A stretch of 47,350 nt of DNA from a virus. The notes under the pieces were generated by a model. The model made no database searches. It saw only the letters and a list, made by a program, of their open reading frames with translations, and was not told the origin of the DNA. This document shows positions 1 through 47,350 of the stretch, piece by piece; the first letter of the stretch is position 1; every line of letters begins with the position of its first letter. The stretch spans positions 1 through 47,350 of IMG/VR virus record IMGVR_UViG_3300044823_000261; one strand, given 5' to 3'. The translations under genes and the position numbers were made by a program.

Positions 1-307
1 CGTTATCGTGCTGCGTGAATGGGACAAGCCAGCCGCTTGACCGGCCTTCGCTGAAAGCCCCGCTGTACCCAGCTTCTACGGCTAGAGTGCCGGCCGTTTG
101 CCAGAAACTTTCTACCGCCTGATCGTAGGCCGCCGCGGTGATCTCTTCCGGGGCATCGATATAAGGCAGGTTCTGCACCTTGACGTTGATTGCCGCGTGG
201 AATGAATACGCCGGCGCGCTGAAGGCCGCACTGTCTGAATGAAAGGCAATCTCCGCTTTGCGTGATTTTGCCGCTTTGCTTCTTCCAATATTCCTTGATT
301 GTGTCAT
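1..307 (-). CDS. Partial hypothetical protein, C-terminus outside window
   Basis: An open frame begins with ATG at 307 and runs to the window edge without a stop, giving about 102 residues. The upstream sequence AGAGGATTGG is a plausible ribosome site. The N-terminus is basic and serine-rich (SKAAKSRKAE), followed by a hydrophilic region with aromatic residues (SFWQTAGTLAVEAG). I do not recognise the family. It is the last visible gene of the minus-strand array and is preceded by its own TTGACA-type promoter candidate near 370-399, so it probably starts a separate transcription unit behind the recombinase gene. Confidence 0.6.
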   Translation of the reverse strand, partial: MTQSRNIGRSKAAKSRKAEIAFHSDSAAFSAPAYSFHAAINVKVQNLPYIDAPEEITAAAYDQAVESFWQTAGTLAVEAGYSGAFSEGRSSGWLVPFTQHDN

Positions 308-365
308 AAGCGTTTCCAATCCTCTGGCCGTCCTGCTTCCGCCCGGCCTGCCTTTGTTGCGTTAC

Positions 366-399
366 GTCAACCTTAACGCGTTCGATTTTCGATTGTCAA
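366..399 (-). promoter_or_regulatory. Promoter candidate with TTAAGGTTGAC box
   Basis: On the minus strand TTGACA (399-394) is followed after 18 bases by TAAGGT (375-370), inside the box TTAAGGTTGAC (376-366). The same box recurs upstream of the other minus operon (4998-4988, one mismatch) and twice on the plus strand (5463-5473, 5838-5848). It would drive the gene starting at 307. Confidence 0.45.
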
Positions 400-421
400 G
401 GACAATTTTGATTATTTTGCC

Positions 422-1042
422 TTAGCCTTGTGGGTTGGCTGTAGGTTCTGGGGCGACTATCCAGCTTGTAGTCGCCTGTAGTCCCTCGGCTAAGAATTTG
501 TATACGCTTTGTCGGCTTACTCCTAGTTCGCGCGCAATTCTGGCTTTGCTCACTCCAGCTACCAGTTTGCCCCGGATTAGATCCTCGTCCGTGGCCTTGA
601 TAACCCGCGCTCGGCCTTTGTATTTGCCGGCTACCTGTGCTAGCGCGATTCCTTCCCGTTGCCTCTCTCGGATTAAGGACCGCTCGAAACCAGCGACGGC
701 GCCCATGATAGTGAGCATGAGCATAGACATAGGGCTGTCTTCTCCGGTAAAGATCAGGTGTTCTTTACGGAATTCGACTTGGACCCCCCGTTTGGTCAGA
801 TCGTCCACGATGCGCAACAGATCTTGTACGTTGCGAGCGAGTCTATCCATAGAATGTACGAGCAGCAGATCTCCATCCCTGAGATATTCAAGAGCGAGCT
901 GTAATTGAGGCCGTTGCGTATCTTTGCCGCTGGCGTGATCAACGAAAGTTTTATCCAAGTGTACGCCGTCAAGTTGGCGGGCGGTATTCTGGTCCAGCGT
1001 TGAGACACGGATATAGCCTACTCGTTTACCTTTGTCGGTCAT
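422..1042 (-). CDS. Serine recombinase (resolvase/invertase family)
   Basis: A 206-residue small serine recombinase. The N-terminal catalytic domain has GYIRVSTLDQ with the nucleophile Ser14, and the active-site arginine block DRLARN near residues 66-71. The long helix region (GAVAGFERSLIRERQREG) precedes a C-terminal helix-turn-helix (SKARIARELGVSRQSVYKFL), as in Tn3 resolvase and Hin/Pin invertases. The family cuts and rejoins DNA through a phosphoserine link. Its start overlaps the stop of the upstream 78-residue gene by four bases, so the two are translationally coupled. Phage members invert fibre segments, resolve multimers or integrate. No invertible segment or paired recombination sites are obvious here, so the role is open. 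Confidence 0.93.
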   Translation of the reverse strand: MTDKGKRVGYIRVSTLDQNTARQLDGVHLDKTFVDHASGKDTQRPQLQLALEYLRDGDLLLVHSMDRLARNVQDLLRIVDDLTKRGVQVEFRKEHLIFTGEDSPMSMLMLTIMGAVAGFERSLIRERQREGIALAQVAGKYKGRARVIKATDEDLIRGKLVAGVSKARIARELGVSRQSVYKFLAEGLQATTSWIVAPEPTANPQG

Positions 1043-1275
1043 GGTTTTAGCCCCTTTCTAAGCAGTATTAGGTTATCGGGAAAGATCCCTGCGCGCTCGT
1101 GTTGGCCGGCCTTGTCAAATTCACAATAGGCAAAATAGGGCCGATTGCCTCTCACGGCCGGCGCCTTGGGGTTGATCACAATTGCCGTTTCGCCCGGATT
1201 CAGAAATACAGGCTCATATCCGTAAGCGTGTTCTGGCATCTTGACGGTGACGGTATCGCCCGTTTTGATGGTCAT
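1039..1275 (-). CDS. Hypothetical protein, 78 aa
   Basis: A small protein beginning MTIKTGDTVTVKMPEHAYGY, with a predicted beta-rich fold (GDTVTVK, GETAIVIN) reminiscent of small SH3-like barrels. Function is unknown. It lies in a tightly packed minus-strand operon, overlapping the 60-residue gene upstream and the recombinase downstream by ATGA-type four-base overlaps. Confidence 0.7.
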   Translation of the reverse strand: MTIKTGDTVTVKMPEHAYGYEPVFLNPGETAIVINPKAPAVRGNRPYFAYCEFDKAGQHERAGIFPDNLILLRKGLKP

Positions 1276-1454
1276 GGGGTTGCCTCTTTCTTAACAGCGT
1301 CCTCTAGGGCCAATTTAAGCCGGAATAGCGCGGAATTGGCCCGGTAGGTGCCATCATCTAAGCCGCTGTTGAAGCAAGAGACCGTGCGAATGCCGCGCTC
1401 ACGCATTTCTGCCTTTATCGCGCGTATCTCCGCTCGGATAGCTTTAGCGGTCAT
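1272..1454 (-). CDS. Hypothetical protein, 60 aa
   Basis: A short charged protein, MTAKAIRAEIRAIKAEMRER followed by GIRTVSCFNSGLDDGTYRANSALFRLKLALEDAVKK. Both halves look helical with a loop between. Function is unknown. It overlaps the next gene by four bases and starts four bases after the stop of the 50-residue gene at 1459-1611, consistent with a single operon. Confidence 0.65.
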   Translation of the reverse strand: MTAKAIRAEIRAIKAEMRERGIRTVSCFNSGLDDGTYRANSALFRLKLALEDAVKKEATP

Positions 1455-1458
1455 GGTT

Positions 1459-1611
1459 TTAGCCTCTTTCGTAAGTGTCTGAGCTTGCGTTATAGGTCCA
1501 CGCCGTCTGTGAAATTGTGATCCCTTGAAAGATCCGGTTTGCGTCGGCGATGTAAATCTCTTCTCCGAGGATCCCGATAGTGGCGCCGGGGTTTAACAAT
1601 CCGATGGTCAT
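1459..1611 (-). CDS. Hypothetical protein, 50 aa, first gene of the recombinase operon
   Basis: A short frame reading MTIGLLNPGATIGILGEEIY then IADANRIFQGITISQTAWTYNASSDTYERG. The sequence AGAAAGGCAG lies about 7 bases before the ATG. The stop is four bases before the next start, which supports it as a genuine first gene. Function is unknown; alternating hydrophobic residues suggest a small beta-rich protein. Confidence 0.55.
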   Translation of the reverse strand: MTIGLLNPGATIGILGEEIYIADANRIFQGITISQTAWTYNASSDTYERG

Positions 1612-1745
1612 TCGATTTCTGCCTTTCTGGCGTACGGTTTGGGAACGGTTAAAGGGTTGATTCTAAAGTGGATATTTGCGTATTGTCTACTTGCCTCTTA
1701 GATTGGTTTGCGGGCTTATTTGCTCAGTTTGGATAAGTTTGGAGG

Positions 1746-1807
1746 TATGCAAAATTTACACAGTGTGTAAAAATTGCATAGCAGATTAGCTTAACCATGT
1801 AAAAATT
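1746..1807 (-). promoter_or_regulatory. Promoter with overlapping 35-bp palindromic operator
   Basis: In the 322-base gap 1612-1933, minus-strand TTTACA (1803-1798) and TATGCA (1780-1775) are 17 bases apart, a sigma70-like pair. The second element is the edge of a near-perfect palindrome at 1746-1780 centred on G1763, with 15 of 17 arm positions complementary and a core of TTTACACAGTGTGTAAA. TGTAAAAATT is repeated at 1766-1775 and 1798-1807, giving a further half-site over the -35. A dimeric repressor bound here would cover the -10 of the recombinase operon. No regulator can be assigned. Confidence 0.5.
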
Positions 1808-1933
1808 ACTCGGTTTATTCGATTTTGTTTCGCTTTTCGCCCCGCGCGCTGTGAGCTATGGCCTGATTTATCCCCTTTTCGTTCCCGTCGCCGGATCTAA
1901 TCAGGGTATCTCCATTGGGCTCACAGCTCGCAA

Positions 1934-2152
1934 CTACCGGATTACATTGACAAGGGCATCAGGCCAGAACGAATGCACTCGTCCATCGGTTAAAATCGCT
2001 TGCACAGTATTGGCCGTGGCTAAACTGAGCATTGCGACTATCGCATTGTCCGATTCAATCCAATCGCCCTGGCGAAGGCGATTAGCAAACTGGGTCGTGA
2101 TCCGGCCGCCCCGTTTGGCGAGCGGAATTGTGGAACGGTCAAGATAGGTCAT
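1934..2152 (-). CDS. Hypothetical protein, 72 aa
   Basis: Starts MTYLDRSTIPLAKRGGRI. The ATG at 2152 is chosen over the upstream in-frame ATG at 2167 because GGAGGGAAGAG lies just before it, overlapping the upstream ATG. The C-terminal half (ATANTVQAILTDGRVHSFWP) is beta-like. Function is unknown. The first 18 codons are duplicated exactly at 4510-4563, where they head a short truncated frame. Confidence 0.65.
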   Translation of the reverse strand: MTYLDRSTIPLAKRGGRITTQFANRLRQGDWIESDNAIVAMLSLATANTVQAILTDGRVHSFWPDALVNVIR

Positions 2153-2153
2153 T
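2100..2153. repeat. 54-bp direct repeat, copy 1 (gene 5' end)
   Basis: Bases 2100-2153 are identical to 4510-4563. The segment encodes the start codon and first 18 residues of the 72-residue gene on the minus strand. The identity stops at both ends within a base or two, so it looks like a recent short duplication by recombination. Confidence 0.9.
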
Positions 2154-2167
2154 TCTCTTCCCTCCAT

Positions 2168-2236
2168 TGGCCTTGTCTCTTCAGTAGCAGGCGGCCGGCC
2201 CTTGCTAGACGGCGCCGGTGGGCGCCGTTTCGACTA
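2168..2236 (-). repeat. Stop-hairpin-RBS intergenic module, copy R1
   Basis: On the minus strand the module begins with the TAG stop of the 96-residue gene (2236-2234), then TCGAA, then a perfect 8-bp hairpin (ACGGCGCC 2209-2216, loop 2217-2220, GGCGCCGT 2221-2228). A GC-rich inverted sequence around 2190-2200 follows, then a spacer ending in the ribosome site of the next gene. Related copies lie at 2565-2580 (degenerate), 3085-3135, 3650-3726, 3991-4067 and 4861-4935. Confidence 0.75.
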
Positions 2237-2524
2237 TGCTTTCTTCTTTGCGTATTGCTCTTCGACAATATCTCCCGCGGCAAGCCAGAGGATACGTTGA
2301 AGATTCTGGTTATGGTCTGAAAGTTCATCGGCGTCCCACGCGCCGTATTCCTTGAGCTCTGTGCGCAGGGTCTCGGGATTGATTTTTGCAAGTTGGCGCG
2401 CGATAGCCGGCTCCTTCGATAGATCCTCTACGTCAGCGTCGCATTGCCCTTGATGTGAGGCACCTTGTGCTTGCGCCAGTGTCATTTGCAGCTCGATTCG
2501 TCCACCACCAGTTGAGTACCACAT
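2234..2524 (-). CDS. Conserved phage-type hypothetical protein, 96 aa
   Basis: Begins MWYSTGGGRIELQMTLAQAQ and carries the block ELKEYGAWDADELSDHNQNL followed by QRILWLAAGDIVEEQ. I have a general impression of this block from small uncharacterised phage proteins, but the name and role are unknown. AGAGGG lies about 6 bases before the ATG. The TAG stop is part of repeat module R1. The C-terminus is basic (AKKKA). Confidence 0.75.
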   Translation of the reverse strand: MWYSTGGGRIELQMTLAQAQGASHQGQCDADVEDLSKEPAIARQLAKINPETLRTELKEYGAWDADELSDHNQNLQRILWLAAGDIVEEQYAKKKA

Positions 2525-2577
2525 TGTGATCCCTCTTTTCTTTCGTTACAGTGTGCGGTGCATTGGCGCCGTTTCGA

Positions 2578-2850
2578 CTAACTTCTAACTTTGTCGGATC
2601 CTAGCGTGCGGCAAGGTTCGCAATAGTTCTGCATGTACGGCTTTCTTTCAACACGCTTGCCGCATTCAAGACAAGAGACTGTGCCTTTGTATTTGCAATA
2701 GGCAACGGCTAGACTTAGACCATCGGCTGTGCCGGCAAACGTGCAAATAGACTCAGAATGGGTAAGGCCATTCTCGAATACCGCGTATCCGGTTTTAACC
2801 TTGCCTACCCAGTACCCGCCGGTCTCGTGCATGATGTCGGACTCTTTCAT
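2578..2850 (-). CDS. Zinc-ribbon-like small protein, 90 aa
   Basis: The start at 2850 is supported by AGAGGTGA upstream and by a four-base overlap with the stop of the 57-residue gene. An N-terminal part (YWVGKVKTGYAVFENGLTHS) is followed by two CxxC pairs, SCLECGK and YCEPCRT, that probably bind zinc. The TAG stop lies in a short degenerate copy of the hairpin module (2565-2580). The family is unknown; a nucleic-acid or host-protein binding role is a guess. A longer in-frame start exists near 3048 but would overlap the neighbouring gene. Confidence 0.65.
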   Translation of the reverse strand: MKESDIMHETGGYWVGKVKTGYAVFENGLTHSESICTFAGTADGLSLAVAYCKYKGTVSCLECGKRVERKPYMQNYCEPCRTLGSDKVRS

Positions 2851-3020
2851 AACGTCACCTCTACTCTGTGCAAGTGCGCATCGACTACATCTTGCCCGTT
2901 CGCAAGGTGGAAACAAGGGTTGAAGAACAGGTCCACCCAGTATTTGCCACCGCGTGATTCCCAGCGGGCTAGCAGTTTGGGCTCCGATTGTTCCGGGATT
3001 GTCTGGTATTCCATGCTCAT
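2847..3020 (-). CDS. Hypothetical protein, 57 aa
   Basis: Starts MSMEYQTIPEQSEPKLLARW with GGAGGCAACACC just upstream. The remainder (RGGKYWVDLFFNPCFHLANGQDVVDAHLHRVEVTL) is beta-like and aromatic. The stop overlaps the start of the next gene as ATGA. Function is unknown. Confidence 0.6.
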   Translation of the reverse strand: MSMEYQTIPEQSEPKLLARWESRGGKYWVDLFFNPCFHLANGQDVVDAHLHRVEVTL

Positions 3021-3084
3021 GGTGTTGCCTCCGCTCTCCGCTTTCCACCTGTCAGACTTGAGACTGACCATCGGCGCGTTACGG

Positions 3085-3135
3085 CCGGGCGGCCGGCCCT
3101 GCTAGACGCGGGCAGGTTCGCCCGCGTTTCGACTA
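3085..3135 (-). repeat. Stop-hairpin-RBS intergenic module, copy R3
   Basis: Contains the TAG stop of the 165-residue gene (3135-3133) and a perfect 8-bp hairpin (ACGCGGGC 3106-3113, loop 3114-3119, GCCCGCGT 3120-3127), then a GC-rich inverted sequence near 3083-3100. The stem differs from that of R1 on both sides, so pairing is conserved by compensatory change. Confidence 0.75.
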
Positions 3136-3630
3136 TGCGAATATGGGCCACTTTTCCGCACGGTCGTATATGAATCGAAAATAAGCTTCATACGGAATGC
3201 CGCAAGGAATAGACGTGCCGGCCGGGGTCCAACCATCGGCGGTCATATCGTGATTCACAGCTTCCGATTGGCCGGCGATAGCCTCTTTTTTGTAGTAGAG
3301 TGCGATTGGTGCGCAGATTCCGGCGCGCGCCAATTCACGAACGTGAGCGGTGATTGTCGGTACGTCACGGGAAAGGATCTCACGGAAAGTGATAGCTGCG
3401 CCGGCGTCGCGAACGTGGTACACGCGCGCGCCGATTGAACCAACAGAGTAAACGTCTTTAGGTTCGTCAAGTGCGCGATACTTGCGCGCGCTGATTTTTT
3501 CACAGCGGCGATAGAAGCTGTTCCTCATTGGTTGGTCCATGTTTATAAAATCAAATGTGTCTCCAATGGCGAGCGCGCGGAATTCTCTTTTATCCGCGCG
3601 TACGTTTTGTACATCCATCCATTTTTCCAT
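3133..3630 (-). CDS. Hypothetical protein, 165 aa
   Basis: Starts MEKWMDVQNVRADKREFRAL with AGAGGATC upstream. The N-terminal half contains FDFINMDQPMRNSFYRRCEK followed by ISARKYRALDEP and YSVGSIGARVYHV, which reads like a compact beta-rich domain. The C-terminal half resembles a short winged-helix-like stretch (SRDVPTITAHVRELARAGIC) and ends in aromatic-rich sequence. Together they suggest a two-domain early protein. Function is unknown. The stop codon lies in module R3 and the start just beyond module R4. Confidence 0.7.
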   Translation of the reverse strand: MEKWMDVQNVRADKREFRALAIGDTFDFINMDQPMRNSFYRRCEKISARKYRALDEPKDVYSVGSIGARVYHVRDAGAAITFREILSRDVPTITAHVRELARAGICAPIALYYKKEAIAGQSEAVNHDMTADGWTPAGTSIPCGIPYEAYFRFIYDRAEKWPIFA

Positions 3631-3649
3631 TGTCTTAGATCCTCTCTGC

Positions 3650-3726
3650 TTTGCTCTGTCTCTTCAGTACCGGGCGAGCGGTCCCGATAGACGCGGGCGG
3701 GTTCGCCCGCGTTTCGACTATGCGTC
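3650..3726 (-). repeat. Stop-hairpin-RBS intergenic module, copy R4
   Basis: 77 bases differing at one position (3699) from copy R5 at 3991-4067. The hairpin is ACGCGGGC 3691-3698, loop 3699-3704, GCCCGCGT 3705-3712. The repeat also includes a TAG codon at 3720-3718 and the start of an acidic-codon run, but here that TAG is not in frame with the upstream 70-residue gene. Confidence 0.8.
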
Positions 3727-3789
3727 TTCGTCCTCGTCTTCGTCCTCCTCCTCTCCGTTCTGATTAAAGAGCGATGCTAAACTGTCCAT
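3718..3789 (-). pseudogene. Residual acidic tail reading frame ending in module R4
   Basis: A 23-codon frame MDSLASLFNQNG followed by EEEDEDEDEDA and TAG. It overlaps the 3' end of the 70-residue gene in another frame. The acidic run plus stop matches the end of the 4059-4424 protein, so the repeat seems to have carried the tail of one gene to a new position. It could be an expressed mini-protein, but no ribosome site is evident. More likely it is a leftover of module duplication. Confidence 0.4.
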
Positions 3790-3976
3790 CGTGCGCGTAA
3801 CGTGCGACTTTCAGATACCCTTTGCGCTCCAGCGCGTCGACAGCGCGTGTTGTCGATCGGTCATACAGGAATGAATGCCAACCTTGATTACGGAACGCAA
3901 AGTCTAGCAAGTTGCATTGATTCCTTCCTGTAACGTGCATAGGCTTGTCAGCTCCATGATGGATTGTTAGTGTCAT
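3764..3976 (-). CDS. Hypothetical protein, 70 aa, possible winged-helix
   Basis: The ATG at 3976 follows AAAGGAG at good spacing; the longer frame upstream only reads through repeat module R5 and is unlikely. The protein is MTLTIHHGADKPMHVTGRNQ, then FRNQGWHSFLYDRSTTRAVDALERKGYLKVARYAHDGQFSIAL. The segment RSTTRAVDALERKGYLKV resembles the recognition part of a winged helix. Role unknown; DNA binding is inference. Confidence 0.65.
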   Translation of the reverse strand: MTLTIHHGADKPMHVTGRNQCNLLDFAFRNQGWHSFLYDRSTTRAVDALERKGYLKVARYAHDGQFSIAL

Positions 3977-3990
3977 TGCTTTGATTCTCC

Positions 3991-4424
<434 letters not shown>

Positions 4425-4484
4425 TGTCTTTTCTCCAAGCCGGCCGTATAGCGGGCCGGCGCGCTGTGAAATGCTTTACTCTCT

Positions 4485-4562
4485 TTACATTCGGCCGATT
4501 TTAGTTTGTATCCGGCCGCCCCGTTTGGCGAGCGGAATTGTGGAACGGTCAAGATAGGTCAT
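4485..4562 (-). pseudogene. Truncated copy of the 72-aa gene start
   Basis: A 25-codon frame beginning MTYLDRSTIPLAKRGGRI, identical to the start of the gene at 1934-2152, then diverging to QTKIGRM and a stop. Its ATG overlaps the TGA of the 97-residue gene as ATGA. The gene body is missing, so this is a decayed or partial duplicate rather than a full paralogue, although a 25-residue product could still be made. Confidence 0.5.
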
Positions 4563-4563
4563 T
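4510..4563. repeat. 54-bp direct repeat, copy 2
   Basis: Identical to 2100-2153 over 54 bases; see copy 1. The repeat sits exactly at a gene junction in both places. Confidence 0.9.
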
Positions 4564-4852
4564 CGGATGCCTCTTCCAAGTCACGGTTTACGAGCCGTTG
4601 GCAGTCTTCGGGTAAGGCGGTGAATAGAATCCGCCTGCCTAGGTGCTTTCCGGGCATTGCTGTGCCATGCTGCCCAAAGCCTTGAGGATGGAATGGGTAT
4701 TCGCTCATTCCTATCGATGCAAACAGCTTAGCCTGCCGTTCGGGCTCCGCCATGTATACGACGGTGTAGCGATCATAGGTTTTGCCGCCGTTATCATAAA
4801 CTCGAATCGGTTGGCCTTTCACAATTGAATTGCCCTTGATTACGATTGACAT
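4559..4852 (-). CDS. Hypothetical protein, 97 aa
   Basis: The start at 4852 (MSIVIKGNSIVKGQPIRVYD) follows GGAGGGAATC. The protein has a beta-rich N-terminus (QPIRVYDNGGKTYDRYTVVY) and a helical C-terminus (PEDCQRLVNRDLEEASE). Function is unknown. The same frame is open upstream through module R6 to another ATG at 4966 with an even stronger ribosome site, so a 135-residue form with an N-terminal CxxC motif is possible. Confidence 0.65.
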   Translation of the reverse strand: MSIVIKGNSIVKGQPIRVYDNGGKTYDRYTVVYMAEPERQAKLFASIGMSEYPFHPQGFGQHGTAMPGKHLGRRILFTALPEDCQRLVNRDLEEASE

Positions 4853-4966
4853 TTTGATTCCCTCCATTGGCCTTGTCTCGTCAGTAGCAGGCGGCCGGTC
4901 CTTGCTAGACGGCGCATGGGGCGCCGTTTCGACTAGTTGCTCGCAGTGTCTACATGTGAACGTCAT
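4853..4966 (-). other. In-frame upstream extension crossing module R6
   Basis: ATG at 4966 follows AGGAGGAATCACA and reads MTFTCRHCEQLVETAPHAPS, a CxxC knuckle, then runs through the repeat into the 97-residue gene. The module's TAG (4935-4933) is one base out of phase, so the small knuckle gene probably lost its stop by a one-base shift and became fused to its neighbour. Either a 135-residue fusion or two separate starts are possible. Confidence 0.5.
4861..4935 (-). repeat. Stop-hairpin-RBS intergenic module, copy R6
   Basis: Closely matches R1 (2161-2236). The hairpin is ACGGCGC 4909-4915, loop 4916-4920, GCGCCGT 4921-4927. The TAG at 4935-4933 is present but out of frame with the open frame across it. 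Confidence 0.75.
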
Positions 4967-4987
4967 TGTGATTCCTCCTCTTGCTAC

Positions 4988-5019
4988 GTCAACCCTAACA
5001 CACTTCACAATCTTGTCAA
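4988..5019 (-). promoter_or_regulatory. Promoter candidate for the minus-strand early operon
   Basis: Minus-strand TTGACA (5019-5014) is followed after 16 bases by TAGGGT (4997-4992), inside a copy of the TTAAGGTTGAC box with one mismatch (4998-4988). The arrangement matches 366-399. It lies about 20 bases before a strong AGGAGG ribosome site, and would drive the array running down toward 1934. Confidence 0.5.
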
Positions 5020-5039
5020 GCACTATTTAAGATATATTT

Positions 5040-5532
5040 TCAATAGTGTTCTTCAAGACTGAAACCAACCCTAGTCGTACACATATAAGGATGTGTTTGC
5101 CCCGTTCACTTGGCTACACTCTAGGCGTACAGGTACAGGTCCGGGCCCCGGTCAACGTCGGCACGAGCTGGCTCAGGTCAACGCCGGCCGCGCCGCGCCG
5201 CATCCATATATGTATGGCGATCGACAGGCGCATGTTATATCCGCGGTGAGCTATGCTCTGCCCCATTGTCGGCGCGCTGAACCCCTCTCCCTCGCTCTCT
5301 GCCCATGCCGATGGTAGTTCAGCATCATACATCGTTGATTCTAATAGACTTACCCAACGCCGGCGCCGAGGCGTTCTCAAGGGCCGCCCGACGGAGGAGG
5401 GGCGGCCAATATGTTGGACTCTTAACGATAAAATATTGATTCTATTAAGTTTATCTTAATTTTTAAGGTTGACTTATTATTTTTCATTTTCCATTTTCAC
5501 TTTTTATAATGATCAGAGTACACTGACTTCCA
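5040..5532. other. Divergent non-coding control region
   Basis: About 490 bases between the minus operon and the plus operon. Short open frames here have no ribosome sites and overlap on both strands, so I call none. There are two stem-loops: AACGCC/GGCGTT (about 5355-5374), and GGCCGCCC 5382-5389 with GGGCGGCC 5400-5407 around a 10-base loop. The last 100 bases are strongly AT-rich, with a TTAAGGTTGAC box (5463-5473) and TATAAT (5505-5510). It could hold promoters and possibly an origin; nothing proves the latter. Confidence 0.6.
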
Positions 5533-5802
5533 ATGAACTCCCTACAACGCGCCTTTCTCTCTGTCGCCTGTCCCCACTGTCTCGCCCCCGTTGGCCAGCG
5601 CTGCCAGAAAATCCACTCGATGCTGCGCTCTAGTCTTCCGTGTTGTCACGAGCGATGGCTACTGTGGGATGGAAGTCCCGAGGCCGCGCGGGTCAAGCCG
5701 CCGGCGCGGAAGATCATGACAGTGGCGCAACGGGAGGCGGCAAATACCAAGGCCAGGCTGAAGCGACAGGAGCGGAACTGGCGAGCCGGCGGAGTGGGCT
5801 GA
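5533..5802 (+). CDS. Zinc-finger protein, 89 aa
   Basis: Starts MNSLQRAFLSVACPHCLAPV. The pattern CPHC-x6-C-x3-H followed by PCCHERW is a Cys/His zinc-binding motif of the kind seen in small phage and actinobacterial DNA-associated proteins. The C-terminus is basic (TVAQREAANTKARLKRQERN). No Shine-Dalgarno precedes the ATG. Instead TATAAT (5505-5510) and TACACT (5519-5524, eight bases before the ATG) suggest a leaderless or near-leaderless transcript. It is the first gene of the plus-strand operon and is plausibly regulatory. Confidence 0.75.
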   Translation: MNSLQRAFLSVACPHCLAPVGQRCQKIHSMLRSSLPCCHERWLLWDGSPEAARVKPPARKIMTVAQREAANTKARLKRQERNWRAGGVG

Positions 5803-5843
5803 GGCAGCAAAGCGCCGTCCAGAATCTTTTCTTCAGTTTAAGG

Positions 5844-5872
5844 TTGACAGCGCATCCCGCCTGTGTGATGAT
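5844..5872 (+). promoter_or_regulatory. Sigma70-like promoter giving a leaderless mRNA
   Basis: TTGACA (5844-5849), a 17-base spacer and GATGAT (5867-5872), with the ATG at 5880 exactly seven bases further. Transcription would begin at or next to the start codon, and no ribosome site is present. The -35 lies in a TTAAGGTTGAC box (5838-5848). Confidence 0.55.
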
Positions 5873-5879
5873 CTCTTCC

Positions 5880-6200
5880 ATGGCTGACCAACATCTTCTT
5901 CGTCCCATCCACCCCAATGAGCGTCTTGGCCTTGGCTACGGCCGCCGCAACGAGCAGCGGCGAGAGCAGGTCCGGGAGTTGCTGGAGGACTACGTGGATG
6001 ACGCGACTGGGCAGCCCTTCTCTTTCGCTGCTATTGCGGATCACCTGGGCCTGAGCCGCGAGCGCGTGCGCCAGTTGGCGCTGGAGGTCTGCGGATTGCG
6101 GGGAATGGTTCGGCGGCTGGGGAAGCCCGGGGAGAAGGCGACGGCGTGGCTGAGGGGCGGACGGCGAAAGTTTGTGAAGGAAGGGAGTCAATCACAATGA
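5880..6200 (+). CDS. Helix-turn-helix protein, 106 aa
   Basis: Starts MADQHLLRPIHPNERLGLGY. Residues of about 45-75 (FSFAAIADHLGLSRERVRQL) form a helix-turn-helix very like sigma factor region 4.2, where SRERVRQ is typical of the recognition helix. The C-terminus is basic (KATAWLRGGRRKFVKEG). It is probably a transcription factor or a sigma-like adaptor acting on phage promoters. The start at 5880 is preferred because it fits the leaderless promoter; upstream in-frame codons are less likely. The stop overlaps the next ATG by four bases. Confidence 0.75.
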   Translation: MADQHLLRPIHPNERLGLGYGRRNEQRREQVRELLEDYVDDATGQPFSFAAIADHLGLSRERVRQLALEVCGLRGMVRRLGKPGEKATAWLRGGRRKFVKEGSQSQ

Positions 6201-6490
6201 CCAATTCTCTTGACGATCTTGCCAGCTTTGATTCGGCCAGCCTACCCAAAGTCCACACCTCTGGCCGTCGCGAGTTGCGTGCCGCCAATCTGCAGCGTGG
6301 TTTCGTGATCCACGCCCGGCCCAAGACCGCCGCGGACAAGCAGCGCGCACTGACGACTGGGGCCATGATTGGCACTCTGCCGATTCGCCGTTTGGTGCCC
6401 AAGCTGACCAAGGCTGAGCGGCGCGCGGCTAGACAGCAAGCAAAGGCGTCAATGAAGTCGGCCCTTTTTGCTCAAGAATCGAAAAGTTGA
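6197..6490 (+). CDS. Basic hypothetical protein, 97 aa
   Basis: Starts MTNSLDDLASFDSASLPKVH and overlaps the previous stop as ATGA. The protein is rich in Arg/Lys/Ala, especially LTKAERRAARQQAKASMKSA near the C-terminus, which is probably helical. No known domain is recognised. Its position suggests a partner of the upstream HTH protein or a nucleic-acid binder (inference). Confidence 0.7.
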   Translation: MTNSLDDLASFDSASLPKVHTSGRRELRAANLQRGFVIHARPKTAADKQRALTTGAMIGTLPIRRLVPKLTKAERRAARQQAKASMKSALFAQESKS

Positions 6491-6499
6491 ACTTTTTTC

Positions 6500-6525
6500 T
6501 TGCTTTTTACACTGATTGGTGTATT
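6500..6525 (+). promoter_or_regulatory. TACAC-N6-GTGTA promoter box upstream of groES
   Basis: CTTGCTTTT is followed by TACAC (6508-6512), six bases, and GTGTA (6519-6523); the start codon is at 6535 with no Shine-Dalgarno. The same arrangement recurs at 36288-36316 and 36749-36775. The arms could be an operator, or TTGCTT and TGTATT could be the core promoter hexamers. Confidence 0.5.
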
Positions 6526-6534
6526 CTTTTTTCT

Positions 6535-7023
6535 ATGTCCGATACTCTTCCGATCCTTCCCCTTCCACCCCGCGCTTACCTTAAACGGCTAGACAGCCCA
6601 GCCGTCGCATCTCCATACCTGATTCCCGATGCGGCAAAGGAGCTTGGCACCGAGGCTGAGGTTGTTGCCATTCCCGATCAGCCTTTTCGAACCGAATGGG
6701 GGGTGGACCTTTCCTGCCCGGTCAAAGTCGGCCAGCGGGTTTTGGTCGGTAAATATTCAGGCGTGCAGCGATTTCGTGGTGAGGATGTGCTGATCGTGCG
6801 CTGGGACGAAATCCTGGCCGTTATCGTGGAGCCGAGCGTGAAGCCAAGTGCGGAGGACTTAAAGGCGCGCGGCAAGATTAAGTACGGCCGGGTCGATTTC
6901 CCCGCGGCTTATATGGGCGGGCTGCCGGACGACGTGGCCGCTGCTGCCGGTTTGCCCTCCGCTGCTGATCTTGACGCCATTGCAGATGAGCACGGCATTG
7001 CAAAAAGGACGCAGAAGCCATGA
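6535..7023 (+). CDS. groES: GroES-like co-chaperonin with C-terminal extension
   Basis: 162 residues. The first 110 match the GroES fold: MSDTLPILPLPPRAYLKRLD, then a mobile-loop-like stretch ending SPYLIPDAAKE where YLI occupies the place of the canonical IVL that binds GroEL. These are followed by AEVVAIP, VKVGQRVLVGKYSGV and EDVLIVRWDEILAVI. About 50 extra C-terminal residues have no GroES counterpart. The partner groEL gene lies 155 bases downstream with one small coupled gene between. The start at 6535 is preferred over an in-frame codon at 6487, which would place a promoter inside the gene. GroES caps the GroEL cage in the cytoplasm. The call rests on motif order and on the neighbouring groEL. 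Confidence 0.8.
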   Translation: MSDTLPILPLPPRAYLKRLDSPAVASPYLIPDAAKELGTEAEVVAIPDQPFRTEWGVDLSCPVKVGQRVLVGKYSGVQRFRGEDVLIVRWDEILAVIVEPSVKPSAEDLKARGKIKYGRVDFPAAYMGGLPDDVAAAAGLPSAADLDAIADEHGIAKRTQKP

Positions 7024-7178
7024 TTTGCTTTCGCCTCCGCCTTCGCCGGCTTCTCTGCCTGCTCGGCCACCGATGGGCCTTGGTCTTGTGCCCTCTCTCC
7101 GTCTCAGCTTCGGTCTGGGAGGAGCGCTGCCAGCGCTGCGGTAAGATCGCCACACATCAGAAAGGAAACATCTCGTAA
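7020..7178 (+). CDS. Small Cys-rich protein coupled between groES and groEL, 52 aa
   Basis: The ATG overlaps the groES stop (ATGA) and the TAA overlaps the groEL start (TAATG), so all three are translationally coupled. The sequence is MICFRLRLRRLLCLLGHRWA, a hydrophobic middle, then VWEERCQRCGKIATHQKGN. The CQRCG end plus upstream Cys/His residues resemble small zinc-binding phage proteins (CLLGHRW..CxRCG). Role unknown. Confidence 0.55.
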   Translation: MICFRLRLRRLLCLLGHRWALVLCPLSVSASVWEERCQRCGKIATHQKGNIS

Positions 7179-8929
7179 TGGCTTCGATTTCTCCAAAGCA
7201 ACTAGTTTTCCGTGATGAAGCTCGCGCTGCCCTCTTGCGCGGAGTCAATGCCCTGGCCGATGTGGTTGGCTGCACACTTGGGCCCGGCGGTCGCGGCGTG
7301 CTCTTGGATCAAGGCGCGTTCCGCGAGCCGCGCAGTAGCCGCGATGGTGTGACTGTGGCCAAGCATATCGCACTCGCCGACCCTTTGGCTGATCTCGCCG
7401 CCCGCTTGCTTTATTCGGCGGCCAAGAAGGCTGCCGACACGGCCGGTGACGGAACCTCGACCACGGTCATCTTGGCGCAGCGGATATTCGCCGAGGGATC
7501 ACGTCTCGTCGCAGCAGGTGCCAACCCCACCCGGCTCAAGCGCGGAATCGACGCCGCGACGAAAGCTATCGTGGGCGAGCAAGGGATAGACAACCACTAC
7601 GTTGGCGGAACTCTCGCCGCCCTCACGATTCCCGTCACCGATCCCGCCACTATTGTCCAGGTCGGCACTCTCAGCGCCAATTCCGACCCCGCGATCGGTC
7701 AGATCATCGCCGCGGCCTTGGCTCAGGTTGGCAAGGATGGCACGGTGACGGTCGAAGAGTCGCAGTCTCTGGAGACAACTCTCGATGTTGTTGAAGGGAT
7801 GCAATTCAACCAAGGCTACCTTTCCCCCTACTTCATCACTGACCCGGAGCGAATGGAGGCGGTGCTGACGGGCGACTCCGACCAGCCCAACTCGACCTCT
7901 CCCCTCCTGGTCTACCTGCACGAGAAGCCTTTGCGCCACTTGAATGAACTGCTGCCGATTTTGAACAACATCATCGCTCCTGCCAACGCAGCCTTATTGG
8001 TTGTCGCGGAAGACATTACGGATTCCGCGCTGGCCTTCCTGGCTGTCAACAAGTATCAGGGCCGTCTCCGTGCCGTGGCTGTCAAAGGGCCCGGGTTTGG
8101 GGATCGGCGGCGCGCGCTGTTCGACGATCTGGCCGTCCTCACCGGCGCCACCCTGATCTCCCCTGAGTTGGGATTGAAGCCGGAGAACATTACCAGGGAG
8201 ATGCTGGGCCGCGCCACAAAGGTTACTGTGACCAAAGATGACTGCACGGTGGTCGGCGGCCAGGGCGATTTAGAGTATATCGACTCGCGCCGCAACGACC
8301 TACGGGACCAGATCGCGCGCTCGACTTCTGATTTTGACCGTATCCGTCTCGAAGAGCGGTTGGCTAAGCTGACCGGGGGTGTGGCTGTCGTGCGCGTCGG
8401 CGGCCAGACCGAAGCCGAGATGAAGGAGCGGAAGGACCGGGCTGAAGACGCGATGTACGCGACCAGGGCCGCTGTGCTGGAAGGGATTGTGCCTGGTGGT
8501 GGAACGGCGCTGATTCGCTCGGTGGACAGTAGCGACTTCCGCAGTCAGATGGCGAAGGCCGCTGGAGACGAGCGTGCTGGTTGGCAGTTAGTTGCTCGGG
8601 CCTGTGAGGAGCCGCTGCGCCGGATCGTCGCCAACGCCGGCGGCGAGGGAGGGGAGATTGTGGCTGAACTGCGCCGCCGCTCCAATGGCGTTGCCAGCAA
8701 CAGCTATGGCTACAACGCCGCGACCGGTGAGTTCTGTGATCTTCTGCAGGCTGGCGTCATTGACCCGGCAAAAGTAACTAGAACCGCCCTTCAAGCAGCA
8801 GCATCCATCGCAGGATTGCTTTTAACCAATGAAGCTATCGTTGCGGATGATGTGGCAGCGGCGGCGGAGGTGAGGCGAAGTTTGACGCCTGTGATGCCGG
8901 GCGGGCAGCAGGGGATGCTGCAGTATTGA
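7178..8929 (+). CDS. groEL: GroEL-like chaperonin (60 kDa)
   Basis: 583 residues, slightly longer than bacterial GroEL. The ATPase motifs are intact: TLGPGGRGVLLDQ, RDGVTVAKHI with Asp56, AGDGTSTTVILAQ with Asp91, and EDAMYATRAAVLEGIVPGGG carrying the equivalent of the catalytic Asp398. The apical domain keeps the substrate-binding segment VEGMQFNQGYLSPYF and VKGPGFGDRRRA. The end is GGQQGMLQY instead of the GGM tail, so the cavity tail is altered. The product should form a ring that folds proteins with the adjacent GroES-like cap. It is probably used for capsid or other virion proteins, as proposed for chaperonins of some large phages. AAAGGAAA lies about 11 bases before the ATG. Confidence 0.96.
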   Translation: MASISPKQLVFRDEARAALLRGVNALADVVGCTLGPGGRGVLLDQGAFREPRSSRDGVTVAKHIALADPLADLAARLLYSAAKKAADTAGDGTSTTVILAQRIFAEGSRLVAAGANPTRLKRGIDAATKAIVGEQGIDNHYVGGTLAALTIPVTDPATIVQVGTLSANSDPAIGQIIAAALAQVGKDGTVTVEESQSLETTLDVVEGMQFNQGYLSPYFITDPERMEAVLTGDSDQPNSTSPLLVYLHEKPLRHLNELLPILNNIIAPANAALLVVAEDITDSALAFLAVNKYQGRLRAVAVKGPGFGDRRRALFDDLAVLTGATLISPELGLKPENITREMLGRATKVTVTKDDCTVVGGQGDLEYIDSRRNDLRDQIARSTSDFDRIRLEERLAKLTGGVAVVRVGGQTEAEMKERKDRAEDAMYATRAAVLEGIVPGGGTALIRSVDSSDFRSQMAKAAGDERAGWQLVARACEEPLRRIVANAGGEGGEIVAELRRRSNGVASNSYGYNAATGEFCDLLQAGVIDPAKVTRTALQAAASIAGLLLTNEAIVADDVAAAAEVRRSLTPVMPGGQQGMLQY

Positions 8930-8933
8930 CACG

Positions 8934-9179
8934 ATGACTACAACCGATCCAACTTGCCCCCTTTCTCCCCGTCACCTCCTGACGCGCGAGCAGGTCCTGG
9001 CGGCCTTGCGCGAGGAACGCGGCATGCACGGGCTGACGGTGACGGCAAACCGCTACTCGATCCCTGTTCAGCAGCTCTGCGACGTACTCTCGATTCCTAG
9101 CCGGAAGAAGCTGAGCAAGAAAATGTTGGAGGCGCTGAAGATAAAACTGTGGGAATTTTACGAGAAGGTTGGTGGGTGA
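8934..9179 (+). CDS. Hypothetical protein, 81 aa
   Basis: Starts MTTTDPTCPLSPRHLLTREQ. The middle, MHGLTVTANRYSIPVQQLCD then VLSIPSRKKLSKKMLEALKI, could be a small HTH-like fold with a basic second helix. Only four bases separate it from groEL, so it belongs to the same operon. Function is unknown. Confidence 0.65.
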   Translation: MTTTDPTCPLSPRHLLTREQVLAALREERGMHGLTVTANRYSIPVQQLCDVLSIPSRKKLSKKMLEALKIKLWEFYEKVGG

Positions 9180-9180
9180 G

Positions 9181-9570
9181 ATGGTCAAAGGTGAATGGGT
9201 TGTAAGTGCAACAGGAACTCCTGAAGATGGCAAGGATCGCAGGCGTATCAAGAAACTGATTCGGTCAGGTCGTGTCGTTTCCACTCCTCGGCAGTGCGGT
9301 GCAACTCAAGCCTTGCTGGAAATCTTGCATGAAGATCATTTTGGGGTAGCCACTTTGTTTGTTGCCAATTTCCACGAAGGAAACACATACAAGCGTCGTT
9401 ACCAAGATATGTTTCCCGGCGAGAAGCCTCCGGCGATCCGGGTAGGGGGTTCGTCAACTTCCCTCATCGGGCAAGACTCAATCTACGTGGATGGATTTGG
9501 CAGGTTCGATTCGGACTTTCGCAATCGTTGTTACGAGAATCCTTTTGTAGTAGTGAAAGGAATCGACTGA
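9181..9570 (+). CDS. Hypothetical protein, 129 aa
   Basis: Starts MVKGEWVVSATGTPEDGKDR one base after the previous stop, with GGTGGG just upstream. It is basic in the first third (RRIKKLIRSGRVVSTP) and aromatic or glycine-rich later (YVDGFGRFDSDFRNRCYENP). I do not recognise a family. Its stop overlaps the next ATG. Confidence 0.65.
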   Translation: MVKGEWVVSATGTPEDGKDRRRIKKLIRSGRVVSTPRQCGATQALLEILHEDHFGVATLFVANFHEGNTYKRRYQDMFPGEKPPAIRVGGSSTSLIGQDSIYVDGFGRFDSDFRNRCYENPFVVVKGID

Positions 9571-9821
9571 TGCGCTATCTTGTCTTCCAACCCGAGTCCC
9601 AGCCAGAGGATCGCTTGACCTTTTCGTGGAAGGTTGTCAACGACGGCAGCGAGGTAATGCTCGGACGAGTCTCGTGGTATGCTCCGTGGCGCAGATACAC
9701 CTACTCTCCCGCCGGGCCACAAGTCCTCGACGCCGTTTGCCTGACCGAGATGGCCGCGTTTCTGACTGTGGAGATGGAGAAGAGGAAGCAGGAACGGGCG
9801 CGTGGAAAGGTTGGTGAATAA
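9570..9821 (+). CDS. Hypothetical protein, 83 aa
   Basis: Starts MRYLVFQPESQPEDRLTFSW with the ATG overlapping the previous TGA. Many aromatic residues (GRVSWYAPWRRYTYSPAGP) are followed by a C-terminal helix (LTEMAAFLTVEMEKRKQERA). Function is unknown. The stop overlaps the start of the glycosyltransferase. Confidence 0.65.
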   Translation: MRYLVFQPESQPEDRLTFSWKVVNDGSEVMLGRVSWYAPWRRYTYSPAGPQVLDAVCLTEMAAFLTVEMEKRKQERARGKVGE

Positions 9822-11164
9822 TGACCGCTATTCCGCTCTTAATAATGGCCGATTCGATTGCTGGATCATCTGGTTTAGCGAGGATTGCGCGCGATCTTGC
9901 CATTCGCATCTACTCTGATCTTTCTGATACTTTCCGGGTCGGCTCTTTTGGTATAGGCGGGCCAATTGCGTCCTCTTCCAAGTTTCCTTTCTTCAACTGC
10001 TCGGTCATGCGGCTGCAGGGGACAGTACCGATGGAACTGCCCGCCATTTGGAAGGATTTTGCTGGGGACGAGAAAGGAATTGTCCTCCTCATTCAAAATG
10101 CCAGCTGGGTTCAATTTATGGCCCAACCGCATCTTTTGCAACCATTGCATCCGCTAAGGGAGTTTTTGCTTCCTCGCCCTCAGTCAGTAAGTCGTGAGCA
10201 TTGGGAGTCTATAAGTAACCCAGGCTCTCCTTCCTTTTCGCCCGCCTTGCTCGCTCGACTCTCTAACTCCCCTTTCCAACGCTGGCTTTACTGCCCTATC
10301 GACGGGCATCTGCCTGACGGAACTCTCGGCCATCAACTCGCGCCGATCCTGGCTGGCTTCGATCGGCTGCTGGCTTACAATCGCTACGGCGCCGAAGTGA
10401 TCGAGAAGACCTTGGAGAAGTGGGGCGGGCAATCAGTCGTGAGTGTTGTCAACAGCGTGCCCAACCTCCCCCACGGTTTTGACCGCACCGTCTGGTTTCC
10501 TCGTGACCGCGCCCAGGCCAGGCAGACCTTCTTCTCTCGCATTAGCAACGGTCAATCGGCATTGCCGTTGAAGGATGATCAAGTGTTGGTTTGCATGTGC
10601 GGAACAAATTCGAGTAGGAAAACTTGGGGTGATGCTTTCCAGGCCACTGCCGAGCTTCTTCGCCGTGGCGCCAATGTTTTCCTCTGGGGGCACACTGACG
10701 CGCTCCAGCCTTCTTCCACCAATCCGGCTGTCCATTGGAACCTTCTGGCGATGGTCAGGCAGTTTGGGTTGGACGGTCGGGTTTGTTTGACGACTGACCG
10801 CTTGGCGGATGACACCTTGGCATGGGCTTACTCAGCTTGTGACGTGATGATAGCCACCAGTAGTGAGGGTTTTGGATATTCGCCTTTTGAGGCGCTGGCC
10901 TGTGGACTACCTGTGGTGGGAACGACTTATGCCGGGTCAGCCGAGTTCACGCCTCCTGCGATGCGAATCAGTCCGGTAGCGTTCTCATCAGAATCTCCAT
11001 ACCTGATTCAGCGACCGATTTACGACGTGGGTGTGGTAGTGGACAAAGTAGAGGAGATTCTTAGCCATAAGTTTAGCCACGCCCGTTCCCTGCTCGATCC
11101 CAGATATGAATGGGAGAACTGCTGGCCCGAGTGGAAGAGTTGGCTACTGGGGCATTTGAAATGA
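9821..11164 (+). CDS. GT4-family (group 1) glycosyltransferase
   Basis: 447 residues with a GT-B architecture. The N-terminal Rossmann half begins ADSIAGSSGLARIARDLAIR, a glycine-rich acceptor-side loop. The C-terminal half has VCMCGTNSSRKTWGD, the strand/loop VFLWGHTD and the nucleotide-sugar motif SSEGFGYSPFEALACGLPVV, where the two glutamates are spaced E-x7-E as in GT4 retaining enzymes. It would transfer a sugar from an NDP donor in the cytoplasm. The start overlaps the upstream stop (TAATG). With the aminosugar genes 600 bases downstream, it may act on the same glycan. The acceptor (lipid carrier, LPS or phage protein) cannot be told. Confidence 0.88.
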   Translation: MTAIPLLIMADSIAGSSGLARIARDLAIRIYSDLSDTFRVGSFGIGGPIASSSKFPFFNCSVMRLQGTVPMELPAIWKDFAGDEKGIVLLIQNASWVQFMAQPHLLQPLHPLREFLLPRPQSVSREHWESISNPGSPSFSPALLARLSNSPFQRWLYCPIDGHLPDGTLGHQLAPILAGFDRLLAYNRYGAEVIEKTLEKWGGQSVVSVVNSVPNLPHGFDRTVWFPRDRAQARQTFFSRISNGQSALPLKDDQVLVCMCGTNSSRKTWGDAFQATAELLRRGANVFLWGHTDALQPSSTNPAVHWNLLAMVRQFGLDGRVCLTTDRLADDTLAWAYSACDVMIATSSEGFGYSPFEALACGLPVVGTTYAGSAEFTPPAMRISPVAFSSESPYLIQRPIYDVGVVVDKVEEILSHKFSHARSLLDPRYEWENCWPEWKSWLLGHLK

Positions 11165-11216
11165 CTGGCATGGCCAAAAGTCAGCGTAGACTCGAATTAG
11201 GAAAGGTGGTAATTCG

Positions 11217-11717
11217 ATGGATGAAAATACGGAATACCAGATCGAGCGCCGCCTGGATCGTATTGAAAAATCCCTGGGGCGGATATTGCACATTCTCCGC
11301 CACCTAAACCATCCACAAATCACCCGCTCAATCGCGGTTCGTTTCACTGGAGATTCTCTCATGCCCAACAACGCTCTCACTTTCAACGTCGGACAAGCCT
11401 CACAGGCTTCGATTCAACCCCTACTCGCTGATGGCGTCACTCCGTCCGGTGGCACCCTCTCAGCCGTCTCTTACTCCTTCAACGATCCCTCGGCTACCGT
11501 CTCGCTCAACCCGGACGGCCTGACTGCCACCGTTATCGGCGTGGCAGACAGCGCGGGCGTGGCCGTGAGCGGCGTGGCGACCTGCACTGTCAACGACACC
11601 GATTCGGTTGTATCTACTTGGACCCAGGCGTTCACAATCACGACCATCGGCGTTGTTCCTCCGCCTCCTTCGCAACTCACTCAGAGCGTAGCGGTTCAGT
11701 TCACCACGCCGGTTTAG
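11217..11717 (+). CDS. Ig-like domain protein with N-terminal helix
   Basis: 166 residues preceded by AGGAAAGG. The N-terminus MDENTEYQIERRLDRIEKSL is an amphipathic, probably coiled-coil helix. From about residue 49 a beta-sandwich-like repeat follows, with the signature of bacterial Ig-like domains: VSYSFNDPSATVSLNPDGLT then ATVIGVADSAGVAVSGVATCTV. A P-rich linker VVPPPPSQ and a short tail complete it. Similar proteins decorate phage heads or tails and bind carbohydrates. An internal ATG at 11361 could give only the Ig part. It sits between two glycosylation genes, so it could be a glycosylation target (inference). Confidence 0.65.
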   Translation: MDENTEYQIERRLDRIEKSLGRILHILRHLNHPQITRSIAVRFTGDSLMPNNALTFNVGQASQASIQPLLADGVTPSGGTLSAVSYSFNDPSATVSLNPDGLTATVIGVADSAGVAVSGVATCTVNDTDSVVSTWTQAFTITTIGVVPPPPSQLTQSVAVQFTTPV

Positions 11718-11737
11718 GCCGGCTTTGATCCTCTCAA

Positions 11738-11779
11738 GGCGCGGCTCAAGCAATCTAGCCCACCCCGCGCCTCAATTTT
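11738..11779 (+). terminator. Weak intrinsic terminator candidate
   Basis: AGGCGCGG (11738-11745) pairs perfectly with CCGCGCCT (11765-11772) across a 19-base loop, followed by CAATTTT. The T-run is short. It separates the Ig-like gene from the aminosugar cassette. Confidence 0.35.
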
Positions 11780-11792
11780 GGGGATTAGGTCG

Positions 11793-12350
11793 ATGAAACC
11801 TGTTCTTGTCAAGCCACGAAGAGTGGTCGGCAGCAACGTGGTGTTCCGTAATGCCACGAAAGACGATGCGGAGTTTATCGTCGGGCTCCGTACTGACCCG
11901 GAGAAAGGAAAATATCTGTCTCCCACCTCAACAGACATTTCCTTGCAGGTTGTATGGATGGAGAAGTACGCGAACGACAACAGCCAAATCTACTTCATCA
12001 TCGAGGATATGCGTGGCGAGAGATTCGGAACTGTTAGGCTCTACGATGCGCAGGGAGATTCGTTTTGCTGGGGTTCTTGGATACTGAGAGAAGAAAGGCC
12101 AAGCGAATTCGCTTTGGAGTCTGCTCTTATGGTTTATCGATTCGCGCTGGATTTAGGATTCAGCGAGTCGCACTTTGATGTTCGCAAAAAAAACCAGAGA
12201 GCGTGGCAATTCCACGAACGTTTTGGGGCTATAAGAGTCAAGGAAACAGAAGAAGACTACTTCTACCGTGTTTCCTCAGAAGCAATCGCCAAAGCGTTTG
12301 AAACTTATGGACACTACCTGCCTAACGGCATTGAGGTTACAGGTGATTGA
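11793..12350 (+). CDS. GNAT-family N-acetyltransferase (likely aminosugar acetylation)
   Basis: 185 residues starting MKPVLVKPRRVVGSNVVFRN, after GGGGATTAGG. The N-terminal VFRNATKDDAEFIVGLRTDP is the usual GNAT entry. The middle IYFIIEDMRGERFGTVRLYD and the end ESHFDVRKKNQRAWQFHERF followed by GAIRVKETEEDYFYR match the RimJ/RimL-type pattern, in which N-x-R-A-x-x-x-H/Y-E-x-x-G-F/A lies in the acetyl-CoA region. In this context it probably acetylates the 3-amino group of the dTDP-sugar made by the next two genes. Known FdtC/QdtC enzymes are left-handed beta-helix proteins, so this would be a different solution. It overlaps the isomerase start. Confidence 0.8.
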   Translation: MKPVLVKPRRVVGSNVVFRNATKDDAEFIVGLRTDPEKGKYLSPTSTDISLQVVWMEKYANDNSQIYFIIEDMRGERFGTVRLYDAQGDSFCWGSWILREERPSEFALESALMVYRFALDLGFSESHFDVRKKNQRAWQFHERFGAIRVKETEEDYFYRVSSEAIAKAFETYGHYLPNGIEVTGD

Positions 12351-12750
12351 GCTTTGCAAAATCATCGACCTGTCGAAAATCTCCGATCAAAGGGGAAACC
12401 TAACCTTCATTGAAGGAGATCATCAAATCCCTTTTTCAATAAAGCGGGTCTACTATCTCTACGATGTTCCGGGCGGGTCGGAGCGCGGCGGGCATGCCCA
12501 TAAAGATCTACACCAACTCATTGTCGCCATGTCTGGCAGTTTCGATGTGATTCTCGACGACGGCGAGAACAGGACGCATTTCCATCTGGATAGCCCTTGC
12601 AAAGGTCTTTACGTCTGCCCGATGATCTGGCGGAAACTGTACAACTTCTCTTCCGGTTCGGTCTGCATGGCGCTCGCGTCTGATTACTACGATGAAACCG
12701 ATTACTACCGCGATTACGAGGACTTCATGCAGGCACGGGGCCAAAGATGA
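12343..12750 (+). CDS. dTDP-4-keto-6-deoxyhexose 3,4-ketoisomerase (FdtA/QdtA family)
   Basis: 135 residues from a GTG at 12343, preceded by TTGAGG and overlapping the upstream stop by eight bases. It is a small cupin: [74 protein letters not shown] and a [15 protein letters not shown] tail, all hallmark FdtA/QdtA (WxcM-like) segments. The catalytic histidine pair is H51 and H53. The family moves the keto group from C4 to C3 of dTDP-4-keto-6-deoxyglucose, producing the substrate for a 3-aminotransferase. Galacto versus gluco product cannot be read from sequence. Confidence 0.9.
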
Positions 12751-13838
12751 GTATCCCATTTCTCGATCTCCGAGCGGCCTACCGCGAGCTTCAAGATGAA
12801 CTTGAGCTGGTGATACTGGCATCTTTGCGCTCTGGTCAGTACATCGGCGGGGAGGATGTGCAGGCTTTCGAGCATGAATTCGCAGTTTACACTGAAACCG
12901 CGCATTGCGTGGGCGTGGGTAACGGCTTTGATGCGCTACATCTCTCCCTGCTTGCGATGGGGATCGGAGCCGGGGATGAGGTTATCGTTCCGTCGAATAC
13001 CTTTATCGCTACATGGCTGGCCGTCAGCCAGTCTGGGGCCGTCCCGGTTCCTGTCGAGCCATCGGAGTCCACCTACAATCTTGATCCGGGCAAGATCAAA
13101 GCTGCTATTACGCCCCGCACCAAAGCGATTCTTCCGGTGCATCTATATGGGCAACCGGCCGATCTTGACCCTATACTCAATCTTGCACGGAAATACGGAA
13201 TACGCGTCCTAGAAGATGCGGCCCAGGCGCACGGCGCTCGGTACAAGGGCAAGCGCATCGGCGGTCATGGGGATATGGTTGCGTGGAGTTTCTACCCCAG
13301 CAAGAATCTAGGCGCTCTGGGCGATGCCGGGGCCGTAACAACAAATGACTCGGAGCTTGCTGACCGAGTTCGAGTGTTGCGCAATTATGGTTCAAGAATG
13401 AAGTATGTGAATGAAGTCAAGGGATGGAACAGCCGTCTGGACCCTGTGCAGGCCGCTGTTTTGCGTGTTAAACTCAGGCATCTAGATGTGTGGAATGCTC
13501 GCCGCACCGCGATTGCCGCATGCTACACGAGAGAGTTGGCGGATACAGAATTAGTACTTCCCGCCGTGCCGGAGTGGGCTACCCTTGTTTGGCATCTTTA
13601 TGTCGTGCAATCTGCAGAACGGGATGCCATTCAAGAAACTCTGCGGAAGGTGGGGATTGAGATGCTGATTCACTATCCAATCCAGCCACATATGCAAAGG
13701 GCGTATGTTGATAGTGTTGGCCGGTTTCCTATCGCGGAGAGGATGGCCAAGCGCGTGTTAAGTTTACCGATGGGACCGCACTTGGACGACGAAAGCGTAA
13801 CGGCTGTGATTGCCGCGCTGAGAAAGGGGATTGCTTGA
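12747..13838 (+). CDS. DegT/DnrJ/EryC1-type sugar 3-aminotransferase (FdtB/QdtB-like)
   Basis: 363 residues, full length for the family. It opens with [18 protein letters not shown], then [20 protein letters not shown] and [18 protein letters not shown]. The PLP site shows Asp157 and Gln160 in [11 protein letters not shown] and the Schiff-base lysine Lys186 in [16 protein letters not shown]. Closest by context to FdtB/QdtB, which transfer an amino group to C3 of the dTDP-3-keto-6-deoxyhexose made by the preceding gene. The four-base overlap with the isomerase and with the following gene marks a coupled pathway operon. Confidence 0.94.
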
Positions 13839-14506
13839 GCGACTATAAGGCGTACATCGGATTCGTAAACCGCGAAGATTTGGTGCGTCGCGCCATCGAA
13901 AGTTCTGCTGAAGTGTTGCCGGATTTGACGGTTATCGACAATTCGGAGAACGGGATCTCTTTCGATCCGGGATGCCGGGTGTTTCGCCCTCCTATGCCGA
14001 TATGGTTCGTCCATTGCGTCAATTTCGCGCTATTGGACGCACGCCGGCAAGGGGCCAGTATGTGCCTTTGGTTGCACTCCGATGCCTGGGCACCGGAGGG
14101 AGCGTATACGAAGTTGATTGAAACTGTAAGACAATTCACATCCGAAGGACGTAAGTGGGGAGTTGTTTTTACCAGCTACGACGCTCTCGTGGCGCTGAAT
14201 ACCGCGATGCTTGACGATGTGGGGCTGTTCGACCAAAACCTGTCTTGGTATCACGGCGATCAGGACTACTATCGACGAGTCACCCTTGCGGGATACGAGT
14301 GCATCGACACCGCGATAGAGGTAAACCACGAGTACAGCATGACGATTAGAAGCGATCCCAAGATAGGCTTCTTGAACAGCATCATGCACCCATTAGGCTC
14401 ACAATACTACGTACAGAAATGGGGCGGGCCATGCGGGGAAGAAAAACACACAGTTCCTTTTGGCAGGCCAGATTTATTTCAAGACGCTAGGTTGGGCGGA
14501 TCGTGA
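13835..14506 (+). CDS. GT2-like glycosyltransferase, 223 aa
   Basis: Starts with TTG at 13835 overlapping the aminotransferase stop, with AAGGGG upstream. The GT-A-like layout has an N-terminal strand [10 protein letters not shown], the metal/nucleotide motif [13 protein letters not shown] near residues 78-90, and the acceptor/catalytic motif [20 protein letters not shown] followed by [19 protein letters not shown]. This is a short enzyme, lacking the usual N-terminal GT2 strand set, so the call is moderate. It would be the natural transferase for the aminosugar made by this cassette. Confidence 0.7.
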
Positions 14507-14537
14507 GGGTGTGGGATGGATGGAGAAGGAGATCAAA

Positions 14538-15245
14538 ATGAATCAGTCAATGAATGACCTTGCACTTCTTGCCGTCGGAATGGGCGCGGGCCTTGCGCTG
14601 GCTCTCGTAGCTGTGATGGTTTATGCGCTCTACCGCACCGCTTCGGCCTTTTCCGCTAGCGTCACTTCCGCCCTGGCTCGTGCCTCTGACGCTCTTGCCA
14701 CTAGCAAACTCTCGATGGACCAGTTGCGCGGCGAAGTCACACTCGGTCTCTCGCGCCTCGATGCCGAACGGATGTACACGACCTCTCTCAGTCTTCAGCG
14801 ACTGGTCAAGTCCCTGACCATTCAGGTAGACACTTTACAGAAGGCTCTTTTCGCTCAGCCAGCCCAGCCGGCTTTGGACTTCACTCAGACCGGTATGGGG
14901 TTGGATGACGAAGCAGTGGAGGATGCGGTGAGGTACACGAGTCCGCTCCGGCCTCCTGACGACCCTCTGGCTGGTTTGACCGAAGCTGAGAAAGCGGTTC
15001 GTGTGCAGCAATTCTTTGAGCGGCGTCGGCAGGAGCAGGCATTGACGGGGCAGGCAGCTTACGCAACAGCGGGCCCTGGCAGTGTCTTTGGCTACTCCAC
15101 CCCTCCCGCCGCGGGCGCCGGTATCTACTCTTCCCTCCTCGACGAAGCCAACCAGCACCCCGTTCCGGTTCCTCCGCCGCTGGATTTCAGTGGGCTGGAA
15201 CTCGAAGAGGGGGTAGAATGGATGGAAAAGGGGGAACTTGGCTGA
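14538..15245 (+). CDS. Membrane-anchored coiled-coil protein, 235 aa
   Basis: The ATG at 14538 follows AGAAGGAGATC, one of the best ribosome sites in the window. Residues of about 8-30 (LALLAVGMGAGLALALVAVM) form a single transmembrane helix, followed by a long polar helix with SVTSALARASDALATSK and LQRLVKSLTIQVDTLQKAL. The C-terminal half is P/G-rich. It could be a lysis-related, superinfection-exclusion or assembly protein; there is no diagnostic motif. It directly precedes the terminase genes. Confidence 0.65.
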   Translation: MNQSMNDLALLAVGMGAGLALALVAVMVYALYRTASAFSASVTSALARASDALATSKLSMDQLRGEVTLGLSRLDAERMYTTSLSLQRLVKSLTIQVDTLQKALFAQPAQPALDFTQTGMGLDDEAVEDAVRYTSPLRPPDDPLAGLTEAEKAVRVQQFFERRRQEQALTGQAAYATAGPGSVFGYSTPPAAGAGIYSSLLDEANQHPVPVPPPLDFSGLELEEGVEWMEKGELG

Positions 15246-16030
15246 TGTTGACGGCGGCGCAGAAACCAGACTCCGAGACCAGTTCCCCTGTGGCCGCTGA
15301 TTCTTGTGTCCTCCTCGACTTTGTTCTCGCCGAGCCTACTATTCTCGATCAGCGTCGATTCTGGGCCAATCGCGCCGGCCAGTCTGTCGCTGACCTCGCT
15401 GTCAGTCAGTCCGTTAGCGTGGAGGAAATTGAGCGATCCCTTCTCCTGGTCCGCACTGACAACGAGCGCTATTCTGCCGCCGCCACTGGCCAGGCTGCGC
15501 GCAGACTCTTCTTCAATGCCTTGCCCAAAATAGCTTCTGCTCTTGATTCCGCTCTCTCAGCCACCAAATTTCAGGGTAAGAAGGTGGTGATGATCGACAA
15601 GGCTACTGGCGAGAAAGAGATCCTGGAGGAAGAAGTCGAGCGCCCGGACCATAGCGTTCGGCTGCAGGCCATCGACACCAGCAGGTTTATCCTCGCTGTC
15701 GTGCAGCCCCGTGACCCGGCCGTGCAGATCGTCAGCAATTCTCAGACCAATATCTTGAACCAGGCGCCCCAGGGAGGCCGCGGCGAGGGGGTGGCTGGGC
15801 TGACGAGTCCTGAAGCAGTCATCCGTGCCATCCAGGCTGAACGCTCTGCGCGGACGCTGACTGACGGCAAACAGGTGGGGCAACCAACCACTATCGAAGC
15901 TGTAAAGGAGGACGTTGTAATGCCCCGAGTACGCACAGGAGATTTGGAAGACGACGAACTAGTCGATGACGAATATGAGGATGCGGATGAGGACGAGGAC
16001 GAGGACGAAGACGAAGAGGATAAAGGTTAA
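15245..16030 (+). CDS. Putative terminase small subunit
   Basis: About 261 residues from ATG 15245, which overlaps the previous TGA; an in-frame ATG at 15218 is equally possible. The segment NRAGQSVADLAVSQSVSVEE followed by IERSLLLVRTDNERY resembles the DNA-binding helix-turn-helix of small terminases, which recognise the packaging site. The C-terminus is a long acidic run (DADEDEDEDEDEEDKG). The call is mainly positional, since the large subunit follows after one gene, plus the HTH. The acidic run's codons are also read in another frame by the next gene. Confidence 0.55.
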   Translation: MLTAAQKPDSETSSPVAADSCVLLDFVLAEPTILDQRRFWANRAGQSVADLAVSQSVSVEEIERSLLLVRTDNERYSAAATGQAARRLFFNALPKIASALDSALSATKFQGKKVVMIDKATGEKEILEEEVERPDHSVRLQAIDTSRFILAVVQPRDPAVQIVSNSQTNILNQAPQGGRGEGVAGLTSPEAVIRAIQAERSARTLTDGKQVGQPTTIEAVKEDVVMPRVRTGDLEDDELVDDEYEDADEDEDEDEDEEDKG

Positions 16031-16400
16031 ACGCTGGACCGACGCTGACTTGCGTCGTGCATTCAATGAGGCCAACTCTCGCTACTTCGGTGGGCGTCTG
16101 GAGGTCACGCGATTGCGGATTGCCCTTATTCCCGGTGGTTGGCTTGGCACTACGCATCGTGCTGTCTATCGCCAACTCTATGGTCCCCGTCCCAAGTATC
16201 GCCCTGTAGATCGCATCGAGTGGCACATTACAATCAACACTTGCTGCCTTTTTTCTCGTTCTCTTTGCATGAATACTTTGCTGCATGAGATGGTCCATGT
16301 CGAACAAGGCAACAAATACAGTTGCGGGCTGCGTGGGCGGAAGTTCAATAATCGAATGAAAGAATTGGCGGCGAGAGGGGCTTTTTGCGGTTTCTGGTAG
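15966..16400 (+). CDS. SprT-like zinc metallopeptidase domain protein
   Basis: Up to 144 residues; the real start may be any of several ATGs at 15966-15985. The body begins KRWTDADLRRAFNEANSRYF and carries NTLLHEMVHVEQGNKYSCGL followed by RGRKFNNRMKELAARGAF. HEMVH is the HExxH site. SprT proteins usually have a third histidine in an HGxxF motif; here the matching position reads RGRKF, so that ligand is replaced and activity is uncertain. The first 64 bases overlap the acidic tail of the small terminase in a different frame, giving an Arg/Thr/Lys-rich N-terminus. SprT/Spartan enzymes cut DNA-bound proteins; a packaging or maturation role is inference. Confidence 0.7.
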   Translation: MTNMRMRMRTRTRTKTKRIKVKRWTDADLRRAFNEANSRYFGGRLEVTRLRIALIPGGWLGTTHRAVYRQLYGPRPKYRPVDRIEWHITINTCCLFSRSLCMNTLLHEMVHVEQGNKYSCGLRGRKFNNRMKELAARGAFCGFW

Positions 16401-16408
16401 AAAAGGCG

Positions 16409-16414
16409 TAAACT
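16409..16414 (+). promoter_or_regulatory. TAAACT -10 candidate upstream of TerL
   Basis: TAAACT lies six bases before the TerL ATG at 16421 with no ribosome site between. It matches the -10 of the late motif (TANACT), but the upstream CCG block is not conserved, so support is weak. Confidence 0.3.
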
Positions 16415-16420
16415 CTCTTC

Positions 16421-18727
16421 ATGCGTCTTCACCGCGCCGACCCTTTGATTAACGACGCTATTGAAGCTCTTGATGAGAGGCTCGCTCAGGCCAAACGAGC
16501 CTACCCCAAAGGCTCCGACGACGAACGCAAGGAATTGGCTTGGTCTTATCTTTCCTCTGTCGAGCGATCTTTTATATACGGTGAAACCTCCCGTTGTTGT
16601 ACCGATCGTGTTTACTACCTCAATAACTACCATGTCATTCAGCCAGAAGGAGGCATCCTTACCTGTATGTCTCCGCTCTACGACTTGCAATGGATGATTG
16701 AGGAAGCCCTTGCGAAGAAATTGGCTGAAGACGGTCGCGCTTTCTTGGTCATCGACAAGCCTCGTCAATCCGGTGGGACCGAATATTGTAATGGAGTCAT
16801 GTGCTGGCGGACCTTCTTCCTTCCCAATGCTTTTACTCTCTCCGTTGCGCAGAATCCTAAAACCGCTGCGTGGATTCAACGTAAAATCAATGTAGCTTAC
16901 GACAGTATCCCCTGGTGGATGCGTGTTGAAAGGCAGTACCATCAGCGTGGGGAATATTTGGAGTTTGGTAGGAAAGATGAGAGTAAGAGGTCAACTGATC
17001 CCGGTCTAGGAACTATCGTAGTTACTACTCATGCGGGTGAAACCGGAGGTGTGGCAATTGGAAAGTCGGTACGCAGTCTGCATATGTCAGAGACTTCAAG
17101 ATGGCCAGCGAGCGACATTTTCAGTTCCGACATCAAGCCTTCCCTCGAAAAAGCTCCTGATCCTATCGTTCTTGCCGAATCCACACCCAACGGCATGTCC
17201 AACTTTCATCACGACCTCTGGATGGCCGCCACCGACGATCGCGACGAGGATACTGATTGGACCCCGGTCTTTCTTCCGTCCTATCGAGACAGTAAGAATT
17301 CTCGTACAATTCGTCCTCGCCAGCAGCCTTTCGTGCTGACTGCCGAGGAGCAGAAGGTTCAAACTCGGGTTCAAATCGAAGAGGATTTTAAGATCACTCC
17401 TGAATTCTGGAACTTCCGTCGTCGCGGGATTAAGGATTCGATTGCTGAGTCAGGTTTTCCTTATGGCCACCTTGAATGCTACGCCATCACTCCGCGCGAG
17501 TCTTTCCAGGCTTCTGGCTATTCCGCCTTCGCCCGCCACAAACTCGATCAGCAAGAGGCCAATATCCGCCAGCCGCTGTGGGTCGGGGAAATCATCTTTA
17601 AGGGCCGCGGCGAGGTTCCTAAAGTCCATCTGGAATACATGCTCGACGCGGCAGGCCACTATCGTGACGTTGCCTTGCCACGCCGGGGAACGATGGGCGG
17701 CAGGCTCTATCTCTGGGAGCAGCCCGATTCTTCCGCTATATACTACTTGGCCGCTGACGCCGGCGAGGGAATTGGTCAGGACTTCTCTGTTGGCCAAGTC
17801 CTCAAGGCTGGATTCCTGAATGAGCCAGATATTCAGGTGGGGGAATGGGTCGGCAACGACGAGCCGCCCGAGGCGTTTGGCCGGATCATGTACGCTATCG
17901 GTACCTACTTCAATCGCAGCGAGATTGCTGTCGAATACAATGGCCCTGGTCGCTCGACTGCTGACTACCTGATGAACCAACTGGAGTATCCGCGCATCTA
18001 CATTCCTCGCCGCACCGACCATTTCAAAGCGCAGGTAGCATCCTATGCTCATTGGCAGACGACGCCTAAAACCAAGCCCTTGCTGAAGAACAAGATGAAT
18101 GAGACTTTGCTGGAGGACGGGATAACAATTCAGTCGGGGTACACTTTGGACGAGTTGCGAGCTTGCGAGACGGAGGGAGAGGGGTTCAGCGCGCCTGTTG
18201 GTCATGACGATGCTGCGATGTCAATCTGCATCGCGCTCTACTGCCTTCGCCAGACTGCCCCCGATCTTCGCAGGCCAGCGGGTTCATCCACCGCGGCCAC
18301 TACATCCGTCGCTGCCGTTCGCGCTCTTCATCCTCCAGTCGGCGCTGTCATCTACGGAGTCTACGACCCGCTTTACCGGCTACGCCACCAGGAGAGGTCG
18401 CTGCAGGCGGCGGAGGATCTGGTCAAGGCTAATCCTGACTGGATCATTCGTCCAATTCGTGTCAGCAAGGCCAACACCGCCTTCAGCGTCATCCACCACG
18501 GCCGTGGAATCGAAAACGAACTTTATCGGGGTGGGATGCAGGATCGGGAGATCAATCCGGCTATCGTCACGCAATTCGCTTCGGTAACCGGCCGGCTGGA
18601 GGGGATGTTCAATCGGGCCAGTGCGGGCTATGGCGCCGCTTCGCCGGGGGCTGATGCCGCGCAATGGGATTCGGCTTTGGGGGATTTAGGTGGAGGGGAT
18701 TTGGGCGGGTGGAACGAAATGGTGTAG
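16421..18727 (+). CDS. terL: Terminase large subunit
   Basis: 768 residues, large for the family. The ATPase half has a Walker A-like loop VIDKPRQSGGTEYCNG (about 113-125), a Walker B-like strand with acidic end SLHMSETSRW (about 219-228) and a coupling motif LAESTPNGM (about 251-259). The nuclease half has the acidic residues of an RNase H-like site: LAADAGEGIGQDFS (about 443-456), AVEYNGPG (503-510) and VGHDDAAM (593-600). The enzyme pumps and cuts DNA at the portal. About 150 extra C-terminal residues follow the nuclease and end in a G-rich tail. Confidence 0.93.
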   Translation: MRLHRADPLINDAIEALDERLAQAKRAYPKGSDDERKELAWSYLSSVERSFIYGETSRCCTDRVYYLNNYHVIQPEGGILTCMSPLYDLQWMIEEALAKKLAEDGRAFLVIDKPRQSGGTEYCNGVMCWRTFFLPNAFTLSVAQNPKTAAWIQRKINVAYDSIPWWMRVERQYHQRGEYLEFGRKDESKRSTDPGLGTIVVTTHAGETGGVAIGKSVRSLHMSETSRWPASDIFSSDIKPSLEKAPDPIVLAESTPNGMSNFHHDLWMAATDDRDEDTDWTPVFLPSYRDSKNSRTIRPRQQPFVLTAEEQKVQTRVQIEEDFKITPEFWNFRRRGIKDSIAESGFPYGHLECYAITPRESFQASGYSAFARHKLDQQEANIRQPLWVGEIIFKGRGEVPKVHLEYMLDAAGHYRDVALPRRGTMGGRLYLWEQPDSSAIYYLAADAGEGIGQDFSVGQVLKAGFLNEPDIQVGEWVGNDEPPEAFGRIMYAIGTYFNRSEIAVEYNGPGRSTADYLMNQLEYPRIYIPRRTDHFKAQVASYAHWQTTPKTKPLLKNKMNETLLEDGITIQSGYTLDELRACETEGEGFSAPVGHDDAAMSICIALYCLRQTAPDLRRPAGSSTAATTSVAAVRALHPPVGAVIYGVYDPLYRLRHQERSLQAAEDLVKANPDWIIRPIRVSKANTAFSVIHHGRGIENELYRGGMQDREINPAIVTQFASVTGRLEGMFNRASAGYGAASPGADAAQWDSALGDLGGGDLGGWNEMV

Positions 18728-18779
18728 CCAGCTAGCTCGGCAAGTAGTAAGCTTTTCTCAGCCCAAGGAGCTTTCTTCC

Positions 18780-19541
18780 ATGTCATCTCAATCAGGTTTT
18801 ACCGGCTACTGGTGCTCCGCTTGCGACAAAGCGGGCACTCCCGCCCGTCTCATCCGCCAAATGGGCGCCAAGCAGGAAGGGATGCTGCTGAAGTGCCAAT
18901 CTTGCGGCCGTGTCTACTCCTACGCCGCTGTGTCCGATCCCGCCAACCCCAACCGGCCTCGTATGGACAAGATTGATTTCGTTGAGAAGCAGCCGGCAGG
19001 CACGATCATTCTTCCTCTCTGGCTCCATCCTGAAGTTGCCGAGGCCCTCCGCCAGAAATTCCCTTCCAACCTTCTGACCACACTCTCTTCCGCCAACACC
19101 GCTCTCGCCGACCCCGATTCCGTTCTGATCGAGGGCCAATACGCCCGAGAGATGGCTGGGTTGGGGATTAAGACCGGCAGGCAGGTGCTCGGCATGGCCA
19201 AGGAGTTGAAGGAACTGCGCGAGGCCAACGCGGCGATGAAGCTGAAGGAGGAGACGTTGCGGCAGTTCTTCGGCGGGATGGGGTTGGCGATGCCGCAGAT
19301 GGCCAGCCAGCCGGCGAGCCCCTCAGCGGATAATCTCGCCGCCCCTGTTGATGCCGCGGGCAATGTTCTTGCCCCGCCTCATGCCAATTTTGCATCTCTG
19401 CGTGATGACGGCAGTGGTCTGCTGGTCCCGGCGGATGGGTCGGACCCGATGGCCGGGCCGGGGGGCCAATTTGCGTTTCCGACCGGCGCGGCGCCAGCGG
19501 CGGATGCAAGGCCGCCGTTTGTGACTACAAATCTTCGCTGA
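18780..19541 (+). CDS. Zinc-ribbon head-region protein, 253 aa
   Basis: The ATG at 18780 follows CCCAAGGAGC. A zinc ribbon at the N-terminus uses Cys12/Cys15 (WCSACDK) and Cys39/Cys42 (KCQSCGR). A helical middle (RQVLGMAKELKELREANAAM) and a low-complexity C-terminus rich in P, A and G (MASQPASPSADNLAAP) follow. It sits between TerL and portal, so a structural or packaging accessory role is likely; the family is unknown. Confidence 0.65.
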   Translation: MSSQSGFTGYWCSACDKAGTPARLIRQMGAKQEGMLLKCQSCGRVYSYAAVSDPANPNRPRMDKIDFVEKQPAGTIILPLWLHPEVAEALRQKFPSNLLTTLSSANTALADPDSVLIEGQYAREMAGLGIKTGRQVLGMAKELKELREANAAMKLKEETLRQFFGGMGLAMPQMASQPASPSADNLAAPVDAAGNVLAPPHANFASLRDDGSGLLVPADGSDPMAGPGGQFAFPTGAAPAADARPPFVTTNLR

Positions 19542-19563
19542 ATCCTTCGATGGCCTAGCCTTT

Positions 19564-19584
19564 CCGCTTCCTTGGCTGTACACT
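19564..19584 (+). promoter_or_regulatory. Late promoter motif, portal copy (leaderless)
   Basis: CCG (19564-19566), CTT, nine bases, TACACT (19579-19584), then exactly seven bases to the portal ATG at 19592. No ribosome site is present. The layout matches copies at 27658, 30153, 38056 and 45702. Confidence 0.6.
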
Positions 19585-19591
19585 GCCGCCG

Positions 19592-21520
19592 ATGGCCACG
19601 CAGACTAGCCCGATCTCCGTTTCCGCTCGTTCTTCAGTCCCTTCTTACGCAGGCCGGCCCGACTTGCCGATGCCTTGGGATAGGCTGGAGGGAGATGTCA
19701 TCGCCTGGGCTGATCGCGCCTTCCTTCAGGCTCGCTCTTCTGCCGCTTCCTCCCCCATCACCTCGCTGATCCCTCGCATTATCCAGTACCTTTCTGGCAG
19801 CCAGTGGCCGGCTCGTCCCACTGCCTACGGCAACTCGCGCCCCGTCACCAACCGAATGTTTCGCCAGTATTGGGAACTTGTCTCGCTCCTGACCGACGGT
19901 AAGCCCGAGCCTCAAATCCGCTGCTACGACACCGAAGACGGTTACAGCGAGACCCAGCGCCTCTTGACCTCTCTGCTCGAACCCTGGGCCGCCAATCCCT
20001 CCTTTCACGACGCTTTTCAGGACATCGTGGGGTTTGGACTCCTGGCTCATGGTGTTGGTAAGGTGGAATGGAACCGGCACCTCGCTGGAGGCTTGGGCGA
20101 CACCGCCCTCCTTTCGATCAACCCTCTCAATTTCTACAAGCTGGGTGCCAACGGCCCTTCGACTCCTATTCCTGAATGCGAATGCCTGATCGAGACACGC
20201 ACGGTAACGATCGAATCTCTGGCCCGCCGTTATGGCCGCGAGATGGTTCGGCTCATTAAACCTGACGCCTCCGCTTCCGCCTCGTCTGGGCCAATGCGGC
20301 CCTCGGGTACTTCCTCCGAGCAGTGGGGGAAATACTCGCCGCAGATGCAAGCGCTTATTGGCCGGGTGGCCGGAGCGAACGGCTTGACCAGCCAGAGTGA
20401 TCTTCTTTATCCCACGGTTGATGAGCGCATATTCTGGCTTCAGGACCCGGCCTTGAACGAATCCTCCACCACACGGCGAGTTGGAGGCCATGTCCGTAGC
20501 AAATCGGGAGAGATTGCCTGGGCCAACTGGAGCTACTGGGTCGAGCCCGGCCAGCCCCTTTTTCCCCGCGGTCGAGTCTTCTCCGTCGCCGGCGGCCGCG
20601 TAATGGAAGACACCTGCAATCCTTATTTTCACAATCTCGGCCCGGGGCCTTATGTGGAATTTCTTCCTCTGCGCACTCCTTGGCTGTCTCCCGCCTCGAT
20701 GTCACTGATGGGGAATCTTATTGGTCCGCAGGACATCCTGAATCGTCTGATGGCTGGGATGATAGAAACCATCAAGGCTGGATTGACGCCGACGATTATC
20801 ACCCCTACCGACGCCATCTCCCGCGCCGATCTCGACAACCTTTCGACCACCATCTCTGGTGGCAAGATCGAGTACAACGCGCTGCGGTCAGGCGGCCAGA
20901 TTCCGAAGTTCCGCGAGCAACCTCAATTCCCCACCGCGGCTATGAACATATATCAGAATGTGATGCGGGAGATGGACCAGACTACTGGCTCGGCAGCGGT
21001 GGACGCGGCTGCGCAGAAGGAGCAAATTCCCTCCCACGATACGATGGAGATGATTCAGAACTCGCGGTCGTCGATGGTCAGGCTTATAGGGAGGCGGTTG
21101 GAAGAGTTTATGAATAGGACTGGCCAGATGGTCGTCAGCAACATGCTGCAATACTATTCAATGGGCCACCGAACTGCAATTTTGGGTGAAAAAGGTATGT
21201 CGGGATGGGACTTTAATCCGATGTATGGAAGTCTTATGCAGCGCGGGATGGCGCCGGAGAAGTTCGTCAGGAAATTCCAATTCTCGATCCGACCCGGCTC
21301 GGCGCTCAGCTTTGACAAGGAGACTCGTGCGCAGATGGCTGTGGTGCTGGCGCGGCAAGGTGTGTTGTCGAATCAGCAGGTGCTGATTGCCCTCAATGCT
21401 GCGGGCGCGAACATTAATATTGGGGAGAACCAAAAACAGTTGCAGCAAGAAGCACTTCAAAAAATGGCGATTATGGCGCTAATGGGTGGGGGGAAGGGTA
21501 AAGGAAAGGGAGGGAAGTAG
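19592..21520 (+). CDS. Portal protein
   Basis: 642 residues located between TerL and the head genes. Segments typical of portal proteins of short-tailed phages are visible: PRIIQYLSGSQWPARPTAYG, NRMFRQYWELVSLLTDGKPE, GFGLLAHGVGKVEWN, GPYVEFLPLRTPWLSPASMS, and a long central stretch on MAGMIETIKAGLTPTI and QNVMREMDQTTGSAAVDAAA (the stem/wing helix region). The C-terminal 20 residues are Gly/Lys-rich. It forms the dodecameric DNA gate. The identification rests on length, position and motif-like composition, not on an alignment. Confidence 0.8.
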   Translation: MATQTSPISVSARSSVPSYAGRPDLPMPWDRLEGDVIAWADRAFLQARSSAASSPITSLIPRIIQYLSGSQWPARPTAYGNSRPVTNRMFRQYWELVSLLTDGKPEPQIRCYDTEDGYSETQRLLTSLLEPWAANPSFHDAFQDIVGFGLLAHGVGKVEWNRHLAGGLGDTALLSINPLNFYKLGANGPSTPIPECECLIETRTVTIESLARRYGREMVRLIKPDASASASSGPMRPSGTSSEQWGKYSPQMQALIGRVAGANGLTSQSDLLYPTVDERIFWLQDPALNESSTTRRVGGHVRSKSGEIAWANWSYWVEPGQPLFPRGRVFSVAGGRVMEDTCNPYFHNLGPGPYVEFLPLRTPWLSPASMSLMGNLIGPQDILNRLMAGMIETIKAGLTPTIITPTDAISRADLDNLSTTISGGKIEYNALRSGGQIPKFREQPQFPTAAMNIYQNVMREMDQTTGSAAVDAAAQKEQIPSHDTMEMIQNSRSSMVRLIGRRLEEFMNRTGQMVVSNMLQYYSMGHRTAILGEKGMSGWDFNPMYGSLMQRGMAPEKFVRKFQFSIRPGSALSFDKETRAQMAVVLARQGVLSNQQVLIALNAAGANINIGENQKQLQQEALQKMAIMALMGGGKGKGKGGK

Positions 21521-21522
21521 AG

Positions 21523-21705
21523 ATGCCATTCAAATCCAAAGCGCAGCAACGGCTCTTCTTCGCCAAGGAATCTCGTGGTGAACTCCCCCGTGGGACTGCT
21601 CATCGATGGGCCTCGGAAACTCCGAATATCCGTCGGCTGCCTAATCGAAAGCACAAACGCAAGTCCGCTGCTCGATCGCATCAGCGCAAGGAGACCCGTC
21701 GATGA
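21523..21705 (+). CDS. Small basic phage protein, 60 aa
   Basis: MPFKSKAQQRLFFAKESRGE then LPRGTAHRWASETPNIRRLP. The MPFKSKAQxRxxFA start and WAxETP-x-x-LP pattern is one I associate with many phages, always near head genes, with no known role. The end is K/R-rich. It follows the portal stop by two bases. Confidence 0.75.
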   Translation: MPFKSKAQQRLFFAKESRGELPRGTAHRWASETPNIRRLPNRKHKRKSAARSHQRKETRR

Positions 21706-21860
21706 AATCCCTCCAGACCAAGCGCAAGTTCTCCCGTGGCAGCCAGCGTAAGCCTGTTCGTTCCATCCTCGGTCGTGCCGGCGGCCCCAGTTCCCTCCGT
21801 CAAGCTGCCCGCCAATCGCAACGAATGCACTCGCGGCGGACTGGGTTTCGCGGTCTCTGA
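21702..21860 (+). CDS. Basic mini-protein, 52 aa
   Basis: The ATG overlaps the previous TGA. The sequence MKSLQTKRKFSRGSQRKPVR continues with SILGRAGGPSSLRQAARQSQ and RMHSRRTGFRGL. About a third of the residues are Arg/Lys. Possibly DNA-condensing or packaged with the genome (inference). Confidence 0.55.
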   Translation: MKSLQTKRKFSRGSQRKPVRSILGRAGGPSSLRQAARQSQRMHSRRTGFRGL

Positions 21861-21864
21861 AGAG

Positions 21865-21893
21865 TTGACATTCCGACAATTTACCTTTCTACT
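21865..21893 (+). promoter_or_regulatory. Sigma70-like promoter candidate
   Basis: TTGACA (21865-21870), 17-base spacer, TCTACT (21888-21893). It lies 90 bases upstream of the 21-residue mini-gene and could boost scaffold and capsid expression. Confidence 0.4.
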
Positions 21894-21982
21894 GTCTCCG
21901 ACAGGCAGCAATGCCTACCCGATGGTGGAGGCCACCGTTACCAAAACCCCGTTACACGTCCTTACGGAAAGGAGATTTCACC

Positions 21983-22048
21983 ATGCCTCGTCATCGTGTA
22001 AAGCGGACTGTCAAGCGTGAAGCGAAGCGCAAAGCCAAGCGCGCCTAG
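21983..22048 (+). CDS. Lys/Arg-rich mini-protein, 21 aa
   Basis: MPRHRVKRTVKREAKRKAKR and a final Ala. It is preceded by GGAAAGGAGATTTCACC, a textbook ribosome site, and has its own promoter candidate and a downstream stem-loop. Its length is below most gene finders' limit. It is the fourth most basic product in the head cluster; a role in DNA condensation or as a scaffold-binding peptide is a guess. Confidence 0.5.
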   Translation: MPRHRVKRTVKREAKRKAKRA

Positions 22049-22079
22049 TTTCACCAAGCCTCGAAAGAGGTCAACCCTG

Positions 22080-22099
22080 GTGGCCGGGTAACCGGCCAC
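22080..22099 (+). other. Perfect stem-loop with GTAA loop
   Basis: GTGGCCGG and CCGGCCAC pair perfectly (8 bp) around a GTAA tetraloop, 44 bases before the next ATG. No T-run follows, so it is more likely an RNA-stability, processing or pausing element than an intrinsic terminator. Confidence 0.5.
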
Positions 22100-22143
22100 T
22101 GGAAATTTCATAACTTTATCGCCCAAGAAGGAGAATCCATTCC

Positions 22144-22365
22144 ATGTCCACCGATACAGCCTCCGTTGAAAAAGGCAATCCTCGTGACGATCGCAGTCTC
22201 GAAGTCAGCTACGGCAAGCCGATCCCTCAGCCTAAGATGAAAAAGGGTGATTTCGTGGCTTTTGGCGAACTGGCTGGCTCAGAATCTGCCGCTCCCTCCG
22301 TCTCCGGCGCGCGCACCGGCACCCATTTTGTCGAATCCATCGACGCTGCTGAGAAGAACCTGTAA
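22144..22365 (+). CDS. Hypothetical protein, 73 aa
   Basis: MSTDTASVEKGNPRDDRSLE, with AAGAAGGAG upstream. Hydrophilic, with a short beta-like block (MKKGDFVAFGELAGSE). Function unknown; located in the scaffold/capsid operon. Confidence 0.65.
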   Translation: MSTDTASVEKGNPRDDRSLEVSYGKPIPQPKMKKGDFVAFGELAGSESAAPSVSGARTGTHFVESIDAAEKNL

Positions 22366-22405
22366 CCAGCGGGCCAGTAGACCAGCAGAAAGGAACTGAC
22401 CCGCC

Positions 22406-22816
22406 GTGGCCACCTCTCCCTTACCATCTTCGTCCGCTGCCATGCAATCCGGCAGCCCCACTGCGCCTCCCAACTTCTATGCCCAGGCCGCCACCGCTCA
22501 ACCAGTGGCCGCTGGCCAGCCCGCCGCTGCCGAAGACACCAAGAAATTCCGCACCGCGATGGAAAAGCTGCTCATGATCTTTGACAAGATGGAGAAGCTG
22601 AAGCCCAACGGGATTGATGTGTCGAAGAAAATCAAGTCCGTGGCCGACTCGTTGAAGGATTTGCGCAATGAAGTCTTTGAAGGCGAGGAAAGCGAAGGCG
22701 GGGATGGCACGGACACCGACATCGGCAGTTCCGCCGCGGCAGGTAACGCGGCTGCCGGAGCTTCACCCCCTCCTCCCCTGGCGGCAACCGGCGGCGTGGC
22801 CGGAACCGGAGCTTAG
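22406..22816 (+). CDS. Low-complexity head-region protein, 136 aa
   Basis: GTG start with AAAGGAACTG upstream. Pro/Ala/Ser-rich ends flank a helical core (KKFRTAMEKLLMIFDKMEKL then SKKIKSVADSLKDLRNEVFE). The layout (disordered ends, central coiled coil) is common in scaffold-type or minor head proteins. Function not established. Confidence 0.6.
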   Translation: MATSPLPSSSAAMQSGSPTAPPNFYAQAATAQPVAAGQPAAAEDTKKFRTAMEKLLMIFDKMEKLKPNGIDVSKKIKSVADSLKDLRNEVFEGEESEGGDGTDTDIGSSAAAGNAAAGASPPPPLAATGGVAGTGA

Positions 22817-22817
22817 T

Positions 22818-22835
22818 TTGAATAATCGGTAAACG
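22818..22835 (+). promoter_or_regulatory. Late promoter motif, scaffold copy (partial)
   Basis: TTG (22818-22820), nine bases, TAAACG (22830-22835). It matches the spacing of the late motif, but the CCG block is absent. The scaffold gene starts 30 bases downstream with its own ribosome site. Confidence 0.35.
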
Positions 22836-22865
22836 CTAACCCACCCTACCCCAAGGAGACTCATC

Positions 22866-23630
22866 ATGCCCGAAATTACCAACGAACTCGACGACATTCT
22901 GAACAGCTTCTCGGAAGTTGATCGGCCTGCCATGCGCGAAGCTCTTGCTCGCAACCCCAACGCCCAGACTCTGCTGACTTCCCGCGAAACCGTCTACAAG
23001 GCTTTTGTGGATGGTGACCCGGTGAGGCTGGCGGCGGCGACGGCAACTGCGGTTCCTGCTGCTGTAGCCACGGGCAATCCCACCCCCGCTATAGGCATTG
23101 GCCTCGATCAGATCAACGCCCTCTTGAACGAACGAGTGAACTCTATCTACTCCTCGCCGCAATTCGCCTCTGCCGTCGATGCCTTGGCCGAGAAGAAAGC
23201 CCAAGCCCTTTTTGCTGTCGAGCGCACTCAGATCATTGGTCGCGGGGCGGCTATTGCGGATGAAATCTACACCATTCGTGCCACTCATTCGCGTGAGTTC
23301 GGTGAAGAACTGGATCGAGCCACGTTTGAAGCTTATTACGCAGCCGAGGGCCCGAAACACGGCAATCTTTTGACCGACACCTACAACGCTTTCGTGGGCG
23401 AGAAGAGGATTGCGAAGCGGATCGCCGACGGGGTGCAGGCTGGTCTCGCTGCCCAGGCTACCGCAATTGTTCCCGGTTCCGCTGTTCCCGGCGTGGGCAA
23501 CCCAATGGCGCCCAATTTCGTGGATTTCAATGTGAAAACAATCAGCCCCAACGCGGTGGCCGTTCCCTCCGCCGACGCCGATAAGGCCGCGCAGGCTTTC
23601 GCGTCGATGCGACAGGGATGGACGCAGTAA
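22866..23630 (+). CDS. Putative scaffold protein, 254 aa
   Basis: Starts MPEITNELDDILNSFSEVDR after CCAAGGAGAC. A helical, acidic N-terminal half, an Ala-rich linker and repeated helical segments (FASAVDALAEKKAQALFAVE, RATFEAYYAAEGPKHGNLLT) end with KAAQAFASMRQGWTQ, a short basic/aromatic tail as in many scaffold proteins that contact coat. It lies directly before the major capsid gene. The call is positional plus composition. Confidence 0.6.
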   Translation: MPEITNELDDILNSFSEVDRPAMREALARNPNAQTLLTSRETVYKAFVDGDPVRLAAATATAVPAAVATGNPTPAIGIGLDQINALLNERVNSIYSSPQFASAVDALAEKKAQALFAVERTQIIGRGAAIADEIYTIRATHSREFGEELDRATFEAYYAAEGPKHGNLLTDTYNAFVGEKRIAKRIADGVQAGLAAQATAIVPGSAVPGVGNPMAPNFVDFNVKTISPNAVAVPSADADKAAQAFASMRQGWTQ

Positions 23631-23646
23631 GGCAGGTAATATAACT

Positions 23647-23699
23647 GGGCAAACAGGCAAAACAGGAACATTGAAATTTGACGTTCCGCTTGTTTGCCC
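23647..23699 (+). other. Long stem-loop between scaffold and capsid genes
   Basis: GGGCAAACA (23647-23655) pairs with TGTTTGCCC (23691-23699), and an inner GGAAC (23665-23669) pairs with GTTCC (23683-23687). CCTTTACTTGTTTTCG follows, giving a terminator-like but mixed tail. It probably tunes the ratio of scaffold to capsid transcripts by partial termination or RNA processing. Confidence 0.5.
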
Positions 23700-23753
23700 C
23701 TTTACTTGTTTTCGAGACGGGTGAATCCCGAACCTTGAAGGAGGGCATATCCA

Positions 23754-24740
23754 ATGCCAGTGACAGGTAACCAGGCCATATACAACGATTTGACGTCATT
23801 CACCTACGCCTATATCATCCCCCGCGTGCAGGATGTTTACTTTCGGGTGTCCACGATATTCCCGATTCTGTTCCGTCCGGACAACTTCAAGACCTTCTCG
23901 GGCTATCAGATTCAGGTTCCGATCCAGTACGCTCCCTTGAAGGGCGGACCCACCGTCGATGGTGGCGTGTTCGATATCTCCTCGTTCGAGACCGACACGG
24001 CGATGATCTTCACGCCCAAGGAGTACTACACCAACGTTACCCTCAGCCGGCAGCGGATCGCCTTGAACCAGGGTAGCCAGGCGGCGATGTCCTATGTCCA
24101 GGTGAAGACAACCAACCTCTACCAGTCGATGATGCAGTATCTGGCTCAGGACACCTTCCGCGACGGCCAGGGCACGGTCAGCGGGGTCAATGCCCTCGAC
24201 GGCTTGCTTGCTGCCAATGATTCTGGCACCAATTACCCGCAGTATGGCCAGCTCGCCCGCGCCGCTATCGGCACCGGCGCCAATGCCGGGATCGCCGGCT
24301 ACTACCAGAATGTCAATTCGCCTCTGACCACGCAGATCCTTCAGTACGCTTTCGGCCAAGCCTCCTTCGGCAACACTCAGCCCAACCTGGCTTTCATGAC
24401 TCAGGCCATTTGGGACACCATGTGGCTGAGGATGTTCCCGGCACAGCGCGTGATGGACGATGATCCGGGCGTGCTCAGCTTTGGCGCGACCTCGCTGAAG
24501 TTCTACGGCAACAAGCGGTTGCTGGTTGACCAGTATGTCCCCACCGGCGACGTTTTCCTGAACCGGGACGAATTCCTTCAGTGCTACGTCACCGAGGACA
24601 AGCTCTTCCAGTTTGGCTTCACCGGATTCAAGGAACTGCCGGAGTCGCTCGATGGCGCCGGCCAGACCGTCTTCCTTGGCGATATTGTCAACGCTCAGCC
24701 CAGAGTCAGCGGCGTGCTGACCAACGTCCAGAACACTTGA
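23754..24740 (+). CDS. Major capsid protein
   Basis: 328 residues, located after the scaffold with GAAGGAGG upstream. Features expected of a HK97-fold coat: an N-terminal arm (FTYAYIIPRVQDVYFRVSTI), an extended strand region (TVDGGVFDISSFETDTAMIF), then VTLSRQRIALNQGSQAAMSY, a conserved-type NLAFMTQAIWDTMWLRMFPA and the C-terminal SLKFYGNKRLLVDQYVPTGD followed by VFLNRDEFLQCYVTEDKLFQF. The best-placed and most abundant-type structural gene. Identification is by position and fold-like pattern. Confidence 0.85.
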   Translation: MPVTGNQAIYNDLTSFTYAYIIPRVQDVYFRVSTIFPILFRPDNFKTFSGYQIQVPIQYAPLKGGPTVDGGVFDISSFETDTAMIFTPKEYYTNVTLSRQRIALNQGSQAAMSYVQVKTTNLYQSMMQYLAQDTFRDGQGTVSGVNALDGLLAANDSGTNYPQYGQLARAAIGTGANAGIAGYYQNVNSPLTTQILQYAFGQASFGNTQPNLAFMTQAIWDTMWLRMFPAQRVMDDDPGVLSFGATSLKFYGNKRLLVDQYVPTGDVFLNRDEFLQCYVTEDKLFQFGFTGFKELPESLDGAGQTVFLGDIVNAQPRVSGVLTNVQNT

Positions 24741-24872
24741 TGCCCTGGATTAACTGGGGCCATTGGACAGCTTAACCGTCTGATTGGCCCTCCGTAACGC
24801 AATAGGTTTGCTCCCACCTTATCGGAGCCAAGTGACGGGTCATTAAGAGTCGTCCCAACGGAGGAAACAGTC

Positions 24873-25508
24873 ATGTACGGTCCTTACCCTCGTTTTGCTA
24901 ATCCGCAAACTCAACTCGACGCCACCGCGAAGAACGCGCTGGGCTTCGTTTATTCGCCGCCTTGGGGCCAGTACACTGCGACCGGCAGCGGTCCTGTGTT
25001 CTCAACCACTGCCGGCGCGTCAACCCCCGGCTTCGGCGCGCCCGGAGTTTTCAAGTATGTCTATTTCTATGACGCCAGCACACTGACAGGCACCTTGCAG
25101 GCAACTCCCGCCCCGGTTTACTGGATTGACGAGAGCCTCACCACGGTCACCGGCAACGCAGCCAACGCATACTCGACCACTGGGGGCGCCTTAATCGCCG
25201 GCTACCTGATGCCGAATGCAACTGCTTTGGGAACCAACATGACCGGTGCGCAGTGGTATGGGCAGCTTTCGCAATCCTACTGCTGGATTCAGGTTGCCGG
25301 ATTCTTGTCTGGCGCTTTGGCCCCGACCACGCAGACGGCCGCCGGCATTGGCAACGCTATTGCCGGTCTAACCACTGGCTCGTGGGCATCAGTCGTGGCC
25401 ACTACAGTCCCCGCTTCTGGGCGTTTGCTTGGCGTTCAGATGTCATCCATTTCCAACTCTGCCTGCGATGTACTGGTCGGCGGCGCTACAACCTTCTGGG
25501 GCAGTTAG
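24873..25508 (+). CDS. Structural protein, 211 aa (capsid decoration or minor head)
   Basis: MYGPYPRFANPQTQLDATAK, with GGAGGAAACAG upstream. It is Gly/Ala/Thr/Ser-rich and predicted all-beta (TATGSGPVFSTTAGASTPGF), lacking enzymatic motifs. It immediately follows the capsid gene, where decoration and stabilising proteins usually lie. Family not recognised. Confidence 0.6.
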   Translation: MYGPYPRFANPQTQLDATAKNALGFVYSPPWGQYTATGSGPVFSTTAGASTPGFGAPGVFKYVYFYDASTLTGTLQATPAPVYWIDESLTTVTGNAANAYSTTGGALIAGYLMPNATALGTNMTGAQWYGQLSQSYCWIQVAGFLSGALAPTTQTAAGIGNAIAGLTTGSWASVVATTVPASGRLLGVQMSSISNSACDVLVGGATTFWGS

Positions 25509-25548
25509 TCCACAGATTCGACTTCAACCAAGAAGGAGGAAACACCCA

Positions 25549-25902
25549 ATGTCGATTACGTGGACCGAAAATACCGATTCCCACGCCATGCTCGGCCCCA
25601 GTGTCCAGTTGCAGCAGAACAAGGCCAGCTTTGGCGCCAGCGACTATGTGGCTGGAGGGTACGCCGTTTATCCCAGTGCCTTTGGGCTGGCGGTTATCCG
25701 CGCGTTGATTCCAGTTGGATTCAGTTCCATTGCGGCCGGCACGCCTGGTAGCGTTATCTGGGAGGCTATCCAGCCTGTGACTGCTGGACCTGCCGCGTCG
25801 AATCCCTGGTATCTGAAAGCGCTGACCGACGTGTTCGCTGAAACTGCATCCAACACCAACTTTGCCGGCGGAACGGCGGATTTTATGGCGATTGGATTTT
25901 AG
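25549..25902 (+). CDS. Structural protein, 117 aa
   Basis: The ATG at 25549 follows AAGAAGGAGG. It starts MSITWTENTDSHAMLGPSVQ, then LQQNKASFGASDYVAGGYAV, an all-beta-like sequence. A small head protein next to the decoration-like gene; function unknown. Confidence 0.6.
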   Translation: MSITWTENTDSHAMLGPSVQLQQNKASFGASDYVAGGYAVYPSAFGLAVIRALIPVGFSSIAAGTPGSVIWEAIQPVTAGPAASNPWYLKALTDVFAETASNTNFAGGTADFMAIGF

Positions 25903-25948
25903 GTCTTCGCCAAATCTTCCTATCGTCAGTTCGTGCGTTTGCCCTGAT

Positions 25949-26074
25949 TTGTCGATTTGGTGGTTTGCCGCTCCACCTCCCGCTGCCTGTTCCGCCGCTG
26001 TCGCTCTAGTCCTTGGGGGAGTACATGGCGGGGCAGGCATTTTTTGGTTAGGGATGTCAGGGAGGGCTAGCTAA
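25949..26074 (+). CDS. Possible small membrane protein, 41 aa
   Basis: A TTG-start frame between two structural genes ends with TAA directly before the next ATG. It contains a hydrophobic stretch (ACSAAVALVLGGVHGGAGIF) like a single membrane helix. No ribosome site precedes the TTG, so this may not be expressed. The rest of the 172-base gap holds no other feature. Confidence 0.25.
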   Translation: MSIWWFAAPPPAACSAAVALVLGGVHGGAGIFWLGMSGRAS

Positions 26075-27097
26075 ATGGGTTCCGCGCCTTTTATCAACGC
26101 AGCCAATCAGGTTCTCCCGACTCCGGGCGTCTCCCCCTGGCGCAATCAGATGAACTTCGCGCAAATAATTGGCGCGATTGGCAGCGAGAATCCCGATATC
26201 GACCCTAGTGACATTCAAGTCCAAGTCAACTCTATTGTTCGCGACATCTATGATCGCCGGACATGGAGTGGCCTTTTTATTCGGGGTCAAATTGCCACCG
26301 TGGGCTTCACCATTGGAGGCTCGGTCAGTGTCGCCCAAGGCAGTACGCAAGTCATCGGCGCTGGCACCGCCTGGACCCCTGCGGTTGTCGGTCAGCAGTT
26401 CCGCCTGGGCTACAATACACCTCCGATGACCATCACCGCCTGCAACCCTTTCACCCAAGTTCTTACCATCGAAATGCCGTGGGCCTCGACCAGCACCGCT
26501 TCGGCAGGTTACTTCATCGCTCAGTACTATTATTCGATCGGCAGCAACATCAAGTACATTCACACAGCGAAGAATATGCTGATGGCCTGGCGCCTGCGTC
26601 TCGACTACAACCAGCAGACCCTCGACACCCTCGACTCTTGGCGCAGCAGAGTCTTCATGCCCACCGCGCTGGTCCAGATGCCGTCAACACCCAACGGAGA
26701 CTATCAGGTTGAACTTTGGCCGGTGCCGTCGATCGTTCAGGCGATACCGTGGACCGCCTACTGCCAGCCCCCAAACCTCGTGAACGACAGCGACGCACTA
26801 CCACCCGCCATTCGTGCCGACATAGTGGTGGACTTCGGCCGCGCCTGGGCCAAGACCTACCGCGGGCCGAAGTGGAACAAGTATTATGACGCGGCGGAGG
26901 GCGGGCGACTGCGCCAGGAGGCGAACCACAAGCTGATGTACGCGGCTAAGGCGGACGAGGACCTTTACCGGCAATCAATTATTTATCCTGAGGAGAGTAT
27001 GAGAGAGGCTCCTGATTTGCTCTCCGGCGGTCGTAACGCCACTTGGGATTTTAACCACGGAGTCATGGCCGGCGAGGGCAATAGCGAGTGGGGCTGA
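26075..27097 (+). CDS. Head-tail adaptor-like protein, 340 aa
   Basis: Starts MGSAPFINAANQVLPTPGVS with GGGAGGG upstream. Two glycine-rich beta segments (GGSVSVAQGSTQVIGAGTAW) with a helical C-terminus (DIVVDFGRAWAKTYRGPKWN) suggest a gp4/gp6-type connector. It is the first of three adaptor-like proteins in the block between capsid and nozzle. Confidence 0.55.
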   Translation: MGSAPFINAANQVLPTPGVSPWRNQMNFAQIIGAIGSENPDIDPSDIQVQVNSIVRDIYDRRTWSGLFIRGQIATVGFTIGGSVSVAQGSTQVIGAGTAWTPAVVGQQFRLGYNTPPMTITACNPFTQVLTIEMPWASTSTASAGYFIAQYYYSIGSNIKYIHTAKNMLMAWRLRLDYNQQTLDTLDSWRSRVFMPTALVQMPSTPNGDYQVELWPVPSIVQAIPWTAYCQPPNLVNDSDALPPAIRADIVVDFGRAWAKTYRGPKWNKYYDAAEGGRLRQEANHKLMYAAKADEDLYRQSIIYPEESMREAPDLLSGGRNATWDFNHGVMAGEGNSEWG

Positions 27098-27131
27098 TAG
27101 CATAGGTAGACTAGCGGAAAGGACTAATTCA

Positions 27132-27275
27132 ATGCATGACGAATCCAGAGAAACACCGCGGCAGGAAGCAGCCAGCCATTCATCAGCGTTCTTGCGCAAG
27201 GCGGCCCGATTGGCCGCTCGAAAGCCGGCAAGGAAGTCGGCCAGAAAAACAGCCACAAGGAGATTCAGTCGATGA
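27132..27275 (+). CDS. Histone-like basic mini-protein, 47 aa
   Basis: MHDESRETPRQEAASHSSAF followed by LRKAARLAARKPARKSARKT and ATRRFSR. The C-terminal half is a run of basic Ala/Lys/Arg/Pro repeats like histone H1 or AlgP tails. AAAGGACT lies upstream, and the stop overlaps the next ATG. It could bind DNA or host nucleic acid; not in most annotations because of its length. Confidence 0.5.
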   Translation: MHDESRETPRQEAASHSSAFLRKAARLAARKPARKSARKTATRRFSR

Positions 27276-27652
27276 TCTGTGACTGCACCCACGATTCTTC
27301 GGCTTACTCTGTCTGCCTGACGCCTGCCGGTCCACGCACACGCTGCCGGGCCTGCCGTTTCCCGCCCTCGCACCAATCTGTCGCTAACCCTTTTGCGAGC
27401 TTAACACTCACCCATGCGCACGATGCCTGCGGCAACTCGATCGAGGTCACATCCCTCCGCCAGCTTCAGATTGCCGAGAAGCAGTACAAATTCCGCTCCC
27501 TGGTTGCCAACGAGCGCGAAGCCGACTTCGACCGGCCGCCGCAGCATCGCCAGAAGGATCTGTTTGAGGCTACCAGCGAGGCCGGCGGGTGGCTTCATCC
27601 GGAGATTGTTGAACCGATGATTCGAGAGCTTCGTGAGTGCGGTGAAATTTAG
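27272..27652 (+). CDS. Cys-rich hypothetical protein, 126 aa
   Basis: MICDCTHDSSAYSVCLTPAG then PRTRCRACRF: several Cys and a CRAC pair suggest a small metal site. The rest is helical, ending LHPEIVEPMIRELRECGEI. Translationally coupled to the basic mini-protein. Function unknown. Confidence 0.6.
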   Translation: MICDCTHDSSAYSVCLTPAGPRTRCRACRFPPSHQSVANPFASLTLTHAHDACGNSIEVTSLRQLQIAEKQYKFRSLVANEREADFDRPPQHRQKDLFEATSEAGGWLHPEIVEPMIRELRECGEI

Positions 27653-27657
27653 CTTTT

Positions 27658-27678
27658 CCGTTGAATTTGCTGTACACT
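27658..27678 (+). promoter_or_regulatory. Late promoter motif, copy before 27700 gene
   Basis: CCG (27658-27660), TTG, nine bases, TACACT (27673-27678), followed by a GGAGG ribosome site and ATG at 27700. The spacing is identical to the other copies, but this transcript has a short leader. Confidence 0.6.
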
Positions 27679-27699
27679 ACGCTGCGATGGAGGTTACTC

Positions 27700-28092
27700 A
27701 TGGCCGACACATTTCGCACCCGCACCGATCAGAATGGTGTTGAGACCAGTGACAACAGCCACTCTGCTGAGAGCTACAGCCACCCTCTCTCGGAGCAGAA
27801 GCCGGCCCACCCCCGCTGGATGACTGGCGAGGACGATCGCGGCGGTTATATGCAACCTCCGGTCGAGAGTATTGTTGAGAAGACGAGGGATCGCGTGGTC
27901 GGCTCGCGCAGTCACCTCGGCGCGATGACTTTTGGCAGCGATTTGCTGCCTCGGTCGGAGCGAATCAGCAGGGAAGAAGCGGGTCCAGGAGTCGAGAGGC
28001 ACGATCCAAGTTGCTGGTGCGATATGTGCCATCCGCCGCAGATGGCAGCGTCAATGGAAGTGGCGGCACCGTCGCCCAGGCATCGGAGGTAG
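27700..28092 (+). CDS. Hypothetical protein with Cys-rich end, 130 aa
   Basis: The ATG at 27700 follows GGAGGTTACTC. It is acidic and hydrophilic (TRTDQNGVETSDNSHSAESY), with a C-terminal CWCDMCHPP that could bind metal. Function unknown. It heads a transcription unit controlled by the late motif. Confidence 0.6.
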   Translation: MADTFRTRTDQNGVETSDNSHSAESYSHPLSEQKPAHPRWMTGEDDRGGYMQPPVESIVEKTRDRVVGSRSHLGAMTFGSDLLPRSERISREEAGPGVERHDPSCWCDMCHPPQMAASMEVAAPSPRHRR

Positions 28093-28098
28093 CAGAAA

Positions 28099-28662
28099 AT
28101 GGCTTTACGTGGATTTGGACCTCAAACTCTTACCGGCGCGCCGCAGCCTCTGTTTGGCACGGCACTTTCCGCCGCCGTTACCCCCTCTCCCGATTGCAAC
28201 ACAGGTCGTCTCGATCCGGGTTCAGCGAATTCCTCGGCCTTCCTCTATCTCTCCGCTCCCGCCAATCTCTTCCGCCAAGGCGATCATGTTATGGTTGGGG
28301 CATCCAATTCCTTCATCCAAGGCAGCACGACGCCTGTTGATGGAGGCACAGTCCAAGCCGTCTCCCTCTCCGCCTCCAATATTCTCGTCACAGGCCTCCA
28401 GCGCGCGCACTCTGCCGGCGAATACGTGATTCTCGCCATGCCTTGCGCCCAGATCAACATTGGCAATGGCGCCGCAGCTAATCTTTACCTCGGTGAGGAT
28501 TGCACAGTCGGCCCAACCTCGGCCACTTTGATCGAGTCCTGCTTGGCGACAGGCCAGATTACCGTAGGCTATCCTGTGTATGGGAACATGGTCGAGACTC
28601 AGCACCTTTGGGTTGAGGGAACGGCCTCGAACACGATTCTGCCTTATATGTTGACGATCTGA
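28099..28662 (+). CDS. Structural protein, 187 aa
   Basis: MALRGFGPQTLTGAPQPLFG, then extended beta-rich sequence with GDHVMVGASNSFIQGS and a Ser/Thr-rich tail. It follows the hypothetical gene by six bases and precedes an adaptor-like gene by three. Family not recognised. Confidence 0.6.
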   Translation: MALRGFGPQTLTGAPQPLFGTALSAAVTPSPDCNTGRLDPGSANSSAFLYLSAPANLFRQGDHVMVGASNSFIQGSTTPVDGGTVQAVSLSASNILVTGLQRAHSAGEYVILAMPCAQINIGNGAAANLYLGEDCTVGPTSATLIESCLATGQITVGYPVYGNMVETQHLWVEGTASNTILPYMLTI

Positions 28663-28665
28663 CCT

Positions 28666-29355
28666 ATGCCGTTAACCTCGACAATCGCGCAATTGGCTCC
28701 TCAGGTTCAAGACCGCCTGCAAGACCTTAACGGGATTTTCTGGTTGCAGAATTTTGAGGTTTATGCCGGGCTTGCCGAGGCAATGACAGAGTTGCTGCTT
28801 ATCGTCGGCAGGCCAACTCAAATCTTCAACGCGCCGATCACCCTCCAGCCCAATACAGTTTGGCAAGCAATGCCCCCGGGCCTCCTCTGTGTAACCGACA
28901 TCTTTCTTGCGGGCCGCCGATTGCCCAAGACCATGATGCACAGTTTGGACTATCTTTGCGCTTCCTGGTCGTCCTCCTGGGAGAGTGATCGCGCCGCGGC
29001 TCCCGCCCGCTGGGCGCCGCTGGGCCTATCCTCTTTCATCGTTCATCCGGCGCCACTGCAGCCGGTGGTGGCTACGGTGACTGGGATCGCTTACCCGATT
29101 TTGACACCTTGGCCGCCGGACGGGACGGAGACTTCACCATTCCATACTGAGGTTGACCAAGCCCTTCAACTTTATGCGACGGCTTATTGTCGCTTGAAGG
29201 AGATTGGTAACGATGCTGAGATTGGGATGGCGCTCTATCAGCAATTTCTGGAGATTGGGCAACGGCTTTCCAGCATAGAGGATCGCCGCGACTCGTTGAT
29301 TTGGTGTCGCTCGATCGGTGCCGCCACGTCCCCGTCGCAAGGCGCTCACCGGTAA
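28666..29355 (+). CDS. Head-tail adaptor-like protein, 229 aa
   Basis: MPLTSTIAQLAPQVQDRLQD followed by LNGIFWLQNFEVYAGLAEAM. The N-terminal helices followed by a beta sandwich and the long C-terminal helix (YQQFLEIGQRLSSIEDRRDS) are typical of connector proteins. It shares the layout of the 30181 gene. Function inferred from position. Confidence 0.5.
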   Translation: MPLTSTIAQLAPQVQDRLQDLNGIFWLQNFEVYAGLAEAMTELLLIVGRPTQIFNAPITLQPNTVWQAMPPGLLCVTDIFLAGRRLPKTMMHSLDYLCASWSSSWESDRAAAPARWAPLGLSSFIVHPAPLQPVVATVTGIAYPILTPWPPDGTETSPFHTEVDQALQLYATAYCRLKEIGNDAEIGMALYQQFLEIGQRLSSIEDRRDSLIWCRSIGAATSPSQGAHR

Positions 29356-29410
29356 TCTCTTGCCATGACTTCCCGATACGGTGTACCCTTCTCGAAGGAG
29401 AACCCCCACC

Positions 29411-30139
29411 ATGTCGATCGACCTCACTTTGGAATTCAACCCCGCCATTCTTGAAGCTGCTGAGGAAATGCTGGAGCAGGAGGAACAGCAGGAGCAAATA
29501 GTCATTCCGCCGACCAGGCAGCCTGAAGACAGTCCGTTTGCGCTGCGGATGGGGCATGAGTTCCCAACTGCCCCTTCTGAAGTAGACCGCATTGACGTGT
29601 ATCACATGTCCCCTGGCCAAAAACCCAAGCTGGTTGCATCAGGAAAACCGGGCCAAGGGCTTGTCGATATAGAGCCTGTTGTCCCCCCGGCTCTCCCCGG
29701 CACCGCCGCTTCTGCCTATCGCCACTGCTCCTGCCTGGCCGTTCTTCCCGGCCGTTGTTGCGCCTTCTGCTATGGGACCAAGTGGACGCGGCTCTGCCCC
29801 AAATGTGAAGGAGAAGGCCGAGTGAATCTGGTGGTGCGCCATGGGGCCGAGCGCAGCCAACCTTGCGGCAACTGCATGGGAAAGGGAATCTTGCCCGCCA
29901 ACATCAAGGAGGTTGAGGAAGCGAGGAAAGCCGCGGAAGATTTCGCCGCGGGACCGGAGGGCCTGGCGATGATCGTTGACGACTCCGCGCCGGGGTTTCA
30001 CCGTTCTATCCGGTTGCCTGGAATCGGCGTGACGGCTACCAAGCGGGTCGGGACGCTGGCCGCCCGGAAGCGAGAAAAGAACCGCAATGAGGATCGCAAG
30101 CAGAAGAGGAAGTCGGAAAAGAGCGAGGCGGCAAATTAA
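29411..30139 (+). CDS. DnaJ-like zinc-finger protein, 242 aa
   Basis: The ATG at 29411 follows CGAAGGAG. An acidic, glutamine-rich N-terminus (LEAAEEMLEQEEQQEQ) leads to a metal-binding centre with CxxC pairs at about residues 117-120, 129-132 and 152-155 (CPKCEGEG and CGNCMGKG), the CxxCxGxG type found in DnaJ. A basic tail (KREKNRNEDRKQKRKSEKS) follows. No J domain is present. It may be a folding or nucleic-acid accessory; the presence of phage chaperonins makes a folding role interesting. Confidence 0.65.
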   Translation: MSIDLTLEFNPAILEAAEEMLEQEEQQEQIVIPPTRQPEDSPFALRMGHEFPTAPSEVDRIDVYHMSPGQKPKLVASGKPGQGLVDIEPVVPPALPGTAASAYRHCSCLAVLPGRCCAFCYGTKWTRLCPKCEGEGRVNLVVRHGAERSQPCGNCMGKGILPANIKEVEEARKAAEDFAAGPEGLAMIVDDSAPGFHRSIRLPGIGVTATKRVGTLAARKREKNRNEDRKQKRKSEKSEAAN

Positions 30140-30152
30140 ATTGAGGGACTTA

Positions 30153-30173
30153 CCGTTGAATCGCTGGTAGACT
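30153..30173 (+). promoter_or_regulatory. Late promoter motif, copy before 30181 gene (leaderless)
   Basis: CCG (30153-30155), TTG, nine bases, TAGACT (30168-30173), then seven bases to the GTG start at 30181. No ribosome site lies in between, so the mRNA would be leaderless. Confidence 0.6.
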
Positions 30174-30180
30174 GCATCGC

Positions 30181-31356
30181 GTGAGCATCGGACAACGGAC
30201 GGTTGCGGATTTAATGGTCGAAATAGGTCTCGCATTAATCGAGCCTTTCGTCAACCAGACTCTTGCCTCTCCCGTTGGCCCCGGCGCCTCCCTGACCTTG
30301 GCTCTCAATCCAGCCTCTCCTTTGCCGGCAACATCCTATCTCTACCCCGGCGCGCTAATCGTTGTAGGCTGGCAGGCAACTGATGCGGAAGTGGTGTCTG
30401 TGATCGCTGTCACAGGCGATGACACTTTCACAGCCACCCTCGTCAACGCTCATCTCGCTGGCGAGCAAGTCTTCGGGGCCACGTTTCCAACCCAGCAGCC
30501 GACCGATCCAATTTTCACTCAAGCCGAGATCATCGGTTATATCGCTCAGGCCCAGAACGAGTTCCTGACCAAAGTCCCACTGATCTTCCAAATCTTCCCC
30601 AATCAGCCGATCCTTCAAGGTCAGTCCTACCAGACCCTCCCGCCGACGACGATCGAACTAGAGAGGGTAGTGGTGCAGTCCAATCCCGCCTCGACTTCCT
30701 TCCCCATTTCCACGATCAGCCGAACAGGTGGGGCGGTCACCGCCGTTCTCTCCGCTTCCGCCAACGCGGACCAGTGGGCCCCGCATCTTCCAATTCAGGT
30801 CTACGGGGTGGCTGATCCCGTGTTCAACACGGCCTCTAACTCGACTTTTCTGCTAGCCACAGTCTCGGCGGACGGGTTGACGCTGACATGGCCGCAGATT
30901 GCCAGCGGCTCAGCCAGCAGCGGCGGTTTTGTTTCGCGGCCCATCCTGACGCGGCTCTACGAATCGAGTCAGGAGCAGTTGTCGTTGAACCAGCCCTGGT
31001 GGTCGGCGCAGCAGGGAATTCCCAGCCGGTTCTGGGAAGATCGCGCCGGGGTCTACGGTTGGGGCGTCGCTCCGGTGCCGGATACGAATTACTATGTGGA
31101 ATTGCTGGCGAGCGTAAGGGCTAGCGAGAGCCTGACCTTGCTGTCCGGCTTTCTTGTGCCCGATGCAGCAATTTTCGCTATAAAATGGCGCGTGCTTGCC
31201 TATGCGTGGAGCAAGGATGGCTGCCAGAGAGGCCCAAGTTTAGAGAGATTTGCGAAAGGGAAATTTGATTTTTATTGTATGCTCTGGGACCGTTTTCTCC
31301 GTAACGCCGTGTTGAAAACGGGTCAAATGGGCGCGGCGATGGGAGGGAACTTCTGA
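30181..31356 (+). CDS. Head-tail adaptor-like structural protein, 391 aa
   Basis: A GTG-start protein whose ends resemble the 28666 product (ADLMVEIGLALIEPFVNQTL and FAIKWRVLAYAWSKDGCQRG at the tail), with a beta-rich insert. It is larger than usual adaptors. Its stop overlaps the next gene's ATG. Called by layout and position. Confidence 0.5.
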   Translation: MSIGQRTVADLMVEIGLALIEPFVNQTLASPVGPGASLTLALNPASPLPATSYLYPGALIVVGWQATDAEVVSVIAVTGDDTFTATLVNAHLAGEQVFGATFPTQQPTDPIFTQAEIIGYIAQAQNEFLTKVPLIFQIFPNQPILQGQSYQTLPPTTIELERVVVQSNPASTSFPISTISRTGGAVTAVLSASANADQWAPHLPIQVYGVADPVFNTASNSTFLLATVSADGLTLTWPQIASGSASSGGFVSRPILTRLYESSQEQLSLNQPWWSAQQGIPSRFWEDRAGVYGWGVAPVPDTNYYVELLASVRASESLTLLSGFLVPDAAIFAIKWRVLAYAWSKDGCQRGPSLERFAKGKFDFYCMLWDRFLRNAVLKTGQMGAAMGGNF

Positions 31357-31805
31357 TGGCCAAGCCCTCCATCAGCCCGCTCCCGATCCAGTATTCTGCG
31401 ATGAGCAAAGAGCAGTTCGCATCGGATTCCGGGGTGGCCCTCCACAACCAGCAGCTTTCGCAAATCGTGACCACCCTCAATTCCGTCCTCGGCTCCGGCG
31501 GCCCTACGATCCTTTCTTCCGGCATTGATGTTCAGGGGGCAGCGGTTACTGGACTGGCCGCACCGACTGGGCCGACGGATGCGGTTTCGGCAGGCCATGC
31601 CTCGGCGAACTATTCCGCCGCCGCCGTCTCACCGCAACTCGATCTGGGTGGTAGCTCGACTTTGAAGGGATTGGCCAACCTGTACCTCATGCACGGTCAA
31701 TCGTTCTCGGGGACGATTACGCTCGCCAAGTTGACTAGTGGGGGCACACAAGGCTCGATAACCGTCAGCGGCGGATTGATAACCGCGGTAACGCAGGCAA
31801 CGTAG
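31356..31805 (+). CDS. Fibre-like structural protein, 149 aa
   Basis: MAKPSISPLPIQYSAMSKEQ, followed by GAAVTGLAAPTGPTDAVSAG, a typical phage fibre segment, and Gly/Thr/Ser-rich beta sequence (SGGTQGSITVSGGLITAVTQ). A short fibre or collar protein that could trimerise. The ATG overlaps the upstream stop. Confidence 0.6.
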   Translation: MAKPSISPLPIQYSAMSKEQFASDSGVALHNQQLSQIVTTLNSVLGSGGPTILSSGIDVQGAAVTGLAAPTGPTDAVSAGHASANYSAAAVSPQLDLGGSSTLKGLANLYLMHGQSFSGTITLAKLTSGGTQGSITVSGGLITAVTQAT

Positions 31806-31815
31806 GAGGAGCGCG

Positions 31816-34800
31816 ATGGCCGACGAGAAGAATTACAAATCCGTTCCTTTTATTTACAACTCGCATGGTCTTGATTCGAGGCACGCGCCCGATCGTGTTC
31901 CCGAGGGCTTCTACATCAACAACCTCAACGCCTTCGAGCGAGAAGAGGGCAATCTCAGCAGCCGCTATGGCACTCGAATCATCAATCGCGATCCCTACGG
32001 CTCCGGCACCAGTAATTTCTATTTTCCGTCACCAGTCACCTCTCTTGCGCGTCTTCTCTTCCAAGGTCAGGCTTACCGCTACGCCGGCCTGCAGAATGGA
32101 ACCCTCTGGCGCCGAGTAGGAAATCTCCAAGGTCCTTACTCGCAATTGACCTTACCCTTCTCCGTCTCGCTACTCTCCGGCCAGACCTTCCAGTCCGTCG
32201 TAACCTCCTGCTACGAGACCTCGCAAGCCTATCTCTTCATTTACGACGCCTATGGATCGGTCAAGGATAACGGCATTCTCAACCCCATCCAGCTAATCGG
32301 CATCGATCCGCCTGAAAATACTGCCAATGCCCGGCCCTACTCGCCGCTGCTGACCTTGATCGACAACTTCTCAGCTTCAAACACCTATGCGGCATCGGGT
32401 TTCTCTGGTTCGTGGGCTTACGCGTCGGTGACCGACATCACTGCCCTCTACCTGGATACTCCCACAGATTTCTCTCAGTACACCATCAGCGGCACGGCCA
32501 TTGCGGGAGGTAGTGTCACTGCGACCCAAACCTCCTATGGCAGTAGTTACCAGACCACTATCATTTCCGGTTTGCCTTCTACTCCAACCTCGCCGACCGC
32601 TTCGCTGACCGTTACCGTTCCTGTCGTGGACACCGGCATCGTTGGGGGAACTCCGGCTGCCGGTAGTTTCGTTGTTGGCAACGTGGCCCTTTACTATAGC
32701 GTGAACGGCGGCGTCACATGGACAGTTTTTGGCGTTGACAGTGGTCCAATGCAAGACGCCACCGGAGCGTATCTCTTTACCATTGGCAGTCGCACCTGGG
32801 TATTTAGCGTAACCGGGATGTCGAATCTCGATCAGTTTCGAATCAAAGCCTATGTCAATGTCGAGGTTGGCGACAACATTGCCAACACCCTGACCATTAG
32901 CGGCACTTCCCAGGTCCAATCAGTTTCGGTCTCGGTTCCGGCCGCTGGAGTCTTTGGCAAAGTTTGCAATGGCATTCTCTCCGTTCTCAACTCCGGCACG
33001 CCGGCTTATGTTCCTATTGATTCCGTGGTCTCGTCCAATCAAGTCGGCGACTTCTACACCGACTTGGTTGTCACTACATCTCAGCCTCTCAGCCTTACCG
33101 CCAGTAACGTAGCTATTTACGGCTCCTCCAACTCCTTGGCCGACGGCTTTTATCCCAGCACCATTACCGCTTCCAATACTGTCACTGTTCCTTTCCTCTC
33201 GCTGACTCCTATCTCAGCGCAAGGTGGACTCCTCTGTGGCGGCCTCGCGCAAGCCGCCGACTGCATTTTGATCGATCAGTATTCAACTCCCTATCCGACC
33301 CAAATGTCAGCACTAGGATTTTATCAGCCTCTCGGCACTCCGCCGACTTCCTTTCCGATTGGCTCATGGACCGGAACCGTGGCCGCCAATACCACCGCCA
33401 CCGTCGGCGTCACTGCCAAATTTGACCTATCAGTCGCCAACCAGGTCACTGACTCCGATCTCATCGTTCTGACCCTCCAAGTTGGCTCCCCGCAGAACAT
33501 TGCTAATATCCGGCTGCAATTTGACGTAAACGGTTCCGGCTACACATCCTCCTACTACTACGCCAATATCGCTCCGGCCTACTACCAAGGCAACATCGCC
33601 AACCTTGACTCCGCCTACCAGACCACGCAGAATCAGATTCTCGCTGACGCGCTGGGACTGCTGACTGGCCAAACTGAGTCCTCGACCACCGCCCAGCTTC
33701 AGCCTTCCAACTTCTCTACCGGCGAGTCGGCTTGGGTAGCAGTGCTGATCCCCCGTGGCAATTTCTTGCCGGTCGGCTCGGCTGGACAGTCCGGCCTGGA
33801 CTGGACCAACATCACCGGTTGGCAGGTGCAGTTTGAGACTTCGACTACCGGTGACAGCACCGTTGCGCTCAACGGCCTCTACTTGCAATGGGGCTACGGG
33901 CCTTCTTCTTTCGGTGGTATTGGTTATGACTACCGTTACACGTACTATAATTTCGCCACTGGAACTGAAAGCAGCCCCAGTCCTGAAATGCAATTCAATC
34001 GGCAATATGGTTACCTCTCTTCCCTTGCCGCGCCCTTCTACCTTCGCCAAGCCGCCCAGGTCTCCGGCTATTATTCCTCTGACCCCCAGGTTACCCACCT
34101 GCGCATGTATCGCCGCGGCGGGATTTACGCTTCCAACTGGCTGCTGATTGACCAGGTTCCCAATTACTATTCGGGGCAGGGGGGCCAGATATATCCTTTC
34201 ACTTACAAGGACGTGGTGCCGGATTCCTCTCTCGCCCAGGCCCAGCCTCTTGTGCTCGATAATGATCCGCCAGTCACCTCATCTCTCGTAGCACCAGTCC
34301 TGACCACACTCGCCCTATCAACCACGAGCCCAGGCAGTTCGATCTACTCGACCTACGCTCAACAGGGCGTCACTGTCACCGATGCCACCGCCATCTTCTA
34401 CCTCAACCAGACCGTCCTGGTTGGCAATGCCACCAATCTCGAAGAGGTCACGGTTACGGCTGGAAGGACGGGCTCGTTCTCGGCTGTTCTCCGTCTCCAG
34501 CACAATGCGGGTGAGCAGGTCCAGGCCAACTCCATCCCACGCGTGGCTTGCAATCTCTGCTGCCTTATCAACCTTCCTGGCGGTGTCACCCAAGTCCTCC
34601 TTGCGGGCGACCCCAACAATCTTGCTCGCATCTACTTTTCCAAGCCGGGCCAGCCGGAGAACTTCGGCCCCGAGGATTATGTCGATTTGCCTCTGTCCAA
34701 CGACGCGGTGATGGGGCTTATCAACTGGCGCGGAACGCCGATCGTGGGGACGTTGAACACCTGGTATATTTTCGTTGGCGGGGCGAAGCCCTATCTGCAG

Positions 34801-35964
34801 CCGACGGGCGCGGCTCACGGCATGGCCTCCAGCAGTTGGACCCTGGTTGAAGGGGACATATCCTATCTATCGCAGGACGGAATGCGGGCTTTCTCCGGCG
34901 CTGACGGCCAATACATGACTCTGCCGGTCGAGTGGATGTTCCGCAACTCGCCGAAGACGATCATCCCGAAGTTGGACCCCAATGAATATGCGTCGGCTGT
35001 CTTGTGTCAATACCAAAATCAAACCTATATGGCTTTCCAGTCAGCCTCCAACTCCCTCAGTACCGGCAACGGCCTGCGCTATCGGCTACGTTGGGCTTCA
35101 GCGTACAAACGCTTTGGCATCGACGACGTTCCCGCTACCGCGATGCTCTGGGAGCAGGACACCAACGCGCTCCTCCTTGGCACACAAATTGGCCCAGCCA
35201 GCGCATCCAACTTCGCCGTCGTTCAAGACTGGATAGGTGACTATGACGATGGTGGGTGGGTAGGAGGTTCCCTCGTCGAGACTCCAATTAACCTCGTTGT
35301 CCAAACGCCTTACCACGACCTCGGCAAGCCCCACTTCCCGAAGCAGTGGAACATGCTGGAAGGAGACTACGATACACAAGGTCAGTCAATCCAGACCACT
35401 TTATTGTTCAACACCGAGCCAGCCAGCAGTTTGGTGCTCCCGGCCGCCACGACTTCGACAAGATCGAAGGTTCAATACCAGATTCCCGCTGTGGCTTCGG
35501 CCTCCAATCCCATCGCTTCCGGCGTTCAGGCTTACGCGATGTCGATTCAGCATCAGATGGCTGTCACCATGGCGCCGACTTTGTTCCAGGAAGACATTTA
35601 CGCCGTCGTACTGGCCGACTTCAGGACTTCGTTTGACACTTATTGGCAAGGCAATCAGGGTGATTTGTTAGGCATTCAACCCAAGAATGGCTACTTTGAC
35701 TACACGGCGACGGCACAGTTGACTGTCAGCCTTTATGCCGACGGAGACGACTTTGCTCCCTACTATATCGACGACTTTACTTTGATCCCTCAGGCCAGCC
35801 GGTCAGTGGTCAGGGTGCAGTTGCCGGCTAGGAAGGGGAGATTGTGGAGAGTCATTGTCACCTCGCCGCAACCGTTCCAGCTCTGGGCGCCTGCTCGGTT
35901 CGAAATCAAGGGCCTCCAAGAAGGTTCTGGGTACGAAGAAAGGAAGTTCCCGGTCTACGAATGA
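31816..35964 (+). CDS. Large nozzle / tail-tubular-like protein, 1382 aa
   Basis: The N-terminus carries LDSRHAPDRVPEGFYINNLN and FEREEGNLSSRYGTRIIN, a pattern I associate with tail-tubular (nozzle) proteins of T7-like and P22-like phages. A long middle is all-beta (repeated SGTA, TVTVP, TTSTG units). The C-terminal third shows GTPIVGTLNTWYIFVGGAKP and LSQDGMRAFSGADGQ, typical beta-propeller-like nozzle blades. It would form the tail tip channel. GGAGGAGCG precedes the ATG. At 1382 residues it is longer than the roughly 800 of T7 gp12, owing to inserted beta domains. Confidence 0.75.
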   Translation: MADEKNYKSVPFIYNSHGLDSRHAPDRVPEGFYINNLNAFEREEGNLSSRYGTRIINRDPYGSGTSNFYFPSPVTSLARLLFQGQAYRYAGLQNGTLWRRVGNLQGPYSQLTLPFSVSLLSGQTFQSVVTSCYETSQAYLFIYDAYGSVKDNGILNPIQLIGIDPPENTANARPYSPLLTLIDNFSASNTYAASGFSGSWAYASVTDITALYLDTPTDFSQYTISGTAIAGGSVTATQTSYGSSYQTTIISGLPSTPTSPTASLTVTVPVVDTGIVGGTPAAGSFVVGNVALYYSVNGGVTWTVFGVDSGPMQDATGAYLFTIGSRTWVFSVTGMSNLDQFRIKAYVNVEVGDNIANTLTISGTSQVQSVSVSVPAAGVFGKVCNGILSVLNSGTPAYVPIDSVVSSNQVGDFYTDLVVTTSQPLSLTASNVAIYGSSNSLADGFYPSTITASNTVTVPFLSLTPISAQGGLLCGGLAQAADCILIDQYSTPYPTQMSALGFYQPLGTPPTSFPIGSWTGTVAANTTATVGVTAKFDLSVANQVTDSDLIVLTLQVGSPQNIANIRLQFDVNGSGYTSSYYYANIAPAYYQGNIANLDSAYQTTQNQILADALGLLTGQTESSTTAQLQPSNFSTGESAWVAVLIPRGNFLPVGSAGQSGLDWTNITGWQVQFETSTTGDSTVALNGLYLQWGYGPSSFGGIGYDYRYTYYNFATGTESSPSPEMQFNRQYGYLSSLAAPFYLRQAAQVSGYYSSDPQVTHLRMYRRGGIYASNWLLIDQVPNYYSGQGGQIYPFTYKDVVPDSSLAQAQPLVLDNDPPVTSSLVAPVLTTLALSTTSPGSSIYSTYAQQGVTVTDATAIFYLNQTVLVGNATNLEEVTVTAGRTGSFSAVLRLQHNAGEQVQANSIPRVACNLCCLINLPGGVTQVLLAGDPNNLARIYFSKPGQPENFGPEDYVDLPLSNDAVMGLINWRGTPIVGTLNTWYIFVGGAKPYLQPTGAAHGMASSSWTLVEGDISYLSQDGMRAFSGADGQYMTLPVEWMFRNSPKTIIPKLDPNEYASAVLCQYQNQTYMAFQSASNSLSTGNGLRYRLRWASAYKRFGIDDVPATAMLWEQDTNALLLGTQIGPASASNFAVVQDWIGDYDDGGWVGGSLVETPINLVVQTPYHDLGKPHFPKQWNMLEGDYDTQGQSIQTTLLFNTEPASSLVLPAATTSTRSKVQYQIPAVASASNPIASGVQAYAMSIQHQMAVTMAPTLFQEDIYAVVLADFRTSFDTYWQGNQGDLLGIQPKNGYFDYTATAQLTVSLYADGDDFAPYYIDDFTLIPQASRSVVRVQLPARKGRLWRVIVTSPQPFQLWAPARFEIKGLQEGSGYEERKFPVYE

Positions 35965-36278
35965 GCGCAACTCTCACTCTCGTCACGCAGCTTCACGCCA
36001 CCGTCCGGCAGCGAAGCCAGCCGACGCCCCTGCGGCTTTCTCCCCTCCTCCGGCATGTTCTCCGTACCGCCACCCCTCGTGCCGACGGCCGGCCCAACTT
36101 ATTGCCTGACCGAATTCCGTCTTCTTGCTGCGGCGACCTCTGGCGATGCAGGGCGATGGTTGTGTGGCGGATCGGCGATGACAAGAACAGCGTGTTCTTT
36201 TGCCTCGATCACGGAGAGGCGCTGTGGGAAGCTGGACATGACGTGATTGACTATGTTGTTGAGCGTTGGCGGGCCTGA
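35961..36278 (+). CDS. Hypothetical protein, 105 aa
   Basis: The ATG overlaps the nozzle stop. An Arg/Pro/Thr-rich N-terminus is followed by CRAMVVWRIGDDKNSVFFCL and DHGEALWEAGHDVIDYVVER. Several Cys residues could form a metal site. Function unknown. Confidence 0.55.
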   Translation: MSATLTLVTQLHATVRQRSQPTPLRLSPLLRHVLRTATPRADGRPNLLPDRIPSSCCGDLWRCRAMVVWRIGDDKNSVFFCLDHGEALWEAGHDVIDYVVERWRA

Positions 36279-36284
36279 GAATAT

Positions 36285-36362
36285 TTTCCTTGCTTTTGTA
36301 CACCAGAAGGTGTAATCTTCATCTCGTACCTCAATCCCCTCCCCCCAAGGAGTTTTTCGATG
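36285..36362 (+). repeat. Promoter-leader direct repeat, copy 1
   Basis: A roughly 80-base segment running from the promoter box through the ribosome site to the ATG. It is about 80 percent identical to 36742-36821. It includes CTTGCTTTTGTACAC, GTGTAATCTTCATCTCG and CCAAGGAG. Confidence 0.75.
36288..36316 (+). promoter_or_regulatory. TACAC-N-GTGTA promoter box, copy 2
   Basis: CCTTGCTTTTG then TACACC (36299-36304), AGAA, GGTGTA (36309-36314), AT. The inverted repeat extends to 6 bp here. TTGCTT and TGTAAT could be hexamers 15 bases apart. Confidence 0.5.
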
Positions 36363-36740
36363 GACGAGCAAGGCAACAGCGAACCGAGACATGCACCGTC
36401 AGATAACACAGCCAACGCCACACATAGGTGCGGATCTCATTGCGTGGTTCCCGAGGGAATGTATAAGGCAGCAGAGCAAGCTCTAATAGATTACATGAAA
36501 GACCGAGAGGTATGGCCTGTTGAAATAACTCGACAATCATTGGCAGTGGCTCTTGAAGCTGCTTTGCGCTGGAAAATGAATGCTAAGGCGAGCGAGGAAG
36601 TATCTTATCAACGTCAGCCTCAAGACCGAATAGCGCTGCGCGGGCCAGGAGAAGTTGTTCTGGAACGGGATGGTTGCATAGTAGCTGTTGTAAAAGCGCT
36701 TGAATGGGCTCAACCTTTCCTTATATATCCGCTGCGCTAG
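36360..36740 (+). CDS. Hypothetical protein, 126 aa
   Basis: Starts MDEQGNSEPRHAPSDNTANA with CAAGGAG upstream. The N-terminus has THRCGSHCVVPEG; a helical middle (YKAAEQALIDYMKDREVWPV) and a hydrophobic end (KALEWAQPFLIYPL) follow. Function unknown; it has its own promoter. Confidence 0.6.
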   Translation: MDEQGNSEPRHAPSDNTANATHRCGSHCVVPEGMYKAAEQALIDYMKDREVWPVEITRQSLAVALEAALRWKMNAKASEEVSYQRQPQDRIALRGPGEVVLERDGCIVAVVKALEWAQPFLIYPLR

Positions 36741-36741
36741 C

Positions 36742-36821
36742 TTTCCCCTTGCTTTTGTACACTGTTCCGTGTAATCTTCATCTCGTACCCAAATCCCCCT
36801 CTCCCAAGGAGCTTTCCGATG
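36742..36821 (+). repeat. Promoter-leader direct repeat, copy 2
   Basis: The second copy of the 80-base promoter-to-ATG segment. Both copies drive unrelated small genes, so the regulatory segment seems to have been copied as a unit. Confidence 0.75.
36749..36775 (+). promoter_or_regulatory. TACAC-N6-GTGTA promoter box, copy 3
   Basis: CTTGCTTTTG, TACAC (36758-36762), six bases, GTGTA (36769-36773). The six-base spacing is the same as in the groES copy. Confidence 0.5.
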
Positions 36822-37193
36822 GATGACAACCAAGACAACAAGCCTAAACTCGTACCAGCGAACAGGCCCCTCGCCGCCGCCCCCTCCCCTCTCCTCACCG
36901 AGACCTTCGAGATTCAATCCAACCCTCCAATCGACGAGATCATTCGCACGATGGCACGCCTGTCCAACTTCTGCAACCTCCTCTGTGCCGAAGCCTTGCG
37001 CTCTCGTGTCGTATCCGCAGCCAATCCATCCACGATGGCCATGATGAACGCCGCGGCGAATCTGGAGCAGGGCGCGATGGCCCAGAGGCAGGAGATGGCC
37101 ATGAAGGCGGCGCAGGCGGGGGGTCAGTTTGTGGGACCGGGCCAAGGCCAGGGCGGGCAAGGCGGCCAGGGATCGCCGTTCAGGATGAATTAA
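36819..37193 (+). CDS. Hypothetical protein, 124 aa
   Basis: MDDNQDNKPKLVPANRPLAA with CAAGGAG upstream. A helical middle (PPIDEIIRTMARLSNFCNLL) and a Gly/Gln-rich tail (GQFVGPGQGQGGQGGQGSPF) look like a virion-associated or ejection-type protein. Function unknown. Confidence 0.6.
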   Translation: MDDNQDNKPKLVPANRPLAAAPSPLLTETFEIQSNPPIDEIIRTMARLSNFCNLLCAEALRSRVVSAANPSTMAMMNAAANLEQGAMAQRQEMAMKAAQAGGQFVGPGQGQGGQGGQGSPFRMN

Positions 37194-37202
37194 GGAGGGA
37201 CG

Positions 37203-37331
37203 ATGTGTCCAGCAAGGAAGCCCAACCAGACCGATGCAGACTATTCCGCTGACCAGCAAGATGAGGTCGATAATAGCGGTCCGATCCTATTGTTAATCAT
37301 CGCTGTGTTTTTGTGCCTGCTATGTCCTTAG
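37203..37331 (+). CDS. Single-span membrane mini-protein, 42 aa
   Basis: MCPARKPNQTDADYSADQQD then EVDNSGPILLLIIAVFLCLLCP. AAGGAGGGACG precedes the ATG, a strong site. A polar N-terminus and a C-terminal hydrophobic helix with Cys residues would give a one-span protein, possibly a small holin or spanin-like element. It overlaps the next start by about 10 bases. Confidence 0.55.
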   Translation: MCPARKPNQTDADYSADQQDEVDNSGPILLLIIAVFLCLLCP

Positions 37332-38050
37332 ACGAAATCCTCTCCACGCCTGACTGCGATCTTGCCGATCCGATTGGCCTGTGTGCGCAAGGTTCTTTCC
37401 GCTGGGGCCGCCTGGAGGCCATCCTTTACGACCCTCGCCGAGCGGATGTGTTTGCTCAGCCCTTCTTGTTTTCTCTGTATGAGAAAACCAGGTTATCGGG
37501 TCAGCGCCATCCTCTCCCTCTTAACATCGACAACCGCGCCAGCCTTGGCCCGCTGCCTGTCCTCTTTTGCGGCATGACCAATCTTGGCCCCGATGCTGTC
37601 ATGGCCTACCTCTCCCAGCGCGCGGTCTGCGTCGTTGGTGAGTGGCGTGGGGAAGTTTTCGCCCCCCTCGGTTACTGCTTTCCCTCGACCGTTCCCACCG
37701 TTTCCCCCCTCTCGCTGACTGGCCAGCCCTCCAATTCCGTCTTCGCCGGCTACACCATCTTTCAGGAAGCCTGGCGCACTCCGCAGCAACAAGTCCTGAT
37801 GTATCTCGGCCTCGCGTGGTTGTTCCACACCTTCAAGCTGGCCGCGCTGCACGGTTCCCGCTACTCGACCAACCACCTAACCCGGCGCTGGACCAAGCAG
37901 TTTGGGTTTCAGGATTTGGGCGTGATGCCGTTCTGTATGGTTGGGGAGCCGGGAGGGCCGCTGGTGTCCGGCATCTTCTCGACGTTGCTACGGGTTGACT
38001 TCGATGCCAGACTGCGCGAAGTGCTGGAGAGGGTTCGATTGCAGTCCTAG
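37322..38050 (+). CDS. GNAT-fold-like protein, 242 aa
   Basis: Starts MSLDEILSTPDCDLADPIGL (a GTG at 37313 is also in frame). The C-terminal part, GYTIFQEAWRTPQQQVLMYL then LAWLFHTFKLAALHGSRYST and KQFGFQDLGVMPFCM, follows the acetyltransferase-like layout ending in a GF-x-x-x-G motif. A GNAT-like protein often sits near ejection genes in short-tailed phages. No clear acetyl-CoA loop is visible, so it may be structural. Confidence 0.45.
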   Translation: MSLDEILSTPDCDLADPIGLCAQGSFRWGRLEAILYDPRRADVFAQPFLFSLYEKTRLSGQRHPLPLNIDNRASLGPLPVLFCGMTNLGPDAVMAYLSQRAVCVVGEWRGEVFAPLGYCFPSTVPTVSPLSLTGQPSNSVFAGYTIFQEAWRTPQQQVLMYLGLAWLFHTFKLAALHGSRYSTNHLTRRWTKQFGFQDLGVMPFCMVGEPGGPLVSGIFSTLLRVDFDARLREVLERVRLQS

Positions 38051-38055
38051 CCCTT

Positions 38056-38076
38056 CCGTTGAAACGCTGATAGACT
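38056..38076 (+). promoter_or_regulatory. Late promoter motif, copy before 38102 gene
   Basis: CCG (38056-38058), TTG, nine bases, TAGACT (38071-38076). A leader with AGGGAGGG follows, then TTG start at 38102. Same spacing as other copies. Confidence 0.6.
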
Positions 38077-38101
38077 GTCCCCGCCAAGGGAGGGCAGTGC
38101 T

Positions 38102-38734
38102 TTGGGCGGAGCGAACAGCAAGGGTGGCGATACTAACCAGCAGCTCGAAACATCTCAGTCCAATATGGCCAATCAACTGACCAGCCTGATGGGCCAAGAG
38201 CAAGGGCAGTCTTCGCAACTTTTCAACCTCGCTTTCCCCGGAATGCAGCAGAGTGAAAATTTTTACTCGGCTTTGGCCTCTGGCTCTCCCAACTTGATCT
38301 CTACCATTACCGCGCCAGCCGCGCAGCAGATTCAACAAGCCACTGCTGGAGCCAAGCAGAACATTCTCCAGACGGCTCCTGCGGGCGGCGAAAAGAACTT
38401 AGCGATTGAGAACGCGGATGTCGGCCAGGGTGCGCAATTAGGCGCACTGGCTTCGCAAGGTTATACCAGCTCATTCAATGCGCTAGCGTCTATGGGCGGC
38501 CAGGGGGTCGGGTTAAGCCAAAGCGGAGCGGCTCAAGCCGTTAATGCGGGTAACACAGCTAACAACATGGACACCAACCTCATCTCGGAACACATGCAGC
38601 AAAAAGGCTCGGAAATGGGCATGTTTGGGACTTTGGGACAAGACATGTCCAGTGGACTTGGCGGAGGCATGGGGGCTTCGGCCGGTGGGGCCAGCGGCAA
38701 AGGTGCGACGGCAGCAGGACTAATGGCGTTTTAA
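38102..38734 (+). CDS. Putative ejection/internal virion protein, 210 aa
   Basis: A TTG-start protein preceded by AGGGAGGG. It reads MGGANSKGGDTNQQLETSQS, then Gln/Gly/Ala-rich helical sequence (TAPAAQQIQQATAGAKQNIL and NMDTNLISEHMQQKGSEMGM). Such composition is typical of the first of three ejection proteins in podoviruses. It starts the ejection gene cluster. Confidence 0.6.
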   Translation: MGGANSKGGDTNQQLETSQSNMANQLTSLMGQEQGQSSQLFNLAFPGMQQSENFYSALASGSPNLISTITAPAAQQIQQATAGAKQNILQTAPAGGEKNLAIENADVGQGAQLGALASQGYTSSFNALASMGGQGVGLSQSGAAQAVNAGNTANNMDTNLISEHMQQKGSEMGMFGTLGQDMSSGLGGGMGASAGGASGKGATAAGLMAF

Positions 38735-38748
38735 GGGGAGAGGGCAGT

Positions 38749-41169
38749 ATGACAGGAGAAGTACCGCAAGTTTCATGGCAGGACATGCAGCCGGGGGGGG
38801 CAGGACTGCCCACCGCTGACTCGGCAGACTCCGCTCCTGCCCTTCCATCTCTTAATCCTACGGACTCTCCCTATAAACCGCTTTCCCTCCCACAGCAGAC
38901 GGCGCCTACTACCGCCCCTCAGTCCCAGCAGCAAGACCAATCGCAAAATCTTGGTGCTGTCTCTCATGCCGGAGCCGCCGCCTATATGATTGATAAGGTT
39001 CTTAAAGGCGCATCGCAGGGGTATGCCCAAGGCCAGCAATATGCTGCCGACCAGTACAACAAGAAATTGGCAGCCACTCAGACCCTTTACAACGATCAGG
39101 CGGCCCAACTATACGATCTGGCGAAGTCAGGCCGCGCTGGAACATTCTCAGGGCCACCTGGGAAGGATGGCAAACCAACATTCGTGCCTTCAGACGAGTT
39201 TAATCAAGCCAAAGGCCGAATGCTGGTGGCCTGGCAGGCAATGATGCAGACAGTTGGCCAGAGGATTCCGCAGCCAAAAAAAAGTAAAGGGAAGGCGGGG
39301 GGACAGGACACGGGGGTGGGGTCTGGTGGTGCGAGCGGAGCAGCCGGTGGTGATCCCAACGAACTTCTCCAGCAGGCTCTGAATCACAAAGGCGACCCCC
39401 AAGGTTCGTTGGTTGCCACTTACCGGATTGGTTTGGCAATTGGGCCGCCAGTTATTCACCAAATTGGTGGTTTCTTGACGCCAGCGTATATTGCTCAACA
39501 GCAGCAAGGAGCGCAGACGGCAGCAACAACTTCTACGACGGCCGGGGTTACGGCCGGAAATCAACTGACCGATCAGCAAGCCCTGGCTGAGCGCAACCGC
39601 GTGCTGGCAATTCCTGAAAGCACACGGACGGAGGCAGATAAGCAGAAGCTCTCCAGCGCTGAAGACATTCTCGCTCCGCAAGCCAAAGCAGCGCCCGCAA
39701 ACTACAAGCAATTCATCTCTGCGGACGGAAAGACGCGCCGGTGGTTTGATGTTACTAAGCCGATTGAACAGGGATGGTCGGCGGCGCCAGTTGGAGCCGG
39801 ATCGAATCGCGCACCGAAAGAAGGCTGGACGAAGCAAGGCGGCCAGTGGGGTAGCCAACTCTATGACCCGGAGACCAACCAGCCTATTCCCGACACGTTC
39901 AATTCAAGCAAGGTTCCACCTGGTAACGTCCTGTCCATGTTCCCTCAAGAGCATACGCTGACTGGAAAGTTCGTAGACAGCAACGGTCTTTTGACGACTT
40001 ACTCGACGACAAACGAGAGCCACAGGGATTTGCCTGGAGGGATTGGATCGGGTGGAGCAGGAGCGTCAGATTCAGTAACGCCACATGCGGCAGAACACAA
40101 TGCGTCCGCGTCTCCGTCAACGTCCGGCGATACAGGCTATCAGGCTTGGGTCAAAAAAAATGGCTTCAGAGAAGACCCCACCTATGACCTGTACGGAGCC
40201 TATAAGGCTGGGCTGCAACCCGCAGCCAATGGCCATTTGAGTGATGAATTCAAGTTAGCGACTCATCCGACCTACTCCACAGATAGCAAATATTCGCAGC
40301 AGCCTGGTGCGCCTCCGGCAGGAGAGTGGGTCGCTCCCGCGGCGGGTGAAAATGCCCACGGAAAAGATGATCATTGGACTTTCAAGGCTACTGACACGAA
40401 TGTTAAAAATGCGGGTGGTGTGGCTGGATTGAAGTCTTATTTTGATCGAATAGAACCTGGGAATACACTCATCCTTCCAAACGGAGAATCTTATACGGGA
40501 AAATCGACAGGTCGGCAGCATTCTTCTACGACCCCTGCCCCTGCTAAGCCTCCCGCTGTCCCTGCCCCTGCCCCTGCTAAGCCTCCCGCTGTCTCTGCGC
40601 CCCCATCTACCGGTGCGGGCACCAAAACCCACGTCATCGGCTATGTTGGTTCCAAGTCCTACAAAGACTTGGTAAACACCGCTGACAAAGCCTCCGCCGT
40701 CAGCTCCTCCCTGGCCCGCGAATGCAAACAAGCACTTGCCGATGCCAAGTCCGTCCTAGCCAACCCCGCTGATGGCCCAGCCAAGATGGGACTGGTAGCC
40801 AGTTATCTGCGTAATGTTGTCGGCGCCCACTCGGCTGCCGGCGCGGGCGGGGCGTCTGTCCGCATTACCAACAACGAATGGAATTCCGCGATCCAAACCC
40901 GTTCCTCCTGGGCCGGTCTTCTTTCTCACTTTGACACCCATGCCAAGGGAGGGGATGTCATACTGACTGGAATCACCATCACCCCCAAGCAAGCTCTAGG
41001 CATGGCACGAGAGATTCAGCAGCGGGCAGTAGGCGCACAGACCGAGCACGGCACCATGGCAGCGGCGGCCGAGGACCAGCGAAAGAAGGATATGCATGCG
41101 GGTGGGTTGGTTCCTCCGGCCACACCTTCCACAACCTTTAACTGGCAGGATCATCCGGTGGCTCGATAA
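38749..41169 (+). CDS. Putative ejection/internal virion protein, 806 aa
   Basis: MTGEVPQVSWQDMQPGGAGL, a low-complexity N-terminus, then GVSHAGAAAYMIDKVLKGAS-type helical sequence and two copies of PAPAKPPAV in the linker near residues 605-625. The C-terminal part is helical, with TKTHVIGYVGSKSYKDLVNT and a run of Ala-rich helices. It is likely to be packed in the capsid and delivered with DNA. No lysozyme or transglycosylase motif is visible. Confidence 0.55.
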   Translation: MTGEVPQVSWQDMQPGGAGLPTADSADSAPALPSLNPTDSPYKPLSLPQQTAPTTAPQSQQQDQSQNLGAVSHAGAAAYMIDKVLKGASQGYAQGQQYAADQYNKKLAATQTLYNDQAAQLYDLAKSGRAGTFSGPPGKDGKPTFVPSDEFNQAKGRMLVAWQAMMQTVGQRIPQPKKSKGKAGGQDTGVGSGGASGAAGGDPNELLQQALNHKGDPQGSLVATYRIGLAIGPPVIHQIGGFLTPAYIAQQQQGAQTAATTSTTAGVTAGNQLTDQQALAERNRVLAIPESTRTEADKQKLSSAEDILAPQAKAAPANYKQFISADGKTRRWFDVTKPIEQGWSAAPVGAGSNRAPKEGWTKQGGQWGSQLYDPETNQPIPDTFNSSKVPPGNVLSMFPQEHTLTGKFVDSNGLLTTYSTTNESHRDLPGGIGSGGAGASDSVTPHAAEHNASASPSTSGDTGYQAWVKKNGFREDPTYDLYGAYKAGLQPAANGHLSDEFKLATHPTYSTDSKYSQQPGAPPAGEWVAPAAGENAHGKDDHWTFKATDTNVKNAGGVAGLKSYFDRIEPGNTLILPNGESYTGKSTGRQHSSTTPAPAKPPAVPAPAPAKPPAVSAPPSTGAGTKTHVIGYVGSKSYKDLVNTADKASAVSSSLARECKQALADAKSVLANPADGPAKMGLVASYLRNVVGAHSAAGAGGASVRITNNEWNSAIQTRSSWAGLLSHFDTHAKGGDVILTGITITPKQALGMAREIQQRAVGAQTEHGTMAAAAEDQRKKDMHAGGLVPPATPSTTFNWQDHPVAR

Positions 41170-44030
41170 TGGCCGATCAAGATTCCAGCACCGGCACCGT
41201 TACGCTGCTCGATCCGACCGGCACCCCACGCCAGATCCCTCTTGCTCAAAAGGATATAGCGATGAAGGCAGGTGGCAAGCCGGTCATCAAAATGCTAGAT
41301 CCTCAGGGGACAGCACGATGGGTACCCGAAGATCAGCAGGAAGCAGCAATCAAGGCTGGCGGAAAGCTGGCTACTTCCGCAACCGCGGCTAAACCTGTTA
41401 CTACACCCACCGCTCCCGACACCCAGTTCGTTACCCCCGGTTTTGGCAAATACGAGATGCGCGGCCCAGACGGCAAACCAGGCATGGTCTCCTACGATCA
41501 CGTCCTTGATCAGATTCACAAGGGAGCCAGCTTTGTGAACCGAACAGGGCAGGGAAGTCTATCCACATTCGCCGCTGACCACGCTGCCGACCCGCAGAAT
41601 GCAGAGAATCGCTCCGACGCCACAATCAAGGCTATGGCCAGTTGGAATCCTCTGAAATATGTGGCCTCTATTGGCGCGGGTGTGCAGGACGTACTGGAGG
41701 GGTTGGGCGGAGAAGCGGCAAAGACTCTAACAGCATTCGACAAGCCAGCTACATCTCGCGGGGAAACCAGCCTGCAACTGGCTGCCGAGACTGGAGCGCA
41801 GAATTTCAACCAGGGAGTCGGTGCGCTTGGAGAGCAAGTCGGCGAACTAGGCGCGGCGCCGGAAGCCAACGTGGCTAAGCTAGGTAAAATAGCCGAATTG
41901 CCCAAGCTCGCCAAAACCGGGATAAAGGTGGCCGAGCAGGGTCTGCGCGCGGCGACAGAGCAAGGAACTCAAGCTTACGTCAAGTCGAGTGGAGACACTG
42001 GCCAAGCGGCTTCAGCAGCAGAATGGGGAGGCCCTCTTGGAGCCGTCTCGGCCTTCACTGGACCGGTCTTCAAGAAGGTAGGCAACTTCGGGTACGAGGT
42101 AGAGAAGTTCTTCAACCGGGTCAGCGATATCGATACTGGCAAGCTGGTGCGTGAAACGGCCAAAGCAAATGAAAAGATCGCTCAGGAAGCGGCGCTAGTC
42201 CGTGCTGAAAACGCAACCCGAGTCGCCGATGCGGAAAAAGCCTACAAAGAGAAGGTGGCGACGGCCAAAGCGAAATATGACGATGCCGTTGCGGGCAGGA
42301 AAAGCGCGGAAGAGAAGGCTCAACTGAAACAGCAGCACACAGAAGAACAATCCCACATCGATCACGATCATGAAGTCGAAAAAGCGCGGTTGGCGCACGA
42401 GAAAGTTTTGGCTGACCAGCAAGCACTGGAAGCACAAAAAGGGGTTGCCCGACGGACTGAACTGGAAACTCGTGGCAGGCTCGCCATGCGTATGCGAACG
42501 ATTCAGGACGCGGCCAAGGCGTTTTTCAACAAGAACTACACTGAAATTGAGGAGGCTGTCGATGGGCCAGAAGACAAGCCCAGCGGCCGAGCCGCCCCGT
42601 GGGAAGAGATGGCTAGAGTCGTAGAAGAGGCTCTGCCAAAAATCGAAGGGTCTGATAAATCTGTCAAGCCCTTCAAGGATATTTTAGAAAAAGCTGAACG
42701 CTTTTCCGCGGACGAGGAATCACCTCCAACTGCCGCGCAAGACCTTATCGATCACACTGGGTACACCAAGGCTGCGTGGTCTACGCGAACCCCAGAGGAA
42801 AAGGCGGAGATTTGGAAAGGCATTAAAGAAGCGTGGGGACCGGAACAAAACGGGGCTAATTTCAAAACGTTGAGGGGCTATTATTCTGAAGCGGGAAAGT
42901 TGCTGGCTAACGAATCTACGCCCCCTGACGTAAAACAAGCACTGGTGAAATTTCGTGAGGGTATTGAAGACCTTCAGCAGGGAATGGCAAAAGATGCAGG
43001 CGTGGGACAGCGCTATAAACTCCTCCGCTCCCAATACAAGAACTATGCCGAAGGCTTCCTCGACTACCACGGGACAAAAGGAGAAGCGTCCGCAGTCGCC
43101 AAAGCCGTTCGCAAGGGCGACGCCTTCAATGCGACGAAAGACTTCCCGAAGATGCAGCCAGAGGAGATTTCCAACGTAAAGCAGATCCTTGCCGGCAGTC
43201 CCGCGGACGCATCTACTCAGTTCGTTGAGGGAGATATCGTCACTCCAGGAGGCAAGGAGGAACCTGCTGCGAGTTACCGGCGCGACTCGACGAAGTTGGT
43301 AGACAACTACGTTGCCGCCAACAGAGAAGCAGAAAAACTAGAAGCAAAGGCGACCAGGGCCAAACCTGTGGGAGAATTCGTTCCTCCTGAATATAAGCCG
43401 CCGAAGCCTCTAGTGCCGAAGGACCAGAAGCCGATCGGCGAGTTTAAGCCCCCTGAATATAAGGAGCCAAAGCTGCCCAAAGAACCGCAGCCGACGGTAA
43501 TGACGCCAGAAAAGTTGAAGGAGGCTAAACAGGATGCCCTCAACAAGATGTCAACGATTGTGGGACGGTTTGGCATATACATGGCCGCAGGAGGCTTGGT
43601 TGGAGGCGTGTACCAGCTAATCAAGACGGGTGATCCCTTCAAAGCAGCATCAGGAGCGGGAGAAGGTGTTGCCGTAGGCTTCGCTGGCGGGGCTGTGGCT
43701 CCCTATCTCATGGCACGTCTAATCGACCGTGACGATGTGATTCAAGCTCTGTCAAAGGTGACACATCAGGATCTGGTTCGCTTGGCTAAGATGCCCTTCA
43801 AGGAGAGAGCAGAAATTTCCGAGTCGCTCAAGCAACTTGCGGAAGAAGCTGAGGCCAAGGGAAAGCTGTCGAAACCATCGCCATGGTTGAGAATCCTGGG
43901 CGGAACTGTGGCAAGGAAGGCGGTCGAGACGGGCAAGGCCAATTCGCAGACACCAGAAACCGAACTGGAGGATCTTGACAAACTGAACAGTGAACTCGAC
44001 ACACCAACCACCCAAGGAGCCCAACCATGA
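41169..44030 (+). CDS. Putative ejection/internal virion protein, 953 aa
   Basis: Starts MADQDSSTGTVTLLDPTGTP, where the ATG overlaps the previous stop. Two related N-terminal repeats (DPTGTPRQIP, DPQGTARWVP) are followed by a long coiled coil (about 330-450, EKAYKEKVATAKAKYDDAVA), a helical middle, GEFVPPEYKPPKPLVPK with a repeat GEFKPPEYKEPKLPK, and a hydrophobic segment near 795-860 (FGIYMAAGGLVGGVYQLI and VAVGFAGGAVAPYLMARLI). This fits a large ejection protein that could form a membrane channel. No peptidase or lytic motif was recognised. Confidence 0.6.
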   Translation: MADQDSSTGTVTLLDPTGTPRQIPLAQKDIAMKAGGKPVIKMLDPQGTARWVPEDQQEAAIKAGGKLATSATAAKPVTTPTAPDTQFVTPGFGKYEMRGPDGKPGMVSYDHVLDQIHKGASFVNRTGQGSLSTFAADHAADPQNAENRSDATIKAMASWNPLKYVASIGAGVQDVLEGLGGEAAKTLTAFDKPATSRGETSLQLAAETGAQNFNQGVGALGEQVGELGAAPEANVAKLGKIAELPKLAKTGIKVAEQGLRAATEQGTQAYVKSSGDTGQAASAAEWGGPLGAVSAFTGPVFKKVGNFGYEVEKFFNRVSDIDTGKLVRETAKANEKIAQEAALVRAENATRVADAEKAYKEKVATAKAKYDDAVAGRKSAEEKAQLKQQHTEEQSHIDHDHEVEKARLAHEKVLADQQALEAQKGVARRTELETRGRLAMRMRTIQDAAKAFFNKNYTEIEEAVDGPEDKPSGRAAPWEEMARVVEEALPKIEGSDKSVKPFKDILEKAERFSADEESPPTAAQDLIDHTGYTKAAWSTRTPEEKAEIWKGIKEAWGPEQNGANFKTLRGYYSEAGKLLANESTPPDVKQALVKFREGIEDLQQGMAKDAGVGQRYKLLRSQYKNYAEGFLDYHGTKGEASAVAKAVRKGDAFNATKDFPKMQPEEISNVKQILAGSPADASTQFVEGDIVTPGGKEEPAASYRRDSTKLVDNYVAANREAEKLEAKATRAKPVGEFVPPEYKPPKPLVPKDQKPIGEFKPPEYKEPKLPKEPQPTVMTPEKLKEAKQDALNKMSTIVGRFGIYMAAGGLVGGVYQLIKTGDPFKAASGAGEGVAVGFAGGAVAPYLMARLIDRDDVIQALSKVTHQDLVRLAKMPFKERAEISESLKQLAEEAEAKGKLSKPSPWLRILGGTVARKAVETGKANSQTPETELEDLDKLNSELDTPTTQGAQP

Positions 44031-44098
44031 ACTTTTCCTTTCGCAATACCCTCAACGAAAAAGAAAATCAAAACCTTAGTAAAAAGAGAAGCTTATGA
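44027..44098 (+). CDS. Tiny coupled gene, 23 aa
   Basis: MNFSFRNTLNEKENQNLSKK then RSL. It has AAGGAG just before the ATG, and four-base overlaps with both neighbours, so it may simply transfer ribosomes to the next gene or make a small peptide. Confidence 0.4.
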   Translation: MNFSFRNTLNEKENQNLSKKRSL

Positions 44099-44532
44099 AA
44101 AAGAAGAGCACGTTGGTAGCGCATGACCCTTTGGCGTTCCTTAAACCTTCGCCAAACGCTGAAACGGAATCAGAAAAGGATTTTGCTTTTGAGTGTGTAG
44201 CTTTAGCTGAAGAGGCCGGTGGCGGGGCGTCACGGGGTTTCTTTGAAGACTTCATGGTTGAAGACGAACAGAGTCCTCCGATACGACCCGGATGGATGTT
44301 TGTCATTTACAAGGATGGCAAGTACAAATGGATGCCCCTTGAAGAGTACGAGGCGAAATTTGGCCACGTTGTTACACCCCCGTTCCGTACGAAAGTAGAA
44401 CGAGACAGATTTCGCGCCCTGCAGTTTCTAAGTCACCTTCCGTTTTGGCGTTTTCTTTCAGAAACTACGCAGAACGAGATATTTGCTGTGGTGGACGCCA
44501 ACCTCGTAACAAAGAACGGTTGGTTTAACTAA
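44095..44532 (+). CDS. Hypothetical protein, 145 aa
   Basis: MKKKSTLVAHDPLAFLKPSP, then ESEKDFAFECVALAEEAGGG and an aromatic block (PGWMFVIYKDGKYKWMPLEE). Function unknown. Ends with a helix (LPFWRFLSETTQNEIFAVVD). Confidence 0.6.
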   Translation: MKKKSTLVAHDPLAFLKPSPNAETESEKDFAFECVALAEEAGGGASRGFFEDFMVEDEQSPPIRPGWMFVIYKDGKYKWMPLEEYEAKFGHVVTPPFRTKVERDRFRALQFLSHLPFWRFLSETTQNEIFAVVDANLVTKNGWFN

Positions 44533-44547
44533 GTAAGAGGTCTCATA

Positions 44548-44772
44548 ATGATCTATCGTCTGATCGACATCTCTCCCGACCTGGCTGTCTGCCCCTGCCC
44601 AGGCATGGTCGTGCGCCGGGTCAACGATGACCAGTGCATCCTGTTCACGCCAGGGCAGTCGGCGTTGGAGGGGTTTGTGGTCGATGCGCCTTGGGATGAG
44701 GTGGTGGGCAATCTCAATGATGAATTTGAGAGAGCGATCGAGGATGCCGATCTCGACGAGGAGGAAGACTGA
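44548..44772 (+). CDS. Hypothetical protein, 74 aa
   Basis: MIYRLIDISPDLAVCPCPGM followed by VVRRVNDDQCILFTPGQSAL and an acidic C-terminus (FERAIEDADLDEEED). AAGAGG lies upstream. Function unknown; the stop overlaps the KTSC gene start. Confidence 0.6.
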   Translation: MIYRLIDISPDLAVCPCPGMVVRRVNDDQCILFTPGQSALEGFVVDAPWDEVVGNLNDEFERAIEDADLDEEED

Positions 44773-44993
44773 TGGCCTACAAATCTGTTTCAATTCGGCC
44801 CAGCACAAATCTAGCCAGTGCGGATTACGATGAAGCCACGCAGGATCTTCTGGTTACTTGGTCCCGTGATGGAAGCCAAGGGGTTTATCATGGTGTGGAT
44901 GCCAGAACGGTGGACGAGTTGAGCCGCGCGCCGAGCGCTGGCAGATTTATCCACTACTTCTTGAAGGGTGTGTACCCTTACGAGAACGTTTGA
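44772..44993 (+). CDS. KTSC-domain protein, 73 aa
   Basis: MAYKSVSIRPSTNLASADYD then LLVTWSRDGSQGVYHGVDAR followed by LSRAPSAGRFIHYFLKGVYP. The order SxxLxxxxYD, L-x-V-x-W-x-x-G, YxGV and APSxGxFxxxxxKxxY matches the small KTSC domain seen in phages and bacteria and associated with nucleic-acid enzymes. Function not established. Confidence 0.75.
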   Translation: MAYKSVSIRPSTNLASADYDEATQDLLVTWSRDGSQGVYHGVDARTVDELSRAPSAGRFIHYFLKGVYPYENV

Positions 44994-45368
44994 TCAGGCG
45001 ATGATAACGGCTGCGACCAGCGGGTCGTACGCGCCTGTTGGACCGTAAATACTCTGATTCGTAATTGCCCTCTGGATGAAACTACACACAGGACAGGTCA
45101 GTAAACTCACCAACTGCGGCGGCGACTGGGTGTAATCCACTTCCTGTACTATATTGAACTCGTGAATCGGATGCAAACATCCAATTCCAATCCAAGAGCC
45201 GTAAGCAAAGACCATGGACCCTGCTCCGGGCCAACTTTCCCAAGGCTCCTCTTGGGGCAAGGCGGGAGTCACCGCAGTAAATGGCCCTCCATCTTGGCGG
45301 AAGAAGGGAACGCCATTGAGCTTCCCGCCACCGTACATCGTCCCTACTTCCCAAGAATTTGCAGGCAT
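44994..45368 (-). CDS. Conserved-type phage protein with CPVC motif, 124 aa
   Basis: The minus-strand ATG at 45368 is preceded by GGGGAGGTAGGGGG. It reads MPANSWEVGTMYGGGKLNGV, then PWESWPGAGSMVFAYGSWIG and VSLLTCPVCSFIQRAITNQS. The CPVC pair and nearby His may bind metal. It is transcribed against the late genes, and its stop meets the KTSC gene stop with no terminator between. Confidence 0.65.
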   Translation of the reverse strand: MPANSWEVGTMYGGGKLNGVPFFRQDGGPFTAVTPALPQEEPWESWPGAGSMVFAYGSWIGIGCLHPIHEFNIVQEVDYTQSPPQLVSLLTCPVCSFIQRAITNQSIYGPTGAYDPLVAAVIIA

Positions 45369-45373
45369 CCCCC

Positions 45374-45643
45374 CTACCTCCCCAGCATTTGCCGGAGTCC
45401 CTCGTTGACCATCTCGTTCAGCCACGTAGACCATCCCTCGCGCCACTGGGACCCTAGTGCCGCCGAGCACTGATCTTCCAGAGCCAACTTCAAGTCCGGA
45501 TCGAGCCGAAAGCTCTCCTGCCCGGCGAACGACCGGAAAGCCTGAGCGAGATTGACGGGTGCGGAGGGGACGGGCTTGGGCTCGGGGGGTTGGACAGGGC
45601 GCAGATTGGCGGGCATTGGGAACTCGTTGGTGGCTAAGGTCAT
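45374..45643 (-). CDS. Small DNA-binding-like protein, 89 aa
   Basis: The ATG follows AAGGAGTC. A Pro-rich N-terminus leads to ESFRLDPDLKLALEDQCSAA and GWSTWLNEMVNEGLRQMLGR, the strand-helix-helix order of ribbon-helix-helix repressors. A divergent promoter region lies upstream, so self-regulation and control of the adjacent gene are plausible (inference). Confidence 0.6.
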   Translation of the reverse strand: MTLATNEFPMPANLRPVQPPEPKPVPSAPVNLAQAFRSFAGQESFRLDPDLKLALEDQCSAALGSQWREGWSTWLNEMVNEGLRQMLGR

Positions 45644-45664
45644 GGAGGGACTCCTTCGCCTTCG

Positions 45665-45722
45665 AGTATACCCCCATTCTCACCGTCCCGCCATAGACTT
45701 ACCGCTTGCTTGCCGCTAAACT
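45665..45722. promoter_or_regulatory. Divergent promoter region
   Basis: Minus strand: TATACT (45670-45665), 22 bases before the 45643 start. Plus strand: late motif CCG (45702-45704), CTT, nine bases, TAAACT (45717-45722), then seven bases to the ATG at 45730, a leaderless layout. Confidence 0.55.
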
Positions 45723-45729
45723 GCTCCCG

Positions 45730-46068
45730 ATGAGCACTGTCCGCCGCCGCCCTCGACCTCGCGAACCTGAATCCATGGGCCGAGCCTCGGCGGTCAGGCG
45801 CTGGGACGATGGCAGGGAATGCTGCTACAACAACCCCGCCGGCCGGGCTGAGTACCAGCACCGGAAGCAACTGCTCTGGGGGGAACAACGGGGTGTCTGC
45901 GCGCATTGCGGCGCCCGGATGCCCCTGAACGAGACCCGCCTGACACACGGCGATTGGGAAGACAAACAGAAACGCGACGACAGATTGAGAGACGAAAATG
46001 GATCGAAAGTCAATTTCCTGGTTCACAAAAGCTGCCTGCGGGCTTGGCATTCTGCTGTGGCTGTCTAG
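45730..46068 (+). CDS. HNH-like nuclease domain protein, 112 aa
   Basis: MSTVRRRPRPREPESMGRAS, then VCAHCGARMPLNETRLTHGD and NFLVHKSCLRAWHS. Cys57/Cys60 and the H-x2-C pair near 99-102 could bind zinc, with His73, Asn95 and His99 as HNH-like positions. The catalytic DH/DR layout is not fully certain. Its 3' end overlaps the start of the fibre gene by 71 bases in another frame. Confidence 0.55.
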   Translation: MSTVRRRPRPREPESMGRASAVRRWDDGRECCYNNPAGRAEYQHRKQLLWGEQRGVCAHCGARMPLNETRLTHGDWEDKQKRDDRLRDENGSKVNFLVHKSCLRAWHSAVAV

Positions 46069-47350
46069 CCTAGCCGCGGCACAGTCCCCCAACGCCGTCC
46101 CCATCTCCAGCTCTCCCGTGGTCACGACCTACACCACACTGGCCGCCAACGTGCCCGTCCGCGTCTGTTTGAGCACCTCCACAGGCACGCCCTGTTCGAC
46201 CGCGGGGGTCCAGCTCTACTCTGACGACAACCTGACGCAGCCCATCAACAATCCCGCCTCAACCTCTGCCCAGGGAACCTATTCCTTCTTTATCAACTCC
46301 AGCCAATACACCCTGCCGCAATTGTTCGCTGTTCAGGTCACGACAACACCAGGGAATTCCTACACCTACTACTTGCGGGCACCGGCGGGGGGTGGCGGTG
46401 GCGGCTCTTCTGTAGGTTCTACCGGGCAGGTTCAGATGGTTGGTTCTACAACAGGATCGTTCGCAGCCTCAGCCGTGACAGATAACGGAACCAATGTAGT
46501 CTCTGCGGAACCAGTGCAAGTTCCTTCACTGCAAGTCGGATCAGGCGGAACTCCCACACTCATCAATGTAACCTCGATGACAGTAGCGGCATTGCAAGCG
46601 CTCACAGGAAATAACACCGGCGACGAGCGGCTTGTCAACAACGCTGTGAGTGCGTCTGATTGCTCGGTCGGGGCCGGATCGGTTCAGCACTGGTGCTACT
46701 ACAACGGGTCGATGTGGGTTACATCTAACGCGGTCGGGGGTGGCGGTGGCAGCGGCACGGTGAACAGCGGCACAACTGGGCAGATTGCCCACTATCCAGC
46801 GAACGGAACGACTGTATCTGGCGAGAATCTTGACGCGAACCTGATTTCGCAACCTCTTATCTGTGGTGCTTCTACCGGCTCAGGCGCGGCTTATGCTTGC
46901 TCTACAAGCCCGACATTCACGCTCAACCTCGACGATACGATTCTTTTCTGTCCCGATGTGGTGAATACGGCGTTGCCAACGCTGAACGTCAATGGCACCG
47001 GCGCATTCAACCTAATCGACCAGGCCAACAATCAATTGACGGCGGGAGAACTACCTGCGGGCGGCTGTACTTTGGCAACCCAGGTCGGTGGTGGATCTCA
47101 TCAAGCGTGGTTCTTATCCAGTATTTTTGCGGTGCCAACACTCTCCAGTTTAGGTGCTGCTCCTTTGGCATCGCCGGCATTCACCGGCACTCCCTCTGTC
47201 CCCGGCTATGAGACCACAACGGCAGCGGCATTGCTCGCCCCGCTCGCCAGCCCAATGTTCACCGGGACAGTTACTGCTTCTGCATTTTCTGGAGCGCTTA
47301 CGGGACACGCATCTCTCGATCTGCCGCTCGCGGGGGGTGCCTTGTCAGGG
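45998..47350 (+). CDS. Partial tail-fibre-like protein with signal peptide
   Basis: An open frame from ATG 45998 to the window end (451 residues, no stop). The N-terminus MDRKSISWFTKAACGLGILL then WLSSLAAAQS is a classical Sec signal peptide with a positive n-region, hydrophobic core and AxA-type cleavage near residue 28. The rest is Thr/Ser/Gly-rich beta sequence with a Gly-rich linker, and ends with APLASPAFTGTPSVPGYETT and LASPMFTGTVTASAFSGAL, repeats typical of phage tail fibres. Such a signal is unexpected on a virion protein. It could be a misplaced start, a periplasmic maturation step or a host-derived cassette. Confidence 0.65.
   Translation, partial: MDRKSISWFTKAACGLGILLWLSSLAAAQSPNAVPISSSPVVTTYTTLAANVPVRVCLSTSTGTPCSTAGVQLYSDDNLTQPINNPASTSAQGTYSFFINSSQYTLPQLFAVQVTTTPGNSYTYYLRAPAGGGGGGSSVGSTGQVQMVGSTTGSFAASAVTDNGTNVVSAEPVQVPSLQVGSGGTPTLINVTSMTVAALQALTGNNTGDERLVNNAVSASDCSVGAGSVQHWCYYNGSMWVTSNAVGGGGGSGTVNSGTTGQIAHYPANGTTVSGENLDANLISQPLICGASTGSGAAYACSTSPTFTLNLDDTILFCPDVVNTALPTLNVNGTGAFNLIDQANNQLTAGELPAGGCTLATQVGGGSHQAWFLSSIFAVPTLSSLGAAPLASPAFTGTPSVPGYETTTAAALLAPLASPMFTGTVTASAFSGALTGHASLDLPLAGGALSG

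Follow-up and report, generated by a model that had tools for sequence, protein, structure and literature searches.

Introduction

In T4 middle promoters, MotA binds a box whose centre lies at -30, at a distance of 12 ± 1 bp from the -10 element, while AsiA remodels sigma region 4 (PMC2988021, PMC7403470). In Thermus phage P23-45, the host sigma-A polymerase reads middle and late genes, and gp39 displaces sigma region 4 (PMC7403470). Leaderless genes in which TANNNT precedes the start codon by approximately 12 bp have been described in Deinococcus, Actinobacteria and Acidobacteria (PMC12340547, PMC3160421); TACACT is the commonest -10 form at leaderless genes of D. radiodurans (PMC12340547), and leaderless genes, present in several phyla, make up ~13% of genes in Acidobacteria (PMC3160421).

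The putative promoters of an uncultured soil phage described here appear unusual in design yet resemble these known phage ways of redirecting host RNA polymerase. Like T4 middle promoters, they combine a sigma-70 -10 with an element near -30, 12 ± 1 bp away, that overlaps or replaces the -35 (PMC2988021), and by analogy they may work as the T4 middle class does. However, the MotA box is wwwTGCTTtA as against TAGNCTTACCGCT here, a block of different length in which CTT stands 3 bp more distant from the -10, and the genes served by the soil-phage motif are those of the virion, often with a predicted leaderless mRNA, instead of middle genes. A sequence-based Pfam search of most proteins of the best relative, G008, detected no homologue of MotA or AsiA, and it is for this reason, together with the different box, that we do not file the motif as a member of the T4 class. 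With leaderless bacterial genes the phage shares TANNNT, including its TACACT form, 6–7 bp to the start and the lack of a Shine-Dalgarno sequence; it differs in that these features belong to one phage promoter family whose upstream block is long and conserved, and in that the same promoter also serves genes with a Shine-Dalgarno. P23-45 offers a parallel in the host polymerase reading middle and late phage genes, but its promoters are of the extended -10 class, whereas the soil-phage sites conserve the upstream block and not a TGN preceding the -10.

Results

The phage and its relatives

The window (the whole stretch of DNA analysed, 47,350 bp) is a linear IMG/VR virus record of an uncultured soil phage, in which our own gene calls, made by codon usage, include GroES, GroEL, glycosyltransferase, aminotransferase, TerL, portal, capsid and tail genes. 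Searches with the capsid and portal proteins recovered IMG/VR contigs, many of them fragments; the window belongs to a clade of uncultured ~93-kb phages. Neither protein had a match in the GenBank phage collection searched, and the large terminase gave only weak matches there (≤25% identity among the matches listed). A prophage and host search of GTDB genomes, run with one capsid sequence and with an alignment, found no capsid relative, and no tRNA genes were found that might hint at a host. G008 (93,616 bp) is probably complete, because its two ends fall in the same ORF with overlapping translations; no exact terminal repeat was detected in it.

Cpn10 (GroES-like) and Cpn60 (GroEL-like) proteins are both encoded at 6487–8929 of the window, with homologues in G008 and G003/G004. 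The TerL gene of G008 (82689–86201; L038) contains an insertion of ~398 aa after residue 222 that is also found in G011 and is missing from the window copy; it begins with Cys and ends with HN before Ser, and in sequence looks like an intein. DNA methyltransferase genes (N6/N4 and C5) lie between TerL and portal in G008 (86234–87538 and 88376–89872; L038), unlike the window, which has none there.

A recurrent motif before virion genes

The original prediction was of a recurrent late promoter, CCGYTKN9TANACT, with exact copies at 19564, 27658, 30153, 38056 and 45702. All five are present on the + strand, which is the virion-gene strand, and all are intergenic. Dinucleotide shuffles contained a mean of 0.09 copies, with 0/100 shuffles reaching five, and the reversed pattern, used as a control, had 0 matches. 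Orthologous regions of relatives yielded a fuller motif, TAGNCTTWCCG, 12 bp, TANACTG. The block upstream of the -10 is not just CCG: it spans 11–13 bp, TAGNCTTWCCG(CT), and at aligned sites TAGNCTTACCG ends 12 bp from TANACT. The sites in the window, with a further, degenerate one before the major capsid gene, are as follows.

19556..19585, + strand: promoter copy 1; TAGCCTTTCCG at 19556–19566, 12 bp, -10 TACACT at 19579–19584; start of the portal gene ATG 19592, 7 nt after the -10, no Shine-Dalgarno
23678..23707, + strand: hybrid promoter of the major capsid gene; -35 TTGACG, then a 17-bp spacer with TTCCG at its 5′ end, then TTTACT; start ATG 23754, Shine-Dalgarno present
27650..27679, + strand: promoter copy 2; TAGCTTTTCCG, -10 TACACT at 27673–27678; start ATG 27700, 21 nt after the -10, with GGAGG before it
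30145..30174, + strand: promoter copy 3; GGGACTTACCG, -10 TAGACT at 30168–30173; start GTG 30181, 7 nt after the -10, no Shine-Dalgarno
38048..38077, + strand: promoter copy 4; TAGCCCTTCCG, -10 TAGACT at 38071–38076; start TTG 38102, with GGGAGGG
45694..45723, + strand: promoter copy 5; TAGACTTACCG, -10 TAAACT at 45717–45722; start ATG 45730, 7 nt after the -10, no Shine-Dalgarno
45730..46068, + strand: 112-aa Cys/His-rich protein, predicted product of the presumed leaderless mRNA from copy 5

A matrix covering the motif positions and flanks, applied to 12 genomes at a threshold of 12 bits, gave 22 matches, against a null of ~0.6 per Mb in Markov shuffles. All 22 were on the virion-gene strand and all 22 were intergenic, in genomes that are ~70–91% coding; the motif is thus not as common inside genes as upstream of them, whereas equal frequency had been named as speaking against a promoter. 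To avoid circularity, a second matrix was trained on relatives only and run over both strands of the window, where it placed the five copies at ranks 1–5, all intergenic. Rank 6 (15.8 bits) was the degenerate site at 23678, absent from the original list and also found de novo, and the next match (8.2 bits) lay inside a gene. When built from the window only, the matrix gave its top ranks to 4/6 G008 sites and 5/6 G012 sites, and the others came further down. An unbiased motif search, as originally proposed, was run in ZOOPS mode on upstream regions of G000, G008 and G012, and its top motif was TaGcCTTACCGCT...TA.ACTG. The partial copy listed at 22818 (TTGAATAATCGGTAAACG) was rejected: it has no CCG, falls outside the top matches of the out-of-sample matrix, and relatives showed no counterpart before that gene.

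A second element, the palindrome TTACAY-N6-RTGTAA, occurs in 17 copies in 12 genomes versus ~0.2 expected, almost all intergenic. It is found in the window at 36299–36315, 36758–36774 and 6507–6523, in G008 at 65800 and 88364, and several times in G012 and in the distant relatives G007 and G009; it is possibly an operator for a dimeric regulator.

Conservation among relatives

As far as their contigs extend, G012, G001, G002 and G011 have the motif at genes orthologous to those of the window. G008 has six copies, all confined to the stretch from portal to the tail region: one before portal, four at spots further along the virion genes, and one before the 45730-type gene. Neither its replication arm nor its GroEL/glycosyltransferase arm has a copy. 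Site by site, copy 1 has a counterpart before the portal gene in G001, G002, G008, G011, G012, L092, L094 and L101. Copy 2 has orthologous sites in G008 (5068), G012 (17088) and G001 (17276), and diverged ones in G003 (29199) and G005 (12197). Copy 3 recurs in G008 (7689) and G012 (19844), the N-termini of the three proteins aligning from the start codon, copy 4 in G012 (32385) and G008 (16808), and copy 5 in G008 (25113, spacing 7 nt) and G012 (40595, spacing 6 nt, GTG). For the 112-aa Cys/His-rich protein, too, the N-termini in G008 and G012 are conserved from the start codon onwards. Before the capsid gene, close relatives have TTGACA or TTTACA, N17, TTKACT (TTTACA in G008), and the -10 of this promoter is weak.

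Before the portal and 27700-type genes of G005 the motif takes the diverged form TTGNCTTAACG, and before the 27700-type gene of G003/G004 the diverged form GTGCCTTTGCG. At the G003/G004 portal there is a reverse-oriented GGTAAGGC, which may be coincidence and was not used. The distant ~99-kb relatives G006, G007 and G009 have no such motif, and the unbiased search in them returned only Shine-Dalgarno, low-complexity or palindrome signals. Strict-motif matches in other IMG/VR contigs came as one copy each, on contigs with no homology to window proteins. Motif, strand, intergenic position and conservation together support the prediction of a recurrent late-gene promoter, where 'late' refers to the virion genes served, from which we infer the timing.

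Immediately 3′ of the copy-4 promoter, G008 has a gene for a GIY-YIG/NUMOD3 endonuclease (16841–17866; L034) with its ATG 8 nt past the -10; this gene apparently borrows the promoter.

Two classes of start codon

It had also been claimed that at 19584, 30173 and 45722 the start codon follows by exactly seven bases with no ribosome site, giving leaderless mRNAs. This spacing is exact, with no Shine-Dalgarno, at 19592 (ATG), 30181 (GTG) and 45730 (ATG), which accounts for 3/5 copies; at 27658 and 38056 the start lies 21–25 nt from the -10 and a Shine-Dalgarno is present, and leaderless mRNA is therefore not predicted for every copy. For the other three sites in the window, the spacing and absent Shine-Dalgarno do predict it. 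In the 21 sites tabulated from the window and relatives, the start codon falls 6–10 nt past the -10 with no Shine-Dalgarno in 13, and 14 nt past it, also with none, in one; the remainder have starts 17–30 nt past the -10, most with GGAG or similar. Short spacing and a missing Shine-Dalgarno recur together at orthologous genes in relatives, and short-spacing starts are credible because proteins of that class align from their first residues. At the usual -10 to +1 distance, we infer that mRNAs of this class would have leaders of 0–4 nt. A Shine-Dalgarno-like sequence is present at roughly two thirds of the genes of these phages, so that leaderless starts are not the rule here.

The -10, the -35 slot and the upstream block

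The -10 is conserved at T1, A2 and T6 of TANACT (~1.9 bits each over 18–20 sites) and, by its sequence, is of sigma-70 type. On inspection, neither TANACT nor the block fits the consensus forms of sigma-54 (-24/-12), sigma-28 or ECF factors. The first six bases of the block, TAGNCT, lie exactly 17 bp from the -10, the normal -35 position. The argument that a 12-base distance is unlike that of a -35 thus falls, as the full block begins with TAGNCT, and the geometry requires no new sigma. The slot is occupied by TAGNCT in the clade, TTGNCT in G005 and TTGACR in the capsid promoter; that it may behave like a -35 is suggested by the presence of TTGACR at the same 17-bp spacing in the capsid promoter, and by TTGNCTTAACG at the same two genes in G005. 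The unusual feature is the conserved TACCG(CT) following the slot; the middle of the motif is poorly conserved.

A candidate regulator

The window encodes one candidate regulator.

5880..6200, + strand: stand-alone sigma-region-4-like HTH protein, 106 aa

This protein passes Pfam Sigma70_r4 (25.0 bits versus a cut-off of 24.1) but comprises the region-4 HTH only; having no sigma region 2, it cannot be a full sigma. Its homologues are 69% identical in G008 and 44% identical in G003/G004, and none that is convincing was found in the motif-less G006, G007 and G009. It accompanies the motif in G000 and G008 and, in diverged form, in G003/G004; within the clade it is known from only three lineages. 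A single-sequence search for relatives of the HTH returned none; an alignment search returned six loci, and the relatives outside the clade are on contig stretches with no motif. The AlphaFold model (mean pLDDT 57) was too poor for a fold search.

Discussion

With moderate confidence, we favour a late promoter family read by the host housekeeping sigma-70-type RNA polymerase together with a phage-encoded or phage-induced factor that recognises the block. Each genome would have a family of approximately 5–6 such virion-gene promoters. Sigma region 2 would read TANACT in the usual manner, and TAGNCTTACCG(CT), at about -36 to -24, would replace or reinforce the -35 contact; once the early phase is over, the factor bound to it would steer polymerase to virion genes. 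For portal and several further genes, transcription would start on the start codon or a few bases from it, making the mRNA leaderless or leaving it an ultra-short leader; elsewhere it would start roughly 10–20 nt ahead of the start codon, which leaves space for a Shine-Dalgarno.

It is possible, but rather unlikely, that these are simply ordinary promoters of the host sigma-70 type, in which a weak -35 (TAGNCT) is combined with 17-bp spacing and a favourable spacer, no phage factor being involved and any late timing stemming from replication or read-through. The block could then be a variant -35 plus a spacer favoured by host sigma. TAGACT does match TTGACA at 4/6 positions in the correct slot, the capsid promoter has TTGACR there, the -10 is sigma-70-like, and Pfam scans of most G008 proteins found no dedicated sigma or polymerase. 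Nevertheless, the most conserved bases, CTTACCG, run 5 bp past the -35 hexamer into a part of the spacer that is normally not conserved, and canonical-type promoters elsewhere in G008 (TTGACA-N16/17-TAGTAT) have no block.

Recognition directed by a phage-encoded alternative sigma, or by the 5880 protein as the -35-reading part, is unlikely; the half of this proposal that concerns the 5880 protein overlaps the explanation we favour. The original prediction had suggested that a phage-encoded or modified sigma, perhaps this protein, reads the motif. A full phage sigma is improbable, as Pfam scans covering most G008 proteins detected no sigma region 2 and the 5880 protein has no region 2 either. 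The part of the suggestion that survives is the HTH as a possible reader: it passes the Sigma70_r4 cut-off and co-occurs with the motif in G000 and G008 and, in diverged form, in G003/G004, and although its relatives also sit on stretches with no motif, the 5880 protein is a plausible candidate for the factor reading the block in our preferred explanation. A more specific version, in which it displaces host sigma region 4 and so changes recognition from a 6-bp -35 to an 11–13-bp block, turning on virion genes, many of them leaderless, is quite doubtful.

Phages with their own polymerase typically use one long motif for late genes, as here, but a promoter for a phage-encoded single-subunit or multisubunit RNA polymerase is most improbable, given that Pfam detected no polymerase domain in the large G008 and window proteins scanned, that long ORFs of G000 and G008 have no DxDGD catalytic motif, and that the motif is poorly conserved in its middle and carries a -10 of sigma-70 type.

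These results provide a clean, predictive late-promoter motif for an uncultured soil phage lineage whose capsid and portal proteins have no close relative among the GenBank phages searched. Should the extra factor exist, the lineage would represent an independent version of the T4 solution, in which a phage element near -30 is combined with a host -10. If the 5880 protein does act in the manner outlined, many virion-gene mRNAs would be leaderless and would need no Shine-Dalgarno. Moreover, one promoter serving two classes of start, leaderless and Shine-Dalgarno, constitutes a natural test of the role of leaderless translation in infection.
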